Virus record (IMG/VR): IMGVR_UViG_3300021090_000042
Coordinates: 1-45,688 of that record
From: a virus
DNA length: 45,688 nt
Reading direction: 5' to 3' (one strand)
Position numbers and translations under genes: made by a program. Below, one piece after another: positions 1-45,688 of the stretch; the stretch's first letter is position 1, and every line of letters begins with the position of its first letter. Under the pieces are notes generated by a model that did not search any database, had not been told where the DNA came from, and worked only from the letters and a program-made list of their open reading frames with translations.

Positions 1-724
1 TTTTGTAGTTGATGATGCAATACCTGAAGCTGCTGATTATACTGATCAATGCACATTAAGTCCAAGTAAACGAAAACAGCCATTTCTACTTGGCCAACCA
101 ATTAACAATGATAGTCTCTCTTGTGGCAATGCAACTCTTGATTTTGATGGCGTAACTTATACATATCCTGACATAACAATCACAATTCCTGGTGGGACAA
201 TCTTGTTGCAGGAGGGAAGCATTGAACCAATCTATCCAACATTTCTTGGTGCTTTTGTCTATGATACTCAATATAAAAAATGGGGTAAGATGCAACAAAA
301 TTATAAGCAAATTCTTGATTATTTTCCAATTAATAACATAGCTGGTGATTCTCCTATTCCCTATGATACCTTCTTGCCTAAATGTGCAGCTTTGCTTGAA
401 TCAGGCTCTATCGCCCTGTTTGATCAATTTCCAACAGATTCTCGTATTATTTTTGGTAAAGTTGGAATGTATCGTAAGGGATTTACAGACATGCAAGAAG
501 TCCGCATTCAAAATAGAACTCCATTGTCAGGTTCTGTGACAGTAGAGGGTTCTTTAGATGGTAAGAATGTGGAATCAAGTATTACCCAGACACAAGCATT
601 TGCAGATGCAACACAAGTTACTGCAAATATGAATCTAAGTGCAAGATGGTATAACATAATTGTTGAAGGAAATTATGACATTACAGCAATGGAAGCAAGA
701 ACTACGAAGAAAGGAAAAAGGTAG
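1..724 (+). CDS. Nozzle-like tail protein, C-terminal part (continues from the window end)
   Basis: An open frame runs from the first base to the stop at 722-724 with no start of its own. The last two bases of the window plus base 1 make a Phe codon, and the join gives one 575-residue protein with the frame starting at 44685. This part is about 240 residues and beta-rich, with many Gly, Thr and Ser and no membrane segment. Seen: the frame continuity and a position directly before three internal virion proteins. Known: T7-like phages place the tubular tail/nozzle protein (T7 gp12, P22 gp10) just before the ejection proteins. Inferred: this is the nozzle or tail-tube protein. The match rests on position, length and general character, not on a recognised motif. 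Confidence 0.6.
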   Translation, partial: FVVDDAIPEAADYTDQCTLSPSKRKQPFLLGQPINNDSLSCGNATLDFDGVTYTYPDITITIPGGTILLQEGSIEPIYPTFLGAFVYDTQYKKWGKMQQNYKQILDYFPINNIAGDSPIPYDTFLPKCAALLESGSIALFDQFPTDSRIIFGKVGMYRKGFTDMQEVRIQNRTPLSGSVTVEGSLDGKNVESSITQTQAFADATQVTANMNLSARWYNIIVEGNYDITAMEARTTKKGKR

Positions 725-729
725 CTCGA

Positions 730-1872
730 ATGACAGCTAGTCCTGCATTACTTGATCTTAATACTGGACTTCCTATTTCTTCATCTCCTTATCAAAGACA
801 ACCTGGCTTTGAGTCTACAACTACTACAACTCCTGGAAGAGTTGATACAACACAGCAGACAACACAACAACGAACAGAGCAACAACAAATAACTTCTCAG
901 AATATTCTTAATACAACTCCTGGTGCACTTCAAGCTTTAGAGGAATTAATACGTCAGTTATCTGATAGGCCGGCCGTCTCAGAAGCGGAACTTGATGCAA
1001 AGGCACCTAATGCAACTGCATTTTATACACCAACTGGTTGGATTTATACTGATCCACTTACAGGACGCAATCTTGGGCCACAAGAAGTTATTCAGTTTAA
1101 TAAACAACGTACTGCTGAACGTCAGAAACTCAAAGAACAAGCAGGTGTAATTAAGGGTGGAACAGAATCTCAAAAAGTAACTGAAGGACAACGTCAACAG
1201 GAAATTGGTAGAACTCGTGAACAGCAAGGTAAATATAGTAAAGAAGTTGCTTTTTCAGATGCTCAATTTTTAATTGATAAAGCTATTACAGATGCTCTTG
1301 AACAAGCAATGCCAGGAATTGTTGCTGCATCTGAAGGTGCAGGAACTTCTAAAGGAACATTTCGTGGTTTAGCTCTTGAACAAGCTGCAACTAAGGGTGG
1401 TGTTGAAGGTGGTGCTCTTGGTGCTCAACTAAGTGTTCAGTACGGCCAGATCTATAATCAGTTAGAAGCAATGCTTGTTGAGATGACAAAACAAGATCCT
1501 AATTCACCGGCTGCAATGCTTCTTCAAGCCTTACAAGCTTCAAAAGGAATGGTTCAATCTGGTTCTACTTTTTCAAGTACTTCTGGAAATCAAACTGCAC
1601 AAGTGCAATCTCAAACACAAGTTGGTCCAACTCAACAGAGAGCTGATACTGTAAGATCTTATGACATTGCAGGTCAAACTCCTGGTGCAATGAGTGGTAT
1701 TCCTAATGTTCTAAGCAGCACACCAACTCCAAATGCTCCTGTTACTTCACCCAGTCAAACACCAATAGGTGGGCTTTACATCTTTTCAATGGGTGATAAT
1801 CCTCAACAAGAAAGTGATACTTTTGATACAGATCAATCATATGAGGATATTATTGGAATGGAAGAAGAATAA
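730..1872 (+). CDS. Internal virion protein, first of three (T7 gp14-like position)
   Basis: This 380-residue protein has a low-complexity N-terminus rich in Thr and Gln (about residues 25-60). A helical, Gly/Ala-rich middle follows (about 170-270, with the motif GALGAQLS), and the tail is polar and acidic. A small amphipathic, Ala/Gly-rich core flanked by disordered ends is typical of the small ejection protein that inserts in the outer membrane during genome entry. The start follows an AAAAAGG ribosome site and lies 5 bases after the previous stop. Its own stop overlaps the next start (TAATG). No enzymatic motif is visible. The role is inferred from gene order (nozzle, then 380, 557 and 1761 residues), which parallels T7 gp14-gp15-gp16. 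Confidence 0.55.
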   Translation: MTASPALLDLNTGLPISSSPYQRQPGFESTTTTTPGRVDTTQQTTQQRTEQQQITSQNILNTTPGALQALEELIRQLSDRPAVSEAELDAKAPNATAFYTPTGWIYTDPLTGRNLGPQEVIQFNKQRTAERQKLKEQAGVIKGGTESQKVTEGQRQQEIGRTREQQGKYSKEVAFSDAQFLIDKAITDALEQAMPGIVAASEGAGTSKGTFRGLALEQAATKGGVEGGALGAQLSVQYGQIYNQLEAMLVEMTKQDPNSPAAMLLQALQASKGMVQSGSTFSSTSGNQTAQVQSQTQVGPTQQRADTVRSYDIAGQTPGAMSGIPNVLSSTPTPNAPVTSPSQTPIGGLYIFSMGDNPQQESDTFDTDQSYEDIIGMEEE

Positions 1873-3545
1873 TGGCACAAAATCCAGGACAAGATCAAGA
1901 AGAATTTGATCCTGCAACTCTTCTTTTACAAACATTACAACAATCTTCTGCTGATCTTACAGAAGAAGCATCTGTTCAGATGATTCAATCAAGTGCTGAG
2001 ATGATTCAAAATGAAACAGTTTCTCAAGTTCCTGGGATTTTTGATCAAGATTTGAATGCCTTGTACGAGAGGATCTCAGGGCCGGCCAAGACAATCTTTC
2101 CTGATGGAACAAAGATATTTGGTAAGGTGCAAAAAACAGTTGATTCTGCAACTGGTCATATAACTATTACAAATACTCCTGAGCCAGTTAAAACAAATGT
2201 AAATCCTGCACAAACTGCACGTAATGTTATTCAAAGTGCTTCACAATCATTTCCTATATCTTTTGATGTTGAGAAAGAACTAGGAAAACTTAAAGGACTT
2301 AGGGGTGAAGAACTTTCATCTGCAATAACTTCAACCTTAGCTACTATTGATACAGAAATTACAAAACAAAGACAGCTTATTAATAAACAAGCTGCAGTTG
2401 AGTCAGGTTATATTGCTGCACAAACTGCTCTTGAAAGAAGCTTACAGGCAGAACATATTCCTAATCCTAATTTTGGTGGCCTTTCATTCAATCAACGCTT
2501 TGGATTTGCTTCTGCTCAGACACAACAAGCTGAGTCTTTTGCATCAACTACAAGAGTTCAAATGATGGCACTTGAAAAATCAATGATTGAGCGTGATCTT
2601 TCTGTTTCTAGATTAGTAAGTGCTAAACAAGCAATTCTTAAGATAGAAATGAGAACTGCTGAAAGACAGATGAAGGAGGATGATAGATTAGATGCTATTA
2701 CTTCTCAACAAGTTGCAAATTATAAATTTATTTATGGTAAAGACTTAGATGATCTTACAGCACGTAGGGCTATTGTTAATAGAGCAGCACAAGATAAAAT
2801 TGTTGCCAAGACTGTGGCTGTTACACCTGAAAATGTATATACAATTATTCTTGATCCAGAATTACGAGTTAGAGAGAATGCATTGAAACTTGTTCTTGAA
2901 TATGATAAGGCCACCAATAATCTTGATTCTTCTGCCACACAAACTCCTATTACAGAACGTATCAAAGAATTTGTAAAAGAACCTATTAAACTTCTTGATG
3001 CAGTTGTTGCAACTGGAGCAATTCCTGAGAAAGAAGCTGATACTCTTCGTACACAATGGATTGCTGCTGATACAAAAGAACGTGCTTCTTTACAACAAGG
3101 TGCTTTTGCTTCACTTCTTGAAAAATATATTGAGGGGCAATATGAAGTTGGCTATGATAATATGAAAAAATGGAAAGCTAATGAAATGGATATAAAATCT
3201 CCCCTTGGTAGTGTTATTGATAGAATATCAAAGACTAATTCAGCTGGTAAAGCTAATCTTAATACAGTTATTGAAACATTTATTATGGATCAAACAATCA
3301 AGGGGGCCGACGGCCAAGTTATCCCATATGAACAACGTCTTGCAATTCTTGATTCTGCTTTAGGTGGAGCAATTTCTAATGAATTTAAGTCAATCTTATA
3401 TCCAAATACAGACTCTTTAAGAATTAAAATGTCTAATAAAATTAGAAATGCTGCTGCTCGTGCATATATTAAAGTAAAGACAATTAGTCCAGATACAGGA
3501 TTGTGGGAATATCGTAGAGATTTAGGAAGTCATTATGCCCCTTGA
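1872..3545 (+). CDS. Internal virion protein, second of three (T7 gp15-like position)
   Basis: This 557-residue protein is predicted to be mostly helical and rich in Gln, Ala, Glu and Lys, with long coiled-coil-like stretches (about 140-290). No transmembrane segment or catalytic motif is visible. Its ATG shares one base with the previous stop, with a GGAAGAAG ribosome site in the upstream gene. Its 3' end overlaps the next gene by 11 bases, so the three genes look translationally coupled. By order and size it corresponds to the middle ejection protein of short-tailed phages, which forms part of the periplasmic tube. The function is inferred from context only. Confidence 0.55.
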   Translation: MAQNPGQDQEEFDPATLLLQTLQQSSADLTEEASVQMIQSSAEMIQNETVSQVPGIFDQDLNALYERISGPAKTIFPDGTKIFGKVQKTVDSATGHITITNTPEPVKTNVNPAQTARNVIQSASQSFPISFDVEKELGKLKGLRGEELSSAITSTLATIDTEITKQRQLINKQAAVESGYIAAQTALERSLQAEHIPNPNFGGLSFNQRFGFASAQTQQAESFASTTRVQMMALEKSMIERDLSVSRLVSAKQAILKIEMRTAERQMKEDDRLDAITSQQVANYKFIYGKDLDDLTARRAIVNRAAQDKIVAKTVAVTPENVYTIILDPELRVRENALKLVLEYDKATNNLDSSATQTPITERIKEFVKEPIKLLDAVVATGAIPEKEADTLRTQWIAADTKERASLQQGAFASLLEKYIEGQYEVGYDNMKKWKANEMDIKSPLGSVIDRISKTNSAGKANLNTVIETFIMDQTIKGADGQVIPYEQRLAILDSALGGAISNEFKSILYPNTDSLRIKMSNKIRNAAARAYIKVKTISPDTGLWEYRRDLGSHYAP

Positions 3546-6500
3546 TTACGCTGAGAAATATGATATTGCAGCTGAAGCATCTGACAATATCTTAGGAACA
3601 ACTAAGAATTTTATTGTATCTACTGCTGCTGATGTTGTTTCAACACTTTATAATTCACTTCCATTTGTTCCTGAAGCTAAGACTGAAGATATTCTTGACC
3701 ATGTGGACAAAGATGCACTAGCCTTTTATAAAGAAAATACTGATACTGTAAGAACTGCTTCTCTTATTGGTGGAGCTTTTATTCCTGGTGGTGTTGCTCT
3801 TAAATTGCTTGGAAGAGCTAGGGCTGGCGTTTCTTCTGTTGGATATGTGGAAAATGGAATCTTAGGTGTAGCAAAAGGAACAATTACCGGTCAAAGACAA
3901 AAATATCTTGCTTTAGAAATTGAAAAGACATTTGCTGAATCTGGTGCTGCAACATCTCAATATAAAAATCTTGTTCGTCAACTTTATGCTTCTAATATTG
4001 GACAAGCAACAATTGATAATGCTATTATTGAAGCAGCAGTTGTGGGAGCAATGAATGCACATCCTTATATGGAAGATTATCTTAAAGATCCTGTAACCAA
4101 TTTTGCTTTATATGGTTTAGTTGGTGGTGGTGTTTTTAGTTTGTTTACAATTCCATCTACACGACGCTTGCTTACTGATCTTAAGAGTCCAATTATGGAG
4201 CAGGCAATAGAACATATTCGTACAGAAAAAGGTTATCAGCCAATTGCTAAGAAAGATCATTCTCTTACTGCTTCTGCTACTGTTCAAAGAATTAGTTCTA
4301 ATTTACGAATACTTTCAGATATTATCTTAGATCAAGGTGAAAAGGGCTTAACACGAGAAATTGCTGATTCAATACGTAAAACTGATGCTGCACAAATGGA
4401 AGAAGTTATTTTACGTGCTGCTCCTGCAATTATTGGGCCTAAGAAGGCAATCAATAAGGAAATGCGTGACACAGTTCTTGAAATTCTTAGTAATCCAGAA
4501 TTTATTGGAATTGATAAAATTAGATTTTATGATCTTAGTAAAGTAACAACTGCTACAGCAAAGAAAGCAATGATTTGGAAAGATGCTGATGATCTTATTC
4601 ATCAGATTGCCGTTGAATCTGGCTTTAGAGGACAAGATATTGAGGCAATAAAAAAGACTTTTTTAACAGAAGATGGAAAACCTGCAATTGCATTTATCAG
4701 GCCGTCAACTGGTGAACTGTTTGCACCGGCTGGAGTTCGTAATGTTGGTTGGGCTGTTGATGTTAAAAATGCATCTTCTATTATCAAAGCTTCTGCCTCT
4801 GGGCAAAATCGTCTAGTAATAAGCCAACCTGTTAAAGACTTTGCTGAGGAAAATCTCTTGCGTGGCAAATCTTCTGCAATGGTTGATTTAGATTATCTTA
4901 TCGAGTTAAAGAGATTTGATGGCCTTAAGGAAACAGAAATTCCTTATGTTACAATTGCACCAGATCATCTTCCAAGACAAAATGCGTTTCTTTCTTATCT
5001 TTCTAAGCTTTCTTCAGAGGAACAAGCTAAGACAAAAGTTTTTATTCGTTCTGATTATCCAACATATCAGGCACAACAACAGTTTCTTGAGAAGGCTGTT
5101 AGACCAAATCATATTGCAAATATAACAAATCTTGTTGAATCTTCTAAGTTAGATTTTAGAAGTCAGGGAATTTCTGCAAATGCAACACGACTTTTAGATG
5201 ATTGGATACATGGTAAAATTAGTATGTCAGTTGATATTGGTATTGCTAAAGTACGTGCAGCTTTTAGTGCATTTTTACATAAAACAGAAACATCAACTCC
5301 AGAAAACATAGTAGCTGCTAAAGAAATTTGGAATGCAGGAACACCTTTTCGTGAAGCAATGCGAAAAGAGGCTGATCCAGATGGCTTTGTTTATCTTTAT
5401 AGAGGAACAACAGCAAGAGCAATAAGTGCTGCTTCAGTTCAATCTTACACACCAAAGATAAATGTTGCAAAAGGATTTGGCCCTAGTGCATCTCTTTATC
5501 GTGTTCACGTTGATAATATTATTGGAACAGTTGGTTCTGGTGGGTTAAGAGAAGCTGAAATTCTTGTATCTTCACCACATCCACAAATTGTAAATAATAT
5601 TCCTATTGAAACTGCTGCTTCTCGTGCAGTTCAAATTCCCACACCTGAAACAGCACAAAAGTTTACAGTTAATGAGTTCTTTAAGTATTATGCAGATGAG
5701 ACAGAAAGACAAGTTAAGAACTTACTTGCTTCCAAAATTATGAGTATTGAAGAAATCTCATCCCGTCTTAATGTAACAACAGATGGTGTTCAGGCCGTCA
5801 TACTAGGTGCTAAGTTGTCAGAATATCCTGCTGAATGGCGTCGTTATACAAATGCTGCTGATATTGATTCTAAGTATCTTAACCTTAAGAACAAACTTTT
5901 TGCTGCAATTGGAAATCCATCAAAGAATCCTAATGCAGAAGCTCTTGCAAATCTTGATAATCGTAATTTGCGGATTGCTCATAATGAAATTGTAAACCAA
6001 ATGACACAACTTTCAAATAGCAGAATTGCCGGCCAATTAGCAGAAGTCTTTCAGGAAAAAGATTTTCAATTAGCTCTTGACTCTCTTACAAATAACCTAG
6101 CTGAGATTAACATTGTTAAAGTAGGAGCTGCACAAAATGCATTGATTCCTCAATCTGCTGATCAAATTGTGCGTAACCTTAAAGATGGATCACTCTTGAC
6201 CTTTACTGGAAAACGTGTAATTGACACCTCTGATAAAGTTAAACGTCAATTGCTTGAACCTCTTGCATCAGTTTTTGTCCCTTTCAAAGATAAGCCAGAA
6301 CTTTTTGCTGAATTTAATACGGCTATAAATCGTTTACGAGGTTCACAAGGCTGGCGTGATATTCGTGTTGATAAAGATACTGGATATGGTTTTATTGTTC
6401 AAAAGCAAGGCATTGGTAAGCAGATTGCTGAAGTTCCTATTAAGAACAAGGATGGATCAATTTTTTATATTAAACAGCAAGGTGTCTTAGATGCTCTAGA

Positions 6501-8820
6501 AGGAATGAGAGAACCAGCTTCAGAGATTTTAAAGTTACATAATCTTGTTAGGCGTATTACAGGGATGCCTCCTGTGCATGATCTTGGCTTCTATGTTCCT
6601 CCACTTCCAATTGCAAATAAGGCTCTTGCTTTTGTTATTGATAACTCAGGATTACAAGATGTTCGTCTTTTGACGGCCAACAATCAAACTGAACTTGAAA
6701 CTCTTATTAATTCATACAAAAAGGTTAATTCAAATGATATTGCTTCTGGAAAACTTAGTGTTGTTAAGGAAGGTGAAAGAGCTGATTTTAACTTAGCAAA
6801 ACAATACACAAATTATGAGTCACAAATTACATATGCTGATATAAGCCAATTTCATACAGGAAGTTCTGCTCTTGCAATTATACCATCTGATGCACGTTTT
6901 GTAAATGAAATTATGCAAGGATTTGAACAGCAAATTCTTAATGGAACTCGTAGATATGCTGAAACTTCTTTAAGTGATACAATGGCTTGGCTTGATAAGT
7001 TAAGTGCATATTATCAAGGTGGAACTGAAGGAAGTCCACAAAGAGGAATATTTAAACAAAGTGTAAGAGATCCTGCACTTGCAGTTAAAAATATATTGCT
7101 TGGTCGTGACCAACTTGAATCTTCTGTTCCACTTAAGGCTATTAATTCTCTTACAGAGATGCTATATAATAGAGCCGCCAATGCTGTTAATGCAACAGCC
7201 AAAGCATTTTCTTATGAAAAAATTGGTTCCAAAGAATTTTTTGAAAATTTGAATATAAATCTTAAATCTAAGGGAATTGATTCTCCATGGCAATCATTTG
7301 ATGAATATCTTGCAACAACAGTTGCTGAATCAGGTAATATTGCTCCTAGAATTCAGAGCACAGGAAATGGAATGCTTGCAACAATGAATCTTCGTGTATT
7401 TGAGTTGGCACAAGCTGCAATTAACATTATGTCGCTTCCAATTCTTACATGGTCTTCCTTAATGGAGAAATTACCAGGAACAACCTTTAATCCTAAAGGT
7501 GACATGATAAAGATGCCTCTTGAGGCAATGTATGATGGAATGAGATTTATGTATTCTGATGCTGGTAAAGAAATGATTAAGAAGTGGGAACAGGCCGGCC
7601 ATATCAAACAGGCTGTTCGTCAATACACTGAATTAACAGCATCCCTTAAGGCTGCATCACAAGGACGTGAATTTACAGACAAAGCATTAGATGCTTTGGA
7701 TAAGGTTCAAAACTCAAAGATTGTTAAGGATTATTTCTCGAAGCCTGCTGACTGGGCTGAAGAATGGACACGAACCTATGTCATGTCAACAGGTTATTTG
7801 GCTGCGAAAAAAGCTTATCCTGGAATTGGAGATACAGCAGCAACAATAGCAGCTGTTGCTTTTACTGATCGTTCTGTGGGTAATTACTATGCACATCAAC
7901 GTCCTGTATTATTTCAAGGGACGTTTGGTGCTGCAATTGGTCTTTACCAAACATATGTTCTTACTTATGCTCAATCAATTTACCGAAGCCTTGAGAATAA
8001 GAACTTTAAACAGTTAGCTTCGCTTGCACTTGCTCAGTCCGGTATCTTCGGTATGGCATCCTGGCCCGGCTATCATATGTTGTCAGAGCAAGTTGTAGGA
8101 TCAATGTCCGACCACCATATTGACCTGACAACCGGAACTTACCGTGCATTAGACGATCAAGCTGCACGTCTAATTCTTTATGGACTGCCTTCTTCAATTG
8201 GGCCAGCGTTCTATACTCGCGGTGATATTTCTCCACGGATTCCCTCTACAATGGGTGAAATTGCTATATTTAATGGCATGAAACAGGGTTTTTCTGCTGC
8301 TCATTCAATTATTAGTAAGACAGGAGAAGGAATAACAACAGGAAATGCAACACAATCTATGTTTGAAGCTTTGTCTTTACAGTCAATGAATAGACCAATT
8401 GCTCGATGGGCTGAACTTGTATCGGGGTCTTCGATAACACAAGAGTATAATACAATGAGTCCATCTTCAGAGGTTTGGACTCCACTTGGTGTCTTTGCAC
8501 GTCTATTAGGTACACGTCCGCTAGAAGAACAGGTTGTGCGTAATGCTCAATACCTAAATAGATTTTATGAATCATTGGATCACGACAGAAGAGCAAAAGC
8601 TGTAGATGCTCTTTCGACTGCGATTCGTAATAATACTCTAAATGGGGAAATCCTTTCTCAGACTGCATCTGATTATCTCCGTTTTGGTGGAACATCCAAA
8701 GGTTTTCGTTCTGCTTTGAATGAAGTAATGCTTAAGTCAGAAGAAGGAACAAGAGCAAATATGATGAGAAAGCTAGAACCTGATTCACCTTTAAGGCAAA
8801 TGATAGATAATTTATATTAA
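3535..8820 (+). CDS. Giant internal virion (ejection) protein with an ADP-ribosyltransferase-like segment
   Basis: This 1,761-residue protein is the largest in the genome and the last of the ejection-protein trio, where T7 has gp16. It starts at an ATG with AGGA seven bases upstream, inside the previous gene. A Gly/Ala-rich hydrophobic stretch lies near residues 75-100. Residues about 618-690 read like an R-S-E ADP-ribosyltransferase: YRGT (R623), SYT (S637) followed by a vAkgF-type helix start, then an ExE turn (E673, E675) before a beta strand. The C-terminal 350 residues (GLPSSIG, TRGDISPRIPST) resemble the C-terminal regions of other large podovirus virion proteins as I remember them. No lytic transglycosylase motif was found. 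Inferred: it travels in the capsid and is injected, so the ART-like segment could modify a host protein at once. The ART call comes from motif reading alone. Around 8040-8230 codon use becomes more GC-rich than in the rest of the gene. Confidence 0.6.
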   Translation: MPLDYAEKYDIAAEASDNILGTTKNFIVSTAADVVSTLYNSLPFVPEAKTEDILDHVDKDALAFYKENTDTVRTASLIGGAFIPGGVALKLLGRARAGVSSVGYVENGILGVAKGTITGQRQKYLALEIEKTFAESGAATSQYKNLVRQLYASNIGQATIDNAIIEAAVVGAMNAHPYMEDYLKDPVTNFALYGLVGGGVFSLFTIPSTRRLLTDLKSPIMEQAIEHIRTEKGYQPIAKKDHSLTASATVQRISSNLRILSDIILDQGEKGLTREIADSIRKTDAAQMEEVILRAAPAIIGPKKAINKEMRDTVLEILSNPEFIGIDKIRFYDLSKVTTATAKKAMIWKDADDLIHQIAVESGFRGQDIEAIKKTFLTEDGKPAIAFIRPSTGELFAPAGVRNVGWAVDVKNASSIIKASASGQNRLVISQPVKDFAEENLLRGKSSAMVDLDYLIELKRFDGLKETEIPYVTIAPDHLPRQNAFLSYLSKLSSEEQAKTKVFIRSDYPTYQAQQQFLEKAVRPNHIANITNLVESSKLDFRSQGISANATRLLDDWIHGKISMSVDIGIAKVRAAFSAFLHKTETSTPENIVAAKEIWNAGTPFREAMRKEADPDGFVYLYRGTTARAISAASVQSYTPKINVAKGFGPSASLYRVHVDNIIGTVGSGGLREAEILVSSPHPQIVNNIPIETAASRAVQIPTPETAQKFTVNEFFKYYADETERQVKNLLASKIMSIEEISSRLNVTTDGVQAVILGAKLSEYPAEWRRYTNAADIDSKYLNLKNKLFAAIGNPSKNPNAEALANLDNRNLRIAHNEIVNQMTQLSNSRIAGQLAEVFQEKDFQLALDSLTNNLAEINIVKVGAAQNALIPQSADQIVRNLKDGSLLTFTGKRVIDTSDKVKRQLLEPLASVFVPFKDKPELFAEFNTAINRLRGSQGWRDIRVDKDTGYGFIVQKQGIGKQIAEVPIKNKDGSIFYIKQQGVLDALEGMREPASEILKLHNLVRRITGMPPVHDLGFYVPPLPIANKALAFVIDNSGLQDVRLLTANNQTELETLINSYKKVNSNDIASGKLSVVKEGERADFNLAKQYTNYESQITYADISQFHTGSSALAIIPSDARFVNEIMQGFEQQILNGTRRYAETSLSDTMAWLDKLSAYYQGGTEGSPQRGIFKQSVRDPALAVKNILLGRDQLESSVPLKAINSLTEMLYNRAANAVNATAKAFSYEKIGSKEFFENLNINLKSKGIDSPWQSFDEYLATTVAESGNIAPRIQSTGNGMLATMNLRVFELAQAAINIMSLPILTWSSLMEKLPGTTFNPKGDMIKMPLEAMYDGMRFMYSDAGKEMIKKWEQAGHIKQAVRQYTELTASLKAASQGREFTDKALDALDKVQNSKIVKDYFSKPADWAEEWTRTYVMSTGYLAAKKAYPGIGDTAATIAAVAFTDRSVGNYYAHQRPVLFQGTFGAAIGLYQTYVLTYAQSIYRSLENKNFKQLASLALAQSGIFGMASWPGYHMLSEQVVGSMSDHHIDLTTGTYRALDDQAARLILYGLPSSIGPAFYTRGDISPRIPSTMGEIAIFNGMKQGFSAAHSIISKTGEGITTGNATQSMFEALSLQSMNRPIARWAELVSGSSITQEYNTMSPSSEVWTPLGVFARLLGTRPLEEQVVRNAQYLNRFYESLDHDRRAKAVDALSTAIRNNTLNGEILSQTASDYLRFGGTSKGFRSALNEVMLKSEEGTRANMMRKLEPDSPLRQMIDNLY

Positions 8821-9178
8821 GCAACCATCTGATTTATATTTAGATAATGAAATATATTTATTTGATGATAAGCATTTATTTCGTTGGCTTCATTGGAATC
8901 CTGATTTATCCTTAAATCCACAGTATCAATATTTAGAACAATTAATAAAAGAACAACCAATTGTTGGTGCCATTGTAAGTCATGTATGTAAAACTGAAAG
9001 TGGTTATCATGAAGGAGGTATATATTTTCATACTGAACTTACTGATAAAGTTAAAGGTTTTGGTAATATGTGGACAGTAGAATCATGGAGGCCACTAACA
9101 ATATTACCTAGTTTACAATCACATTGTCCTTGTAAAGATCATGGTTTTATTAAAAATGGAAGATGGACTAATGTCTAA
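8807..9178 (+). CDS. DUF6527-like protein without a canonical start codon
   Basis: An open frame of about 120 codons follows the giant virion gene, one base out of phase with it. It reads like real protein (codon choice as in its neighbours, Trp and Cys conserved-looking). It ends in a W..LTI.PSL segment, then CPC.DHGFI..GRW, which is how I remember DUF6527-type small phage proteins. The frame has no ATG, GTG or TTG until 9068. The possible starts are ATA 8807, ATT 8810 or ATT 8816; an AAGG at 8793-8796 would suit 8807. Alternatives are entry by a +1 slip at the UAA of the upstream gene, or decay into a pseudogene. The listed start is the first codon of the open frame. The stop overlaps the convergent leftward gene by 4 bases, leaving no room for a terminator. 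Confidence 0.45.
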   Translation: MIYIKQPSDLYLDNEIYLFDDKHLFRWLHWNPDLSLNPQYQYLEQLIKEQPIVGAIVSHVCKTESGYHEGGIYFHTELTDKVKGFGNMWTVESWRPLTILPSLQSHCPCKDHGFIKNGRWTNV

Positions 9179-9420
9179 CTACAATGCCTCATATAAAGTC
9201 TTTCAATGTTTTCAATTCTGTTCTTACTTAAGACTTTAAGTTCTTCATATGCGATTGAAACAGATTCAATAAACTCATAATCCCAGTTAGACATTCCATT
9301 TGGTGGATTATCAAGTAAGGTTTTTAAGTCTTGGATTTGGCCGGCCAAAACAGCAACTTCTTCTGCTGAGAGTCCTGTGCCGGCCTGATCCATTGTTTGG
9401 TTAAGAAGTTCTAGGCCCAT
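9175..9420 (-). CDS. Unknown small helical protein, promoter-distal end of the early block
   Basis: This 81-residue acidic protein is predicted to be almost entirely helical, with the centre reading EEVAVLAGQIQDLKTLLD. It is the last gene of the leftward block, and its stop overlaps the end of the convergent late block by 4 bases. The start ATG overlaps the previous stop by one base, so it is probably translated by coupling. It contains two GCCGGC sites (9340, 9379), one of them in an octamer GGCCGGCC. No family recognised. Confidence 0.6.
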   Translation of the reverse strand: MGLELLNQTMDQAGTGLSAEEVAVLAGQIQDLKTLLDNPPNGMSNWDYEFIESVSIAYEELKVLSKNRIENIERLYMRHCS

Positions 9421-9818
9421 TAGTGTAGCTCCTTCTTATCAAAAGGTGGTTGTTCTTTCTGTGTTTGTAGTTCCACAGCAACAATACTTCCCACCGTGTG
9501 AAATGCTTCCTCATGCATTTCCGCAAGAATCCCAGGATTAGCAGCAGCAGCTTGGGCATTTCGTGTAGTAAGAATCTTTCCATTGCACCATAGTTCAATT
9601 TGATTAACAAAGACATTAAGACGATAGCCTGAAAAGTGGTTATCTTCTAGCTCTTTTGTTGTTGCATTGTTTGGATCAAATCCAAGATTTCCTGGGAGCC
9701 GTCCTTCTAACTTATTTAATATATCTCGTATTTCTTCTTGCATTGGAAAGGATTTAATTTCACCTGTTGACATTTTGGCATCAACTTTGGCAATGCCTGT
9801 ATCTTTTTTCTTGGTCAT
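9420..9818 (-). CDS. Unknown protein
   Basis: This 132-residue protein has a Lys-rich N-terminus, a central region with one Trp-Cys pair (ELWCNGK) and an Ala-rich helix (NAQAAAANPG), and a charged C-terminus. It lies in the far end of the leftward block, one base from the next gene upstream and overlapping the next one downstream by one base. The N-terminus is slightly richer in GC codons than its neighbours. No domain recognised. Confidence 0.6.
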   Translation of the reverse strand: MTKKKDTGIAKVDAKMSTGEIKSFPMQEEIRDILNKLEGRLPGNLGFDPNNATTKELEDNHFSGYRLNVFVNQIELWCNGKILTTRNAQAAAANPGILAEMHEEAFHTVGSIVAVELQTQKEQPPFDKKELH

Positions 9819-9819
9819 A

Positions 9820-10029
9820 TCAAAAGTCTCGTGTTGGAAATTGTTTCTGCAAATATGGTCTTATTAATTTTAAGAAATCATCTTTAATTGGCTGTTCTCT
9901 TACAATGATAAGTTTATGTCCATTATGAATAAGATGGTGAAAGTAAAACTCATTCTTATTTGAAGACATATGTTCTTGTGGAGGAATTGTTGCATCCAAA
10001 ACGTGTCCTAACTCTGATTTTATATTCAT
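9820..10029 (-). CDS. Unknown small protein
   Basis: This is a 69-residue protein with several His residues (FYFHHLIHNGH). A longer frame opens at 10065, but the ATG at 10029 forms an ATGA overlap with the upstream stop, the arrangement used throughout this block, so I chose it. No family recognised. Confidence 0.55.
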   Translation of the reverse strand: MNIKSELGHVLDATIPPQEHMSSNKNEFYFHHLIHNGHKLIIVREQPIKDDFLKLIRPYLQKQFPTRDF

Positions 10030-10271
10030 GCAGGTATCCTTATTGGTGTAAACTGCACAGTCCAATTATTATTTTTGCATTTTGCTTCTATATTCTCTAT
10101 TGTTATTAGAACATTTCGATAGAAGTGATTATCAAAAATAGGAGCAATTTGAGTAATTTTATAATTATCATCTTTAATATACTTTAAAACCATCCCTCCA
10201 CAGAACTTTTTGCCAGCAAATTCACCTTGCATGTATACAAGAAGTTGTTGATCTTTAGGAGTAAATTCCAT
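10026..10271 (-). CDS. Unknown small protein
   Basis: This 81-residue protein has a predicted mixed alpha/beta composition and begins MEFTPKDQQLLVYMQGEF. It overlaps the glycosyltransferase-like gene upstream by 17 bases and the next gene downstream by ATGA, so it belongs to the same translational chain. No domain recognised. Its place next to sugar-transfer genes may or may not be meaningful. Confidence 0.55.
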   Translation of the reverse strand: MEFTPKDQQLLVYMQGEFAGKKFCGGMVLKYIKDDNYKITQIAPIFDNHFYRNVLITIENIEAKCKNNNWTVQFTPIRIPA

Positions 10272-11199
10272 ACATCTCTTTCATCACAATCTCTCTTGCT
10301 TTTCCCTCTACAATCTCTTTTAGCAAGAATTGATTGTTTGCAAGACTTAAAAGCCAGTTTTCCCTAATTTCCCTAGATGGTCTCCACGGATTTTCAATCA
10401 TATCTAAATTCTCAAGCCTCAATGAAATAGGAGCTGCCGCAGCAAATTGTGAACAAAATGCTGGAATACCTGCGACGGCCCCATCGGTAGAAACATTAGA
10501 AGTATAAGCAACAACTGCATGAGCACCAGACAAATGAGCCATAAGAGGAACTTCATTTCCTTTTCTTCTTATAATGATTTCTCGTTTTGTGTGCTCTTTT
10601 AATTTTATAAGAACTTGAGTTTCCCAGTTTGATAAACCGAAAACTTGTGAGACTGCATCAGATGATGGAGGAATAAGTAAGATATATTTCTTAGAATTTG
10701 TTTCTCTCCAGCCATCATATACTTGAAGTCCCTTAACACATAATGCAATCAGTTTCGAGTCATCTTGATTCTTTGAAATCCAATTCATTTGATAAGCATT
10801 AGGAACGATTCTAAGTCGCCAAGTATCAATATCTGTAAGATGAGGCTTAGCAAGCAAATAGCCAGCATCAATAAAAAGATAGGGTTCACGTCTTGCATGT
10901 TGGATATTGTAGATCTGTTGAAAAACCCTAAGTGATCCATATTGAAGTCCTGTAACAATATGTGTATATCCTTGCCCAAAGTAAATTTGTCCTCTTGATG
11001 CAGGAACCCAAGCTCCATGATTCTTAATATCAAAGCCTTTGAAGATTTGAAGAGAAATTGATGCAAATTTTTCACGGACATAATATTGTAAAAATTTAGG
11101 TTCTTGCTGAAGTTGTTGATTTTGACTCAATGTATGCTCGTAATTTATTTGCAATCTTAATTCTTTCGATGTCTGTTTTATTATACATTTCAGTATCAA
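10255..11199 (-). CDS. Putative GT-B-type glycosyltransferase
   Basis: The frame holds up to 314 residues. The C-terminal half carries a donor-domain-like pattern: AHAVVAYTSNVSTDGAVAG (about 230-250), then IPAF.S.FAAAAPISL, then NPWRPSREIRENWLLSLANNQF. This resembles the 'known location in time, same address each visit' pattern of capsule/CMP-sugar type GT-B enzymes often seen in phages. The likely role is transfer of a sugar to a virion, DNA or envelope acceptor, but donor and acceptor are unknown. The start is uncertain. The outermost start is a TTG at 11199 that overlaps the previous gene by 104 bases, and TTG 11130 would shorten the overlap to 35. No strong ribosome site decides it. It is one of three clustered glycosyltransferase genes. 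Confidence 0.55.
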   Translation of the reverse strand: MILKCIIKQTSKELRLQINYEHTLSQNQQLQQEPKFLQYYVREKFASISLQIFKGFDIKNHGAWVPASRGQIYFGQGYTHIVTGLQYGSLRVFQQIYNIQHARREPYLFIDAGYLLAKPHLTDIDTWRLRIVPNAYQMNWISKNQDDSKLIALCVKGLQVYDGWRETNSKKYILLIPPSSDAVSQVFGLSNWETQVLIKLKEHTKREIIIRRKGNEVPLMAHLSGAHAVVAYTSNVSTDGAVAGIPAFCSQFAAAAPISLRLENLDMIENPWRPSREIRENWLLSLANNQFLLKEIVEGKAREIVMKEMYGIYS

Positions 11200-11842
11200 A
11201 TTGTGAGACTGAAGAATTACCTATTGGATAACGAACTGCTTGATATGTTTCATCAGTTTTTGCTTTACCATATTTGAAATGCATGTGTTCAACTGTAACA
11301 TATTTAAGCCATGAAAGTCTATTAATTCGTTTTGCAATATCCTCAACCCAAGCATCAACACAAAAGTGACGAAAGTAAGGAGGACAAATATTACCTAAAA
11401 GGTGTATCCAATCACTGTGCAAGATAAAATGCTCACATTTCTCACGATTCATTCCATTATTGCAATAAGCAACTAAGATATTATCTGGAACTTTATCCCA
11501 AAGAAGATTGATTTCTGTATTCCATCCTATTGTTCTAAAGATAACATCATCTCCTAGTGCAAACATAAGATCACCTGAAGCAATTGTTGTTGCCATTCTA
11601 TTAAGATGCTCAGGAGCTGACATCTGCTTTGTTGATATATGATACGCAATATTAAGAGTAAGATCAGCTTCTTCTAAGGTTTTTATATAAGTAGAATATG
11701 CAGGATCATCTTCATCTAAACCAACACAGAACTGTAAAGGTTCAAGTGTTTTATCAGATGTTCCCCAAGCAGATGCCATCATTTCAATGAGGCGTTCTGG
11801 CCGACCTCTTGATGGAATGAGCAGGCTAATTTGTCTATCCAT
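11096..11842 (-). CDS. GT-A-type (family 2-like) glycosyltransferase
   Basis: This 248-residue protein starts with SLLIPSRGRPERL, the usual first strand and loop of a GT-A nucleotide-sugar domain. It carries GDDVIF near residues 97-102 in the place of the metal-binding DxD motif. A conserved-looking acidic segment (DAWVEDIAKR, about 163-172) may hold the catalytic base. It acts in the cytoplasm, using a nucleotide sugar to modify an unknown acceptor. It overlaps the GT9-like gene upstream by 8 bases, so both are probably translated together. No membrane segment is present, so the acceptor is likely soluble (virion protein, DNA or a sugar precursor). Confidence 0.7.
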   Translation of the reverse strand: MDRQISLLIPSRGRPERLIEMMASAWGTSDKTLEPLQFCVGLDEDDPAYSTYIKTLEEADLTLNIAYHISTKQMSAPEHLNRMATTIASGDLMFALGDDVIFRTIGWNTEINLLWDKVPDNILVAYCNNGMNREKCEHFILHSDWIHLLGNICPPYFRHFCVDAWVEDIAKRINRLSWLKYVTVEHMHFKYGKAKTDETYQAVRYPIGNSSVSQFDTEMYNKTDIERIKIANKLRAYIESKSTTSART

Positions 11843-12650
11843 ATTTCTTCTCCAAAATCTTTAAGGTTTCATAAACAACTTTCTCGGGTGTAATTGAATT
11901 CATTGCCTTACGACAATGTGAACATGGAATAAGATTGCCACAAAATACTTTTGTGCCTGTAAGATTTGTATGAATTGGGTATCCTGTAATTTTTGGATCT
12001 ATATACCCTCCAAATATAACAATTCCAGGAGTTCCTAATGCAGCAGCAGCATGATGAAAGCCACCTTCATGTGAGATAATCATATCTGCTACAGAGATAT
12101 AAGCAAATATTTCACGAATTGAATGAACTGTATGTATATTACTAGTTAAGTTTAGTTTTGAATAAAAATGATTTAATTGAATTGTGCGTATGTTATTTTT
12201 ATCTAATTGTTTTGTTAAATGTTGCCAATTATGCTTTCCCCAATTCTTATTTTCTTGAAGATGTCCTTTAATTGTTGGTTCAATGAGAATAATTGGATTA
12301 CCATAACCTTTTTGAAAATTCTTTGCAAGTTCGTACTCTTTTTCTGAAAGAAAAATTTCACCAGGTTCTATATCCCATTCTTTCCATACATAGAATTGAT
12401 GATGTTTGGATTTTTCATAATCAATGTAGTGACGGCCTCCACCATTTCCAGAAGATAATGTATAATAGTTTTTATCAAAATTTGGCCTATGTCCAAGTAG
12501 CTCTTTTTTGTTTAAAATGTATGGATTATTTTCCCAAGCAACACTCCAACGCATTAAGCCTTTTGAGTTAACAATAACGTGAGGAATAGGATTTTCTCTT
12601 CTATTCTTTTTGACAAGAGCTGTTACCATTATTTCATCACCTAATCCCAC
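11835..12650 (-). CDS. GT9 (heptosyltransferase-like) glycosyltransferase
   Basis: This 271-residue protein begins VGLGDEIMVTALVK, the GxGDxxm loop typical of ADP-heptose:LPS heptosyltransferases. It later has KNWGKHNWQHLTKQL and a donor site, HEGGFHHAAAALGTPGIVIFGG (GG..H.A.A.G.P...fg). A CxHC..C-like cluster follows near the C-terminus. The frame could open at 12698, but a GTG at 12650 has a perfect AGGAG five bases before it, so I take that start. It overlaps the cupin gene by 10 bases. Known family role: heptose transfer to lipopolysaccharide core. In a lytic phage the acceptor is unknown. It could alter the host surface against superinfection or decorate the virion. Confidence 0.72.
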   Translation of the reverse strand: MGLGDEIMVTALVKKNRRENPIPHVIVNSKGLMRWSVAWENNPYILNKKELLGHRPNFDKNYYTLSSGNGGGRHYIDYEKSKHHQFYVWKEWDIEPGEIFLSEKEYELAKNFQKGYGNPIILIEPTIKGHLQENKNWGKHNWQHLTKQLDKNNIRTIQLNHFYSKLNLTSNIHTVHSIREIFAYISVADMIISHEGGFHHAAAALGTPGIVIFGGYIDPKITGYPIHTNLTGTKVFCGNLIPCSHCRKAMNSITPEKVVYETLKILEKKYG

Positions 12651-13120
12651 ACTTTCTCCTTTGCTTTTTGAAAACCTGTTGCTCTTAAAAAGCCCCATTC
12701 TCTAAATGGGGTAGAATGCCAAAACAAAAGCCAAGTTTCTGGTTCATTGATCTCCATAATTGTATGCCAAGAATACTCACCAAAGTGATTAAAACGATCA
12801 ATATTTTTGTAGAAATAGTAGCCACGAATAATATTGATAACTTCAGGTGATATATATTCAATCTTGCGTTTTTGAAAACCAAATTCAAGACGACGTTCAA
12901 TGTAAGAACCATTAAGGATAAGAGAATAAGCAGATTGCCAAGGATAATTATGAAGATCACGATCTGCATCTGCAAAAAGTATACGATGCAAGTAGTAAGT
13001 ATAACCAAATATACGAAAAAGATAAAAGCGTTCAAGATAGGGAGTGTTGTTGAAGAGAATCTGTTTACAAGGCCGGCCACGAGCAATTAGCTTGAGGATT
13101 GGTAGGGAAAGAATGTTCAT
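12641..13120 (-). CDS. Cupin-fold protein of a common phage family
   Basis: This 159-residue protein follows the phage cupin pattern: PYLERFYLF, then HRILFADADRDLHNYPW with ILNGSYIERR, and a C-terminal ETWLLFWHSTPFREWGF. The RDLH.hPW segment is the usual metal-side strand of this RmlC-like family. A dioxygenase or sugar-epimerase-like role is possible, but the reaction is not established. It stands right next to GT9 and two other glycosyltransferases, so a nucleotide-sugar step is a fair guess. The codons for the REWGF motif also form a small hairpin followed by five T on the coding strand (12686-12711). It overlaps its upstream neighbour by ATGA. Confidence 0.6.
   Translation of the reverse strand: MNILSLPILKLIARGRPCKQILFNNTPYLERFYLFRIFGYTYYLHRILFADADRDLHNYPWQSAYSLILNGSYIERRLEFGFQKRKIEYISPEVINIIRGYYFYKNIDRFNHFGEYSWHTIMEINEPETWLLFWHSTPFREWGFLRATGFQKAKEKVWD
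12686..12711 (-). other. Terminator-like hairpin inside the cupin gene
   Basis: On the leftward strand CCCCATT pairs with AATGGGG (7 bp, loop of 5) and is followed at once by CTTTTTA. It lies about 40 bases before the GT9 start. Since the stem encodes a conserved-looking motif it could be chance, but it has the form of a weak intrinsic terminator or pause ahead of the sugar cassette. Confidence 0.35.
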
Positions 13121-13455
13121 ATTTTTGTCAAAATAAAATGGCCATCTTTTTTATTAATAGCAATATTTTCTGGATTTAATTGGTGTTTTTCTACTTTGCG
13201 TATTAAAGCTCTTGCTTCATGCAAAACTAATGCCATTCGTAAATGATGTATAATTTGTTCATTTCCAATCCAAGATAATTGATTTTCTAAAAACTGAACT
13301 CTACTAATTAAAACTCTAAGTAGTTCTTGGTTGGTTGTTCCAGGATGATTATCAAAACCACAATATCGTTTAACAAAGACAATTTTTTGTTTAGATTCAT
13401 CAGGATTATCTAATTGTTCTATCTCGTAATGATGACCCCAATCAAGAACTATCAT
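13117..13455 (-). CDS. Small helical-hairpin phage protein, possibly Acb2/Tad1-like
   Basis: This is a 112-residue protein. After a short beta part (VFVKRYCGFDNH) comes PGTTNQELLRVLISRVQFLENQ, then NEQIIHHLRMALVLHEARALIRK, giving two antiparallel helices. Many phages carry small proteins of the form GTTNEEVL..LIDR...LN....EN...I..L..AL..LE.R. I associate that helical hairpin with the Acb2/Tad1-type domain, whose characterised members bind cyclic nucleotides and block CBASS or Thoeris signalling. The link is by remembered pattern only and could be wrong. The safe call is a conserved phage protein of unknown function. It overlaps both neighbours by ATGA. Confidence 0.45.
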   Translation of the reverse strand: MIVLDWGHHYEIEQLDNPDESKQKIVFVKRYCGFDNHPGTTNQELLRVLISRVQFLENQLSWIGNEQIIHHLRMALVLHEARALIRKVEKHQLNPENIAINKKDGHFILTKI

Positions 13456-14696
13456 GGCATTTCCTCTGGTGTTAGGAAGTCCTTTAATAACATATCATCC
13501 TTCCATCCATTCATTATCTTGGTTAGTGGAACGTATCCACGACGGCCTGCTATCTCTTTGATCTGTATCTTTTCAGCAGCTTCAAGATTTCTAAGTATCT
13601 CTGCCAATTCTTCAAACTTATTAAGATTTGTATCTACTTGTTTCCAAATTTCTCTAACTGTTGCCGGCCTTTTATTCCTTGTAAGATTTATTTTAATGAA
13701 TTCAATAATTGCATTTGCAACATCTGAGTGTTTTCCTTTACCAAATTGTCCTAGTGCTTTTCCCATTCTTTGTTCCGTTGCGTGTAATAAAGTATTAGCT
13801 TGTAATACATGTGAATCTCGAATTTCCAATGAATAATCCATAGCAGCAAAAACAATGCAAAGCTTAAGGATATGGTCAAAACGTCTGGTGTTATAATGAT
13901 TAAAACGAAAATCATCAAGGTAAGAGTATTCTTTATAAACCCTATCCAATAAAGTTCTTGCAGAATTTGATATGGTAATTTCGCCATGTAAATCCTCTTG
14001 TATTTTCTTTAATAAAGACTCCATTTCCAATTTAGCTTGTTGTGAGACAGGCTTTGGAAATGTAATCTGTTTACCAGTAGGCTCACCATGCACAAATACA
14101 ATTCTGGATGTTCCACCTTGTCCTATTGCTTCTATTGGAAGTGCTTGTGCTATTGATTGTTGATTGGCCGCCGCAATAAGATTAACGGTTGGGGCATAGA
14201 CGTATATTGATTTTCCGTGGAGTTTTGGGTGCTTGTATTCGTCCAGGTTGTCCCAAAGGTTTGTAAGTAGAACAATGAATGATATGTTGGCTGTTCCAAT
14301 GAAGTCTTGGAACTCTGCTGCCATAACATATATTTCTGAGGGAGTTTCAAAGTTAAGTCTTTCAAAGTCTATTCCATCAATTGATTCTGGCTGATTAAGA
14401 AGCTGCATTTCTGCAATGAATCGTTCTGCTGATAGACGATCTGGTGCAAGTTTTGCAAATTCAATTCCTTTAAGTAGATTTCTGGCTGGTTTTAATGCTG
14501 TTCCTTTTCTAGCTCCTGGATTGCCTTCCAGCATAACATACATATTAGGGTAAACACGAGAATGTCCAAAAGGAAAAAAGACATTTCTTCCGAGAATAGC
14601 AGCCACGATAGATATTGCACACCAGCGATGATATATATAAGGAGCCTCTGTTTCACCAATGTAGTTGAAGTATTTCTTGTAGAATTCGACGGCCAT
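13452..14696 (-). CDS. DUF3987-type P-loop ATPase (putative replication helicase)
   Basis: This 414-residue protein has a P-loop, EGNPGARKGTAL (K64), and a Walker B-like strand with DFIGTA and WDNLDEYKH after it. APTVNLIAAANQQSI resembles a sensor strand, and the C-terminal half is helical and winged-helix-like (RPATVREIWKQV). DUF3987 proteins are usually the C-terminal helicase-like half of primase-helicases or stand alone in phages. No primase or Toprim domain is seen in this gene. It directly follows the DNA polymerase gene (16 bases), which fits a replication role. The ATG at 14696 has only a weak ribosome site. The first codons, ATG GCC GTC, contain a GACGGCC motif. Confidence 0.65.
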   Translation of the reverse strand: MAVEFYKKYFNYIGETEAPYIYHRWCAISIVAAILGRNVFFPFGHSRVYPNMYVMLEGNPGARKGTALKPARNLLKGIEFAKLAPDRLSAERFIAEMQLLNQPESIDGIDFERLNFETPSEIYVMAAEFQDFIGTANISFIVLLTNLWDNLDEYKHPKLHGKSIYVYAPTVNLIAAANQQSIAQALPIEAIGQGGTSRIVFVHGEPTGKQITFPKPVSQQAKLEMESLLKKIQEDLHGEITISNSARTLLDRVYKEYSYLDDFRFNHYNTRRFDHILKLCIVFAAMDYSLEIRDSHVLQANTLLHATEQRMGKALGQFGKGKHSDVANAIIEFIKINLTRNKRPATVREIWKQVDTNLNKFEELAEILRNLEAAEKIQIKEIAGRRGYVPLTKIMNGWKDDMLLKDFLTPEEMP

Positions 14697-14712
14697 ATTT
14701 GCTTTGTCGATT

Positions 14713-16998
14713 CTACTGGTCTTTTATTTGTTTCCACGATTGTCCGTATTTATAGTCAACAGGGATAGTAAGAACTTGTCCTCTTACGTTAACAGGATTA
14801 TCCATGCATTGGAGGACACGAATCTTAAATTCTTCTCGTCTTTCTGGTGGATATTGAAACATGATAGCATCATGAATCTGATTTTTTAAGCGAAATGCTC
14901 CATGCTCTTGAAGAACAATATCACGATACATTCGCCAAAAACCTTTATTCAAAATGCTTACACTTAGATTTTGTGGTTCATGTGCAACTGCTGCTCGAAG
15001 AACTCCGTGATCTTCTATTATGTTTCCAAAGAAATGTCTTGTATAGCCCAAGACTGAAACAAGTCTATGTGATCGTAATACTTCTCTTCTTATCTCTTTC
15101 CAATGTTCTTGTACTTCTGGAAATCCTACATGATACCTAGAAATAAGCCAATTTACAAAAGCTTTAACATCAACAATGTTTTTTCCTAACATTGCTCCAA
15201 TTTCATATACTTTTTTAATTCCAATTCTATTAATAAATACTTCCCATCCTCCAAGATAATTTGCTTGGTGAACTATATGCTTCAGAGCTGAGTTACGAAG
15301 TTCCTTTGATACTTTTTCATAAGGAATTCCAAAGAATAATGGGCCAAGAGATTTATAGAAATCACGATCTTGATTTTCAATTGCTGTTTGCATCTTTCGA
15401 CAGCCAGATAGGAAAGCAACACATCTTGCTTCTGACTTGTTATTATCTGCCTCTGCCATTTCGTAGTTTAAATCAGCAACTAAAAAAGATTTTGTAGAAC
15501 TATCTGTTGGTTGATTCTGAATTTGCATACCATAAGAAATTGCTTTACCTTTTTCATAATTTATTTCACGAAAGTTACTTTGCTTGCTTGAGAACCGGCC
15601 TGTATCCGTTGTAAAGGGAGACATTGAATATAAGAGACGATCTGATTCATCTGGCATCCTATATTGTAAAAAGTCAAAGTAAGTTGAAATTGCTTTTACT
15701 TCTTCTCTATATGAAACTATGTCATCTATAATACGTGCAAGCAATGGATGTTGTGGTGCAATTTTGTTCTGTAAAATTTTCTTGTCTGTGGATTTCTTAA
15801 TTTCATATTTACCAGTTTCCTTATTTTTAATTTGGATAGATTTTGCACCGATAATATCGTATAAAAAAACGGCCACTTGTGTACTTGAGTTTGGATTGAA
15901 GTTCTGATTTGCGGCCATTGTTTTGAGAGTATGTGATCTTTTATTAAGTTCTTCTTCGCTTTCCTTTCGTGCTTTAAGCCTCTCATTTTCATCAATTTTG
16001 ATACCTTCAAAGGCACAATAGATACATGGATAACATAACTTAAAAAGGCGCTGATAATTCGCAATTGCATAAGATGGATATCCTTCCTGAATCATGTTGA
16101 GAAAAATACGAGCAGGATACCATGAATCTTTTGCACAGTATCCCCAGTATCCACGTATTTCTTTGTTCTTTTTACTTAAAGCATCTTCAAGTTTCCAATA
16201 GTAGTAGTCATAGCAATGAAGAGATGCTGCAAATGCTAAATTCTTTTCTAATTCTGCATATTGTGCATGAAGAAGACCCATTGCATCAAGAACCCAATTA
16301 TTAGGTTCTGAGTTATATTTGATAAGATATTGGCAGTCATAGTTTCCATTGTAGAACATCTTGGGGACTTCATTTGCACAAATTGTTTGCATTGTTTGGA
16401 TTGCATCTGCATATTGGCTTTGTGTTGGCCAATGATCTAATCCAAAATCAATAAAGGGAATTACATAAGTTATTGTTGTAAGTTGTTCTGTAACTCCTGT
16501 AAATGCAATGCAAGTAATGCGAGAATGACCATCAGTTTCTATGTCACCTGAGATAAAAAGACATTCAGAGAGGACAAATGCCGCTTTGAATAGATCTTCT
16601 TGTGTCTCACATACCTTGAACTTGAGTTGAATTGGTGGCCGGCCAAGTTCCCTAAACTTCTTAACATCATTTTCAAGTAAGAAATGTCCATACGTCAAGG
16701 TATGTAGTTGTTCTAATGGAGCACAGATAATTGCTGGAATAGAAAAATTCAAGCGACTCCCTCGGAAAGTTGAGAGAGTCGCTTGCGTTTTAACTGGAAC
16801 TTGAACACAGTTTTTTAATGTTCCTTCATTGCATAGAAGGATACCCTGAGAGTTTGATTTCTTTGCTGCATTTAGAAGTTCTGAGATTCCAAATGATTCT
16901 GAGGAAGCTTTTGCAGAGATTCCATATTTCTTAAGCAATCCTGCAACTATGGGGAGCTGTCCTTTTTCCTTCGGATCATAGTTGACTAGGATTTGCAT
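14713..16998 (-). CDS. Family A DNA polymerase with 3'-5' exonuclease
   Basis: This 761-residue protein copies the phage genome. Exonuclease motifs are present: GDIET (D152, E154), YNGNYD (N219, D221) and YCAKDSWY (D291). Polymerase motifs follow: TGRFSS (about 466-471), motif A ADNNKSEAR (D518, E523, R525), and motif B with R568, K573 and Y581 in LKHIVHQANYLGG. Motif C is QIHDAIMF, with D710 present but Ala where most relatives have Glu (HDE). There is no 5'-3' exonuclease domain, as in T7-type polymerases. The first 130 residues are not recognised. A 13-bp hairpin with a T tract sits inside the gene about 70 codons from the start and may tune expression. The next gene upstream encodes a DUF6378-like protein. 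Confidence 0.92.
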   Translation of the reverse strand: MQILVNYDPKEKGQLPIVAGLLKKYGISAKASSESFGISELLNAAKKSNSQGILLCNEGTLKNCVQVPVKTQATLSTFRGSRLNFSIPAIICAPLEQLHTLTYGHFLLENDVKKFRELGRPPIQLKFKVCETQEDLFKAAFVLSECLFISGDIETDGHSRITCIAFTGVTEQLTTITYVIPFIDFGLDHWPTQSQYADAIQTMQTICANEVPKMFYNGNYDCQYLIKYNSEPNNWVLDAMGLLHAQYAELEKNLAFAASLHCYDYYYWKLEDALSKKNKEIRGYWGYCAKDSWYPARIFLNMIQEGYPSYAIANYQRLFKLCYPCIYCAFEGIKIDENERLKARKESEEELNKRSHTLKTMAANQNFNPNSSTQVAVFLYDIIGAKSIQIKNKETGKYEIKKSTDKKILQNKIAPQHPLLARIIDDIVSYREEVKAISTYFDFLQYRMPDESDRLLYSMSPFTTDTGRFSSKQSNFREINYEKGKAISYGMQIQNQPTDSSTKSFLVADLNYEMAEADNNKSEARCVAFLSGCRKMQTAIENQDRDFYKSLGPLFFGIPYEKVSKELRNSALKHIVHQANYLGGWEVFINRIGIKKVYEIGAMLGKNIVDVKAFVNWLISRYHVGFPEVQEHWKEIRREVLRSHRLVSVLGYTRHFFGNIIEDHGVLRAAVAHEPQNLSVSILNKGFWRMYRDIVLQEHGAFRLKNQIHDAIMFQYPPERREEFKIRVLQCMDNPVNVRGQVLTIPVDYKYGQSWKQIKDQ
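16743..16784 (-). other. Intragenic terminator-like hairpin in the polymerase gene
   Basis: Arms 16751-16763 and 16772-16784 pair over 13 positions (one G-T pair) around an 8-base loop. On the leftward strand the stem is followed by GAATTTTT. The stem sits at codons about 72-83 and uses codons rare in this genome (GCG, CTC, CGA, GGG, CGC). This suggests the fold itself is selected, perhaps as an attenuator limiting polymerase synthesis. On the rightward strand the same stem is followed by GCGTTTT. Confidence 0.5.
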
Positions 16999-17007
16999 TT
17001 TGTCTTT

Positions 17008-17457
17008 CTATTTGTTCTTCAGAACTCTTTCAATACAACCAGCGTATCCTGCAATGTCTATGACACTATCTATATGTTCTTGATTTGTTGCACCACGAGC
17101 AATTTTTTGAAGGATATTGAGATAGGCAATGTCAATGTTGTTAATTTGGAAAACAGCAGCAGAGCCAGATACTCCCGGCCTTACAAGAATTGCTTTGAAA
17201 TAAGCATTCCAAAGATTTGCAATGTTGTTAAAGTTTTCTGTTGGATGACGATAATGCTTATTGCGCTCACCATAGATAAGGGATTCAGCTTCTTGAAGAA
17301 TTGTAGAAGGAACACGACGTTGAAGTTTGCGACGATTTGGTGCACTAACATGTATATGAAGTGGGCCTTCATTTTTGTCTTTAGTATAATACTCTGTATT
17401 TGCAGTGGGATCATTGAGAAGCTCTTTTCTTCTTTGTTGATGTCCTTTTCTTTTCAT
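17008..17457 (-). CDS. DUF6378-like protein
   Basis: The first 50 residues of this 149-residue protein are basic. The conserved part follows as TILQEAESLIYGERNKHYRHPTENFNNIANLW, then DIAYLNILQKIARGA, then HIDSVIDIAGYAGCIE. That is the DUF6378 pattern, common in phages near replication genes and all-helical. Some authors relate it to MazG-like nucleotide pyrophosphatases, but this is not settled. The ATG at 17457 has AGGAAGG just upstream. It is the first gene after a probable terminator on this strand and is followed by the polymerase 9 bases on. Confidence 0.7.
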   Translation of the reverse strand: MKRKGHQQRRKELLNDPTANTEYYTKDKNEGPLHIHVSAPNRRKLQRRVPSTILQEAESLIYGERNKHYRHPTENFNNIANLWNAYFKAILVRPGVSGSAAVFQINNIDIAYLNILQKIARGATNQEHIDSVIDIAGYAGCIERVLKNK

Positions 17458-17469
17458 CTGCCTTCCTGT

Positions 17470-17529
17470 AAAAAAATAAGGGGCAACATCATATCTTGCT
17501 AATATAACACATAATACAATGTGCCCCTT
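17470..17529 (-). terminator. Probable intrinsic terminator or attenuator within the early block
   Basis: On the leftward strand AAGGGGCACAT (17529-17519) pairs with ATGTTGCCCCTT (17489-17478), with one bulged base, and is followed by A then seven T. The loop is long (about 29 bases) and AT-rich, which weakens the call. It lies between the putative ssDNA-binding gene and the DUF6378/polymerase genes, so it would partly separate the two halves of the block. Confidence 0.5.
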
Positions 17530-17561
17530 TGATTCACTGATTCGTTATCTTATACTTATTA

Positions 17562-18110
17562 TTATGCCGGAAGCGAAGGTTGCTCTAGCCGCTTGAGAAC
17601 ACGAATCTGAATATTGGTGAACTTCTTGCCTGTATTTTCACCAGTTCCATCCGTGACTTTCAGCGCAACCTTTGCTTTGATTCGATAGGTTCCGGCTGCA
17701 AGTTCTTTGATGACATTAGCAACAGTGAGATTTGCACCATCAACAGAGTCACCAAGAATTTGCTTCGCCTTAGTTTTCCAGTATTTGAGACCTTGTTCAT
17801 TGAGTTGAAAGCGTTCAGAGAATTTAGAAGCAATAGGAGGTTTTTGCTCCTTTGGATCAACGAGTTCTTCAACTGCTTCTATTGTGTAGTAATGAGCAAT
17901 ACGATGTCCTTTTGATGCAGGCTCATCACCTTTTGCCTTTTTGGTATACTCTTCCAACTTTGCTGTTTCAAGCAAGAGATCGTAAACACCGGCCGGAGGA
18001 ATTACAAACCCCGGAGCCTCTTCCAAATCATCGAAAGATAGGCTGGAAACAGTGTCAAGATCAAGCAGGGTAAGAGTTGTTTCTTCTGCGACTTTGTTAG
18101 CTTCTTCCAT
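17562..18110 (-). CDS. Possible single-strand DNA-binding or recombination partner protein
   Basis: This 182-residue protein has an acidic N-terminus (LLDLDTVSSLSFDDLEEAPG), then a beta-rich core starting VIPPAGVYDLLLE and ending YRIKAKVALKVTDGTGENTGKKFTNIQIRVL, which is compatible with an OB-like fold. It neighbours a Sak4-type ATPase, and phages often pair such ATPases with an ssDNA-binding protein. This is an inference; there is no diagnostic motif. The frame opens at 18170, but ATG 18110 has AAAGGA upstream and gives a more normal N-terminus. A 124-base gap precedes it, the longest inside the leftward block, and could hold a promoter, though I see no convincing one. G+C is a little higher than in nearby genes. 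Confidence 0.5.
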   Translation of the reverse strand: MEEANKVAEETTLTLLDLDTVSSLSFDDLEEAPGFVIPPAGVYDLLLETAKLEEYTKKAKGDEPASKGHRIAHYYTIEAVEELVDPKEQKPPIASKFSERFQLNEQGLKYWKTKAKQILGDSVDGANLTVANVIKELAAGTYRIKAKVALKVTDGTGENTGKKFTNIQIRVLKRLEQPSLPA

Positions 18111-18234
18111 TTTGGAAAGTTCCTTTGGAAAAATTGACAATGGGTGATACCTCTGCGAGTAAGAGAACATTAAGAGTTATTAAGATTTAATAGAATCTAG
18201 CCTGGAATACCAGTCACAACTTTACGTTCGGTTG

Positions 18235-18486
18235 TCAATCTTCCTCCTTATTTTCAATGAGTTTTGCATCATCAACAACTTTTTGAATCATTGAGGCTGT
18301 TGCACCTCTTACTCTTTCAAGAATTCGTGTTGCACAGAGTTTAAGAATTGCCACAGCATCATCTTCTGTAAGATTAAATTTAACAAGACCTTGTTGATCT
18401 GCAAATTCAATTTCTCCCTGAAGTTTTCCAGTAGGAGGATTTTTCCAAGAATGTTCTCTTTCAACCTTAAGTGACTTTAGCAACAT
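18235..18486 (-). CDS. Unknown small protein
   Basis: This 83-residue protein is beta-rich at the start (PPTGKLQGEIEFADQQGLVKFNL) and helical later (DDAVAILKLCATRILERV). The frame opens at 18564, but ATG 18486 follows a near-perfect AAAGGAG with a 7-base spacer, so I use that. It overlaps the end of the Sak4-like gene by 20 bases and is thus likely co-translated with it. No family recognised. Confidence 0.6.
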   Translation of the reverse strand: MLLKSLKVEREHSWKNPPTGKLQGEIEFADQQGLVKFNLTEDDAVAILKLCATRILERVRGATASMIQKVVDDAKLIENKEED

Positions 18487-19429
18487 CTGATTTCTCCTTT
18501 CCAACAAGCTTTTCAAATAATGGAGCCAGATCAAGAGTTTTTTCATCCTCCATTCTCCAGCCACCTCGTGAACCTGTTAAGATATCTTTGTTATAGTTAG
18601 TTGCACTTCCACCCTTGTGTTGATTAAGTCTTTTTTCAATGTAAATAATGTGAGAGAAAAAGCCGGCTGACAACATAGAGAAGTTCTTAGAACCAATCAT
18701 TGGAAAATATTTTTCAATTGTATTTTCTTCTGAGATTTCTTCTGTATCTGCAACTTTACCTTCAAGTGTAAAACGAACTCCAACACGATGTGAAGTTGCA
18801 ATGAAATTTGTATTAGAACAAGCTTGCATAACTCCTAAAGCATCACCAAGAACACGCCCTAAAAGGCCAAACTCATCCCAACCAGGTTTGAATTCGTAAT
18901 CTCTACCTTTAGTTGCATAGGCAATGATACTACGAGTTAGCTGGGAAAAATTATCAATGATTACAACATCATTCTTGGTAAGATTCTTAAGGTTAAATGT
19001 TTGGCCTGTATAAGATTTGATCTTACCAAGAACTTCTGCCCCAGCCACTTGCTTACTTGGTTCTCTGATAGCACAAGGCATACAATCAACTTTGCCATGT
19101 TCTTCACATATGACATTATTACGATAAGAGGTAAGAACTTTCATTATTGTTTCCATTCCCATTGGAAGATCACGAGTATCTGGAATTGTATAGATAATAA
19201 TTTTGTTAGCTTGTTCTTCTGTAAGAATTCCTTCTTTATACATTGTTATGAGAGTTTGACGGCCATTTTCAAGGGTAAAGAAATGGACATTTTGAATGTA
19301 GGGAACCTTAGCAATGGTTGCTGCTAGACGTGTCTTTCCTGTCTTTGGATCTCCATAGATCAAGAGGTTCCAACAGTCAAGAGGTTTTCCTTCTTGTTTG
19401 ACGGCCTTAGCGATCTCTGTGAGTCTCAT
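18467..19429 (-). CDS. Sak4-type RecA-fold ATPase (single-strand annealing/recombination)
   Basis: This 320-residue protein has Walker A GDPKTGKT (residues 26-33), a Walker B strand DVVIIDNFSQL (154-164), and a late IATSHR segment consistent with a RecA-like core (AAA_24/Sak4 group). Known members act in phage recombination together with an ssDNA-binding protein. Unusual here is a Cys/His group between strands: C107, H111, C116 and C119 in VICEEHGKVDCMPC, which could bind zinc. The start overlaps the upstream stop as ATGA. A separate gene for an Fe-S nuclease lies about 1.5 kb upstream, so a complete recombination set is present. Confidence 0.75.
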   Translation of the reverse strand: MRLTEIAKAVKQEGKPLDCWNLLIYGDPKTGKTRLAATIAKVPYIQNVHFFTLENGRQTLITMYKEGILTEEQANKIIIYTIPDTRDLPMGMETIMKVLTSYRNNVICEEHGKVDCMPCAIREPSKQVAGAEVLGKIKSYTGQTFNLKNLTKNDVVIIDNFSQLTRSIIAYATKGRDYEFKPGWDEFGLLGRVLGDALGVMQACSNTNFIATSHRVGVRFTLEGKVADTEEISEENTIEKYFPMIGSKNFSMLSAGFFSHIIYIEKRLNQHKGGSATNYNKDILTGSRGGWRMEDEKTLDLAPLFEKLVGKEKSDVAKVT

Positions 19430-19662
19430 GTTTTTATATCCGTTTCAGATATTTTTCCTTGTGCATGTAACCAATCTGTGTGTTCAATGACTTCATCAGG
19501 TTGAGAAGGATGTAAAGGAAGTCTTTGAGAAATCATTGCACATTGTAATGGAAATCGTTTAAGAATATCTGCGAATTGTTTATGACAAGCATCCCAACCA
19601 TCTTGGAAGCCAGAGTTATACTCATCAAATTCAGGATCACCTAAATGGGTGTTAATAGTCAT
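19426..19662 (-). CDS. Unknown small protein
   Basis: This 78-residue protein has an aromatic N-terminal half (GDPEFDEYNSGFQDGWDACHKQF) followed by LPLHPSQPDEVIEHTDWLHAQGK. Small phage proteins with a Y.sGFQDGWDA segment are common, but I cannot give a function. It ends in ATGA with the Sak4-like gene. Confidence 0.6.
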   Translation of the reverse strand: MTINTHLGDPEFDEYNSGFQDGWDACHKQFADILKRFPLQCAMISQRLPLHPSQPDEVIEHTDWLHAQGKISETDIKT

Positions 19663-19671
19663 TTTGTTTCC

Positions 19672-19860
19672 TTATTTTCTCACAAAAAGAATTGCTTGAG
19701 TTCCACATGGGTTTTGTTCTGATCTCATGTGTTGAATTGTATGAAAATCTTGATGTTCATATATATAAGCTGACCTTGCATGAAGGCAAAGTTCATATAA
19801 GGTGGCATTCGAATAGAACTTACAATCATTGCACTTTTGGTGAGCTATTTGTAATGTCAT
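19672..19860 (-). CDS. Small Cys/His protein, probable zinc binder
   Basis: This 62-residue protein has the layout C.DCKFY....YELCLHARSAYI..., then DFHTIQHMRSEQNPCG...LF. This is a widespread phage microprotein layout (CxxC, CxH, HxMR, CG). It probably folds around one metal; no function is known. It overlaps its upstream neighbour by 35 bases. Confidence 0.6.
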   Translation of the reverse strand: MTLQIAHQKCNDCKFYSNATLYELCLHARSAYIYEHQDFHTIQHMRSEQNPCGTQAILFVRK

Positions 19861-20074
19861 TGATGTCTCTCTTTATTTCTGAGAATGATTCTCGAATTGC
19901 TAATTTCGAGATAATAACTGATACCTCTTGCATAGCAATACAGGCTTCTGATAGAGCACTAAGAGCTTCCACTGATTTTTTATTTTCTATAAGAGATTTT
20001 ATATAGTGATAATCTATTAAGTTTCTAGCCATTGCAAGAGAATTATGAAGCTTAGTTTTATCTTCTTGGTTCAT
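19826..20074 (-). CDS. Unknown small helical protein
   Basis: This 82-residue all-helical protein includes LIDYHYIKSLIENKKSVEALSALSEA-type segments. The frame opens upstream at a TTG, but ATG 20074 sits in an ATGA overlap with the MazG-like stop and has AAGGA just before it, so I chose it. Its 3' end overlaps the next gene by 35 bases. No family recognised. Confidence 0.55.
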   Translation of the reverse strand: MNQEDKTKLHNSLAMARNLIDYHYIKSLIENKKSVEALSALSEACIAMQEVSVIISKLAIRESFSEIKRDINDITNSSPKVQ

Positions 20075-20577
20075 GGTATCCTTGTCCAAGCTTCAATAAT
20101 ACCCTTCACATTAGGAGGAATCCAGCCTTCTGGCTTAATGATCTTTCCATCTGCACGACGCATAACAATTACGTTGCCATCCTTATCTTTTTGTGCTTTT
20201 GCCATATTAGAAGCATGAATTGCATGAAAAAGAACATCACGTGGAAGACCAAAAAGATTAGAAAGGCCGTCAATTACGTAGATGGAATCAACAATGTCAT
20301 CTGCTATTTTTGTTACAAACTCTAATCGTTGCTCTTCTGATTGCATAAGATGACCAATAGGCATTGAAAGAAGATCATTAAGATGTGAGCGTAATTCTGT
20401 ATTTACTTCTTCGTTAATAAGACGACTCCAAAGAGCAACTTGCTGTAAAAATTGAGGATGTGTAAGTCCATTTTCTATGATAAGTTGTTGTAAACTACTT
20501 CGTGGCATCTTACACAAGTCCATGAAGTTAGCTTGATGCTGAAAGTGATGTCTATGCTCTCTTATTGGTGCACTCAC
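20071..20577 (-). CDS. MazG-like / PRA-PH-type nucleotide pyrophosphohydrolase
   Basis: This 168-residue protein has EEVNTEL in the first helix pair and KIADDIVDSIYVIDGLSNLFGLP in the second. The tail reads HASNMAKAQKDKDGNVIVMRRADGKIIKPEGWIPP, the usual ending of phage all-alpha NTP pyrophosphohydrolases (E..E and D..D acidic residues bind metal). Known relatives hydrolyse non-canonical or alarmone nucleotides. In a phage it may clean nucleotide pools or dampen stress signalling. The start is GTG in a GTGA overlap with the previous stop. Confidence 0.72.
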   Translation of the reverse strand: MSAPIREHRHHFQHQANFMDLCKMPRSSLQQLIIENGLTHPQFLQQVALWSRLINEEVNTELRSHLNDLLSMPIGHLMQSEEQRLEFVTKIADDIVDSIYVIDGLSNLFGLPRDVLFHAIHASNMAKAQKDKDGNVIVMRRADGKIIKPEGWIPPNVKGIIEAWTRIP

Positions 20578-20891
20578 ACAATTCCCTTCCGTCGTATTGC
20601 AATTCGTAATGCGTTATTGTGTTGTCGCTGTTCATATGATTCTATGAGAATTCTCTTTTGTGAGCCTACAAAAATTTTCCATATCTTATATTCATTATGC
20701 TTCTTAGCATTTATCTGTGCTTCAAACAATGATGAACAGCAATCAAGTGAATTATGTAATGGTGCTTGAATTTCGTAGATACAACCTTCTGTATCAGGTT
20801 TGATTTCTTTTTGGGGTAATTTAAATTGATTTTTTTCTGGTTCTTGTATTGTGTCAAAGGATGCTGCAAGAAGATTGTCAATAATGCTCAT
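20574..20891 (-). CDS. Unknown protein
   Basis: This 105-residue protein has a Cys pair (LDCCSSLFEAQ) and a basic C-terminus (YEQRQHNNALRIAIRRKG). It overlaps both neighbours by four bases (ATGA and GTGA), so it is part of the same translational chain as the nuclease and the MazG-like gene. No domain recognised. Confidence 0.6.
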   Translation of the reverse strand: MSIIDNLLAASFDTIQEPEKNQFKLPQKEIKPDTEGCIYEIQAPLHNSLDCCSSLFEAQINAKKHNEYKIWKIFVGSQKRILIESYEQRQHNNALRIAIRRKGIV

Positions 20892-21853
20892 TTTGGTATT
20901 CTCCTTAGATGATCGTCAATGATGTCTTGAAGATTAAATTCAAAATCATACTTTTGCTTATCTTTCTGATCTGCCATTTGGATATCGCCGGCACTGGTGC
21001 TACAGAATCCAAAATGCGTGCAAACCTTTCCAAACTTAAGGCATGAATGGCCACGCATAGGAAAGATTCCCATCTCATTCATCTTGTTAAGTCTTTCAAC
21101 ATCCATTCCTAATGTGTAGAACCACTTTAATCTATCAATGATTGTCTTGTTGAAGGGGAAGAGTTCAATGTCAGGAATGAAGTCTTTGTTATTTTTATCT
21201 CTACAGACAAAATACAGAGTGCCAAATTGGTTTTGTTCTGCGCCAACGATTTTGTCAAGAACAATTGAATAACCCAATGCTTGGGCAGAGTTTTGGTATA
21301 ACGGACGTAAATCTGCAATCTTGTAAAGGGTAGTTTTAACTTCCAAGACCACATAAATCTTAAGCTCCTTATCAAACAGGACAATGTCTATAAGTCCTGT
21401 ATAAAACCACTTGTTATCAATATTAATCTTGAATGATAACTCAATAGCTGGTTTACCATTAAAGATTGCTATTTCATAACGAGCACGAATTGCATCTAGT
21501 TTGTCTTTTGATAGGTCTATGTTGTTTATGGTGCGAGCTTGTGAGATTGTTGGAACACGATCTAAGTCCTCAAGTTCAGGAGAGTATGCCAGCCAGGTGA
21601 TAAACTTAGCAAGATCTAAGTCTCCTGTTAGAATGTATGCTTGAATGCCGGCCCCATATGCAGTTCCCCTAATATGCCACGGCATATCTTCTTTACCATG
21701 AATTGAAGGATTTTGTAAGAGACGATTAAGTTGAAACTTACGTTCACATTCGTGGAAATCACCAAGTAGAGAATAAGAGAGTTGATGTGGGTTATTTGAA
21801 TGGTATGGTTTCTTTAAAAGCTGTGCAATATCTATTGCGTAATCTGCTATCAT
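20888..21853 (-). CDS. PD-(D/E)XK nuclease with 4Fe-4S cluster (Cas4/AddB type)
   Basis: In this 321-residue protein, SYSLLGDFHECERKFQLNRLL near residues 27-46 supplies the first Cys (C36). The nuclease core is TGLIDIVL (D156) followed by VLEVKTT (E171, K173), and then QALGYSIVLD (about 191-200) as the QxxxY helix. Three further Cys near the end (C271, C278, C284) complete the one-plus-three Cys pattern of iron-sulphur nucleases. It probably resects DNA ends for the Sak4-type recombinase and may help degrade host DNA. The ATG overlaps the upstream stop (ATGA). Confidence 0.8.
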   Translation of the reverse strand: MIADYAIDIAQLLKKPYHSNNPHQLSYSLLGDFHECERKFQLNRLLQNPSIHGKEDMPWHIRGTAYGAGIQAYILTGDLDLAKFITWLAYSPELEDLDRVPTISQARTINNIDLSKDKLDAIRARYEIAIFNGKPAIELSFKINIDNKWFYTGLIDIVLFDKELKIYVVLEVKTTLYKIADLRPLYQNSAQALGYSIVLDKIVGAEQNQFGTLYFVCRDKNNKDFIPDIELFPFNKTIIDRLKWFYTLGMDVERLNKMNEMGIFPMRGHSCLKFGKVCTHFGFCSTSAGDIQMADQKDKQKYDFEFNLQDIIDDHLRRIPK

Positions 21854-22152
21854 TTGGAATCTAATGATTTATTTTGCTTTGTTTCTGGTGCTTCTTTTTG
21901 TGTTTCATCTATTGATACAAGAAGTGGAGAAAAAGAAACACTAACAAAGCGAGCTGTATTGCGACAAAAGAAGGTATAGGAGTTCTGAGGAAAAATGTGT
22001 TTTTGAATTGCCTTTAGTCCATGATTTGATTCACATTCCTTAATAGCTATGTTAACAACAAAAGATGGAATGGGAGTGTTGAAATGCAAGATTTGAGCAC
22101 TCCCAAGAAGGAAACCACCTATAAGAGCAATTAGAAGAGCTGTTTGTTTCAT
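21850..22152 (-). CDS. Small exported or membrane protein
   Basis: This 100-residue protein has an N-terminus that reads as a signal or anchor segment: K, then LLIALIGGFLLGSAQIL. A mostly polar body with two Cys (C39, C63) and a charged tail follow. It probably sits in the inner membrane or periplasm. An early membrane protein could act in superinfection exclusion or signalling, but nothing shows this. It is followed by the nuclease gene with an ATGA overlap. Confidence 0.6.
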   Translation of the reverse strand: MKQTALLIALIGGFLLGSAQILHFNTPIPSFVVNIAIKECESNHGLKAIQKHIFPQNSYTFFCRNTARFVSVSFSPLLVSIDETQKEAPETKQNKSLDSK

Positions 22153-22153
22153 T

Positions 22154-22423
22154 TTAAATTTCCTTTTTGTCTACTATTGTTTCTCTAATTTCTTCAGCAA
22201 ACATATTTGGGTCATGATATGGAAGATCATTAATATCTATACTTTGCATTAGTAAAAGATCACTTGAATCGTAGATGGTCTCAGCAGAGTCACCATTTTG
22301 TTTATTGATGCGAAAAGACTTATCTGTAAAAATTTCTACTGATAATATTTTGTCTGACATAGTAAGTTCTAAAGCTTGTTCTACTTTGTTTAACCAAATA
22401 CAAAGATCTTGTATGGATTTCAT
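22154..22423 (-). CDS. Unknown small acidic protein
   Basis: This 89-residue acidic protein has a mixed fold (IEVF-like strands, LPYHDPNMFAEEIRE at the C-terminus). It overlaps the upstream gene by ATGA and lies one base from the downstream gene. No family recognised. Confidence 0.6.
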   Translation of the reverse strand: MKSIQDLCIWLNKVEQALELTMSDKILSVEIFTDKSFRINKQNGDSAETIYDSSDLLLMQSIDINDLPYHDPNMFAEEIRETIVDKKEI

Positions 22424-22671
22424 GATTCTTTCCTTTCTTTTTCAATTAATATTGCCTTTAAAATTTCTTGTCTTGAAAAGCCTAATCTCTTAAGCTTACG
22501 ATAGTATGAGCTTCGCGAAGGTTCTTTTAGATAATTTCTATTCTTTCTTTTTTCTCTTTCTCTTTTATTTTGTTCTTCTTTATAACCCGGAATTTTATAG
22601 TTAGTAGCTCTACGCTCACGTTGTTGTCTATTACGATAAAGTCTTAAGAGTGTAGAGTCAGAGATAGTCAT
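22420..22671 (-). CDS. Small very basic protein, possible nucleic-acid binder
   Basis: This 83-residue protein is more than a third Arg plus Lys, with a long charged segment (about 14-50) and then a short helix-turn-helix-like end (YYRKLKRLGFSRQEILKAIL). Inferred: it binds DNA or RNA. No family recognised. Confidence 0.55.
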   Translation of the reverse strand: MTISDSTLLRLYRNRQQRERRATNYKIPGYKEEQNKREREKRKNRNYLKEPSRSSYYRKLKRLGFSRQEILKAILIEKERKES

Positions 22672-22682
22672 AACTTATAAAG

Positions 22683-23015
22683 TTAGAATAAGTCATTCTC
22701 TAATTCTTTAAGAGTTTCTTCATTTGAGAAATCAAACTTTTGTTTGGGTTCCTTCTTCTTACCAGAAGCTTGCATTTCCAAGTCCCGGCCTGTTATCCTC
22801 ATAAGATGCTTTACACATTCACCAATTTCTTCAGGAAGAAGCATTGCACAAGCAACAGGATTTTCCTTAAGAGCTTGTTTTAACTTGGTCATTGCATCTT
22901 TTAGAGGTTCTCCATCTTCTGTTTGTGATAGAAGGGAGATCATATCTTTGATGTGTTGTTGCGTTACTGTTGCTTCGGGAGGAAGAATTATTACTTCGTT
23001 ACTTTCGGTTGTCAT
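22683..23015 (-). CDS. Unknown protein
   Basis: This 110-residue protein is helical in the middle (IKDMISLLSQTED, DAMTKLKQALKENP) with an acidic tail. It overlaps its upstream neighbour by ATGA. No domain recognised. Confidence 0.58.
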   Translation of the reverse strand: MTTESNEVIILPPEATVTQQHIKDMISLLSQTEDGEPLKDAMTKLKQALKENPVACAMLLPEEIGECVKHLMRITGRDLEMQASGKKKEPKQKFDFSNEETLKELENDLF

Positions 23016-23179
23016 ATTTTTCCTTTTGCATAGTTTAATGCATCTTCTTGTTCTTGTTTGATTAATGCTGGAAGTAAATCTTCTTCAATTATTTTCTTTG
23101 CAACTTCTGGTTTACCATTATCTATTGCACGAACTATCCATCTAAGAGCTTCTGAAAGAGGCATCTTAATTTGTGGCAT
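23012..23179 (-). CDS. Unknown small helical protein
   Basis: This is a 55-residue protein beginning MPQIKMPLSEALRWIVRAID. The frame also opens at a TTG at 23194, but ATG 23179 has AAGGA with a 5-base spacer and starts just after the upstream stop, so I prefer it. No family recognised. Confidence 0.5.
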   Translation of the reverse strand: MPQIKMPLSEALRWIVRAIDNGKPEVAKKIIEEDLLPALIKQEQEDALNYAKGKI

Positions 23180-23180
23180 A

Positions 23181-23615
23181 TTAATCCTTTGCAATGATAA
23201 GTTTATGAATCTTTATTGTAGGCTTGTGCTTCAGAATGATCTGAAGCTTGATCTTATCCTTTTCAGGATAATCTTTATGTTCAATGAATTCCAAGGTGGT
23301 ATCATCTGGTTTAATGCCGGCTGATTTCATCTTGGCATTCTCTTTTGCCTTTAAGCTACTAAGTTGTTTTCTTACCCTTGGTTCATCAACACGATCAATG
23401 ACAATGATAATATCCTCTTTATCACAAATGCTATTCCACAATGAGGCAAGCGTAAACTCACCACTTTCGGCATTGTTGTTGTTATTGTCAATAACAGGTT
23501 CAGATAAAGCTACTCTACTAGATACTAAATCTTCTAGTAGAATTTCTTTGCTCTGTTGCTGGCTCTGACTTATGTTCTGATCTTGTTTCGGTTTTGCAAT
23601 GTTGAATCTTTGCAT
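23181..23615 (-). CDS. Unknown protein with a low-complexity N-terminus
   Basis: This 144-residue protein has a Gln/Ser-rich N-terminus, an Asn run (IDNNNNN, about 42-48), then a charged helical part and a beta-type C-terminus (KIKLQIILKHKPTIKIHKLIIAKD). The first 98 bases overlap the end of the upstream gene in another frame, an unusually long overlap for this genome. Two small hairpins lie near its 3' end. Function unknown. Confidence 0.58.
   Translation of the reverse strand: MQRFNIAKPKQDQNISQSQQQSKEILLEDLVSSRVALSEPVIDNNNNNAESGEFTLASLWNSICDKEDIIIVIDRVDEPRVRKQLSSLKAKENAKMKSAGIKPDDTTLEFIEHKDYPEKDKIKLQIILKHKPTIKIHKLIIAKD
23228..23247. other. Small perfect hairpin inside a coding region
   Basis: GCTTCAGA and TCTGAAGC form an 8-bp perfect stem with a 4-base loop. 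Six bases further on is a second short stem, TTATCC/GGATAA (23254-23271). Both lie in the last 90 bases of the gene read leftward. They may protect or process the transcript, or be chance. Confidence 0.35.
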
Positions 23616-24054
23616 ATTCCTTTACCTTTTTATGAATTAGCAATGCTTCTGCTAAATGTGTTTCTAAATACTGGTATGATATATTAAGATCAGATGCAAG
23701 ACGATATTCCCATATGGTTGTTAAGAAAGCAGGGGATTCTCCCTGACATTCAATACAACCTCTGCGAATACGACCACCAAGAGTTTGACCAAATGTTGCA
23801 AGACAAATTGAACATATATCAATTGCTTTAAATGATGCAATAAATATATGATCGTGAGAAAAGTTTAAACGATCTAATTCTTCCCAGTAAGTTTCAAGAT
23901 TATCTTCTTCTCTACGTAGCCAATGAAGCAATTCAATTGCTGGCTTCATATGTGGAATGTAAAGATCATGTTGATTTCCAAGATACATGATAAGGCCGGC
24001 CAACATCCCCTTGTTGATTTCAGTGAAGAGCAAGATGTTCTTCCTCACGTTCAT
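23518..24054 (-). CDS. Unknown protein with a CxxC...CxxC centre
   Basis: This is a 178-residue protein. Near residues 80-102 it reads DICSICLATFGQTLGGRIRRGCIEC, two CxxC pairs 16 residues apart that could hold zinc. The N-terminal part is helical with an aromatic stretch (HWLRREEDNLETYWEELDRL) and the C-terminus is basic. The start is uncertain: ATG 24054 gives a 35-base overlap with the upstream gene, and TTG 24033 with GAGGAAG upstream is an alternative. Its end overlaps the next gene by 98 bases. No family recognised. Confidence 0.55.
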   Translation of the reverse strand: MNVRKNILLFTEINKGMLAGLIMYLGNQHDLYIPHMKPAIELLHWLRREEDNLETYWEELDRLNFSHDHIFIASFKAIDICSICLATFGQTLGGRIRRGCIECQGESPAFLTTIWEYRLASDLNISYQYLETHLAEALLIHKKVKEYAKIQHCKTETRSEHKSEPATEQRNSTRRFSI

Positions 24055-24337
24055 AGACTATGAAGTCTTTGAAGTCATTATAAGCAATTACTAGCAGTTC
24101 TACTGGAGTCATTGTCTTATGATATTCAGATTCTATTAAATAAAGCATATTAAGAGTATGACCTAAACCTGATACACAAGCAAGTAATTCATTGTTATGA
24201 ATTGGACAAGAGAATACCTCAATATTGACTCCCTTATATCCAAAGGAACCAATATTGTGGGCACTCTTCTTAAATTCAATTACATTTTCTTCTTCTGGGA
24301 TTACACGTTGGATTGTGTTAGGAGTAAGTTGTGGCAT
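24020..24337 (-). CDS. Unknown protein
   Basis: This 105-residue protein has a predicted alpha/beta layout (VNIEVFSCPIHNNELLACVSG, then a helix ending MTPVELLVIAYNDFKDF). No catalytic motif is visible. It lies in the dense run of small early genes. Confidence 0.58.
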   Translation of the reverse strand: MPQLTPNTIQRVIPEEENVIEFKKSAHNIGSFGYKGVNIEVFSCPIHNNELLACVSGLGHTLNMLYLIESEYHKTMTPVELLVIAYNDFKDFIVYEREEEHLALH

Positions 24338-24354
24338 TTGTTTTCCTGCATTCT

Positions 24355-24573
24355 TTACAATGTTGTAAATGATTTTCCACTAATCTTTTCAATTGCCCAA
24401 CATAATGCAGATAATTCTGCTCTTGTGTTGTCTATATTATAATTTATTGGCATCATATCAATTTTGTTTTGGAGATAATACGCTCTGCGTTTAAGTCGTT
24501 CTAAGCGGTCAATTTCTTTTCTTGTAAGTGGATAACCAAAAAGTTTTCTGGAAAACCTGATGAGATATTTCAT
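24355..24573 (-). CDS. Unknown small basic protein
   Basis: This 72-residue protein has a Lys/Arg-rich N-terminal helix (RKLFGYPLTRKEIDRLERLKRRAYYL-like) and a second helix at the end. It overlaps the 56-residue gene upstream by ATGA, which supports both. No family recognised. Confidence 0.55.
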   Translation of the reverse strand: MKYLIRFSRKLFGYPLTRKEIDRLERLKRRAYYLQNKIDMMPINYNIDNTRAELSALCWAIEKISGKSFTTL

Positions 24574-24740
24574 TTGTCAAAGATGCTTTGTAATTGTTTG
24601 ATTGAATGTTTACCAATTTCTGCCATAACAAGTTTTCCATTATGTTTCTCTACAATAACAACTTCAACTTCTGTTTGAAGTGTAAACTTTCCTTCACGTA
24701 TTTTACGTTCAATGTTAGCTATTATTTTGCTTAGTGTCAT
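24570..24740 (-). CDS. 56-residue microprotein, unknown
   Basis: This short frame fills the space between two genes exactly. Its ATG forms an ATGA overlap with the upstream stop (24737-24740), and its TGA forms an ATGA overlap with the downstream start (24570-24573). It begins MTLSKIIANIERKIREGKF and has a central beta strand (TEVEVVIVEK). The double overlap is the main evidence. No family recognised. Confidence 0.6.
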   Translation of the reverse strand: MTLSKIIANIERKIREGKFTLQTEVEVVIVEKHNGKLVMAEIGKHSIKQLQSIFDK

Positions 24741-25171
24741 GGCATTAGTTCCTCTTTAGATATATTTTCATCAAAAATAGAACCCCACGGTAGTCCCCAT
24801 TTTTCTGCACAAATAGGGCCATAACCAGCAGTAAGAGATTCTTTTGTTACTATTTCTGTTCCACAAAAACAACAAAAAGAGTATTTCTGTCCATAAAGTT
24901 TTCCAAATTCAATTGGATCATTTTTAATGATTACTAAATCTTCTTTTAGTTTATCTGGAATATTTGGTTGTAAAATCATTTCTCCTGTCTTAAGAAACTT
25001 TCCAAGGTAATCTCCAGTTTCTGCTTTTGATATATAAAGATAGTTTGGAAAGTTTGGATAATGTGCTTTTGCTGCAATATGAATTTTTATCTTCATATCA
25101 CATGATTCAAAAATAAATTTTGGCTTATAAAGCTTTTGTTGTGCTTTTTGAAAAAGTTCAATAATATTCAT
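24737..25171 (-). CDS. DUF6011-like zinc-finger protein
   Basis: This is a 144-residue protein. The C-terminal part reads CCFCGTEIVTKESLTAGYGPICAEKWGLPWG, the pattern of DUF6011-type domains (CxxC-type treble clef, S...GYGPxCA, GLPWG). The first 95 residues, with beta strands and an aromatic centre, are not recognised. Known: such domains occur in phage and bacterial proteins of unknown role and look like zinc-binding adaptors. It lies 10 bases after the helicase gene in the direction of reading. Confidence 0.65.
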   Translation of the reverse strand: MNIIELFQKAQQKLYKPKFIFESCDMKIKIHIAAKAHYPNFPNYLYISKAETGDYLGKFLKTGEMILQPNIPDKLKEDLVIIKNDPIEFGKLYGQKYSFCCFCGTEIVTKESLTAGYGPICAEKWGLPWGSIFDENISKEELMP

Positions 25172-25181
25172 TTTACACTCC

Positions 25182-27257
25182 TTATGGTATCACCGGAATT
25201 GGTTCGTTAAGGGAAACTTCACTGTTAAACCATTCAATCTTTTCTTGGATTGAATTGCCTTTGATTCGTTGATTGTCAATTCCTCGTTGAGTTTGATTGC
25301 AGAGATCAACAATGATGCAATACTCACGTGCCCGCGTTATTGCTGTGTAGAGCAATTCACGAGTTAACATGATTGCGTGTGATTTGTGGAGCAAGATAAT
25401 TACCTTGCGCCATTCACAACCTTGTGCTTTGTGAACTGTAAGAGCATAACCAAGAGAGAATTTTGTTTCTCCAAAATCGCCGGCTGTTGAAAGAACTTCT
25501 GTTGCTCCATTGTCAAGGGTAACTTCAACAATATGTGAAGCTTCTTGTTTCTTTGGTTTTTCATCATTCTCTGGAATATCAGCAACATTAAGGCCAGCGT
25601 ATCCTTCAAGGATAAGTTCAATATCTTCATCCTCGCGTTCTTTATTTCCAATGAGAGTAATGCCAAAGCGTGTTAATTCTGTTGATGCAGGCTTAGGCAT
25701 TTTCCCCATATAACGTGCATTGTGATGTATCTTTGTAATATATCCATCTTGTTTGTCAACCATTACACGATCACCGACGGCCAAGTAGAGCCTTCTGATT
25801 CCAGCAAGAATCTCATAAACCATTGCATTACGTTGCTTGCCTATGAACTGTGCAATGTGTTGATTCAAGACAATAGTGCCAGCATCAGCTTTGTTAAAGG
25901 GAGAAAGAATAATATCTTGTTCAGGATCATATTTTTTACTTCCATCCTCTTGTGTTGTGTTATACCATGTCTTAAGGGAATTAACTAAGAGATTAACACA
26001 GCCTGATTCTGTTGGCATTGTTTCAAGTGCTTTACCTGAAACAACTTGAAAGAATGGACGCTTATCTTGAAGTTCTTCTCCCTTCAAGCAACGATGTGCA
26101 TTGTAAATAATGGGAGATTCAAGAGCTTGACGATATACTTCTGTTAGTTCAACAACAGGAAGCAAAATCAATGCATAGTTAAGCATTGATTTTGCAAAGA
26201 TAGGTGGAAGCTGATTAATGTCACCAACGTAAATGATTTGACAGCCTGGCCTTAAGGCATCAAGTAACTTTAATCCCAAATCTGTTCCGAGCATTGAAGA
26301 TTCTTCAATGACAAGGTGAGTTATGCCTAATGGTCTTTGTGAATTACGCTGAGGCTCAAAGCGCATTGTGTCATACCATTCACCTGTTTCTTCATCTTGT
26401 TTTCGAAAAAAAATAGGTTCATATTCCAAAAGCTTATGAATGGTTACAACATTATACATTAGTTCGCGTTCAAGATCAGGATCTTTATGTAATGCACGTC
26501 TAATATTGTCTGTTGCTCTATTTGTATAAGAACAAAAGGCAATACTAGGTGCTACAACATGCTCTCCACCTTGAAGTTTAAAATCATGACTTCCAAGTTT
26601 ACCATGCATCAAAAGACGTTTTGCGATTTCACGACAGGCCGTTGTTTTGCCTGTTCCTGCTGCACCTGTCAGACAAAAAGATTTACCAGCTTCAGCATAC
26701 TCAGCGGCAAGTAGTTGCTTTGCATTTAATTCAATGGTTAATGCAAATGTTTCGTATTTTTTCGTTCCACCATAGCCTGTTGAAGGGCTAATTGATTGAA
26801 AAGGTTTATCGCTTTGCGGATTTGGGATAGGTGCCAAAGCCTCTTTCTTAATAGTTGCTTCCGTAAATTTATCGCCGGGCTGTATCTGTTCAAGCGGAGA
26901 AATTGAAGTCTCATATTCATTGTTATTTGAGATACTGGTATCTGTAATTGGTTTGCTAGCTTTAACATTGCTATTTTGTAAACTGAAACGGTTTTTCTTT
27001 GGCTGTATCTTATTTTGTGTTTGCTTTGCTTCCTGATTTTCTGCCTGAATTTGAATTGTTGTAGAATCTTGAACATAAAGAGTTTTAACCTTTCCGTTTA
27101 TTTCGTTTTCAATCTCTTGACGAAATTGTTTTCTTAACGCTTCCCTTTGTGATATGGAAAGCGAATAGAAAGATGGGCCTACTTGTTTAATTGCACGCGC
27201 TTGTGCTAACTGTTCTTTTTGCTTATCTGTTAAGGGAAGATTACTTAGAAGATTCAT
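25182..27257 (-). CDS. RecD/Dda-type superfamily 1 DNA helicase
   Basis: This 691-residue protein has Walker A GAAGTGKTT (about 197-205), motif II as HLVIEESSML, motif III as IIYVGDINQLPPI, then LTEVYRQ. An SH3-like insert starts GDRVMV. The end reads ALTVHKAQGCEW (motif V) and LLYTAITRARE (motif VI, UvrD_C_2). It unwinds DNA 5'-3' by family analogy, for replication or recombination. The first 190 residues are polar, Gln/Ser-rich and probably flexible. I chose ATG 27257 because it forms an ATGA overlap with a small upstream frame; a TTG at 27293 is less likely. A 13-bp hairpin lies inside the gene at 26162-26195. Confidence 0.88.
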   Translation of the reverse strand: MNLLSNLPLTDKQKEQLAQARAIKQVGPSFYSLSISQREALRKQFRQEIENEINGKVKTLYVQDSTTIQIQAENQEAKQTQNKIQPKKNRFSLQNSNVKASKPITDTSISNNNEYETSISPLEQIQPGDKFTEATIKKEALAPIPNPQSDKPFQSISPSTGYGGTKKYETFALTIELNAKQLLAAEYAEAGKSFCLTGAAGTGKTTACREIAKRLLMHGKLGSHDFKLQGGEHVVAPSIAFCSYTNRATDNIRRALHKDPDLERELMYNVVTIHKLLEYEPIFFRKQDEETGEWYDTMRFEPQRNSQRPLGITHLVIEESSMLGTDLGLKLLDALRPGCQIIYVGDINQLPPIFAKSMLNYALILLPVVELTEVYRQALESPIIYNAHRCLKGEELQDKRPFFQVVSGKALETMPTESGCVNLLVNSLKTWYNTTQEDGSKKYDPEQDIILSPFNKADAGTIVLNQHIAQFIGKQRNAMVYEILAGIRRLYLAVGDRVMVDKQDGYITKIHHNARYMGKMPKPASTELTRFGITLIGNKEREDEDIELILEGYAGLNVADIPENDEKPKKQEASHIVEVTLDNGATEVLSTAGDFGETKFSLGYALTVHKAQGCEWRKVIILLHKSHAIMLTRELLYTAITRAREYCIIVDLCNQTQRGIDNQRIKGNSIQEKIEWFNSEVSLNEPIPVIP
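26162..26195. other. Perfect 13-bp inverted repeat inside the helicase gene
   Basis: GCAAAATCAATGC and GCATTGATTTTGC are exact reverse complements around the loop ATAGTTAA. It falls in the segment encoding SMLNYALILLP. No T tract follows in either direction, so it is not a plain terminator. It could be an mRNA structure, a protein-binding site or chance. Confidence 0.45.
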
Positions 27258-27400
27258 AGATAACCTAATCTTTTTCCCCAAATGATTAACCAATTAGGAA
27301 AAGTCCAGTTACCATTATCATACCAAGAAAAGATTTCAAGAAGATTTGTAAAATCTTTCCTTGATATATGAGTTATGCAAAAGTGATTATATATTTTCAT
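27254..27400 (-). CDS. 48-residue microprotein, unknown
   Basis: ATG 27400 has AAGGA nine bases upstream. The frame reads 48 residues rich in aromatics (NGNWTFPNWLIIWGKRLGYL at the end) and its TGA overlaps the helicase ATG (ATGA). The ribosome site and the overlap support a real gene. The C-terminal Trp-rich end might contact a membrane or be a short fold of its own. Function unknown. Confidence 0.55.
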   Translation of the reverse strand: MKIYNHFCITHISRKDFTNLLEIFSWYDNGNWTFPNWLIIWGKRLGYL

Positions 27401-27412
27401 GCTTGTTTTTCC

Positions 27413-27670
27413 TTATGAAGGGTATCTTTCAAGTGCAAACTCATAAATCCTTATTGCTAGTGGTAAACCAATTTTATATTTATCACGAAGATATTTAATC
27501 TGTAGGTTTTTAGTAGGAATATCTTTTTTGTTTCCAAGACTCTGTATTATAAATACAGGAATATCTAAGGTTTCATTTGTTGGAGTTACGAACTGAAAAA
27601 ACTGATTTACACTATTTGTTGCAACAAAGCGATATTTATAACCATTTTTTAGATCAAGAAACTTATCCAT
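27413..27670 (-). CDS. Unknown small protein
   Basis: This 85-residue protein has a beta-rich first part (YKYRFVATNSVNQFFQFV) and a C-terminal helix (KYLRDKYKIGLPLAIRIYEFALE). It overlaps its upstream neighbour by 8 bases. No family recognised. Confidence 0.58.
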   Translation of the reverse strand: MDKFLDLKNGYKYRFVATNSVNQFFQFVTPTNETLDIPVFIIQSLGNKKDIPTKNLQIKYLRDKYKIGLPLAIRIYEFALERYPS

Positions 27671-28049
27671 TTGTTTTATCCTTTTCTTTCTTGTTGTTTA
27701 CCTGATTTTCCTTATAAAGTCTTGCAATGGCAAAGAATTCACCATCTTGAAAAGACTGAAAGCTTATAATGCATTTGATTTCTTCTTGTTTCTTGAATGC
27801 ATCTTGTAATTCAGGTTCGTGAAAAATTGGCCACTTTGTTTCATCTTTTGTAGTTATTTGACGATCAAACCTTGAAATAGATTGCACGACAAGGAATGAA
27901 CGAATCAAACCCTCTTTCTTATGTCCTGTAGACATAAGAATAGAGAATGTCTTACGATTCTTGCTTGCGTCAGTCTTTGCTTGGTTTGCTGTATCTCCAA
28001 CCAAGACTGGATTCATTGGTTGTCTTGGTTGTCTTGTGTTTGTATTCAT
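27663..28049 (-). CDS. Unknown protein
   Basis: This 128-residue protein has polar, Asn/Lys-rich ends and a beta-type middle (KTFSILMSTGHKKEGLIRSF, CIISFQSFQDGEFFAIARLY). A small beta-barrel nucleic-acid-binding fold is possible but not shown. It is the third gene from the early leftward promoter. Confidence 0.55.
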   Translation of the reverse strand: MNTNTRQPRQPMNPVLVGDTANQAKTDASKNRKTFSILMSTGHKKEGLIRSFLVVQSISRFDRQITTKDETKWPIFHEPELQDAFKKQEEIKCIISFQSFQDGEFFAIARLYKENQVNNKKEKDKTNG

Positions 28050-28059
28050 TTGATTTTCC

Positions 28060-28272
28060 TTATATGCTTAAAGATTGATTTGTTGAAAAGATATGTCCAT
28101 TATCACACATTACACGTTTATGATTCTTTAATCTTGTTGCCTTATGTTCTTTGCTTAAAATAAGAAAAGCATCTGCTTTAATTCCTTGTGCTAGGCAAAA
28201 ATGACAAGGGCAAGACTGTAGGATTGATGTATCTATTTCTTGTAAGGAAGTGGAGCCAAGAGAATCAATCAT
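28060..28272 (-). CDS. Small Cys/His microprotein, possible zinc binder
   Basis: This 70-residue protein carries CPCHFC (about 21-26), a later HK.TRLKNHKRVMCDNGH, then a short tail. ATG 28272, with AAGGA eight bases upstream, is preferred over an upstream start at 28308. It overlaps the 439-residue gene by 8 bases. No family recognised. Confidence 0.55.
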   Translation of the reverse strand: MIDSLGSTSLQEIDTSILQSCPCHFCLAQGIKADAFLILSKEHKATRLKNHKRVMCDNGHIFSTNQSLSI

Positions 28273-29584
28273 TTTTATTTTCCTTTTCGTTAACAACCTT
28301 AGAGGCAAATAAGTTAAACCTGCGTTTTTGTCCTTTCCATTCTCCCAAGTTTTGCTCTAGTTCCTGAGAAAAGGTTGTCAATCCAAGTTCCATTGTTTCT
28401 GTTTTTGTTGTAGCGAATAACTCAGCCAATTGACGGCCTAGTTTATGCTCGCCGAACTTTTCAACAATTTGTTTGCTGATTTCAACACGCTTTTCCGTTC
28501 CTAAGAACATAAAAGCATCAAGCTTTGAATAGAGCATATCGTAGAAAGCTTGCGAGAATGTAGGGACTGGGAACAGAGTTTGAAGTTTGGCTAAAATTTG
28601 TTTTCCAAGCTTCTCACGTCCTAATGCTTGTCTGTGTTCTATGTCTATGTTGCCACCATAGATTTTAACCTTTGCTCCTATTTTTTCTTGTTTTGTTTTG
28701 AGAATGGTTCCAGCAATTCTTGTCTCTCCCTCGCTTTCACCCTTGCAAACCTTGATAAAGTTTTGAATCATAACTTCAACACGGTCAGCAATGATTTGTT
28801 CTTTTGTTAAAGAGATGGGAGCATGAAAAAAGTCATAGATTGCCTCGGGGATAAGGTGCAATTGAGGCATACTAAGACTAGAAGAAATTCCATTGAAATA
28901 GCGAACTGCTGAGGAAAGAGTTTGTATCTTGGCATGTTGTAAGCAAAGATTTGCCTGAACGTAATCATGGCAAATCAAAAGCTTTTTATGCTTAAGGATT
29001 GTAAGTAGCATACCAGAAAGAACCTGTGCTGAAAGCTCAGATTCTAGGAATATTCCTTGATTGCTGTAAGTGCGTATTACATCTCTAACATTGGAATAGA
29101 AGCTTAACGGATGGATAACTTCTAGGTTAAGCTTTCCGGGAATTGGGAGTTGACAAGAAAAGGAAATTCCTGTCTCAGAGCATGTGACTGTTGTATGCTC
29201 GTATAGGTGAATGAAACAGGCTTTATGTTCGTTGTTAGCTTTAACGTAATAGCTAACACTCTGAGCAATTGGTTTCAATAAACTCTTACCAACCTTGCTT
29301 GCTGTTTGTGCTGTTTGTGCTGTTTGTTTTTCTTTGATTCTAGACAGATCAAGCTTGTCCGGTAATGGATTTATGAAATGCTCGATTAGTCTATCTGACA
29401 GATTGAAATTGCCTAGATTGTTTTTCTTAATGTAATGACAATTTAATAGAGCAAGAATGTCTAGGCTATTAAAGTCATTAACAAAATCACGTAAATCAGT
29501 ATAGTTTCCATATTCTTTGTGATATATGGATTCATTCTGGAATCTGTATGTTAATACGTGAATTGGCTCTGTTATGTTTATCAT
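28265..29584 (-). CDS. Unknown 439-residue protein, first gene of the leftward early transcript
   Basis: This protein is predicted to be mostly helical, with a short QTAQTAQTA repeat near residues 89-97 encoded by a 9-base repeat at about 29300. Near the C-terminus is a likely helical bundle (RVEISKQIVEKFGEHKLGRQLAELF). No helicase, primase, nuclease or DNA-binding motif is visible. It follows the leftward promoter directly (about 60-base leader rich in CAA and AAC), so it is made first on this arm. A replication initiator or host-takeover role is possible, but only by position. Confidence 0.6.
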   Translation of the reverse strand: MINITEPIHVLTYRFQNESIYHKEYGNYTDLRDFVNDFNSLDILALLNCHYIKKNNLGNFNLSDRLIEHFINPLPDKLDLSRIKEKQTAQTAQTASKVGKSLLKPIAQSVSYYVKANNEHKACFIHLYEHTTVTCSETGISFSCQLPIPGKLNLEVIHPLSFYSNVRDVIRTYSNQGIFLESELSAQVLSGMLLTILKHKKLLICHDYVQANLCLQHAKIQTLSSAVRYFNGISSSLSMPQLHLIPEAIYDFFHAPISLTKEQIIADRVEVMIQNFIKVCKGESEGETRIAGTILKTKQEKIGAKVKIYGGNIDIEHRQALGREKLGKQILAKLQTLFPVPTFSQAFYDMLYSKLDAFMFLGTEKRVEISKQIVEKFGEHKLGRQLAELFATTKTETMELGLTTFSQELEQNLGEWKGQKRRFNLFASKVVNEKENKND

Positions 29585-29649
29585 TTTGTTTCCATTGTTT
29601 GTCTGTTGCTGTTTGCTTGTTTGTTTGCTAATTTCTATTCAGATACCCC

Positions 29650-29679
29650 ATTTTACCGGAAAAACGGGGCGGAAGTCAA
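29650..29679 (-). promoter_or_regulatory. Leftward early promoter, sigma70-like
   Basis: On the leftward strand TTGACT is followed by 18 bases and TAAAAT (29655-29650). Each hexamer differs from consensus at one position. The -35 box lies in the left A box with an AT-rich stretch upstream. Transcription would start near 29643 and reach the 439-residue gene at 29584. Confidence 0.6.
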
Positions 29680-29688
29680 ATTTATTTT
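29673..29688 (-). repeat. A box, left copy (inverted repeat of 30098-30113)
   Basis: On the leftward strand this reads AAAATAAATTTGACTT, identical over all 16 bases to the right copy on the rightward strand. It contains the -35 element of the leftward promoter plus an AT-rich upstream element. Confidence 0.75.
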
Positions 29689-29735
29689 TTTTGGCCGTTT
29701 TGCCCCTAAAAATCATCAGCTTACGGCCTGCCGGA

Positions 29736-29749
29736 ACTGCGGAATTTTG
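29736..29749 (+). repeat. B box, left copy
   Basis: ACTGCGGAATTTTG is the exact reverse complement of 30001-30014. It lies upstream of the leftward promoter and may bind a regulator of both arms. Confidence 0.65.
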
Positions 29750-29762
29750 TGGGTATGCCCTC

Positions 29763-29778
29763 ATCCCCCGAAGTGACC
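29763..29778 (+). repeat. C box pair, left copy
   Basis: Two adjacent 8-base units, ATCCCCCG and AAGTGACC. The right copy (29964-29979) has the same units inverted but in swapped order. That suggests shuffled binding sites rather than a simple duplication. Confidence 0.55.
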
Positions 29779-29926
29779 TCTGCCCCTTAACCTGATATCT
29801 ATAGTTAGGTTCTCATCTATGCATCTGCCTGATACTATCTCCACTCATGGTTTTATAAGGGTATATCAATTTTAAGAAAGAGAGAGTCAATAACCTAGTC
29901 TGGCAAGATATATAGTATAAGGGATA

Positions 29927-29957
29927 TATATATATCTGCATATGTATATATATCTGC
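29927..29957 (+). repeat. AT-rich tandem repeat, possible unwinding element
   Basis: TATATATATCTGC occurs twice, 18 bases apart, at the inner edge of the right arm. A related ATCTGCCT unit also occurs at about 29823 on the left side. The easy melting would suit an origin or promoter core. Confidence 0.5.
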
Positions 29958-29963
29958 CTAGAT

Positions 29964-29979
29964 CGGGGGATGGTCACTT
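29964..29979 (-). repeat. C box pair, right copy
   Basis: Read leftward it is AAGTGACC then ATCCCCCG, the same two units as in the left copy in the opposite order. Confidence 0.55.
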
Positions 29980-30000
29980 GGCGGATAGAGGGTAAGGGGT

Positions 30001-30014
30001 CAAAATTCCGCAGT
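30001..30014 (-). repeat. B box, right copy
   Basis: Exact inverted copy of the 14 bases at 29736-29749, placed upstream of the rightward promoter as its partner is for the leftward one. Confidence 0.65.
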
Positions 30015-30097
30015 CCCGGTCAAGCTGGAGCTAAGGCGGTCAGGAGTTACGGGTTAGAGCTAGCGCAGGTTTGATGCCGTGACAACCTGATACCCTG

Positions 30098-30113
30098 AAA
30101 ATAAATTTGACTT
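30098..30113 (+). repeat. A box, right copy (inverted repeat of 29673-29688)
   Basis: AAAATAAATTTGACTT, identical to the left copy read on the other strand. It supplies the -35 element of the rightward promoter. Confidence 0.75.
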
Positions 30114-30135
30114 TAGCGATGCAAGTAAGTATAGT
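30107..30135 (+). promoter_or_regulatory. Rightward early promoter, sigma70-like
   Basis: TTGACT, a 17-base spacer and TATAGT. Both hexamers are one base from consensus and the spacing is optimal. Transcription would start near 30142, giving a leader of about 170 bases before the gene at 30313. Confidence 0.7.
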
Positions 30136-30141
30136 GATTAT

Positions 30142-30256
30142 GTTTTCGTGGTGGATAGTCGCCACATTGCATACAAGCAGGGTCTTAGGACAGACTGCGG
30201 TGCAAGAGACAGCTAGCAACATGCAGGGACGATGGTACGTCCATTTCCACGAAAAC
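30142..30256 (+). other. Structured 5' leader closed by a terminal stem
   Basis: GTTTTCGTGG at the expected transcript start (30142-30151) is the exact reverse complement of CCACGAAAAC at 30247-30256. This closes about 95 bases into a loop domain with smaller internal pairings. A base-paired 5' end protects phage mRNAs such as T4 gene 32 and OmpA-type leaders from RNase E. It may do so here, or act as a regulatory RNA fold. Confidence 0.5.
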
Positions 30257-30312
30257 GTGGGCAAAGAACACAAGCCCATAAAATTGTGTTCGATCACTTG
30301 GAGTAAATTACC

Positions 30313-31008
30313 ATGAGTGCATTTGGAAACAAAATGCGATTGGAATTGAGCAAGACAGTCCCGACTGGCAAGCTCGACAAAAAGGGCAAGCCGGAAAAAG
30401 AACGTATCGTTGTCGGTTACGCAATGGTTCCGTATCCTTCACTTGCGGATTTCGGAATCACGGCAGTCCAAGCGAAGGATGAGAAAACGGGGGAACTGAT
30501 GGTAGGAAAAGACGACGGTATCCCTGTCTATGCTGACGACAAGCACGACTACCTGCAACAAGCAATCGCTGCAAGCGTGGCTGCAAAGGTCAGGAATTAT
30601 TTCAGCGGCACAATCAAGGCAAAGCCAGCAAAGGAAGATTTACAAGCTGTTCTCAGTCCTGATGCCGGCAAGCAGTTGCCCGTTGACTTTGAAACCCTGA
30701 CAGCAGAAAGCGCCCGTAGTGGTGAAGCACTCAAGATTCGCAGGGAAGCAAAAGCGGATTTTGAAGCTTTCCTTCAAGGGAAAAACAAGAAAGCAAATGT
30801 CATTGCTGCGCTTGGCGAGCTTTTCTATAACAGTGCTCGCGTGTTGGGAAGTGCATCCCCGAAGTATGTTGAAGCACTGGGGATGCATTGCGAGGAATGG
30901 GGCAAGGGTCTTACCGCAGAGAAACAAGCACGGTTTGCCCCGAAGCTTGCGGAACTGAACGAATCGCTTAACGCAGCGGTGGAGTCTGAAGAACTTGACT
31001 TGTCGTAG
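30313..31008 (+). CDS. Unknown early protein of foreign-looking composition
   Basis: This is a 231-residue soluble protein rich in Ala, Lys and Glu. An N-terminal beta-type half (RLELSKTVPTGKL, ERIVVGYAMVPYPS) is followed by a helical half (SVAAKVRNYF, KADFEAFLQGKNKK, AELNESLNAAVESEELDLS). Codon use (AAG, GAC, GGC, CTG, CGT) differs sharply from all other genes and would suit a GC-richer host. ATG 30313 has GGAG nine bases upstream. It is the first gene behind the rightward early promoter and is isolated by a downstream terminator. This placement is typical of host-takeover or anti-defence genes, or of an abundant ssDNA/nucleoid-type protein. No family was recognised, and those roles are inference. 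Confidence 0.7.
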   Translation: MSAFGNKMRLELSKTVPTGKLDKKGKPEKERIVVGYAMVPYPSLADFGITAVQAKDEKTGELMVGKDDGIPVYADDKHDYLQQAIAASVAAKVRNYFSGTIKAKPAKEDLQAVLSPDAGKQLPVDFETLTAESARSGEALKIRREAKADFEAFLQGKNKKANVIAALGELFYNSARVLGSASPKYVEALGMHCEEWGKGLTAEKQARFAPKLAELNESLNAAVESEELDLS

Positions 31009-31018
31009 CACAACATTG

Positions 31019-31064
31019 GCAAGTTGATACTTGCAGCGCATTAGGTCACAAGCTTAGTGCGCTG
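31019..31064 (+). other. Two adjacent hairpins between early genes
   Basis: GCAAG/CTTGC (31019-31034) and CAGCGCA/TGCGCTG (31034-31064, extendable by TTA/TAG-type pairs) share one base, so they may exclude each other. The second is followed by only three T. They could be an mRNA stabiliser, a processing site or a leaky attenuator. Confidence 0.4.
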
Positions 31065-31117
31065 TTTGAATCAAAAGTAGGTTCTCAATGATGGGCAAAC
31101 TCTGAAAGGAAATTTCA

Positions 31118-31396
31118 ATGTGCGATGCAAGCGTAACAAGAAACAAGTTTTACAACCTGAGCAACACTAAGCAAGGTCAAGAGGTAATGCGATCAACAAG
31201 GCATGGGCCGTTGTTTGCTGGTGCAATCGTAGCTGTCCTAAGATATGGTCATTACATGGCTGGCAAGATGATGGCAAGCTGTGGCATGAGCATACGCACA
31301 GCAATCAGGCTAACCCAGATTGCTAAGGTGCAAGGGTATCGCTACCGGCGGCCATGTCACCAATCATTCAAGGCAAGCTTGGATTTCACAAAGTAA
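31118..31396 (+). CDS. Unknown small early protein, possible DNA-binding
   Basis: This is a 92-residue basic protein. Residues about 58-78 (SIRTAIRLTQIAKVQGYRYRR) look like a helix-turn-helix or basic helix. The middle (PLFAGAIVAVLRYGHYMAGKMM) is hydrophobic with Gly. The ribosome site GAAAGGA precedes the ATG. Composition is intermediate between the gene at 30313 and the rest. It is the last gene before the strong terminator. A small regulator or inhibitor of a host protein is plausible, but no family was recognised. Confidence 0.55.
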   Translation: MCDASVTRNKFYNLSNTKQGQEVMRSTRHGPLFAGAIVAVLRYGHYMAGKMMASCGMSIRTAIRLTQIAKVQGYRYRRPCHQSFKASLDFTK

Positions 31397-31429
31397 GAAT
31401 CAGACAAGGCAAAGCAATCAAAGACTTAA

Positions 31430-31454
31430 GGCCACCTCCGGGTGGCTTTTTTTT
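31430..31454 (+). terminator. Strong intrinsic terminator
   Basis: GCCACC and GGTGGC form a 6-bp stem with loop TCCG, followed by eight T. It ends the short rightward early transcript and separates it from the late promoter. Confidence 0.85.
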
Positions 31455-31587
31455 GATCTGGCCGCTTGCTGCTTCAACCTACTAACTGTCAAAAAAATTC
31501 ACCATTTTTCCCAAAAATTAAGGAAATATTGGATTCTTATTAAATTTTGTTAATAACATAAAACATAGAAGCAACAATTGCGGGATT

Positions 31588-31616
31588 TTGATAGATTCTA
31601 GGTGCCTTAGTATGAT
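31588..31616 (+). promoter_or_regulatory. Late operon promoter, sigma70-like
   Basis: TTGATA, a 17-base spacer and TATGAT, ending 52 bases before the first late gene. Each hexamer is one or two bases from consensus. Since no phage polymerase or sigma factor is seen, late timing may depend on a regulator here. GGATTCTTAT occurs twice around it (31531-31540 and 31635-31644) and could be an operator. The rest of 31455-31668 is AT-rich and holds nothing else I can support. Confidence 0.65.
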
Positions 31617-31668
31617 AAGATGCTTTGTGAAGTAGGATTCTTATGTAACAACAATTTGGAGGGTTTGT

Positions 31669-32259
31669 GTGACAGAAATCTTGGAGAACGTAGAGAATAC
31701 AATTTGTGAATTTTTAGCGGCTGGCGAATCTGCCTCCGAGGTGGCAAAGCTTTGTGGCGTATCAATAGAAAAAATACAAGAACTCTTAAAGAATCAAGAA
31801 TTTAGGGAATTGGTAAAAGCTCGTGGCTTGGAACTGCGTGGAACTCGTATTGAAGCCAAGTATGCAAAAACTGAAGAAGCTTTACTTAATAAAATTGAAA
31901 CAGAGGCTAAATCTGAATTTGCTGAACTTCCTGCTCTTTGCCGTGCTTTGGAAGTCATTGCAAAAAATCGTATCATGTATCGCAATCCAGCCGGCCTTGG
32001 ACAACCCTCAATCATTAATAATAATGTTGTTACTCTTATGCTTCCTCAAGGTGTAGGAAGTGAAAAAGTCTTAATGAATGGTAATGCTGAAATTGTTGCA
32101 ATAGGTGATCGTAATATGGCTTCAATGCCTATTGATGGAGTCAAAGACTTATTTGGAAAACTAGAGGATAAGAGGAAAGAAGTTAAGGAAATTAAAAATG
32201 CAAAAGAACCAAGAAAATTTGATGTTGCAACTTACCCAGCCACAGCAACAGCAAGCTAA
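31669..32259 (+). CDS. Probable small terminase subunit
   Basis: This 196-residue protein has an N-terminal segment ESASEVAKLCGVSIEKIQELLKNQEF (about 18-43) that reads as a helix-turn-helix of the terminase small-subunit type. A charged helix follows, then a beta-type part and a basic tail. It would bind the packaging site and hand DNA to the large terminase two genes on. The start is GTG with GGAGGG five bases before it. No other gene in the late block fits this role, and the position before the large terminase is classical. Confidence 0.6.
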   Translation: MTEILENVENTICEFLAAGESASEVAKLCGVSIEKIQELLKNQEFRELVKARGLELRGTRIEAKYAKTEEALLNKIETEAKSEFAELPALCRALEVIAKNRIMYRNPAGLGQPSIINNNVVTLMLPQGVGSEKVLMNGNAEIVAIGDRNMASMPIDGVKDLFGKLEDKRKEVKEIKNAKEPRKFDVATYPATATAS

Positions 32260-32368
32260 TAAGCTTGTGTATGCTTTGTCTCGTATTTTTATTTCTTTTC
32301 CACGTCAACATGGAAAAACTGCTTTGTTTAATTCGCTAAATGGATCAACCAACACCACTAATAAGTAG
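32198..32368 (+). CDS. 56-residue microprotein bridging the terminase genes
   Basis: ATG 32198 has AAGGA with an 8-base spacer. The frame overlaps the end of the small-terminase gene by 62 bases and the start of the large-terminase gene by 29. It has a Gln-rich N-terminus (QLTQPQQQQANK) and RIFISFPRQHGKTALFNS further on. The large-terminase ATG has no ribosome site of its own, so translation of this frame may deliver ribosomes to it. The product itself may or may not matter. Confidence 0.5.
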   Translation: MQKNQENLMLQLTQPQQQQANKLVYALSRIFISFPRQHGKTALFNSLNGSTNTTNK

Positions 32369-33872
32369 TCCTCATTCTCGTCTTACACAAACTAAAGTCA
32401 ATAGCAAAGAAGCTTTTGATGAGGGTTTTAATTCGTTTCAATACTTTTCAACTCTTTGTCTTCCTACAGTTTGTACATTTAAATGGCCTTTTGAATACAT
32501 TGCAATATGGATGCTTCTTATTAAGGCAATAAGAGATAAAGATGAAAGACAGGTAAAAAGAGTTCTAAGGTTTGCTCTAGGCCTTCCACGCGGTTTTGCA
32601 AAGACTACATTTCTAAAACTTCTTGTTACATGGCTTATTGTATATGACTTTATCAACTTTATTCTTATTGTATGTGCTACTGAACCACATGCTGAGAACT
32701 TCTTGGCTGACGTTTCTGAAATGTTATCTGCTCCTAATATGGTTGCAATCTATGGCAATTGGTCTGGTGGTCTTGCAATAGATAATGCCAAACTTAAAAA
32801 ATGTCTCTATCGCCGGCACACAGTGATTATTGCTGCTATTGGTTCAGGAACTTCCGTTCGTGGTCTTAATATAGTTCATGAACGTCCAGACTTTGTTCTA
32901 TGTGATGATATGCAAACAAAAGAGAATGCAGAATCTGATACAGAGGCAACTCATTTACTAAACTGGTTTGTTGGGACACTTTTGAAATGTGTTGATCCAG
33001 TCTTTGCAGTTGTAGCATACATAGGCAATATGTATCCTCAAAACTGTATTCTTTATAAACTTAAAGAAAATCCATATTGGACATCTCTTATCACAGGTTG
33101 TATTCTTGCAGATGGTAAATCTCTTTGGGAAGAACTTCGGCCTCTTGAAGCCTTATATGAAGAATTCAAGCATGATGAAGCTTTAAATCTTGCTTATATC
33201 TGGTTTGCTGAAATGATGAATGATCCAATTCTTGAACGTATTTCTCTTCTTCCAAAAGGAATTCTTCCTACATGTCCTCTTAAAGAAGAAGAACTTAATC
33301 CTGATGCTGGTTTCTGTATTGTTGATCCAGCTGGCTTTCATAAAGCATCAGATGATAATGTTTGTCTTGCAGTTCATGTAATGAATGCAGTTCCTTATAT
33401 ACGTGGAATGATTTCTGGTATTCTTAATCCAAAAGAAATTATTGAGAAAACAGTTGAACTTTGTCTTATTTATAATATTCGTATCATTTTTGTTGAATCT
33501 GTAGCATATCAACAAACCTTGTGTTTTTGGTTCACTGAAGAACTTAAACGTGCTGGTCTATCAGATCACTTTATTATTAAAGAAGTAACACCAAAGAATA
33601 AGAGTAAAGATTCTCGTATTCGTATCTTTATTCAACAACTTATTGCATTGACAGCTTACATTCTAAGTCCAGAAGTTCGTCACAAATTTGTTTTCCAGGC
33701 CTTGCAATATCGTATTGGTAAGAAAACAAATCGTGATGATATTCTTGACGCTCATGCATACATTGAAGATATACGTGCTGACCAGGAACTTTGGGCATTG
33801 GTTCATTCTATTTCATTGAATTCTGCTGAACTTAAAAAAGCTGGTGTTGTAGCAGATAATACTCCATTTTAA
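32340..33872 (+). CDS. terL: Large terminase subunit (packaging ATPase-nuclease)
   Basis: This 510-residue protein has a Walker A-type motif LPRGFAKTT (82-90), the GSGTSVRG loop (168-175), and Walker B with its acidic pair in DFVLCDD (184-190). The RNase H-like nuclease has D329 in CIVDPAG, E386 in IIFVES and a late DDILDAHAYIED. It cuts concatemers and drives DNA into the prohead through the portal encoded next. ATG 32340 lies directly after an in-frame stop and lacks a ribosome site, suggesting coupling to the 56-residue frame. Confidence 0.88.
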   Translation: MDQPTPLISSPHSRLTQTKVNSKEAFDEGFNSFQYFSTLCLPTVCTFKWPFEYIAIWMLLIKAIRDKDERQVKRVLRFALGLPRGFAKTTFLKLLVTWLIVYDFINFILIVCATEPHAENFLADVSEMLSAPNMVAIYGNWSGGLAIDNAKLKKCLYRRHTVIIAAIGSGTSVRGLNIVHERPDFVLCDDMQTKENAESDTEATHLLNWFVGTLLKCVDPVFAVVAYIGNMYPQNCILYKLKENPYWTSLITGCILADGKSLWEELRPLEALYEEFKHDEALNLAYIWFAEMMNDPILERISLLPKGILPTCPLKEEELNPDAGFCIVDPAGFHKASDDNVCLAVHVMNAVPYIRGMISGILNPKEIIEKTVELCLIYNIRIIFVESVAYQQTLCFWFTEELKRAGLSDHFIIKEVTPKNKSKDSRIRIFIQQLIALTAYILSPEVRHKFVFQALQYRIGKKTNRDDILDAHAYIEDIRADQELWALVHSISLNSAELKKAGVVADNTPF

Positions 33873-33896
33873 CAGAATAAGGAAAAGGCTGAGAAG

Positions 33897-35819
33897 ATGG
33901 CCCAAGCTCCACAAGTAGGCCGACTTACAGCAGACGCGCAAGCATCTTTAGTCAAGTATTGCGGTGTGATACTTGATATCCATCAAAAGCAACAAGAATT
34001 ACGTGATAAGATGGAGTTTATAGATATTGCGTATGCTCGCTACAAAGCAGCACAAGAAACAGGAACAGATGGTGTTGATGATTCTTCTGCTGGTCAAGTT
34101 GCCTGTGGTATCAATATTGATGAAATAACTGTTCCAATTGTTGTTTCACAAGTTGATTCTTATGTCTCCTACCTTAATGATATTTATCTATCAGGTTATC
34201 CAATATTTCCTGTAATTTCTACACCCAATACAATATTAGAAGGTGAACAACTCCAAGCAATTATTGATGACCATGCAACACGTGGTCGCTATCAGCGTCA
34301 ACTTGCTTTATCTTTTAAGGATGCAGTCAAATATAATTTTTCAGCAATTGAAGTAGACTGGTCATCTCTTGATCTTTATAACTTTACATCAAATTATCTT
34401 GAACCAACAAAGAATAAAGTTGAAACAACTCAATACAATATTAATAAATTACGTGCATGGGATCCTTATAATACTATTATAGATGGTCGAGTTAATCCTG
34501 TTGATATTCCTTACTGTGGTGAGTATACTGGCCATATAGAAATTATCTCCCGTATCGAATTAAAACGTAAACTTGCTTATCATGAATCTTCTGGTAATGG
34601 ATATCATACATCACAAGCAATGGGATCACAGCTTAGTGCTACATCTACTCCTACTACTGATATTTTTGGTTACTATACAGAAAAGCCACAGATATCAAAG
34701 CTTATAAATAACAAAGCTCTACGCAATGGTCAAATGATGGATTGGATGGCATATCTTACTGAACAAAAACAAAAAAGTGGTATTGATCGTGCATCTCGTA
34801 TGTCTGATGTTTATGAGTATGTAACTCTTTATGCTCGTATTATTCCAGAAGAACATAAAATGGTAAATGTTCCTAAAAAAGGAACTCCTCAAGTTTGGAA
34901 ACTTTGTTTCGTAAATCATGAAAAACTTGTGTATGCAAAAAGGATTTTCACGATTTACGATATGCTTCCTGTTTTCATTGGGCAACCTTTGGAAGATGGC
35001 TTCTCATATCAAACAATGACAACTGCTGAAAATGCAATTCCATTCCAAGAAGCAAATTCAAAGCTTTTTTCAATTCGTTTAAATGCAGCTCGTAGAGCCG
35101 TCGTTGACCGTGCTATATATGACTCTACTGCATTAAATCCCAATGATGTTAATTCCCCCTATCCAGCGGCCAAAATTCCCTATAAGGCTAATGCTCTGCT
35201 TGGTGGTAAGAAGATTGATGATCTTTATAAATCAATTCCATTTGATTCAAGGGGAACTGAGACAGTTGTTCAAGATATGCGTGCAATGTCTGAAATGGCT
35301 GATGATCTAAATGGTGTAAATAAACCTCAACGTGGTCAATTTCAAAAAGGTAATAAATCAAGACAAGAATGGGATGATACAATGGCTGGCTCTTATGGTC
35401 GTATGAGAAATTGTGCTCTTATGCTTGAATATCAGCAAATGTTACCAATCAAAGAACAAATTAAGCTAAATATTTATCAATATGGAGTATCTGGAAGTTA
35501 TCAAAATATGAGTTCTGGTGAAGTTTATGAGATTACTGCTAAGAAACTTGAAGATATGCGTAAGATTGTAAACAATTTCAAATTGGCTGATGGACTTCTT
35601 CCTGCTGATAAGATTGCTTCAACAGAGGTTCTTATGGGTGGAATTCAACTTCTTTCATCTTCACAAGTTTTGCAACAAACAATGGGCCAAATGCTTCCAA
35701 AGATGTTTCTTTATCTCTTAAGTGTTGGTGGTGTTCGTGGACTTGAACAATTTATGCCACAAGTTCAATCTGCTCAAGGTCAACAAACAAATCAATCAGG
35801 AACAACACAACCAGTATGA
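33897..35819 (+). CDS. Portal protein
   Basis: This 640-residue protein, directly after the terminase, is of portal size. It has an early segment on the 'wing' domain (VDSYVSYLNDIYLSGYPIFPV), a long helix-containing centre, and Gln-rich C-terminal helices (SSQVLQQTMGQMLPKMF). The portal forms the dodecameric ring at one capsid vertex. The sequence shows no single diagnostic motif, so the call rests on order, size and general character. The stop overlaps the next start by ATGA. Confidence 0.75.
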   Translation: MAQAPQVGRLTADAQASLVKYCGVILDIHQKQQELRDKMEFIDIAYARYKAAQETGTDGVDDSSAGQVACGINIDEITVPIVVSQVDSYVSYLNDIYLSGYPIFPVISTPNTILEGEQLQAIIDDHATRGRYQRQLALSFKDAVKYNFSAIEVDWSSLDLYNFTSNYLEPTKNKVETTQYNINKLRAWDPYNTIIDGRVNPVDIPYCGEYTGHIEIISRIELKRKLAYHESSGNGYHTSQAMGSQLSATSTPTTDIFGYYTEKPQISKLINNKALRNGQMMDWMAYLTEQKQKSGIDRASRMSDVYEYVTLYARIIPEEHKMVNVPKKGTPQVWKLCFVNHEKLVYAKRIFTIYDMLPVFIGQPLEDGFSYQTMTTAENAIPFQEANSKLFSIRLNAARRAVVDRAIYDSTALNPNDVNSPYPAAKIPYKANALLGGKKIDDLYKSIPFDSRGTETVVQDMRAMSEMADDLNGVNKPQRGQFQKGNKSRQEWDDTMAGSYGRMRNCALMLEYQQMLPIKEQIKLNIYQYGVSGSYQNMSSGEVYEITAKKLEDMRKIVNNFKLADGLLPADKIASTEVLMGGIQLLSSSQVLQQTMGQMLPKMFLYLLSVGGVRGLEQFMPQVQSAQGQQTNQSGTTQPV

Positions 35820-36142
35820 TTCCAACATCAGTTGAGATTTTAGACAAAATTACTCTTTCAATTGAGGATATTCCTTTATCTAATGCAGACTTGGCAGCTA
35901 TTTCGACGGCTCTTTCCAATCCCTCAGTCATAAAATATCTAAAACATCTTAAAAACGATCTATACAAGGATCACACAGAAATTGATCTTAAGACGTACTT
36001 TGCAAATAAGGAATTGTATGCAATGCAACAGGTTTTTGTGAAAGGTGGAATCAATGTTATTGAAACATTGCTTCAAATTCACAAGAATCAACCCACACAA
36101 GGAGTAGCAAATGCCACAAGCACCCCAACAAGGAATACTTGA
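35816..36142 (+). CDS. Unknown late protein between portal and scaffold
   Basis: This 108-residue protein has predicted helices throughout. Its ATG overlaps the portal stop (ATGA) and its 3' end overlaps the scaffold gene by 32 bases. A head-assembly accessory role is likely from position only. Confidence 0.6.
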   Translation: MIPTSVEILDKITLSIEDIPLSNADLAAISTALSNPSVIKYLKHLKNDLYKDHTEIDLKTYFANKELYAMQQVFVKGGINVIETLLQIHKNQPTQGVANATSTPTRNT

Positions 36143-36929
36143 TAGCATTTTTGCACGTTTTCAAAAAAGAAAGGGTGGAAAACCTGTTATCAAGTCTGGA
36201 AGTCAACAAGAAATAGATCCAGCAACAGGAAAACCAAAAATACAGCAGCAACAACAACAGCAAGATGATGGTAGCGAAGAATCTAATGATGCAATGTCTA
36301 TATATGAAGGACTCTTTTCTCCTCCTGATGCTGAAACTCAAAGAAAGAATGAACCTCCTAAATTCTTATTGGCCGCTGACAAAGTAAAGGAAGCAGCAGG
36401 AAAGATGGACTTTACGGCAGGTTTACCTGATGAAATAGTGCAGAAACTCCAATCAGGTGATGCCATTGACGGAAAGACTCTCCTAGCTGCAATTAACTTT
36501 GCCGGCAGACAAGCTTACTCACGTGCATTAGAACATGCGACCGGCCTTACTGGTCACTTTGTTGAAGCACGTGTTAAACATGAGCAGCAAGGTCTCCCTA
36601 CAGCACTACGTAATTACCTTGCAAAATCAAAAGCAGTAAGTGGGCCAGATGTGTCAGATAATCCTGTTGTTAGGGAACATATGTCAATGATCTCTGAGAA
36701 GATCGCTGCCAAATTTCCTGACGCAACAGATGATGAAGTTGCAACACTGACACAGGAATACTTCACTGAAATGGCGAAAGCCATTAATCCCAAAGCTTTC
36801 CAGCAGTTGACTGGACTTGAACAACAAAAACGTGGGAAAGATGAAGTAGTTATTGATGATTGGTCTGCTTACTTACAACCTTCAGAAGATCAACAACAAC
36901 AAGGACAGCAACAACAAAAAGCTGCATAA
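36111..36929 (+). CDS. Scaffolding protein (putative)
   Basis: This 272-residue protein is low-complexity, with Gln runs near residues 44-50 and at the C-terminus. It is charged, helical in the middle (GKTLLAAINFAGRQAYSRALEHATG) and acidic overall. Position between portal and capsid gene, the composition and the length fit a scaffold that guides prohead assembly and then leaves or is cut. GGAG lies seven bases before the ATG. Confidence 0.68.
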   Translation: MPQAPQQGILDSIFARFQKRKGGKPVIKSGSQQEIDPATGKPKIQQQQQQQDDGSEESNDAMSIYEGLFSPPDAETQRKNEPPKFLLAADKVKEAAGKMDFTAGLPDEIVQKLQSGDAIDGKTLLAAINFAGRQAYSRALEHATGLTGHFVEARVKHEQQGLPTALRNYLAKSKAVSGPDVSDNPVVREHMSMISEKIAAKFPDATDDEVATLTQEYFTEMAKAINPKAFQQLTGLEQQKRGKDEVVIDDWSAYLQPSEDQQQQGQQQQKAA

Positions 36930-36954
36930 TCTAAAGGAAAGGAGTAAGTTTTAA

Positions 36955-38175
36955 ATGGCGTTCTATACGTCAGTTTTCAATACCACAGTAAATCCAGCTC
37001 AACTTAACAAACGCTCTTTTGCTGCAACAATGCTTCGTCTTTATCCTGATGGTTCTTTTCCTATCTTTGGTCTTACCTCACAAACTGGCAAAAGCAAAGC
37101 TATCAGTTCAACACACGGTTACTTTACAAAAACTCTTGTCTTTGGAAGTGTTCAAATCAATCAAGCTGCTGGTTCACCAACTGGCTATTCTCCTGTTGAT
37201 ACAGTTTTAGTTGTTGATTCAACAGCTGGAATTCTTCCAAATATGGTTCTTTACAATCCTACAACTAGAGAAAATCTTCGTGTTCTTACTGTTGATTCAG
37301 CCACACAAATTACTGTTACTCGTGCCTTTGGTCGTGTTGCTCCTGTTGCAATCTTTGATAATCAAGTTCTTGTTGTAGTAGGGTCAGCTTATGCTGAAGG
37401 TTCTTCACGTCCAACTGCTCGTGGTATGACGATTATTCATATTCCAACCTTTACACAGATTTTCCGTGATGCTTGGGCACTTACTGATACAGCTCGTGCT
37501 TCTGCAATAGAACTTGGTTTTACCAATATCTCTGAAAGTCGTCTTGACTGCTCAACTCTACACAGTGTTGATATTGAAGCAGCAATTCTATTTGGACAAG
37601 CTAAAATGGATACCTCCGGTGCTCAACCCTTGCATGCTACACAAGGTATTATTGATGCAACTACTCAATATGCTCCTGGTAACATATTTACTGCTGGTGC
37701 AACTACAAACATGACACAACTCATTGATATGTTAGAAGAAGCTTGGAGATTTTCACACAATATGGGAGATGCTAAGACAAGACTTGCTTTCTGTGGTTCT
37801 AAGGCAATGAAAGTATTTAATGAAATTGCACGTCTTAATGGAACTATTCAACTTCTTCCAGATCAGTCAGGCTTTGGCTTTTCCTTCCAACGTTTTAAAT
37901 TCTATAAAGGTAATCTTATTCTAATGGAGCACCCAATTCTTAATGGTATTGCTGGAATGGATGATCTTACAGTTGGTCTTGATATGCCAGCTCTTAAACT
38001 TGCATATATGGAAGGCAGAGATACTAAAGTTGAAGAATTTGGTGGAACTGGCAAAAACAATGCAAACGGTGTTGATGCAAACGGTGGTTCTCTTACTACT
38101 GAATTTGCTGTTGAACTCATGAATCCAAATGGCTGTTTTGTCATTTACGATCTTACTGCCGGCGCTGCGGGTTAA
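36955..38175 (+). CDS. Major capsid protein
   Basis: This 406-residue protein follows a strong AAAGGAAAGGAG site, the best in the late block. Its character fits DUF5309/SU10-like capsid proteins: an N-terminal arm, a small domain with short beta repeats (LVVDSTAGILPNMVLYNPTTRENLRVL), and ending strands such as ALKLAYMEGRDTKVEEFG and TTEFAVELMNPNGCFVIYDL. Codon use is the most biased of the genome, as expected for the most abundant protein. The family assignment is by remembered pattern; the role is clear from context. Confidence 0.78.
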   Translation: MAFYTSVFNTTVNPAQLNKRSFAATMLRLYPDGSFPIFGLTSQTGKSKAISSTHGYFTKTLVFGSVQINQAAGSPTGYSPVDTVLVVDSTAGILPNMVLYNPTTRENLRVLTVDSATQITVTRAFGRVAPVAIFDNQVLVVVGSAYAEGSSRPTARGMTIIHIPTFTQIFRDAWALTDTARASAIELGFTNISESRLDCSTLHSVDIEAAILFGQAKMDTSGAQPLHATQGIIDATTQYAPGNIFTAGATTNMTQLIDMLEEAWRFSHNMGDAKTRLAFCGSKAMKVFNEIARLNGTIQLLPDQSGFGFSFQRFKFYKGNLILMEHPILNGIAGMDDLTVGLDMPALKLAYMEGRDTKVEEFGGTGKNNANGVDANGGSLTTEFAVELMNPNGCFVIYDLTAGAAG

Positions 38176-38188
38176 TCTGAGAATCTAA

Positions 38189-38623
38189 ATGTCAGAATCA
38201 AATGGCAAAACTACTCTTAGCTTTTCTGAGAGAGTAGCAAGAGCCAAGCTAGAAGCAGAAGCCAAAGCTAAGCAACCGGCAGAGGCTTCTGCTTCTTCTG
38301 CTGAACTTATTGAATCTTCACGAATTGCTTCTTCTGATGATAAAACTGTCTATTTTCATTCATCAATTGCCTCTTTTCGTTTTCTTGTTGGTCCAGGTCG
38401 TAAAGCAGATTTTAAAGATTATTTTTTCATTACTAATAATCCAGTTGAGATTGAAACAGTTAGAAGAGATTTTGTTAAGAAACTTTCAGGACACGTAAAA
38501 GTTACAGAAGTATCTCCTTATTTCTATCAAGCTGCTCGTATGATACAACCTGAAATTCTTCCATTACCAGATCAAAAAGATCTTACATTGGAGCAACAAG
38601 AACAAAAACTAGATAACTCATAA
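38189..38623 (+). CDS. Unknown head-region protein
   Basis: This 144-residue protein has a charged Ala/Glu/Lys-rich N-terminus and a compact beta-type centre (KTVYFHSSIASFRFLVGPGRKADFKDYF-type), and ends in an acidic Gln-rich tail. It stands between the capsid and the adaptor genes, so a capsid cement or completion role is likely but unproven. Confidence 0.6.
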   Translation: MSESNGKTTLSFSERVARAKLEAEAKAKQPAEASASSAELIESSRIASSDDKTVYFHSSIASFRFLVGPGRKADFKDYFFITNNPVEIETVRRDFVKKLSGHVKVTEVSPYFYQAARMIQPEILPLPDQKDLTLEQQEQKLDNS

Positions 38624-38635
38624 ATTAGGATTTTT

Positions 38636-39208
38636 ATGTCATTTGGCGCAATGATTGCAACAGTTGCATCAAAAACAAAACGTCCTGATAAGATCTCTGA
38701 TATTAGGACTGCTGTTAATGCAGCTGTTGCATTCTTTGCTACTGCAAATTTTCCACATGATCGTGTTGATTTTGATTTTGCAATTTCAGGATCTGATTAC
38801 GTTCAATCCTTTGATATAACAGCATCACCATTTGTTAGATTTAAAACAATTGATTATATTAAACCAGCTGGCTATTTTAAAAATCTTGATTGGCGTGATC
38901 CTAAGAAAGTTTTTCAAAATGGACAAGAATGTCTTGATGTTTGGCATCGTTCAGGAAATAATATTGCATTTAAGCTTTCTAGATTGCAATCATCCTTAAA
39001 GATTGGATATTTTCAATATCATATAGTTATGACTGCTGATGGTGAAACAGATTGGATTCTTGATGAAATGGCAACAGCTGTTGAAGACTTTGCAAGATCA
39101 CGAATTTTAGAAGATATTGGTGAAACAACAGAATCAGCACGTTACTTTGCTCGTGCTCTTTTATTTTGGGAAGCTTTTAAGGGTTCAAGTGTTGAGGTAA
39201 TAGGATAG
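38636..39208 (+). CDS. Head-tail adaptor protein (T7 gp11 / P22 gp4 position)
   Basis: This 190-residue protein opens with a helix (ISDIRTAVNAAVAFFATANFPHDRVDFDF) followed by beta strands with VRFKTIDYIKP, and closes with a helical DEMATAVEDFARSRILEDIGE segment. This is the usual layout of podovirus adaptor proteins that bind under the portal and hold the nozzle. The call is from layout and order. Confidence 0.6.
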   Translation: MSFGAMIATVASKTKRPDKISDIRTAVNAAVAFFATANFPHDRVDFDFAISGSDYVQSFDITASPFVRFKTIDYIKPAGYFKNLDWRDPKKVFQNGQECLDVWHRSGNNIAFKLSRLQSSLKIGYFQYHIVMTADGETDWILDEMATAVEDFARSRILEDIGETTESARYFARALLFWEAFKGSSVEVIG

Positions 39209-39219
39209 GTAGACTAATA

Positions 39220-39417
39220 ATGCATTTAAGGCCTGCTTTTCATGCTAGAAAAGATATTTTAGATACTAATGCCCATACTTTTCAAGTCAATAAAGATTCT
39301 GTAGATAGTGGTGAGACTTTAACAATTGCAGATGGATATGAGATTATTTTTGGTGAAGATTTCTTTATAAATGGCACGGGAAGTTTGGATATTGTCGGCC
39401 AGTTACATATAGTATAA
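39220..39417 (+). CDS. Small beta-type virion protein
   Basis: This 65-residue protein is beta-repetitive at the end (YEIIFGEDFFINGTGSLDIVGQLHIV), like short caps or chaperone tips found next to fibre genes. Twelve bases separate it from the fibre gene. No family recognised. Confidence 0.55.
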   Translation: MHLRPAFHARKDILDTNAHTFQVNKDSVDSGETLTIADGYEIIFGEDFFINGTGSLDIVGQLHIV

Positions 39418-39429
39418 GGGAAATCAAGA

Positions 39430-40329
39430 ATGGGTAAAATTTATTCAACAGAAGAAGCAGAATCTCCTTCAACACCTGCCTCTGGTAAAGTAGTACTTTA
39501 TTTTAAACAAGATGGTTTTTGGTATTATAAGAATGATAGTGGAACTGAATTTAAACTTATCCCCGGTTCTGGTAGTTTTATTCCACCCAGACACATACAT
39601 GGACTTACATATTCAAACAGTGCAGGTGATCCTACTAATGATATTGATATTGCAATAGGTTCTGCAAAAGACTCAACTAATGTATTTGATTTAATTCTTA
39701 CAACAGCTATAACAAAGCGTCTTGATGCTGCTTGGGCTGTTGGAACAAATCAAGGTGGTCTTGATACTGGTTCAATAGCTAATAGTGATTATTATATCCA
39801 TCTTATTGGGCGTTCAGACACTGGTGTTATTGATGTTCTTTTTTCTCTATCTGCAACAGCTCCTACTATGCCGGCAAATTATGATTACAGACGATTAATT
39901 GGCTGGATTAAACGTGTTGGTGCTGCTATTGTCTTATTTACTACTTATGAAACTGAAGGTGGTGGTATTGAATTACTATGGACTACACCAACATTAGACA
40001 TTAATCTTATTAATACCTTGACAACAGCTAAACGTACTGATCCAGTTAAAGTTCCACTAAACTTTTCTGTAATAGCAATATTAAATATAGGAATTTCTGA
40101 TGCGGGTGCTTGTGTTGCTTATATTTATTGTCCGGATCAAGCAGATATAGCACCTTCTACTACTGCAGCACCTATGTATACTATTACAGCTCCAGCAGCT
40201 GTAGACGGTGGTAGCAATTTGCATATCAGAACAAGCACAACAGGACTTATTGCTGCTCGTTCAACTACAGCTACTATAGATAAGTATAATGTTTCAACAA
40301 TTGGATTTACTTGGGCAAGGAGGAACTAA
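39430..40329 (+). CDS. Tail fibre / receptor-binding protein
   Basis: This is a 299-residue protein. The N-terminal part (GKVVLYFKQDGFWYYKNDSGTEFKL) is a common phage fibre head. The middle contains AAWAVGTNQGGLDTGSIANS...YYIHLIGRSDTGVIDVLFS, a domain widespread in fibre proteins of unrelated phages. It likely contacts the host surface or links to the fibre tip. Its stop overlaps the endolysin start by one base (TAATG). Confidence 0.7.
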   Translation: MGKIYSTEEAESPSTPASGKVVLYFKQDGFWYYKNDSGTEFKLIPGSGSFIPPRHIHGLTYSNSAGDPTNDIDIAIGSAKDSTNVFDLILTTAITKRLDAAWAVGTNQGGLDTGSIANSDYYIHLIGRSDTGVIDVLFSLSATAPTMPANYDYRRLIGWIKRVGAAIVLFTTYETEGGGIELLWTTPTLDINLINTLTTAKRTDPVKVPLNFSVIAILNIGISDAGACVAYIYCPDQADIAPSTTAAPMYTITAPAAVDGGSNLHIRTSTTGLIAARSTTATIDKYNVSTIGFTWARRN

Positions 40330-40718
40330 TGACACTTGGAGAAAAACAACGACTTTTTGTTCATCTTGTTGGACAATTAATTATTTGGGCTTATGAAAAC
40401 GATTACGAGTTATCATTTGGCCAAACTGTTAGATCAAAAGCGGAAGCAAATGCAAATGTGGCGGCTGGTATTGGTATTTCTAACACTCTTCATTCTCTTT
40501 ATATTAAGTTGGCTATTGATCTTAATCTTTTCAAAGATTCTTCACTAGAAGCTGATGAAGATATATATCAAAGAGATTCAGAAGCTTATCGTCCATTAGG
40601 TGAGAAATGGAAATCCTTGCATCCATTGTGCAGATGGGGTGGAGATTTCAAAGATAAAAATGGAAATCCAAAACCTGACGGAAATCATTTCTCGTTGGAA
40701 CATGAAGGAGTAAAATAA
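40329..40718 (+). CDS. Endolysin, M15-type (VanY-like) peptidase
   Basis: This 129-residue protein has the metal-binding layout TLHSLYIKLAIDLNLF (H55, D64), then HPLCRWGGDF and DGNHFSLEHEG (H120). The spacing between H55 and D64 is two residues longer than in the usual H-x6-D pattern. It cleaves peptidoglycan cross-peptides at the end of infection. ATG 40329 has a perfect AGGAGG five bases before it, so I prefer it over an upstream TTG. No signal peptide is present, so a holin must release it. Confidence 0.8.
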   Translation: MTLGEKQRLFVHLVGQLIIWAYENDYELSFGQTVRSKAEANANVAAGIGISNTLHSLYIKLAIDLNLFKDSSLEADEDIYQRDSEAYRPLGEKWKSLHPLCRWGGDFKDKNGNPKPDGNHFSLEHEGVK

Positions 40719-40733
40719 CCATGAAAGAGGAGT

Positions 40734-41141
40734 ATGAGTGATCCATTTTGGCAAGCATTTTTTATATTTGCATCAGCTGTACTAATTGCTGGAATACAGG
40801 CTTGGACATCAACTAAAACTAAAACAGCTATTGTTCAAGCAAGTGTTGCAGCAGGAGCACGCTCCATTGTTGCAGAATCAAAAGTAGAAGGTGTTCGTAC
40901 AACACTTATAACATCCAATGTGGTTACTTCTAACAAACTTAATAATATTAGTAATGTTCTAGACAGTACACATATTTTAGTCAATAGAAACTATGGTAAT
41001 CAATTAAAATTAACTGAAATTGCCTTACGTAGGTTAGCTCAAGTAACTAAAGAGCCAGAAGATTTTGCAGCAGCTGATGAGGCATTGAAGTTATACAAAG
41101 AACATATGCAAAATCAAGCAAAAGTTGATACAAAATTATGA
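40734..41141 (+). CDS. Membrane-anchored lysis protein (Rz-like or holin candidate)
   Basis: This 135-residue protein has one N-terminal membrane segment (FWQAFFIFASAVLIAGIQAW, about 5-24), then a long polar, helical part ending in KLYKEHMQNQAK. This shape fits an inner-membrane spanin or a type III-like holin. It follows the endolysin by 15 bases. Which of the two roles applies cannot be decided here. Confidence 0.55.
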   Translation: MSDPFWQAFFIFASAVLIAGIQAWTSTKTKTAIVQASVAAGARSIVAESKVEGVRTTLITSNVVTSNKLNNISNVLDSTHILVNRNYGNQLKLTEIALRRLAQVTKEPEDFAAADEALKLYKEHMQNQAKVDTKL

Positions 41142-41150
41142 AAATTAAAT

Positions 41151-41537
41151 ATGGCTGAAGCCCGTCGTCTTTATCCATTAACAACACCATTAGGAGAACC
41201 AATACCTCTTGAAGTTATAAGACTTCATGGACTTGGGCGAATTAATTTTACTTCTGCTGACCAAGAAATTGCTCTTTCTACAGATATTGAAATTCTTGTT
41301 TTATATGCAACTCAAGATTGTATTGTCAGATTAGGAATTCTTGCTGCATCTGTGCCTGCTTCCCTTGCTTATCTTGCTGATGCAGTCTTGGTGCCGGCCA
41401 ATCAATATCTTGTGATTGATAAGAATGAGGCAACTGAGTTACATGCTGTTAGATTTGATACAGATGGAATACTTTGGATAACTGGAGTTCGTGCTTGGCA
41501 AGATACACAAAAAGCAGTTCAACATAATAGGATGTAA
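41151..41537 (+). CDS. Unknown beta-rich virion protein
   Basis: This 128-residue protein is beta-type throughout (IEILVLYATQDCIVRLGIL, YLVIDKNEATELHAVRFDTDGILWITGVR). A small baseplate or fibre-cap protein is likely from position. It contains a GCCGGCC site at 41393. No family recognised. Confidence 0.6.
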   Translation: MAEARRLYPLTTPLGEPIPLEVIRLHGLGRINFTSADQEIALSTDIEILVLYATQDCIVRLGILAASVPASLAYLADAVLVPANQYLVIDKNEATELHAVRFDTDGILWITGVRAWQDTQKAVQHNRM

Positions 41538-41538
41538 T

Positions 41539-41763
41539 ATGGATATGAATTTAGTTAATGCCCTCAAAGATGTTCCAAATTCTTCTGGCTATCCACATGA
41601 ACAACGCATGGCCTTTTATCACGGAATTGCTAGTGTCTTTCAAGTATTAGAAATGCCAGAACTTGCACAAGAGTTTGCTGCTCTTAGAGATCAAGGAATG
41701 ACAACTGGAAGTAATCAAGCAAATGTTGAAATGCTATATGATGATGCTGATTTCATAGGATAA
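41539..41763 (+). CDS. Unknown small helical protein
   Basis: This is a 74-residue protein. ATG 41539, with AGGA upstream and one base after the previous stop, is preferred over an upstream start at 41491. It is helical (HEQRMAFYHGIASVFQVLEM). No family recognised. Confidence 0.58.
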   Translation: MDMNLVNALKDVPNSSGYPHEQRMAFYHGIASVFQVLEMPELAQEFAALRDQGMTTGSNQANVEMLYDDADFIG

Positions 41764-41770
41764 GGTAAAA

Positions 41771-42034
41771 ATGCGTTCTCGTTATTTTTCAGTTTATACT
41801 TCTCGTGGCCCAAAAGGTGATCCAGGTTCTAATACTGTTATACTTAGAAAAAATACTGGTCTTAATATTGGAAATCGTCCACGAATTAATCTTATTGAAG
41901 GAACAAATATAATAATAACAGTAACAGATGATATTGCTAACGATGAGTTAGATGTCGTTATAGATGCAATAGGTGGTGGATTGTCTGAATCACACATTCC
42001 ATTTATTGCATCAGCAGTACCATTTGTGTTTTAG
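41771..42034 (+). CDS. Collagen-like / fibre-type small protein
   Basis: This is an 87-residue protein. Near the start it has GPKGDPGS, two collagen Gly-X-Y triplets. Then RPRINLIEGTNIIITVTDD...DELDVVIDA follows, a beta motif common in fibre tips. It probably forms a trimeric fibre piece. Confidence 0.6.
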   Translation: MRSRYFSVYTSRGPKGDPGSNTVILRKNTGLNIGNRPRINLIEGTNIIITVTDDIANDELDVVIDAIGGGLSESHIPFIASAVPFVF

Positions 42035-42073
42035 ACTATATAAATAATGCTGTTAATCAGTTAAGGAGTTATC

Positions 42074-42529
42074 ATGAGTTTGTATGCTGCAACAGCAGAA
42101 GCCGCAGCAGTTCCAGCAGTAATGTCAACAATCCTAGAGGTCAATCCACCGGCTAATAGAAAAGCAACAATTACAGAAGCCTCAATCTCTTTTTCAGGTG
42201 TCTCTGCAACTGATGTTCCTGTTCGTGTTCAACTTGTTGAAGTTACTGCGGCTTCTGCTGCTGGAACTGCTGTAACACCTTCTTCTCAACGTGATGGTCA
42301 GGTAGCTGTTGGTGCAGCAGCCAAGAAACTTCCGGCATCAGAAGGAACAGTCACTGTTCTTAAAACATATAATGTTCCTCCATCTTCTGGTCTTGTTATT
42401 CAATATCCTCTTGGACGTGAACCTGAAATTCAAGGTGCTGCAGCTGCTGCTAAGGGATATGCTATTAGAGCTAATCGCGGAACTGGTGCTGCAATTAATG
42501 CTGAAGCAAATATTGAATGGGAAGAATAA
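42074..42529 (+). CDS. Ala-rich beta-type virion protein
   Basis: This 151-residue protein is rich in Ala, Val, Thr and Ser, with alternating strands (ITEASISFSGVSATDVPVRVQLVEVTAAS) and no charge clusters. A capsid- or tail-decoration role is likely; this family style occurs as small repeated virion proteins in other phages. A clear AAGGAG site precedes the ATG. Function inferred from context. Confidence 0.55.
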   Translation: MSLYAATAEAAAVPAVMSTILEVNPPANRKATITEASISFSGVSATDVPVRVQLVEVTAASAAGTAVTPSSQRDGQVAVGAAAKKLPASEGTVTVLKTYNVPPSSGLVIQYPLGREPEIQGAAAAAKGYAIRANRGTGAAINAEANIEWEE

Positions 42530-42563
42530 TATAGTTTAATCCTTTCATTTATTATAATTATTT

Positions 42564-42800
42564 ATGTCCTCAGTTACAATACGTTTAACCAATACTTGTA
42601 TTGGAGGTGGCCATTTACAGTTTGTAGTAACTGGAGATGCCATAGCCTCTATACCCATACAGACTACACATATCTCAGAATCTATTTCTGAGGAAGATAT
42701 TATAATTTTTGTTAAAATGATTATACGATTAGCAAAAATAGGACGAACTCTTGCACAAACTAGAGCATTATTACAAACTGGTATAACAATTGTAATTTAA
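42564..42800 (+). CDS. Unknown small protein
   Basis: This 78-residue protein has a beta N-terminus with Cys and Gly (IRLTNTCIGGGHLQFVV) and a helical C-terminus (EEDIIIFVKMIIRLAKIGRTLAQ). No strong ribosome site is visible and the surroundings are very AT-rich. No family recognised. Confidence 0.5.
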   Translation: MSSVTIRLTNTCIGGGHLQFVVTGDAIASIPIQTTHISESISEEDIIIFVKMIIRLAKIGRTLAQTRALLQTGITIVI

Positions 42801-42801
42801 T

Positions 42802-43953
42802 ATGACACTTCAATCAATTCTGCCAACATTTTTATATTATCCAATGCCAATGGTAGATGGTGGAGCTTTATCATCTGCCTTAGGAAATCCAACTTTAACT
42901 TTTGACTCAGTAACTGATAGAATTGCATGGGTAGGTAACTTTCCAATTACAGATACTATTACTACGGTCAGTTTTCGCACTGGCACAGTTACAGTTGGAA
43001 GTACAATTGAGATTAGAATTGAAACTGTTACAAATGGTCGTCCTTCTGGCACTCTATGGGCAGCAAACACTAATGGAACTGTAGTTGTAGCTAATGGTGA
43101 TGATAGTGTCTGGAAAACTGTAACTCTTACTTCTGCTGCCAATATTACTGCAGGTGATGAAATTGCTATTGTTGTTGTCAATTCTAGTGGTACTCCAAAT
43201 ATGCAATTCTCTGTGTGTTCTGATGTGTTGGGAAAGGAAAGTCGCAACGCACATTATCCATTGCTTCTTTTAGATGCTGGTGCCGGAACTTGGGCAGGAA
43301 CTGGGATTTCTTCTTCTACTGGGCAACTTGAATGGATTGTAACAACTGGAACAGCTGGAGTTATTTATTTACCTAATCTTTCTCCTTTGGATGGTGCTGG
43401 AACTGTAACTACATTTAACAGTGGTGCATCTCCTGATGAAAGAGCCTTACGATTTCAAGTACCTTTTAAGTGTAGAGTTATTGGTTTACATGTTGGTATG
43501 GCAAACAATGCTGCTGGTTCTGATTTTACTTTTTCTTTATGGAATACATCTGGAACTACAGACGCAGCTGCTTTAGCTCAAGCAACCTGTGATGGGGATT
43601 TTGCTTTATCAACAACACAAGATGGATATGTAGATTTATTCTTTGCAACACCAGTTACACTTGATATAAATACAACCTATTATGCTGGATTGCGAGCAGA
43701 TACCGCAAATAATATTGCCTTATATGAATTTATTACTGCAACAGTAACAAATGCCATTAAAGCATTTGGTGTTAATGCAGAAACTTATCTTGCCACTCGG
43801 GCATGGGCTGCTGGCACAGCGGGTGCTTGGACAACTACAACGACAACACTTCCATGTATTAGTTTAATAATTGATCAACTTGATGATGGTGTATCTGCGG
43901 GTGGTGGTGGTGTTCGTAGTGGCCCAAAAGTTGTTTTAGCTGCTGGTGGTTAA
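42802..43953 (+). CDS. Large beta-sandwich tail protein (putative fibre or spike)
   Basis: This 383-residue protein has two repeats of a jelly-roll-like pattern. The first (about 30-140) reads ITTVSFRTGTVTVGSTIEIRIETV...GTLWAANTNG...VWKTVTLTSAANITAGDEIAIVVVN. The second (about 205-350) reads CRVIGLHVGMANNAAGSDFTFSLWN...TPVTLDINTTYYAGLRAD. Such domains often bind carbohydrate. It ends with a Gly-rich tail. It is probably an adsorption protein on the virion. Confidence 0.6.
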   Translation: MTLQSILPTFLYYPMPMVDGGALSSALGNPTLTFDSVTDRIAWVGNFPITDTITTVSFRTGTVTVGSTIEIRIETVTNGRPSGTLWAANTNGTVVVANGDDSVWKTVTLTSAANITAGDEIAIVVVNSSGTPNMQFSVCSDVLGKESRNAHYPLLLLDAGAGTWAGTGISSSTGQLEWIVTTGTAGVIYLPNLSPLDGAGTVTTFNSGASPDERALRFQVPFKCRVIGLHVGMANNAAGSDFTFSLWNTSGTTDAAALAQATCDGDFALSTTQDGYVDLFFATPVTLDINTTYYAGLRADTANNIALYEFITATVTNAIKAFGVNAETYLATRAWAAGTAGAWTTTTTTLPCISLIIDQLDDGVSAGGGGVRSGPKVVLAAGG

Positions 43954-44667
43954 ATGTCATTAAAGCTTCTTCGTCGTAGAATTCATTCTAAGTTAGGAAA
44001 ACCTTTTGGCTATAGTACAAGAAAACCTCCTATTATAAAACTTGATGTTCATTTACAGACAGCAAATAGACAAGTTATTCAAAAACGCATAAAAACTCAT
44101 GTTACTTTTACTAAAATTCTTAGACAAATTGTTATAACTATTACTAATTTTCCAAAAGCTTTACAAACTATTTCTCAGGCAACAAATATATATGCAATTA
44201 AAACTCATATTCGTACAAAAACTCAATTTATAAAAACTTTTGGCTACATTACACGTAATCCATCTATTAGACCACTTATTGTTAAATCTCAAGCAATTTC
44301 TCGTAGTAAAATGAAACCAAGAATTAAAACATATTCCTTTTTTACTTATACTTTTGGTGGCATTTCAGACTTTGTAAGTTATGGTGCATCTTTTCTTTTT
44401 ACAGCAGCTAATTGGGCAACAATTACTGTGTATCTTGAAACTTATATGAGAGCTGTTTCTGGGACTGTAAATGCACGTCTTTTAGATGAAACAACAGGAT
44501 TACCTGTTACAAACTCACAAATAAGTTCTTCAAATGCCATATTTGAACGAATTCGTTCTATTGCACTAACACTTATTGATACCCATACATATCGTCTTCA
44601 GCTTGGTACATCAGGTTCTTCAGATGGTGAAATTCTCTCAGGCAAATTAATAATTATAAATACATAA
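43954..44667 (+). CDS. Virion protein with basic repeats and a jelly-roll C-terminus
   Basis: This is a 237-residue protein. The first 130 residues are very basic with repeated units of the type FGYxTRxPxIxx (about 18-29 and 78-89) and K/R-T-H/F alternation. The C-terminal 100 residues are a beta domain (ATITVYLETYMRAVSGTVNARLLDETTGLPVT) like carbohydrate-binding or fibre tips. The unusual basic arm could bind DNA or an acidic surface. It is the last gene before the nozzle gene. Confidence 0.55.
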   Translation: MSLKLLRRRIHSKLGKPFGYSTRKPPIIKLDVHLQTANRQVIQKRIKTHVTFTKILRQIVITITNFPKALQTISQATNIYAIKTHIRTKTQFIKTFGYITRNPSIRPLIVKSQAISRSKMKPRIKTYSFFTYTFGGISDFVSYGASFLFTAANWATITVYLETYMRAVSGTVNARLLDETTGLPVTNSQISSSNAIFERIRSIALTLIDTHTYRLQLGTSGSSDGEILSGKLIIINT

Positions 44668-44684
44668 AGAAGGGATCAGTAGAA

Positions 44685-45688
44685 ATGGTACAAGAAACAA
44701 AGGTAATTGATATTAGACGTTCCTATATTCCCATTGATCCCAACGCATTTCCTGCTACAGATCATGCTACAGAAGATGAAGATAAGCCTGAACCACGAAT
44801 TCCTGTAATTGCTTATGATGGTTATAATTTTATGCCAACACCTCAGGGATATTCTTCCTTCTTTGGAGTTAATTCAGTATTAGGAATTGAATCATTGATT
44901 ACAAGTGGAGGAAGTGGTAATGTAGATGATCTTTTTATGATTCAAACAAACTTATTACAAAATATTCTTGTTGCACTCTGTGATGATGGTATTTGGACAA
45001 AATCTGCAAATTCAAGTGGTAATTGGTTCCAAGTTATTCCATTAACTATTCCAGCAGCAGGAACTCATAAATTGTGGTCAAAGTGTGTTATTGAAAATAT
45101 AATTTATGTATATAGACAAGGTGAAGCTTCTGTTTGGCAAGCTGGGCCGACAAACTCTTATGTCTTTACAGCATTTGTTCCTACAACATTAAATATGGCT
45201 GGTCAACTTGGGATCTTCAAAGCTGGTGGCAGATTGGGCTTCTGGGATTCAGAAAATTCAACAGCATGGGCTGCTCTTGGTGATCCAACAGATGCAACAC
45301 CTGATACAAAGACTTTAGCAGGTTCTACAATCTTCCAAGATATTGTAGGACGTATTGTAGTTGTTCTTCAGCATGGAAATGGATTTATTATATATTGTAC
45401 AAAATCAATTGTTCTTGTAATACGTAATATTAATAGTCCTTTAATTTGGTCTGGATCTGCAATCTTTAATTCTAATGGAATTTCATATAGAGAAGAAGCA
45501 TGTTTTGCTGAACCAGATACACACCATTATGCATTTACCACACAAGGAATTGTTGAAATTGTAAATGGTAAAGCAGAATTTGTCATTCCTGAAGTTGGAA
45601 CTTATCTTAAGGAAAAACGCCAGCCTGTTTATCTAAAGATGCTTAATGGACGTTATCTCTTTTTTCCAATTCTTGATCCATATTATTT
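44685..45688 (+). CDS. Nozzle-like tail protein, N-terminal part (continues at window start)
   Basis: ATG 44685 opens 334 codons that run off the end of the window and join the frame at base 1 without a break, giving 575 residues. The visible part contains repeated short beta units of the propeller type (GIWTKSANSSGNWFQVIPL, NIIYVYRQGEASVWQAG, GGRLGFWDSENSTAWAAL). This fits the beta-propeller platform of T7 gp12 or P22 gp10 proteins. It lies before the ejection genes. AAGAAGGG lies before the start. The role is inferred from position and the propeller-like repeats. Confidence 0.6.
   Translation, partial: MVQETKVIDIRRSYIPIDPNAFPATDHATEDEDKPEPRIPVIAYDGYNFMPTPQGYSSFFGVNSVLGIESLITSGGSGNVDDLFMIQTNLLQNILVALCDDGIWTKSANSSGNWFQVIPLTIPAAGTHKLWSKCVIENIIYVYRQGEASVWQAGPTNSYVFTAFVPTTLNMAGQLGIFKAGGRLGFWDSENSTAWAALGDPTDATPDTKTLAGSTIFQDIVGRIVVVLQHGNGFIIYCTKSIVLVIRNINSPLIWSGSAIFNSNGISYREEACFAEPDTHHYAFTTQGIVEIVNGKAEFVIPEVGTYLKEKRQPVYLKMLNGRYLFFPILDPYY

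Follow-up and report, generated by a model that had tools for sequence, protein, structure and literature searches.

Excess and turnover of the palindrome GCCGGC in a clade of podoviruses of PaP2/119X/Tiera type

The phage, its relatives and its sites

The whole stretch of DNA analysed here, hereafter the window, is that of a podovirus of PaP2/119X/Tiera type, 45.7 kb long and 36.4% GC (the 35% of the original prediction needs correcting). Its terminase, portal, DNA polymerase and helicase have homologues, at ~35-47% identity, in phages of this type and stand in the same order as theirs, PaP2 itself (Fredfastierviridae, Jamesmcgillvirus) included. Hosts of the named relatives are Proteobacteria (Pseudomonas, Polaromonas, Aeromonas), and a search for a cyanobacterial link of the phage found none. 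Comparison was with a relative of ~78% nucleotide identity to the window (G006, 47.5 kb) and with two fragments of a third lineage (L010 and L153, 10.3 kb together). Genes of the window pertinent to what follows are:

11096-11842, gene matching phrog_14945 (glycosyltransferase) and, more weakly, phrog_2675 (annotated DNA methyltransferase)
11835-12698, gene matching Glyco_transf_9
18467-19429, recombination gene for a Sak4-like protein
20888-21853, recombination gene for a RecB/Cas4-like exonuclease
25182-27293, recombination gene for a Dda/RecD2-like helicase

A C5 methyltransferase gene is not detectable in the phage, PF00145 having been sought in all six frames. GCCGGC occurs exactly 22 times, first at 969 and last at 41393 (one per ~2.1 kb), and GGCCGGCC 7 times, both as originally counted. 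Counts of the GNCGGCC forms on either strand are 14 for GACGGCC, 20 for GCCGGCC, 5 for GTCGGCC and 2 for GGCGGCC, and their inclusion gives 41 sites, ~one per 1.1 kb of the window, with 39 in the 47.5 kb of G006. The sites, with strand where one applies, are:

968-975, GGCCGGCC, frame AGG CCG GCC; overlaps GACGGCC at 972-978, minus strand
2080-2087, GGCCGGCC
3305-3315, GTCGGCC (minus, 3305-3311) overlapping GACGGCC (plus, 3309-3315)
4700-4706, minus, GACGGCC; GCCGGCC in G006
5793-5799, minus, GACGGCC
6028-6033, GCCGGC; kept in G006
6672-6678, plus, GACGGCC; kept in G006
7593-7600, GGCCGGCC; GCCGGC core kept in G006
9339-9346, GGCCGGCC
9379-9384, GCCGGC
10474-10480, plus, GACGGCC
11799-11805, minus, GTCGGCC; GCCGGCC in G006
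12431-12437, plus, GACGGCC
13071-13078, GGCCGGCC; kept in G006
13541-13547, plus, GACGGCC; kept in G006
13663-13668, GCCGGC; lost in G006
14166-14172, minus, GGCGGCC
14688-14694, plus, GACGGCC, start of primase gene
16637-16644, GGCCGGCC
18662-18667, GCCGGC
19258-19264, plus, GACGGCC; GCCGGCC in G006
19400-19406, plus, GACGGCC
20265-20271, minus, GACGGCC
20987-20992, GCCGGC; kept in G006
21647-21652, GCCGGC; kept in G006
23316-23321, GCCGGC
23994-24001, GGCCGGCC
25479-25484, GCCGGC
25776-25782, plus, GACGGCC
28432-28438, plus, GACGGCC
30664-30669, GCCGGC; GCTGGC in G006
31347-31353, plus, GGCGGCC
31990-31995, GCCGGC; kept in L010, GCCGGT in G006
32812-32817, GCCGGC; kept in G006, GTCGGC in L010
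33918-33924, minus, GTCGGCC
36501-36506, GCCGGC; kept in L153, GCTGGC in G006 and L154
38158-38163, GCCGGC; kept in G006 and L153
39394-39400, plus, GTCGGCC
39870-39875, GCCGGC
41393-41398, GCCGGC, GTG CCG GCC; GTA CCA GCA in G006
45145-45151, minus, GTCGGCC; GCCGGCC in G006

The last of these accounts for 45151 as the end of the span first given, and the sparseness noted at 42-45 kb is real, with zero GCCGGC after 41398.

Excess over composition and codon models

Against the 22 copies observed, GCCGGC is expected 1.2 times under a dinucleotide Markov model, 1.6 +/- 1.3 times in 500 genome-wide synonymous-codon shuffles, the highest of which had 7 copies, and 3.1 times in within-gene codon shuffles. 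Protein or codon constraint is rejected on the basis of the codon shuffles. In G006 there are 27 copies, 25 of them in coding regions versus 2.5 in codon shuffles, so that the claim of a signal at the DNA level, beyond protein and codon constraint, holds in two phages ~78% identical; the surplus in the window and its closest relatives is about fifteen-fold. The k-mer count that had been suggested as a check puts GCCGGCC first among 7-mers by z-score in both kinds of codon shuffle (20 versus 0.34-0.81 expected), and CCGGCC and GCCGGC are the two most enriched 6-mers. A caveat comes from its other suggested form, a third-order Markov model: built from the window itself it expects 10.6 GCCGGC, the enriched 4-mers being part of its own training data.

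All 22 sites lie in coding sequence. CCG, CGG and GCC are as rare in the window as had been said (CCG 35, CGG 17 and GCC 101 of their families), and 6 of 18 CGG codons lie inside the motif. That the sites fall in different phases is correct to the extent that all three frames are used, but usage is uneven, 14 of the 22 being read in frame as Ala-Gly; GCC-GGC encodes 14 of the 73 Ala-Gly pairs in the window, 1.1 being expected.

The enrichment is specific for the word. Among the 64 palindromic hexamers, which are avoided as a class (584 observed versus 784 expected), GCCGGC ranks first in both the window and G006, and these two are the strongest outliers for any palindromic hexamer among 68 viral stretches. 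In the window ACCGGT, TCCGGA and CGGCCG are not enriched, the last, identical to GCCGGC in composition, having 2 copies, and CGATCG has none. ACCGGC and GCCGGT together number 8 versus 4.9 expected in the window, and 8 versus 8.1 in G006. The degenerate methylase words RCCGGY, plain CCGG and GGCC were considered and rejected, only the full palindrome and GNCGGCC standing out. GCTGGC/GCCAGC, one transition away, show a mild surplus (17 versus 10). Every N form of GNCGGCC is enriched, in orientations of 11 versus 3 where codons predict about 2:1, and site flanks have no strong consensus beyond the 8-bp core. Enrichment of a second word, (Y)GACGGCC, is confined to the lineage of the window and would not be expected from a simple GCCGGC methyltransferase.

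Restriction to one clade and turnover of positions

Density is higher still in the third lineage, with 12 GCCGGC in 10.3 kb (L010 7, L153 5) versus 0.5 expected under the dinucleotide model. A relative with 63% terminase identity has 0 in 25.0 kb and one with 47% has 1 in 45.6 kb, and the excess is therefore not a family-wide phage property; neither Tiera (1 versus 5.9 expected) nor PaP2 (4 versus 4.8) has it.

Of the alignable sites, 7 of 18 are common to the window and its relatives, slightly above the 0.20 background for GC-rich hexamers (p = 0.07), and several are private to one lineage. At window positions 33330 and 34567, L010 has GCCGGC where the window and G006 agree on other sequence, so gains in L010 are the simpler reading. 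Free loss of the sites in relatives had been named as a refutation of the original reading: individual ones are indeed freely lost, but others are gained and the total stays high. Single-step changes do not cluster at one cytosine and are spread over the whole site; deamination of a methylated base in a host might have been expected to concentrate them.

With the total kept and the places not, position-specific roles such as operators or packaging sites, the latter among the meanings first offered, are disfavoured. Nor is there likeness to stoperators, repressor sites dispersed at fixed positions in short intergenic gaps, given the wholly coding location and the turnover. What the pattern argues for is a genome-wide process, which might be methylation, a bias in mutation or repair, or a binding word that acts through its density, and the original interpretation is partly supported. 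A surplus whose positions shift under a high total implies that phage or host biology keeps making or favouring GCCGGC.

Iterated words elsewhere and possible origins

The closest parallels are cyanobacterial. HIP1 (GCGATCGC) is likewise an iterated palindrome scattered in coding DNA, differing in its word and in being chromosomal, the present signal being known from phage. In Oscillatoria PCC 10802 an alternate HIP, rCCGGy, has GCCGGC, GCCGGT and ACCGGC enriched, and each of the alternate HIPs of cyanobacteria is paired with a cognate methyltransferase and occurs about once per kb (Elhai 2015, PMC4390886). The likeness lies in a CCGG-centred, GC-rich palindrome, in both cases with GCCGGC among the enriched forms, hugely over-represented over composition (22 versus 1.2), in excess of codon and protein content in window and G006, and at a density in both of the order of one per kb. 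The differences are that only full GCCGGC and GNCGGCC are enriched here, ACCGGC and GCCGGT not sharing in it in either phage, and that the Oscillatoria methyltransferase gene is in a cyanobacterial chromosome, the window being a phage in which no C5 methyltransferase was found. All alternate HIPs known to us are cyanobacterial. The proteobacterial hosts of the relatives and the unenriched rCCGGy intermediates sit uneasily with a HIP.

Tentatively, GCCGGC in this phage group behaves as a highly iterated palindrome, position-independent and continually lost and re-created. With similar reserve, it is quite possibly a word of HIP class at work beyond the cyanobacteria, in a clade of lytic podoviruses of proteobacterial type, where it would be actively re-created in every lineage; it would then mark a host methylation/repair system of this kind not yet described, or else a recognition code that is specific to the phage and spans its genome. 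A host process is favoured, in which the word would either be a methylation site subject to biased repair or be selected because a protein binds it. GCCGGC would be a target of the DNA machinery of the host in which the phage replicates, for instance of a methyltransferase specific for it that is linked to mismatch repair with a strand bias, and mutations creating the word would be preferentially retained in host and phage DNA alike. We infer that the process is host-derived, that methylation is involved, and that biased repair rather than selection operates.

Genome surveys yielded no host genome carrying the word, which counts against a host HIP. Among 369 Gammaproteobacteria searched for AT-flanked GGCCGGCC, matches reached at most 4 per genome. 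A survey of 398 Pseudomonadota is weak because its over-strict pattern is not present in the window itself, and ten better-scoring genomes, when spot-checked, had no matching excess. A terminase profile run against genome contigs matched no more than 3 loci, all distant and all in metagenome bins, with surroundings devoid of GCCGGC excess. Viral contigs scanned for TTTGGCCGGCCAAA are mostly unrelated, a few having their own GCCGGC excess; chosen for the word, they say nothing on prevalence.

HIP1 and its alternates have been without explanation for decades, partly because they were studied in whole, slowly evolving chromosomes. A 46-kb phage clade with close lineages, fast turnover and a signal-free nearby outgroup is a small test system for whether iterated words come from biased repair or from selection, and GCCGGC may help link an uncultured phage to its host.

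A somewhat unlikely alternative to biased repair is selection for the density of a binding word, GCCGGC/GNCGGCC being read by a protein of the phage or of its host (a recombination or nucleoid protein, or a nuclease of RecBCD/AddAB type stopped by the word as by Chi) for which spacing matters and position does not, so that phages rich in copies would have an advantage. The phage's own recombination set, the enrichment of every N form, the slightly raised retention and the wholly coding location fit this, and the spacing check originally proposed gives a hint of evenness in the window (CV 0.66, p = 0.03) but not in G006 (CV 0.97), so that regular spacing as such is rejected. Chi sites are also short GC-rich words enriched across coding DNA. 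Known Chi words are asymmetric, unlike the palindromic core here, and the GNCGGCC strand bias does not go beyond codons. Distinctly less probable is an ancestral burst, many sites having been acquired by the common ancestor under past conditions with only losses since: the surplus of GCTGGC/GCCAGC is as decay would leave, but that ancestor would have needed roughly at least 45 sites (an estimate from the 7 of 18 shared), gains explain the one-lineage sites at 33330 and 34567 more simply, and the third lineage is denser still.

An uptake-type signal, the host taking up word-bearing DNA and the phage sharing the word through recombination or selection, would yield position-free, genome-wide enrichment in coding DNA as counted, much as a short word is over-represented genome-wide in Pasteurellaceae USS and Neisseria DUS. 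These are longer, asymmetric words, with a consensus of about 9-12 bp, whereas here there is a bare 6-8 bp palindrome, in a lytic podovirus with no obvious need of uptake words, and such an origin is very unlikely. Phage-encoded DNA modification at GCCGGC, e.g. via the glycosyltransferase-like genes at 11-12.7 kb, is highly improbable, since the Glyco_transf_9 match and Caulobacter phage homologues suggest glycan rather than DNA chemistry and PF00145 is absent. Least credible of all is an artefact of codon-pair preference, GC islands or amino-acid content, for which the in-frame Ala-Gly majority and the third-order expectation might be cited: within-gene codon shuffles, the use of all three frames and the paucity of CGGCCG oppose it, and GC islands are rejected, the flanking 120 bp of the sites being 37.9% GC versus the window average of 36.4%.

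GCCGGC in an almost complete phage genome

The window, a virus record (45,688 bases, 36.4% G+C), has recognisable genes for terminase, portal, major head protein, A-family DNA polymerase, primase and helicase, in the layout of its closest named phages, Polaromonas phage Tiera, EBPR podovirus 3 and the Pseudomonas PaP2/119X group (about 35-47% protein identity). Since a near-identical permuted contig (G002, 14366-15604) joins its two ends, 1 and 45688, through about 1.24 kb absent from it, the window holds nearly all of the genome, in permuted order. No tRNA genes were found in it, and an Rfam search of it gave no match. One gene group stands out as uncommon in a podovirus of this size (46 kb):

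10255-13120, minus strand: glycosyltransferase-like genes clustered with unknown ones, with matches to phrog_14945 (glycosyltransferase) and Glyco_transf_9 (heptosyltransferase-like; Caulobacter giant phages carry distant homologues); about 71% nucleotide identity is retained in the relative G006

The original prediction was that an excess of GCCGGC and GNCGGCC is a DNA-level signal, and on recounting its numbers are exact (22 of GCCGGC, 7 of GGCCGGCC). The claim is borne out: 1.6 GCCGGC are expected from genome-wide synonymous-codon shuffles (maximum 7 in 500) and 3.1 from within-gene shuffles; GCC-GGC occurs 14 times among Ala-Gly codon pairs, compared to 1.1 expected from single-codon usage; enrichment drops sharply with substitution of any other base, and the DNA flanking the sites is of average composition. 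The signal lies at the DNA level. There is no real excess of ACCGGT, TCCGGA or CGGCCG in the window, and 6-bp palindromes taken together are under-represented (584 versus 784 expected).

A second word, GACGGCC, is present 14 times in window coding DNA, both strands considered, versus about 1 expected, with T or C as the 5′ base in 13 of the 14 and G in none. In G006 there are only 5, and at 2 alignable window GACGGCC sites it has GCCGGCC instead.

Clade restriction and turnover of sites

G006 (47.5 kb, 78% identical to the window over a 33.7 kb alignment) has 27 GCCGGC, 25 of them in coding DNA where codon shuffles give 2.5; when 68 viral stretches were compared for outlying 6-bp palindromes of any kind, it and the window ranked as the two strongest. 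In a third lineage, known from two fragments of one metagenome (L010 and L153), there are 12 in 10.3 kb versus 0.5 expected, and a possible fourth (L154) has 1 in 4.2 kb. The next relatives are at zero or background numbers, which confines the excess to one recent clade: a relative with 63% terminase identity has none in 25.0 kb, one with 47% has 1 in 45.6 kb, and Tiera and PaP2 have 1 and 4 versus 5.9 and 4.8 expected. The EBPR podovirus 3 count is 6 versus 2.5 expected.

Within the clade, 7 of 18 alignable window sites are retained in G006, compared to a 20% background for other GC-rich hexamers (p = 0.07). Lost sites are often several synonymous changes apart, and in the terminase-to-head region most sites are present in one or two lineages. 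Examples are:

969: AGG CCG GCC in the window, AGA CCA GCA in G006
41393: GTG CCG GCC in the window, GTA CCA GCA in G006
33330 and 34567: same sequence in the window and G006, site gained in L010

Free loss by relatives, named beforehand as what would count against a signal, is thus seen, yet the signal persists; the total number of GCCGGC is kept while its positions shift, which argues against operators, packaging sites and other functions of fixed position.

Likeness to highly iterated palindromes

The word in this clade follows the pattern of the cyanobacterial highly iterated palindromes (HIPs): it is palindromic and GC-rich, recurs about every 1-2 kb, is free of position and is limited to a clade. 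Alternate HIPs, rCCGGy among them, are found where a cognate methyltransferase is present, and the proposal for HIPs is that methylation directs a bias in repair, with an equilibrium near one site per kb (Elhai 2015, PMC4390886). Such a HIP-like process, to which the phage would be exposed inside its host, is the best explanation, offered tentatively as the link to the host is inferred. No C5 methyltransferase was detected among the phage genes, and of two surveys of Proteobacteria genomes for the word, one was negative and the other too weak to decide. A serious though less probable rival is that a binding word is selected, for example by a Chi-like recombination function. As far as our searches of the open-licence literature reached, a HIP-like word in an apparently non-cyanobacterial phage has not been described.

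Word avoidance and other iterated words

GTAC is strongly avoided in the window, as are ATCGA/TCGA and many 6-bp palindromes in both the window and G006 (ATCGAT 0 versus about 7; in G006, CCATGG 0 versus 8.3 and AGGCCT 0 versus 6.6), which suggests past restriction pressure. GATC is nearly absent from wider-group members (2 versus 117 in G007, L051-L053; 0 in both L032 and L035), the latter two also nearly lacking GGCC and CCGG. An unrelated 34 kb IMG/VR viral contig of about 41% GC (L069/G386) likewise iterates GC-rich words strongly, with 46 GCCGGC and 21 CGGCCG. In a 2.45 Mb Pseudomonadota genome (G728; L171, L184-L192), ACCGGT is over-represented (95 versus 26 in 200 kb), alongside AAGCGG/ACCGCT words that resemble the Pasteurellaceae uptake sequence.
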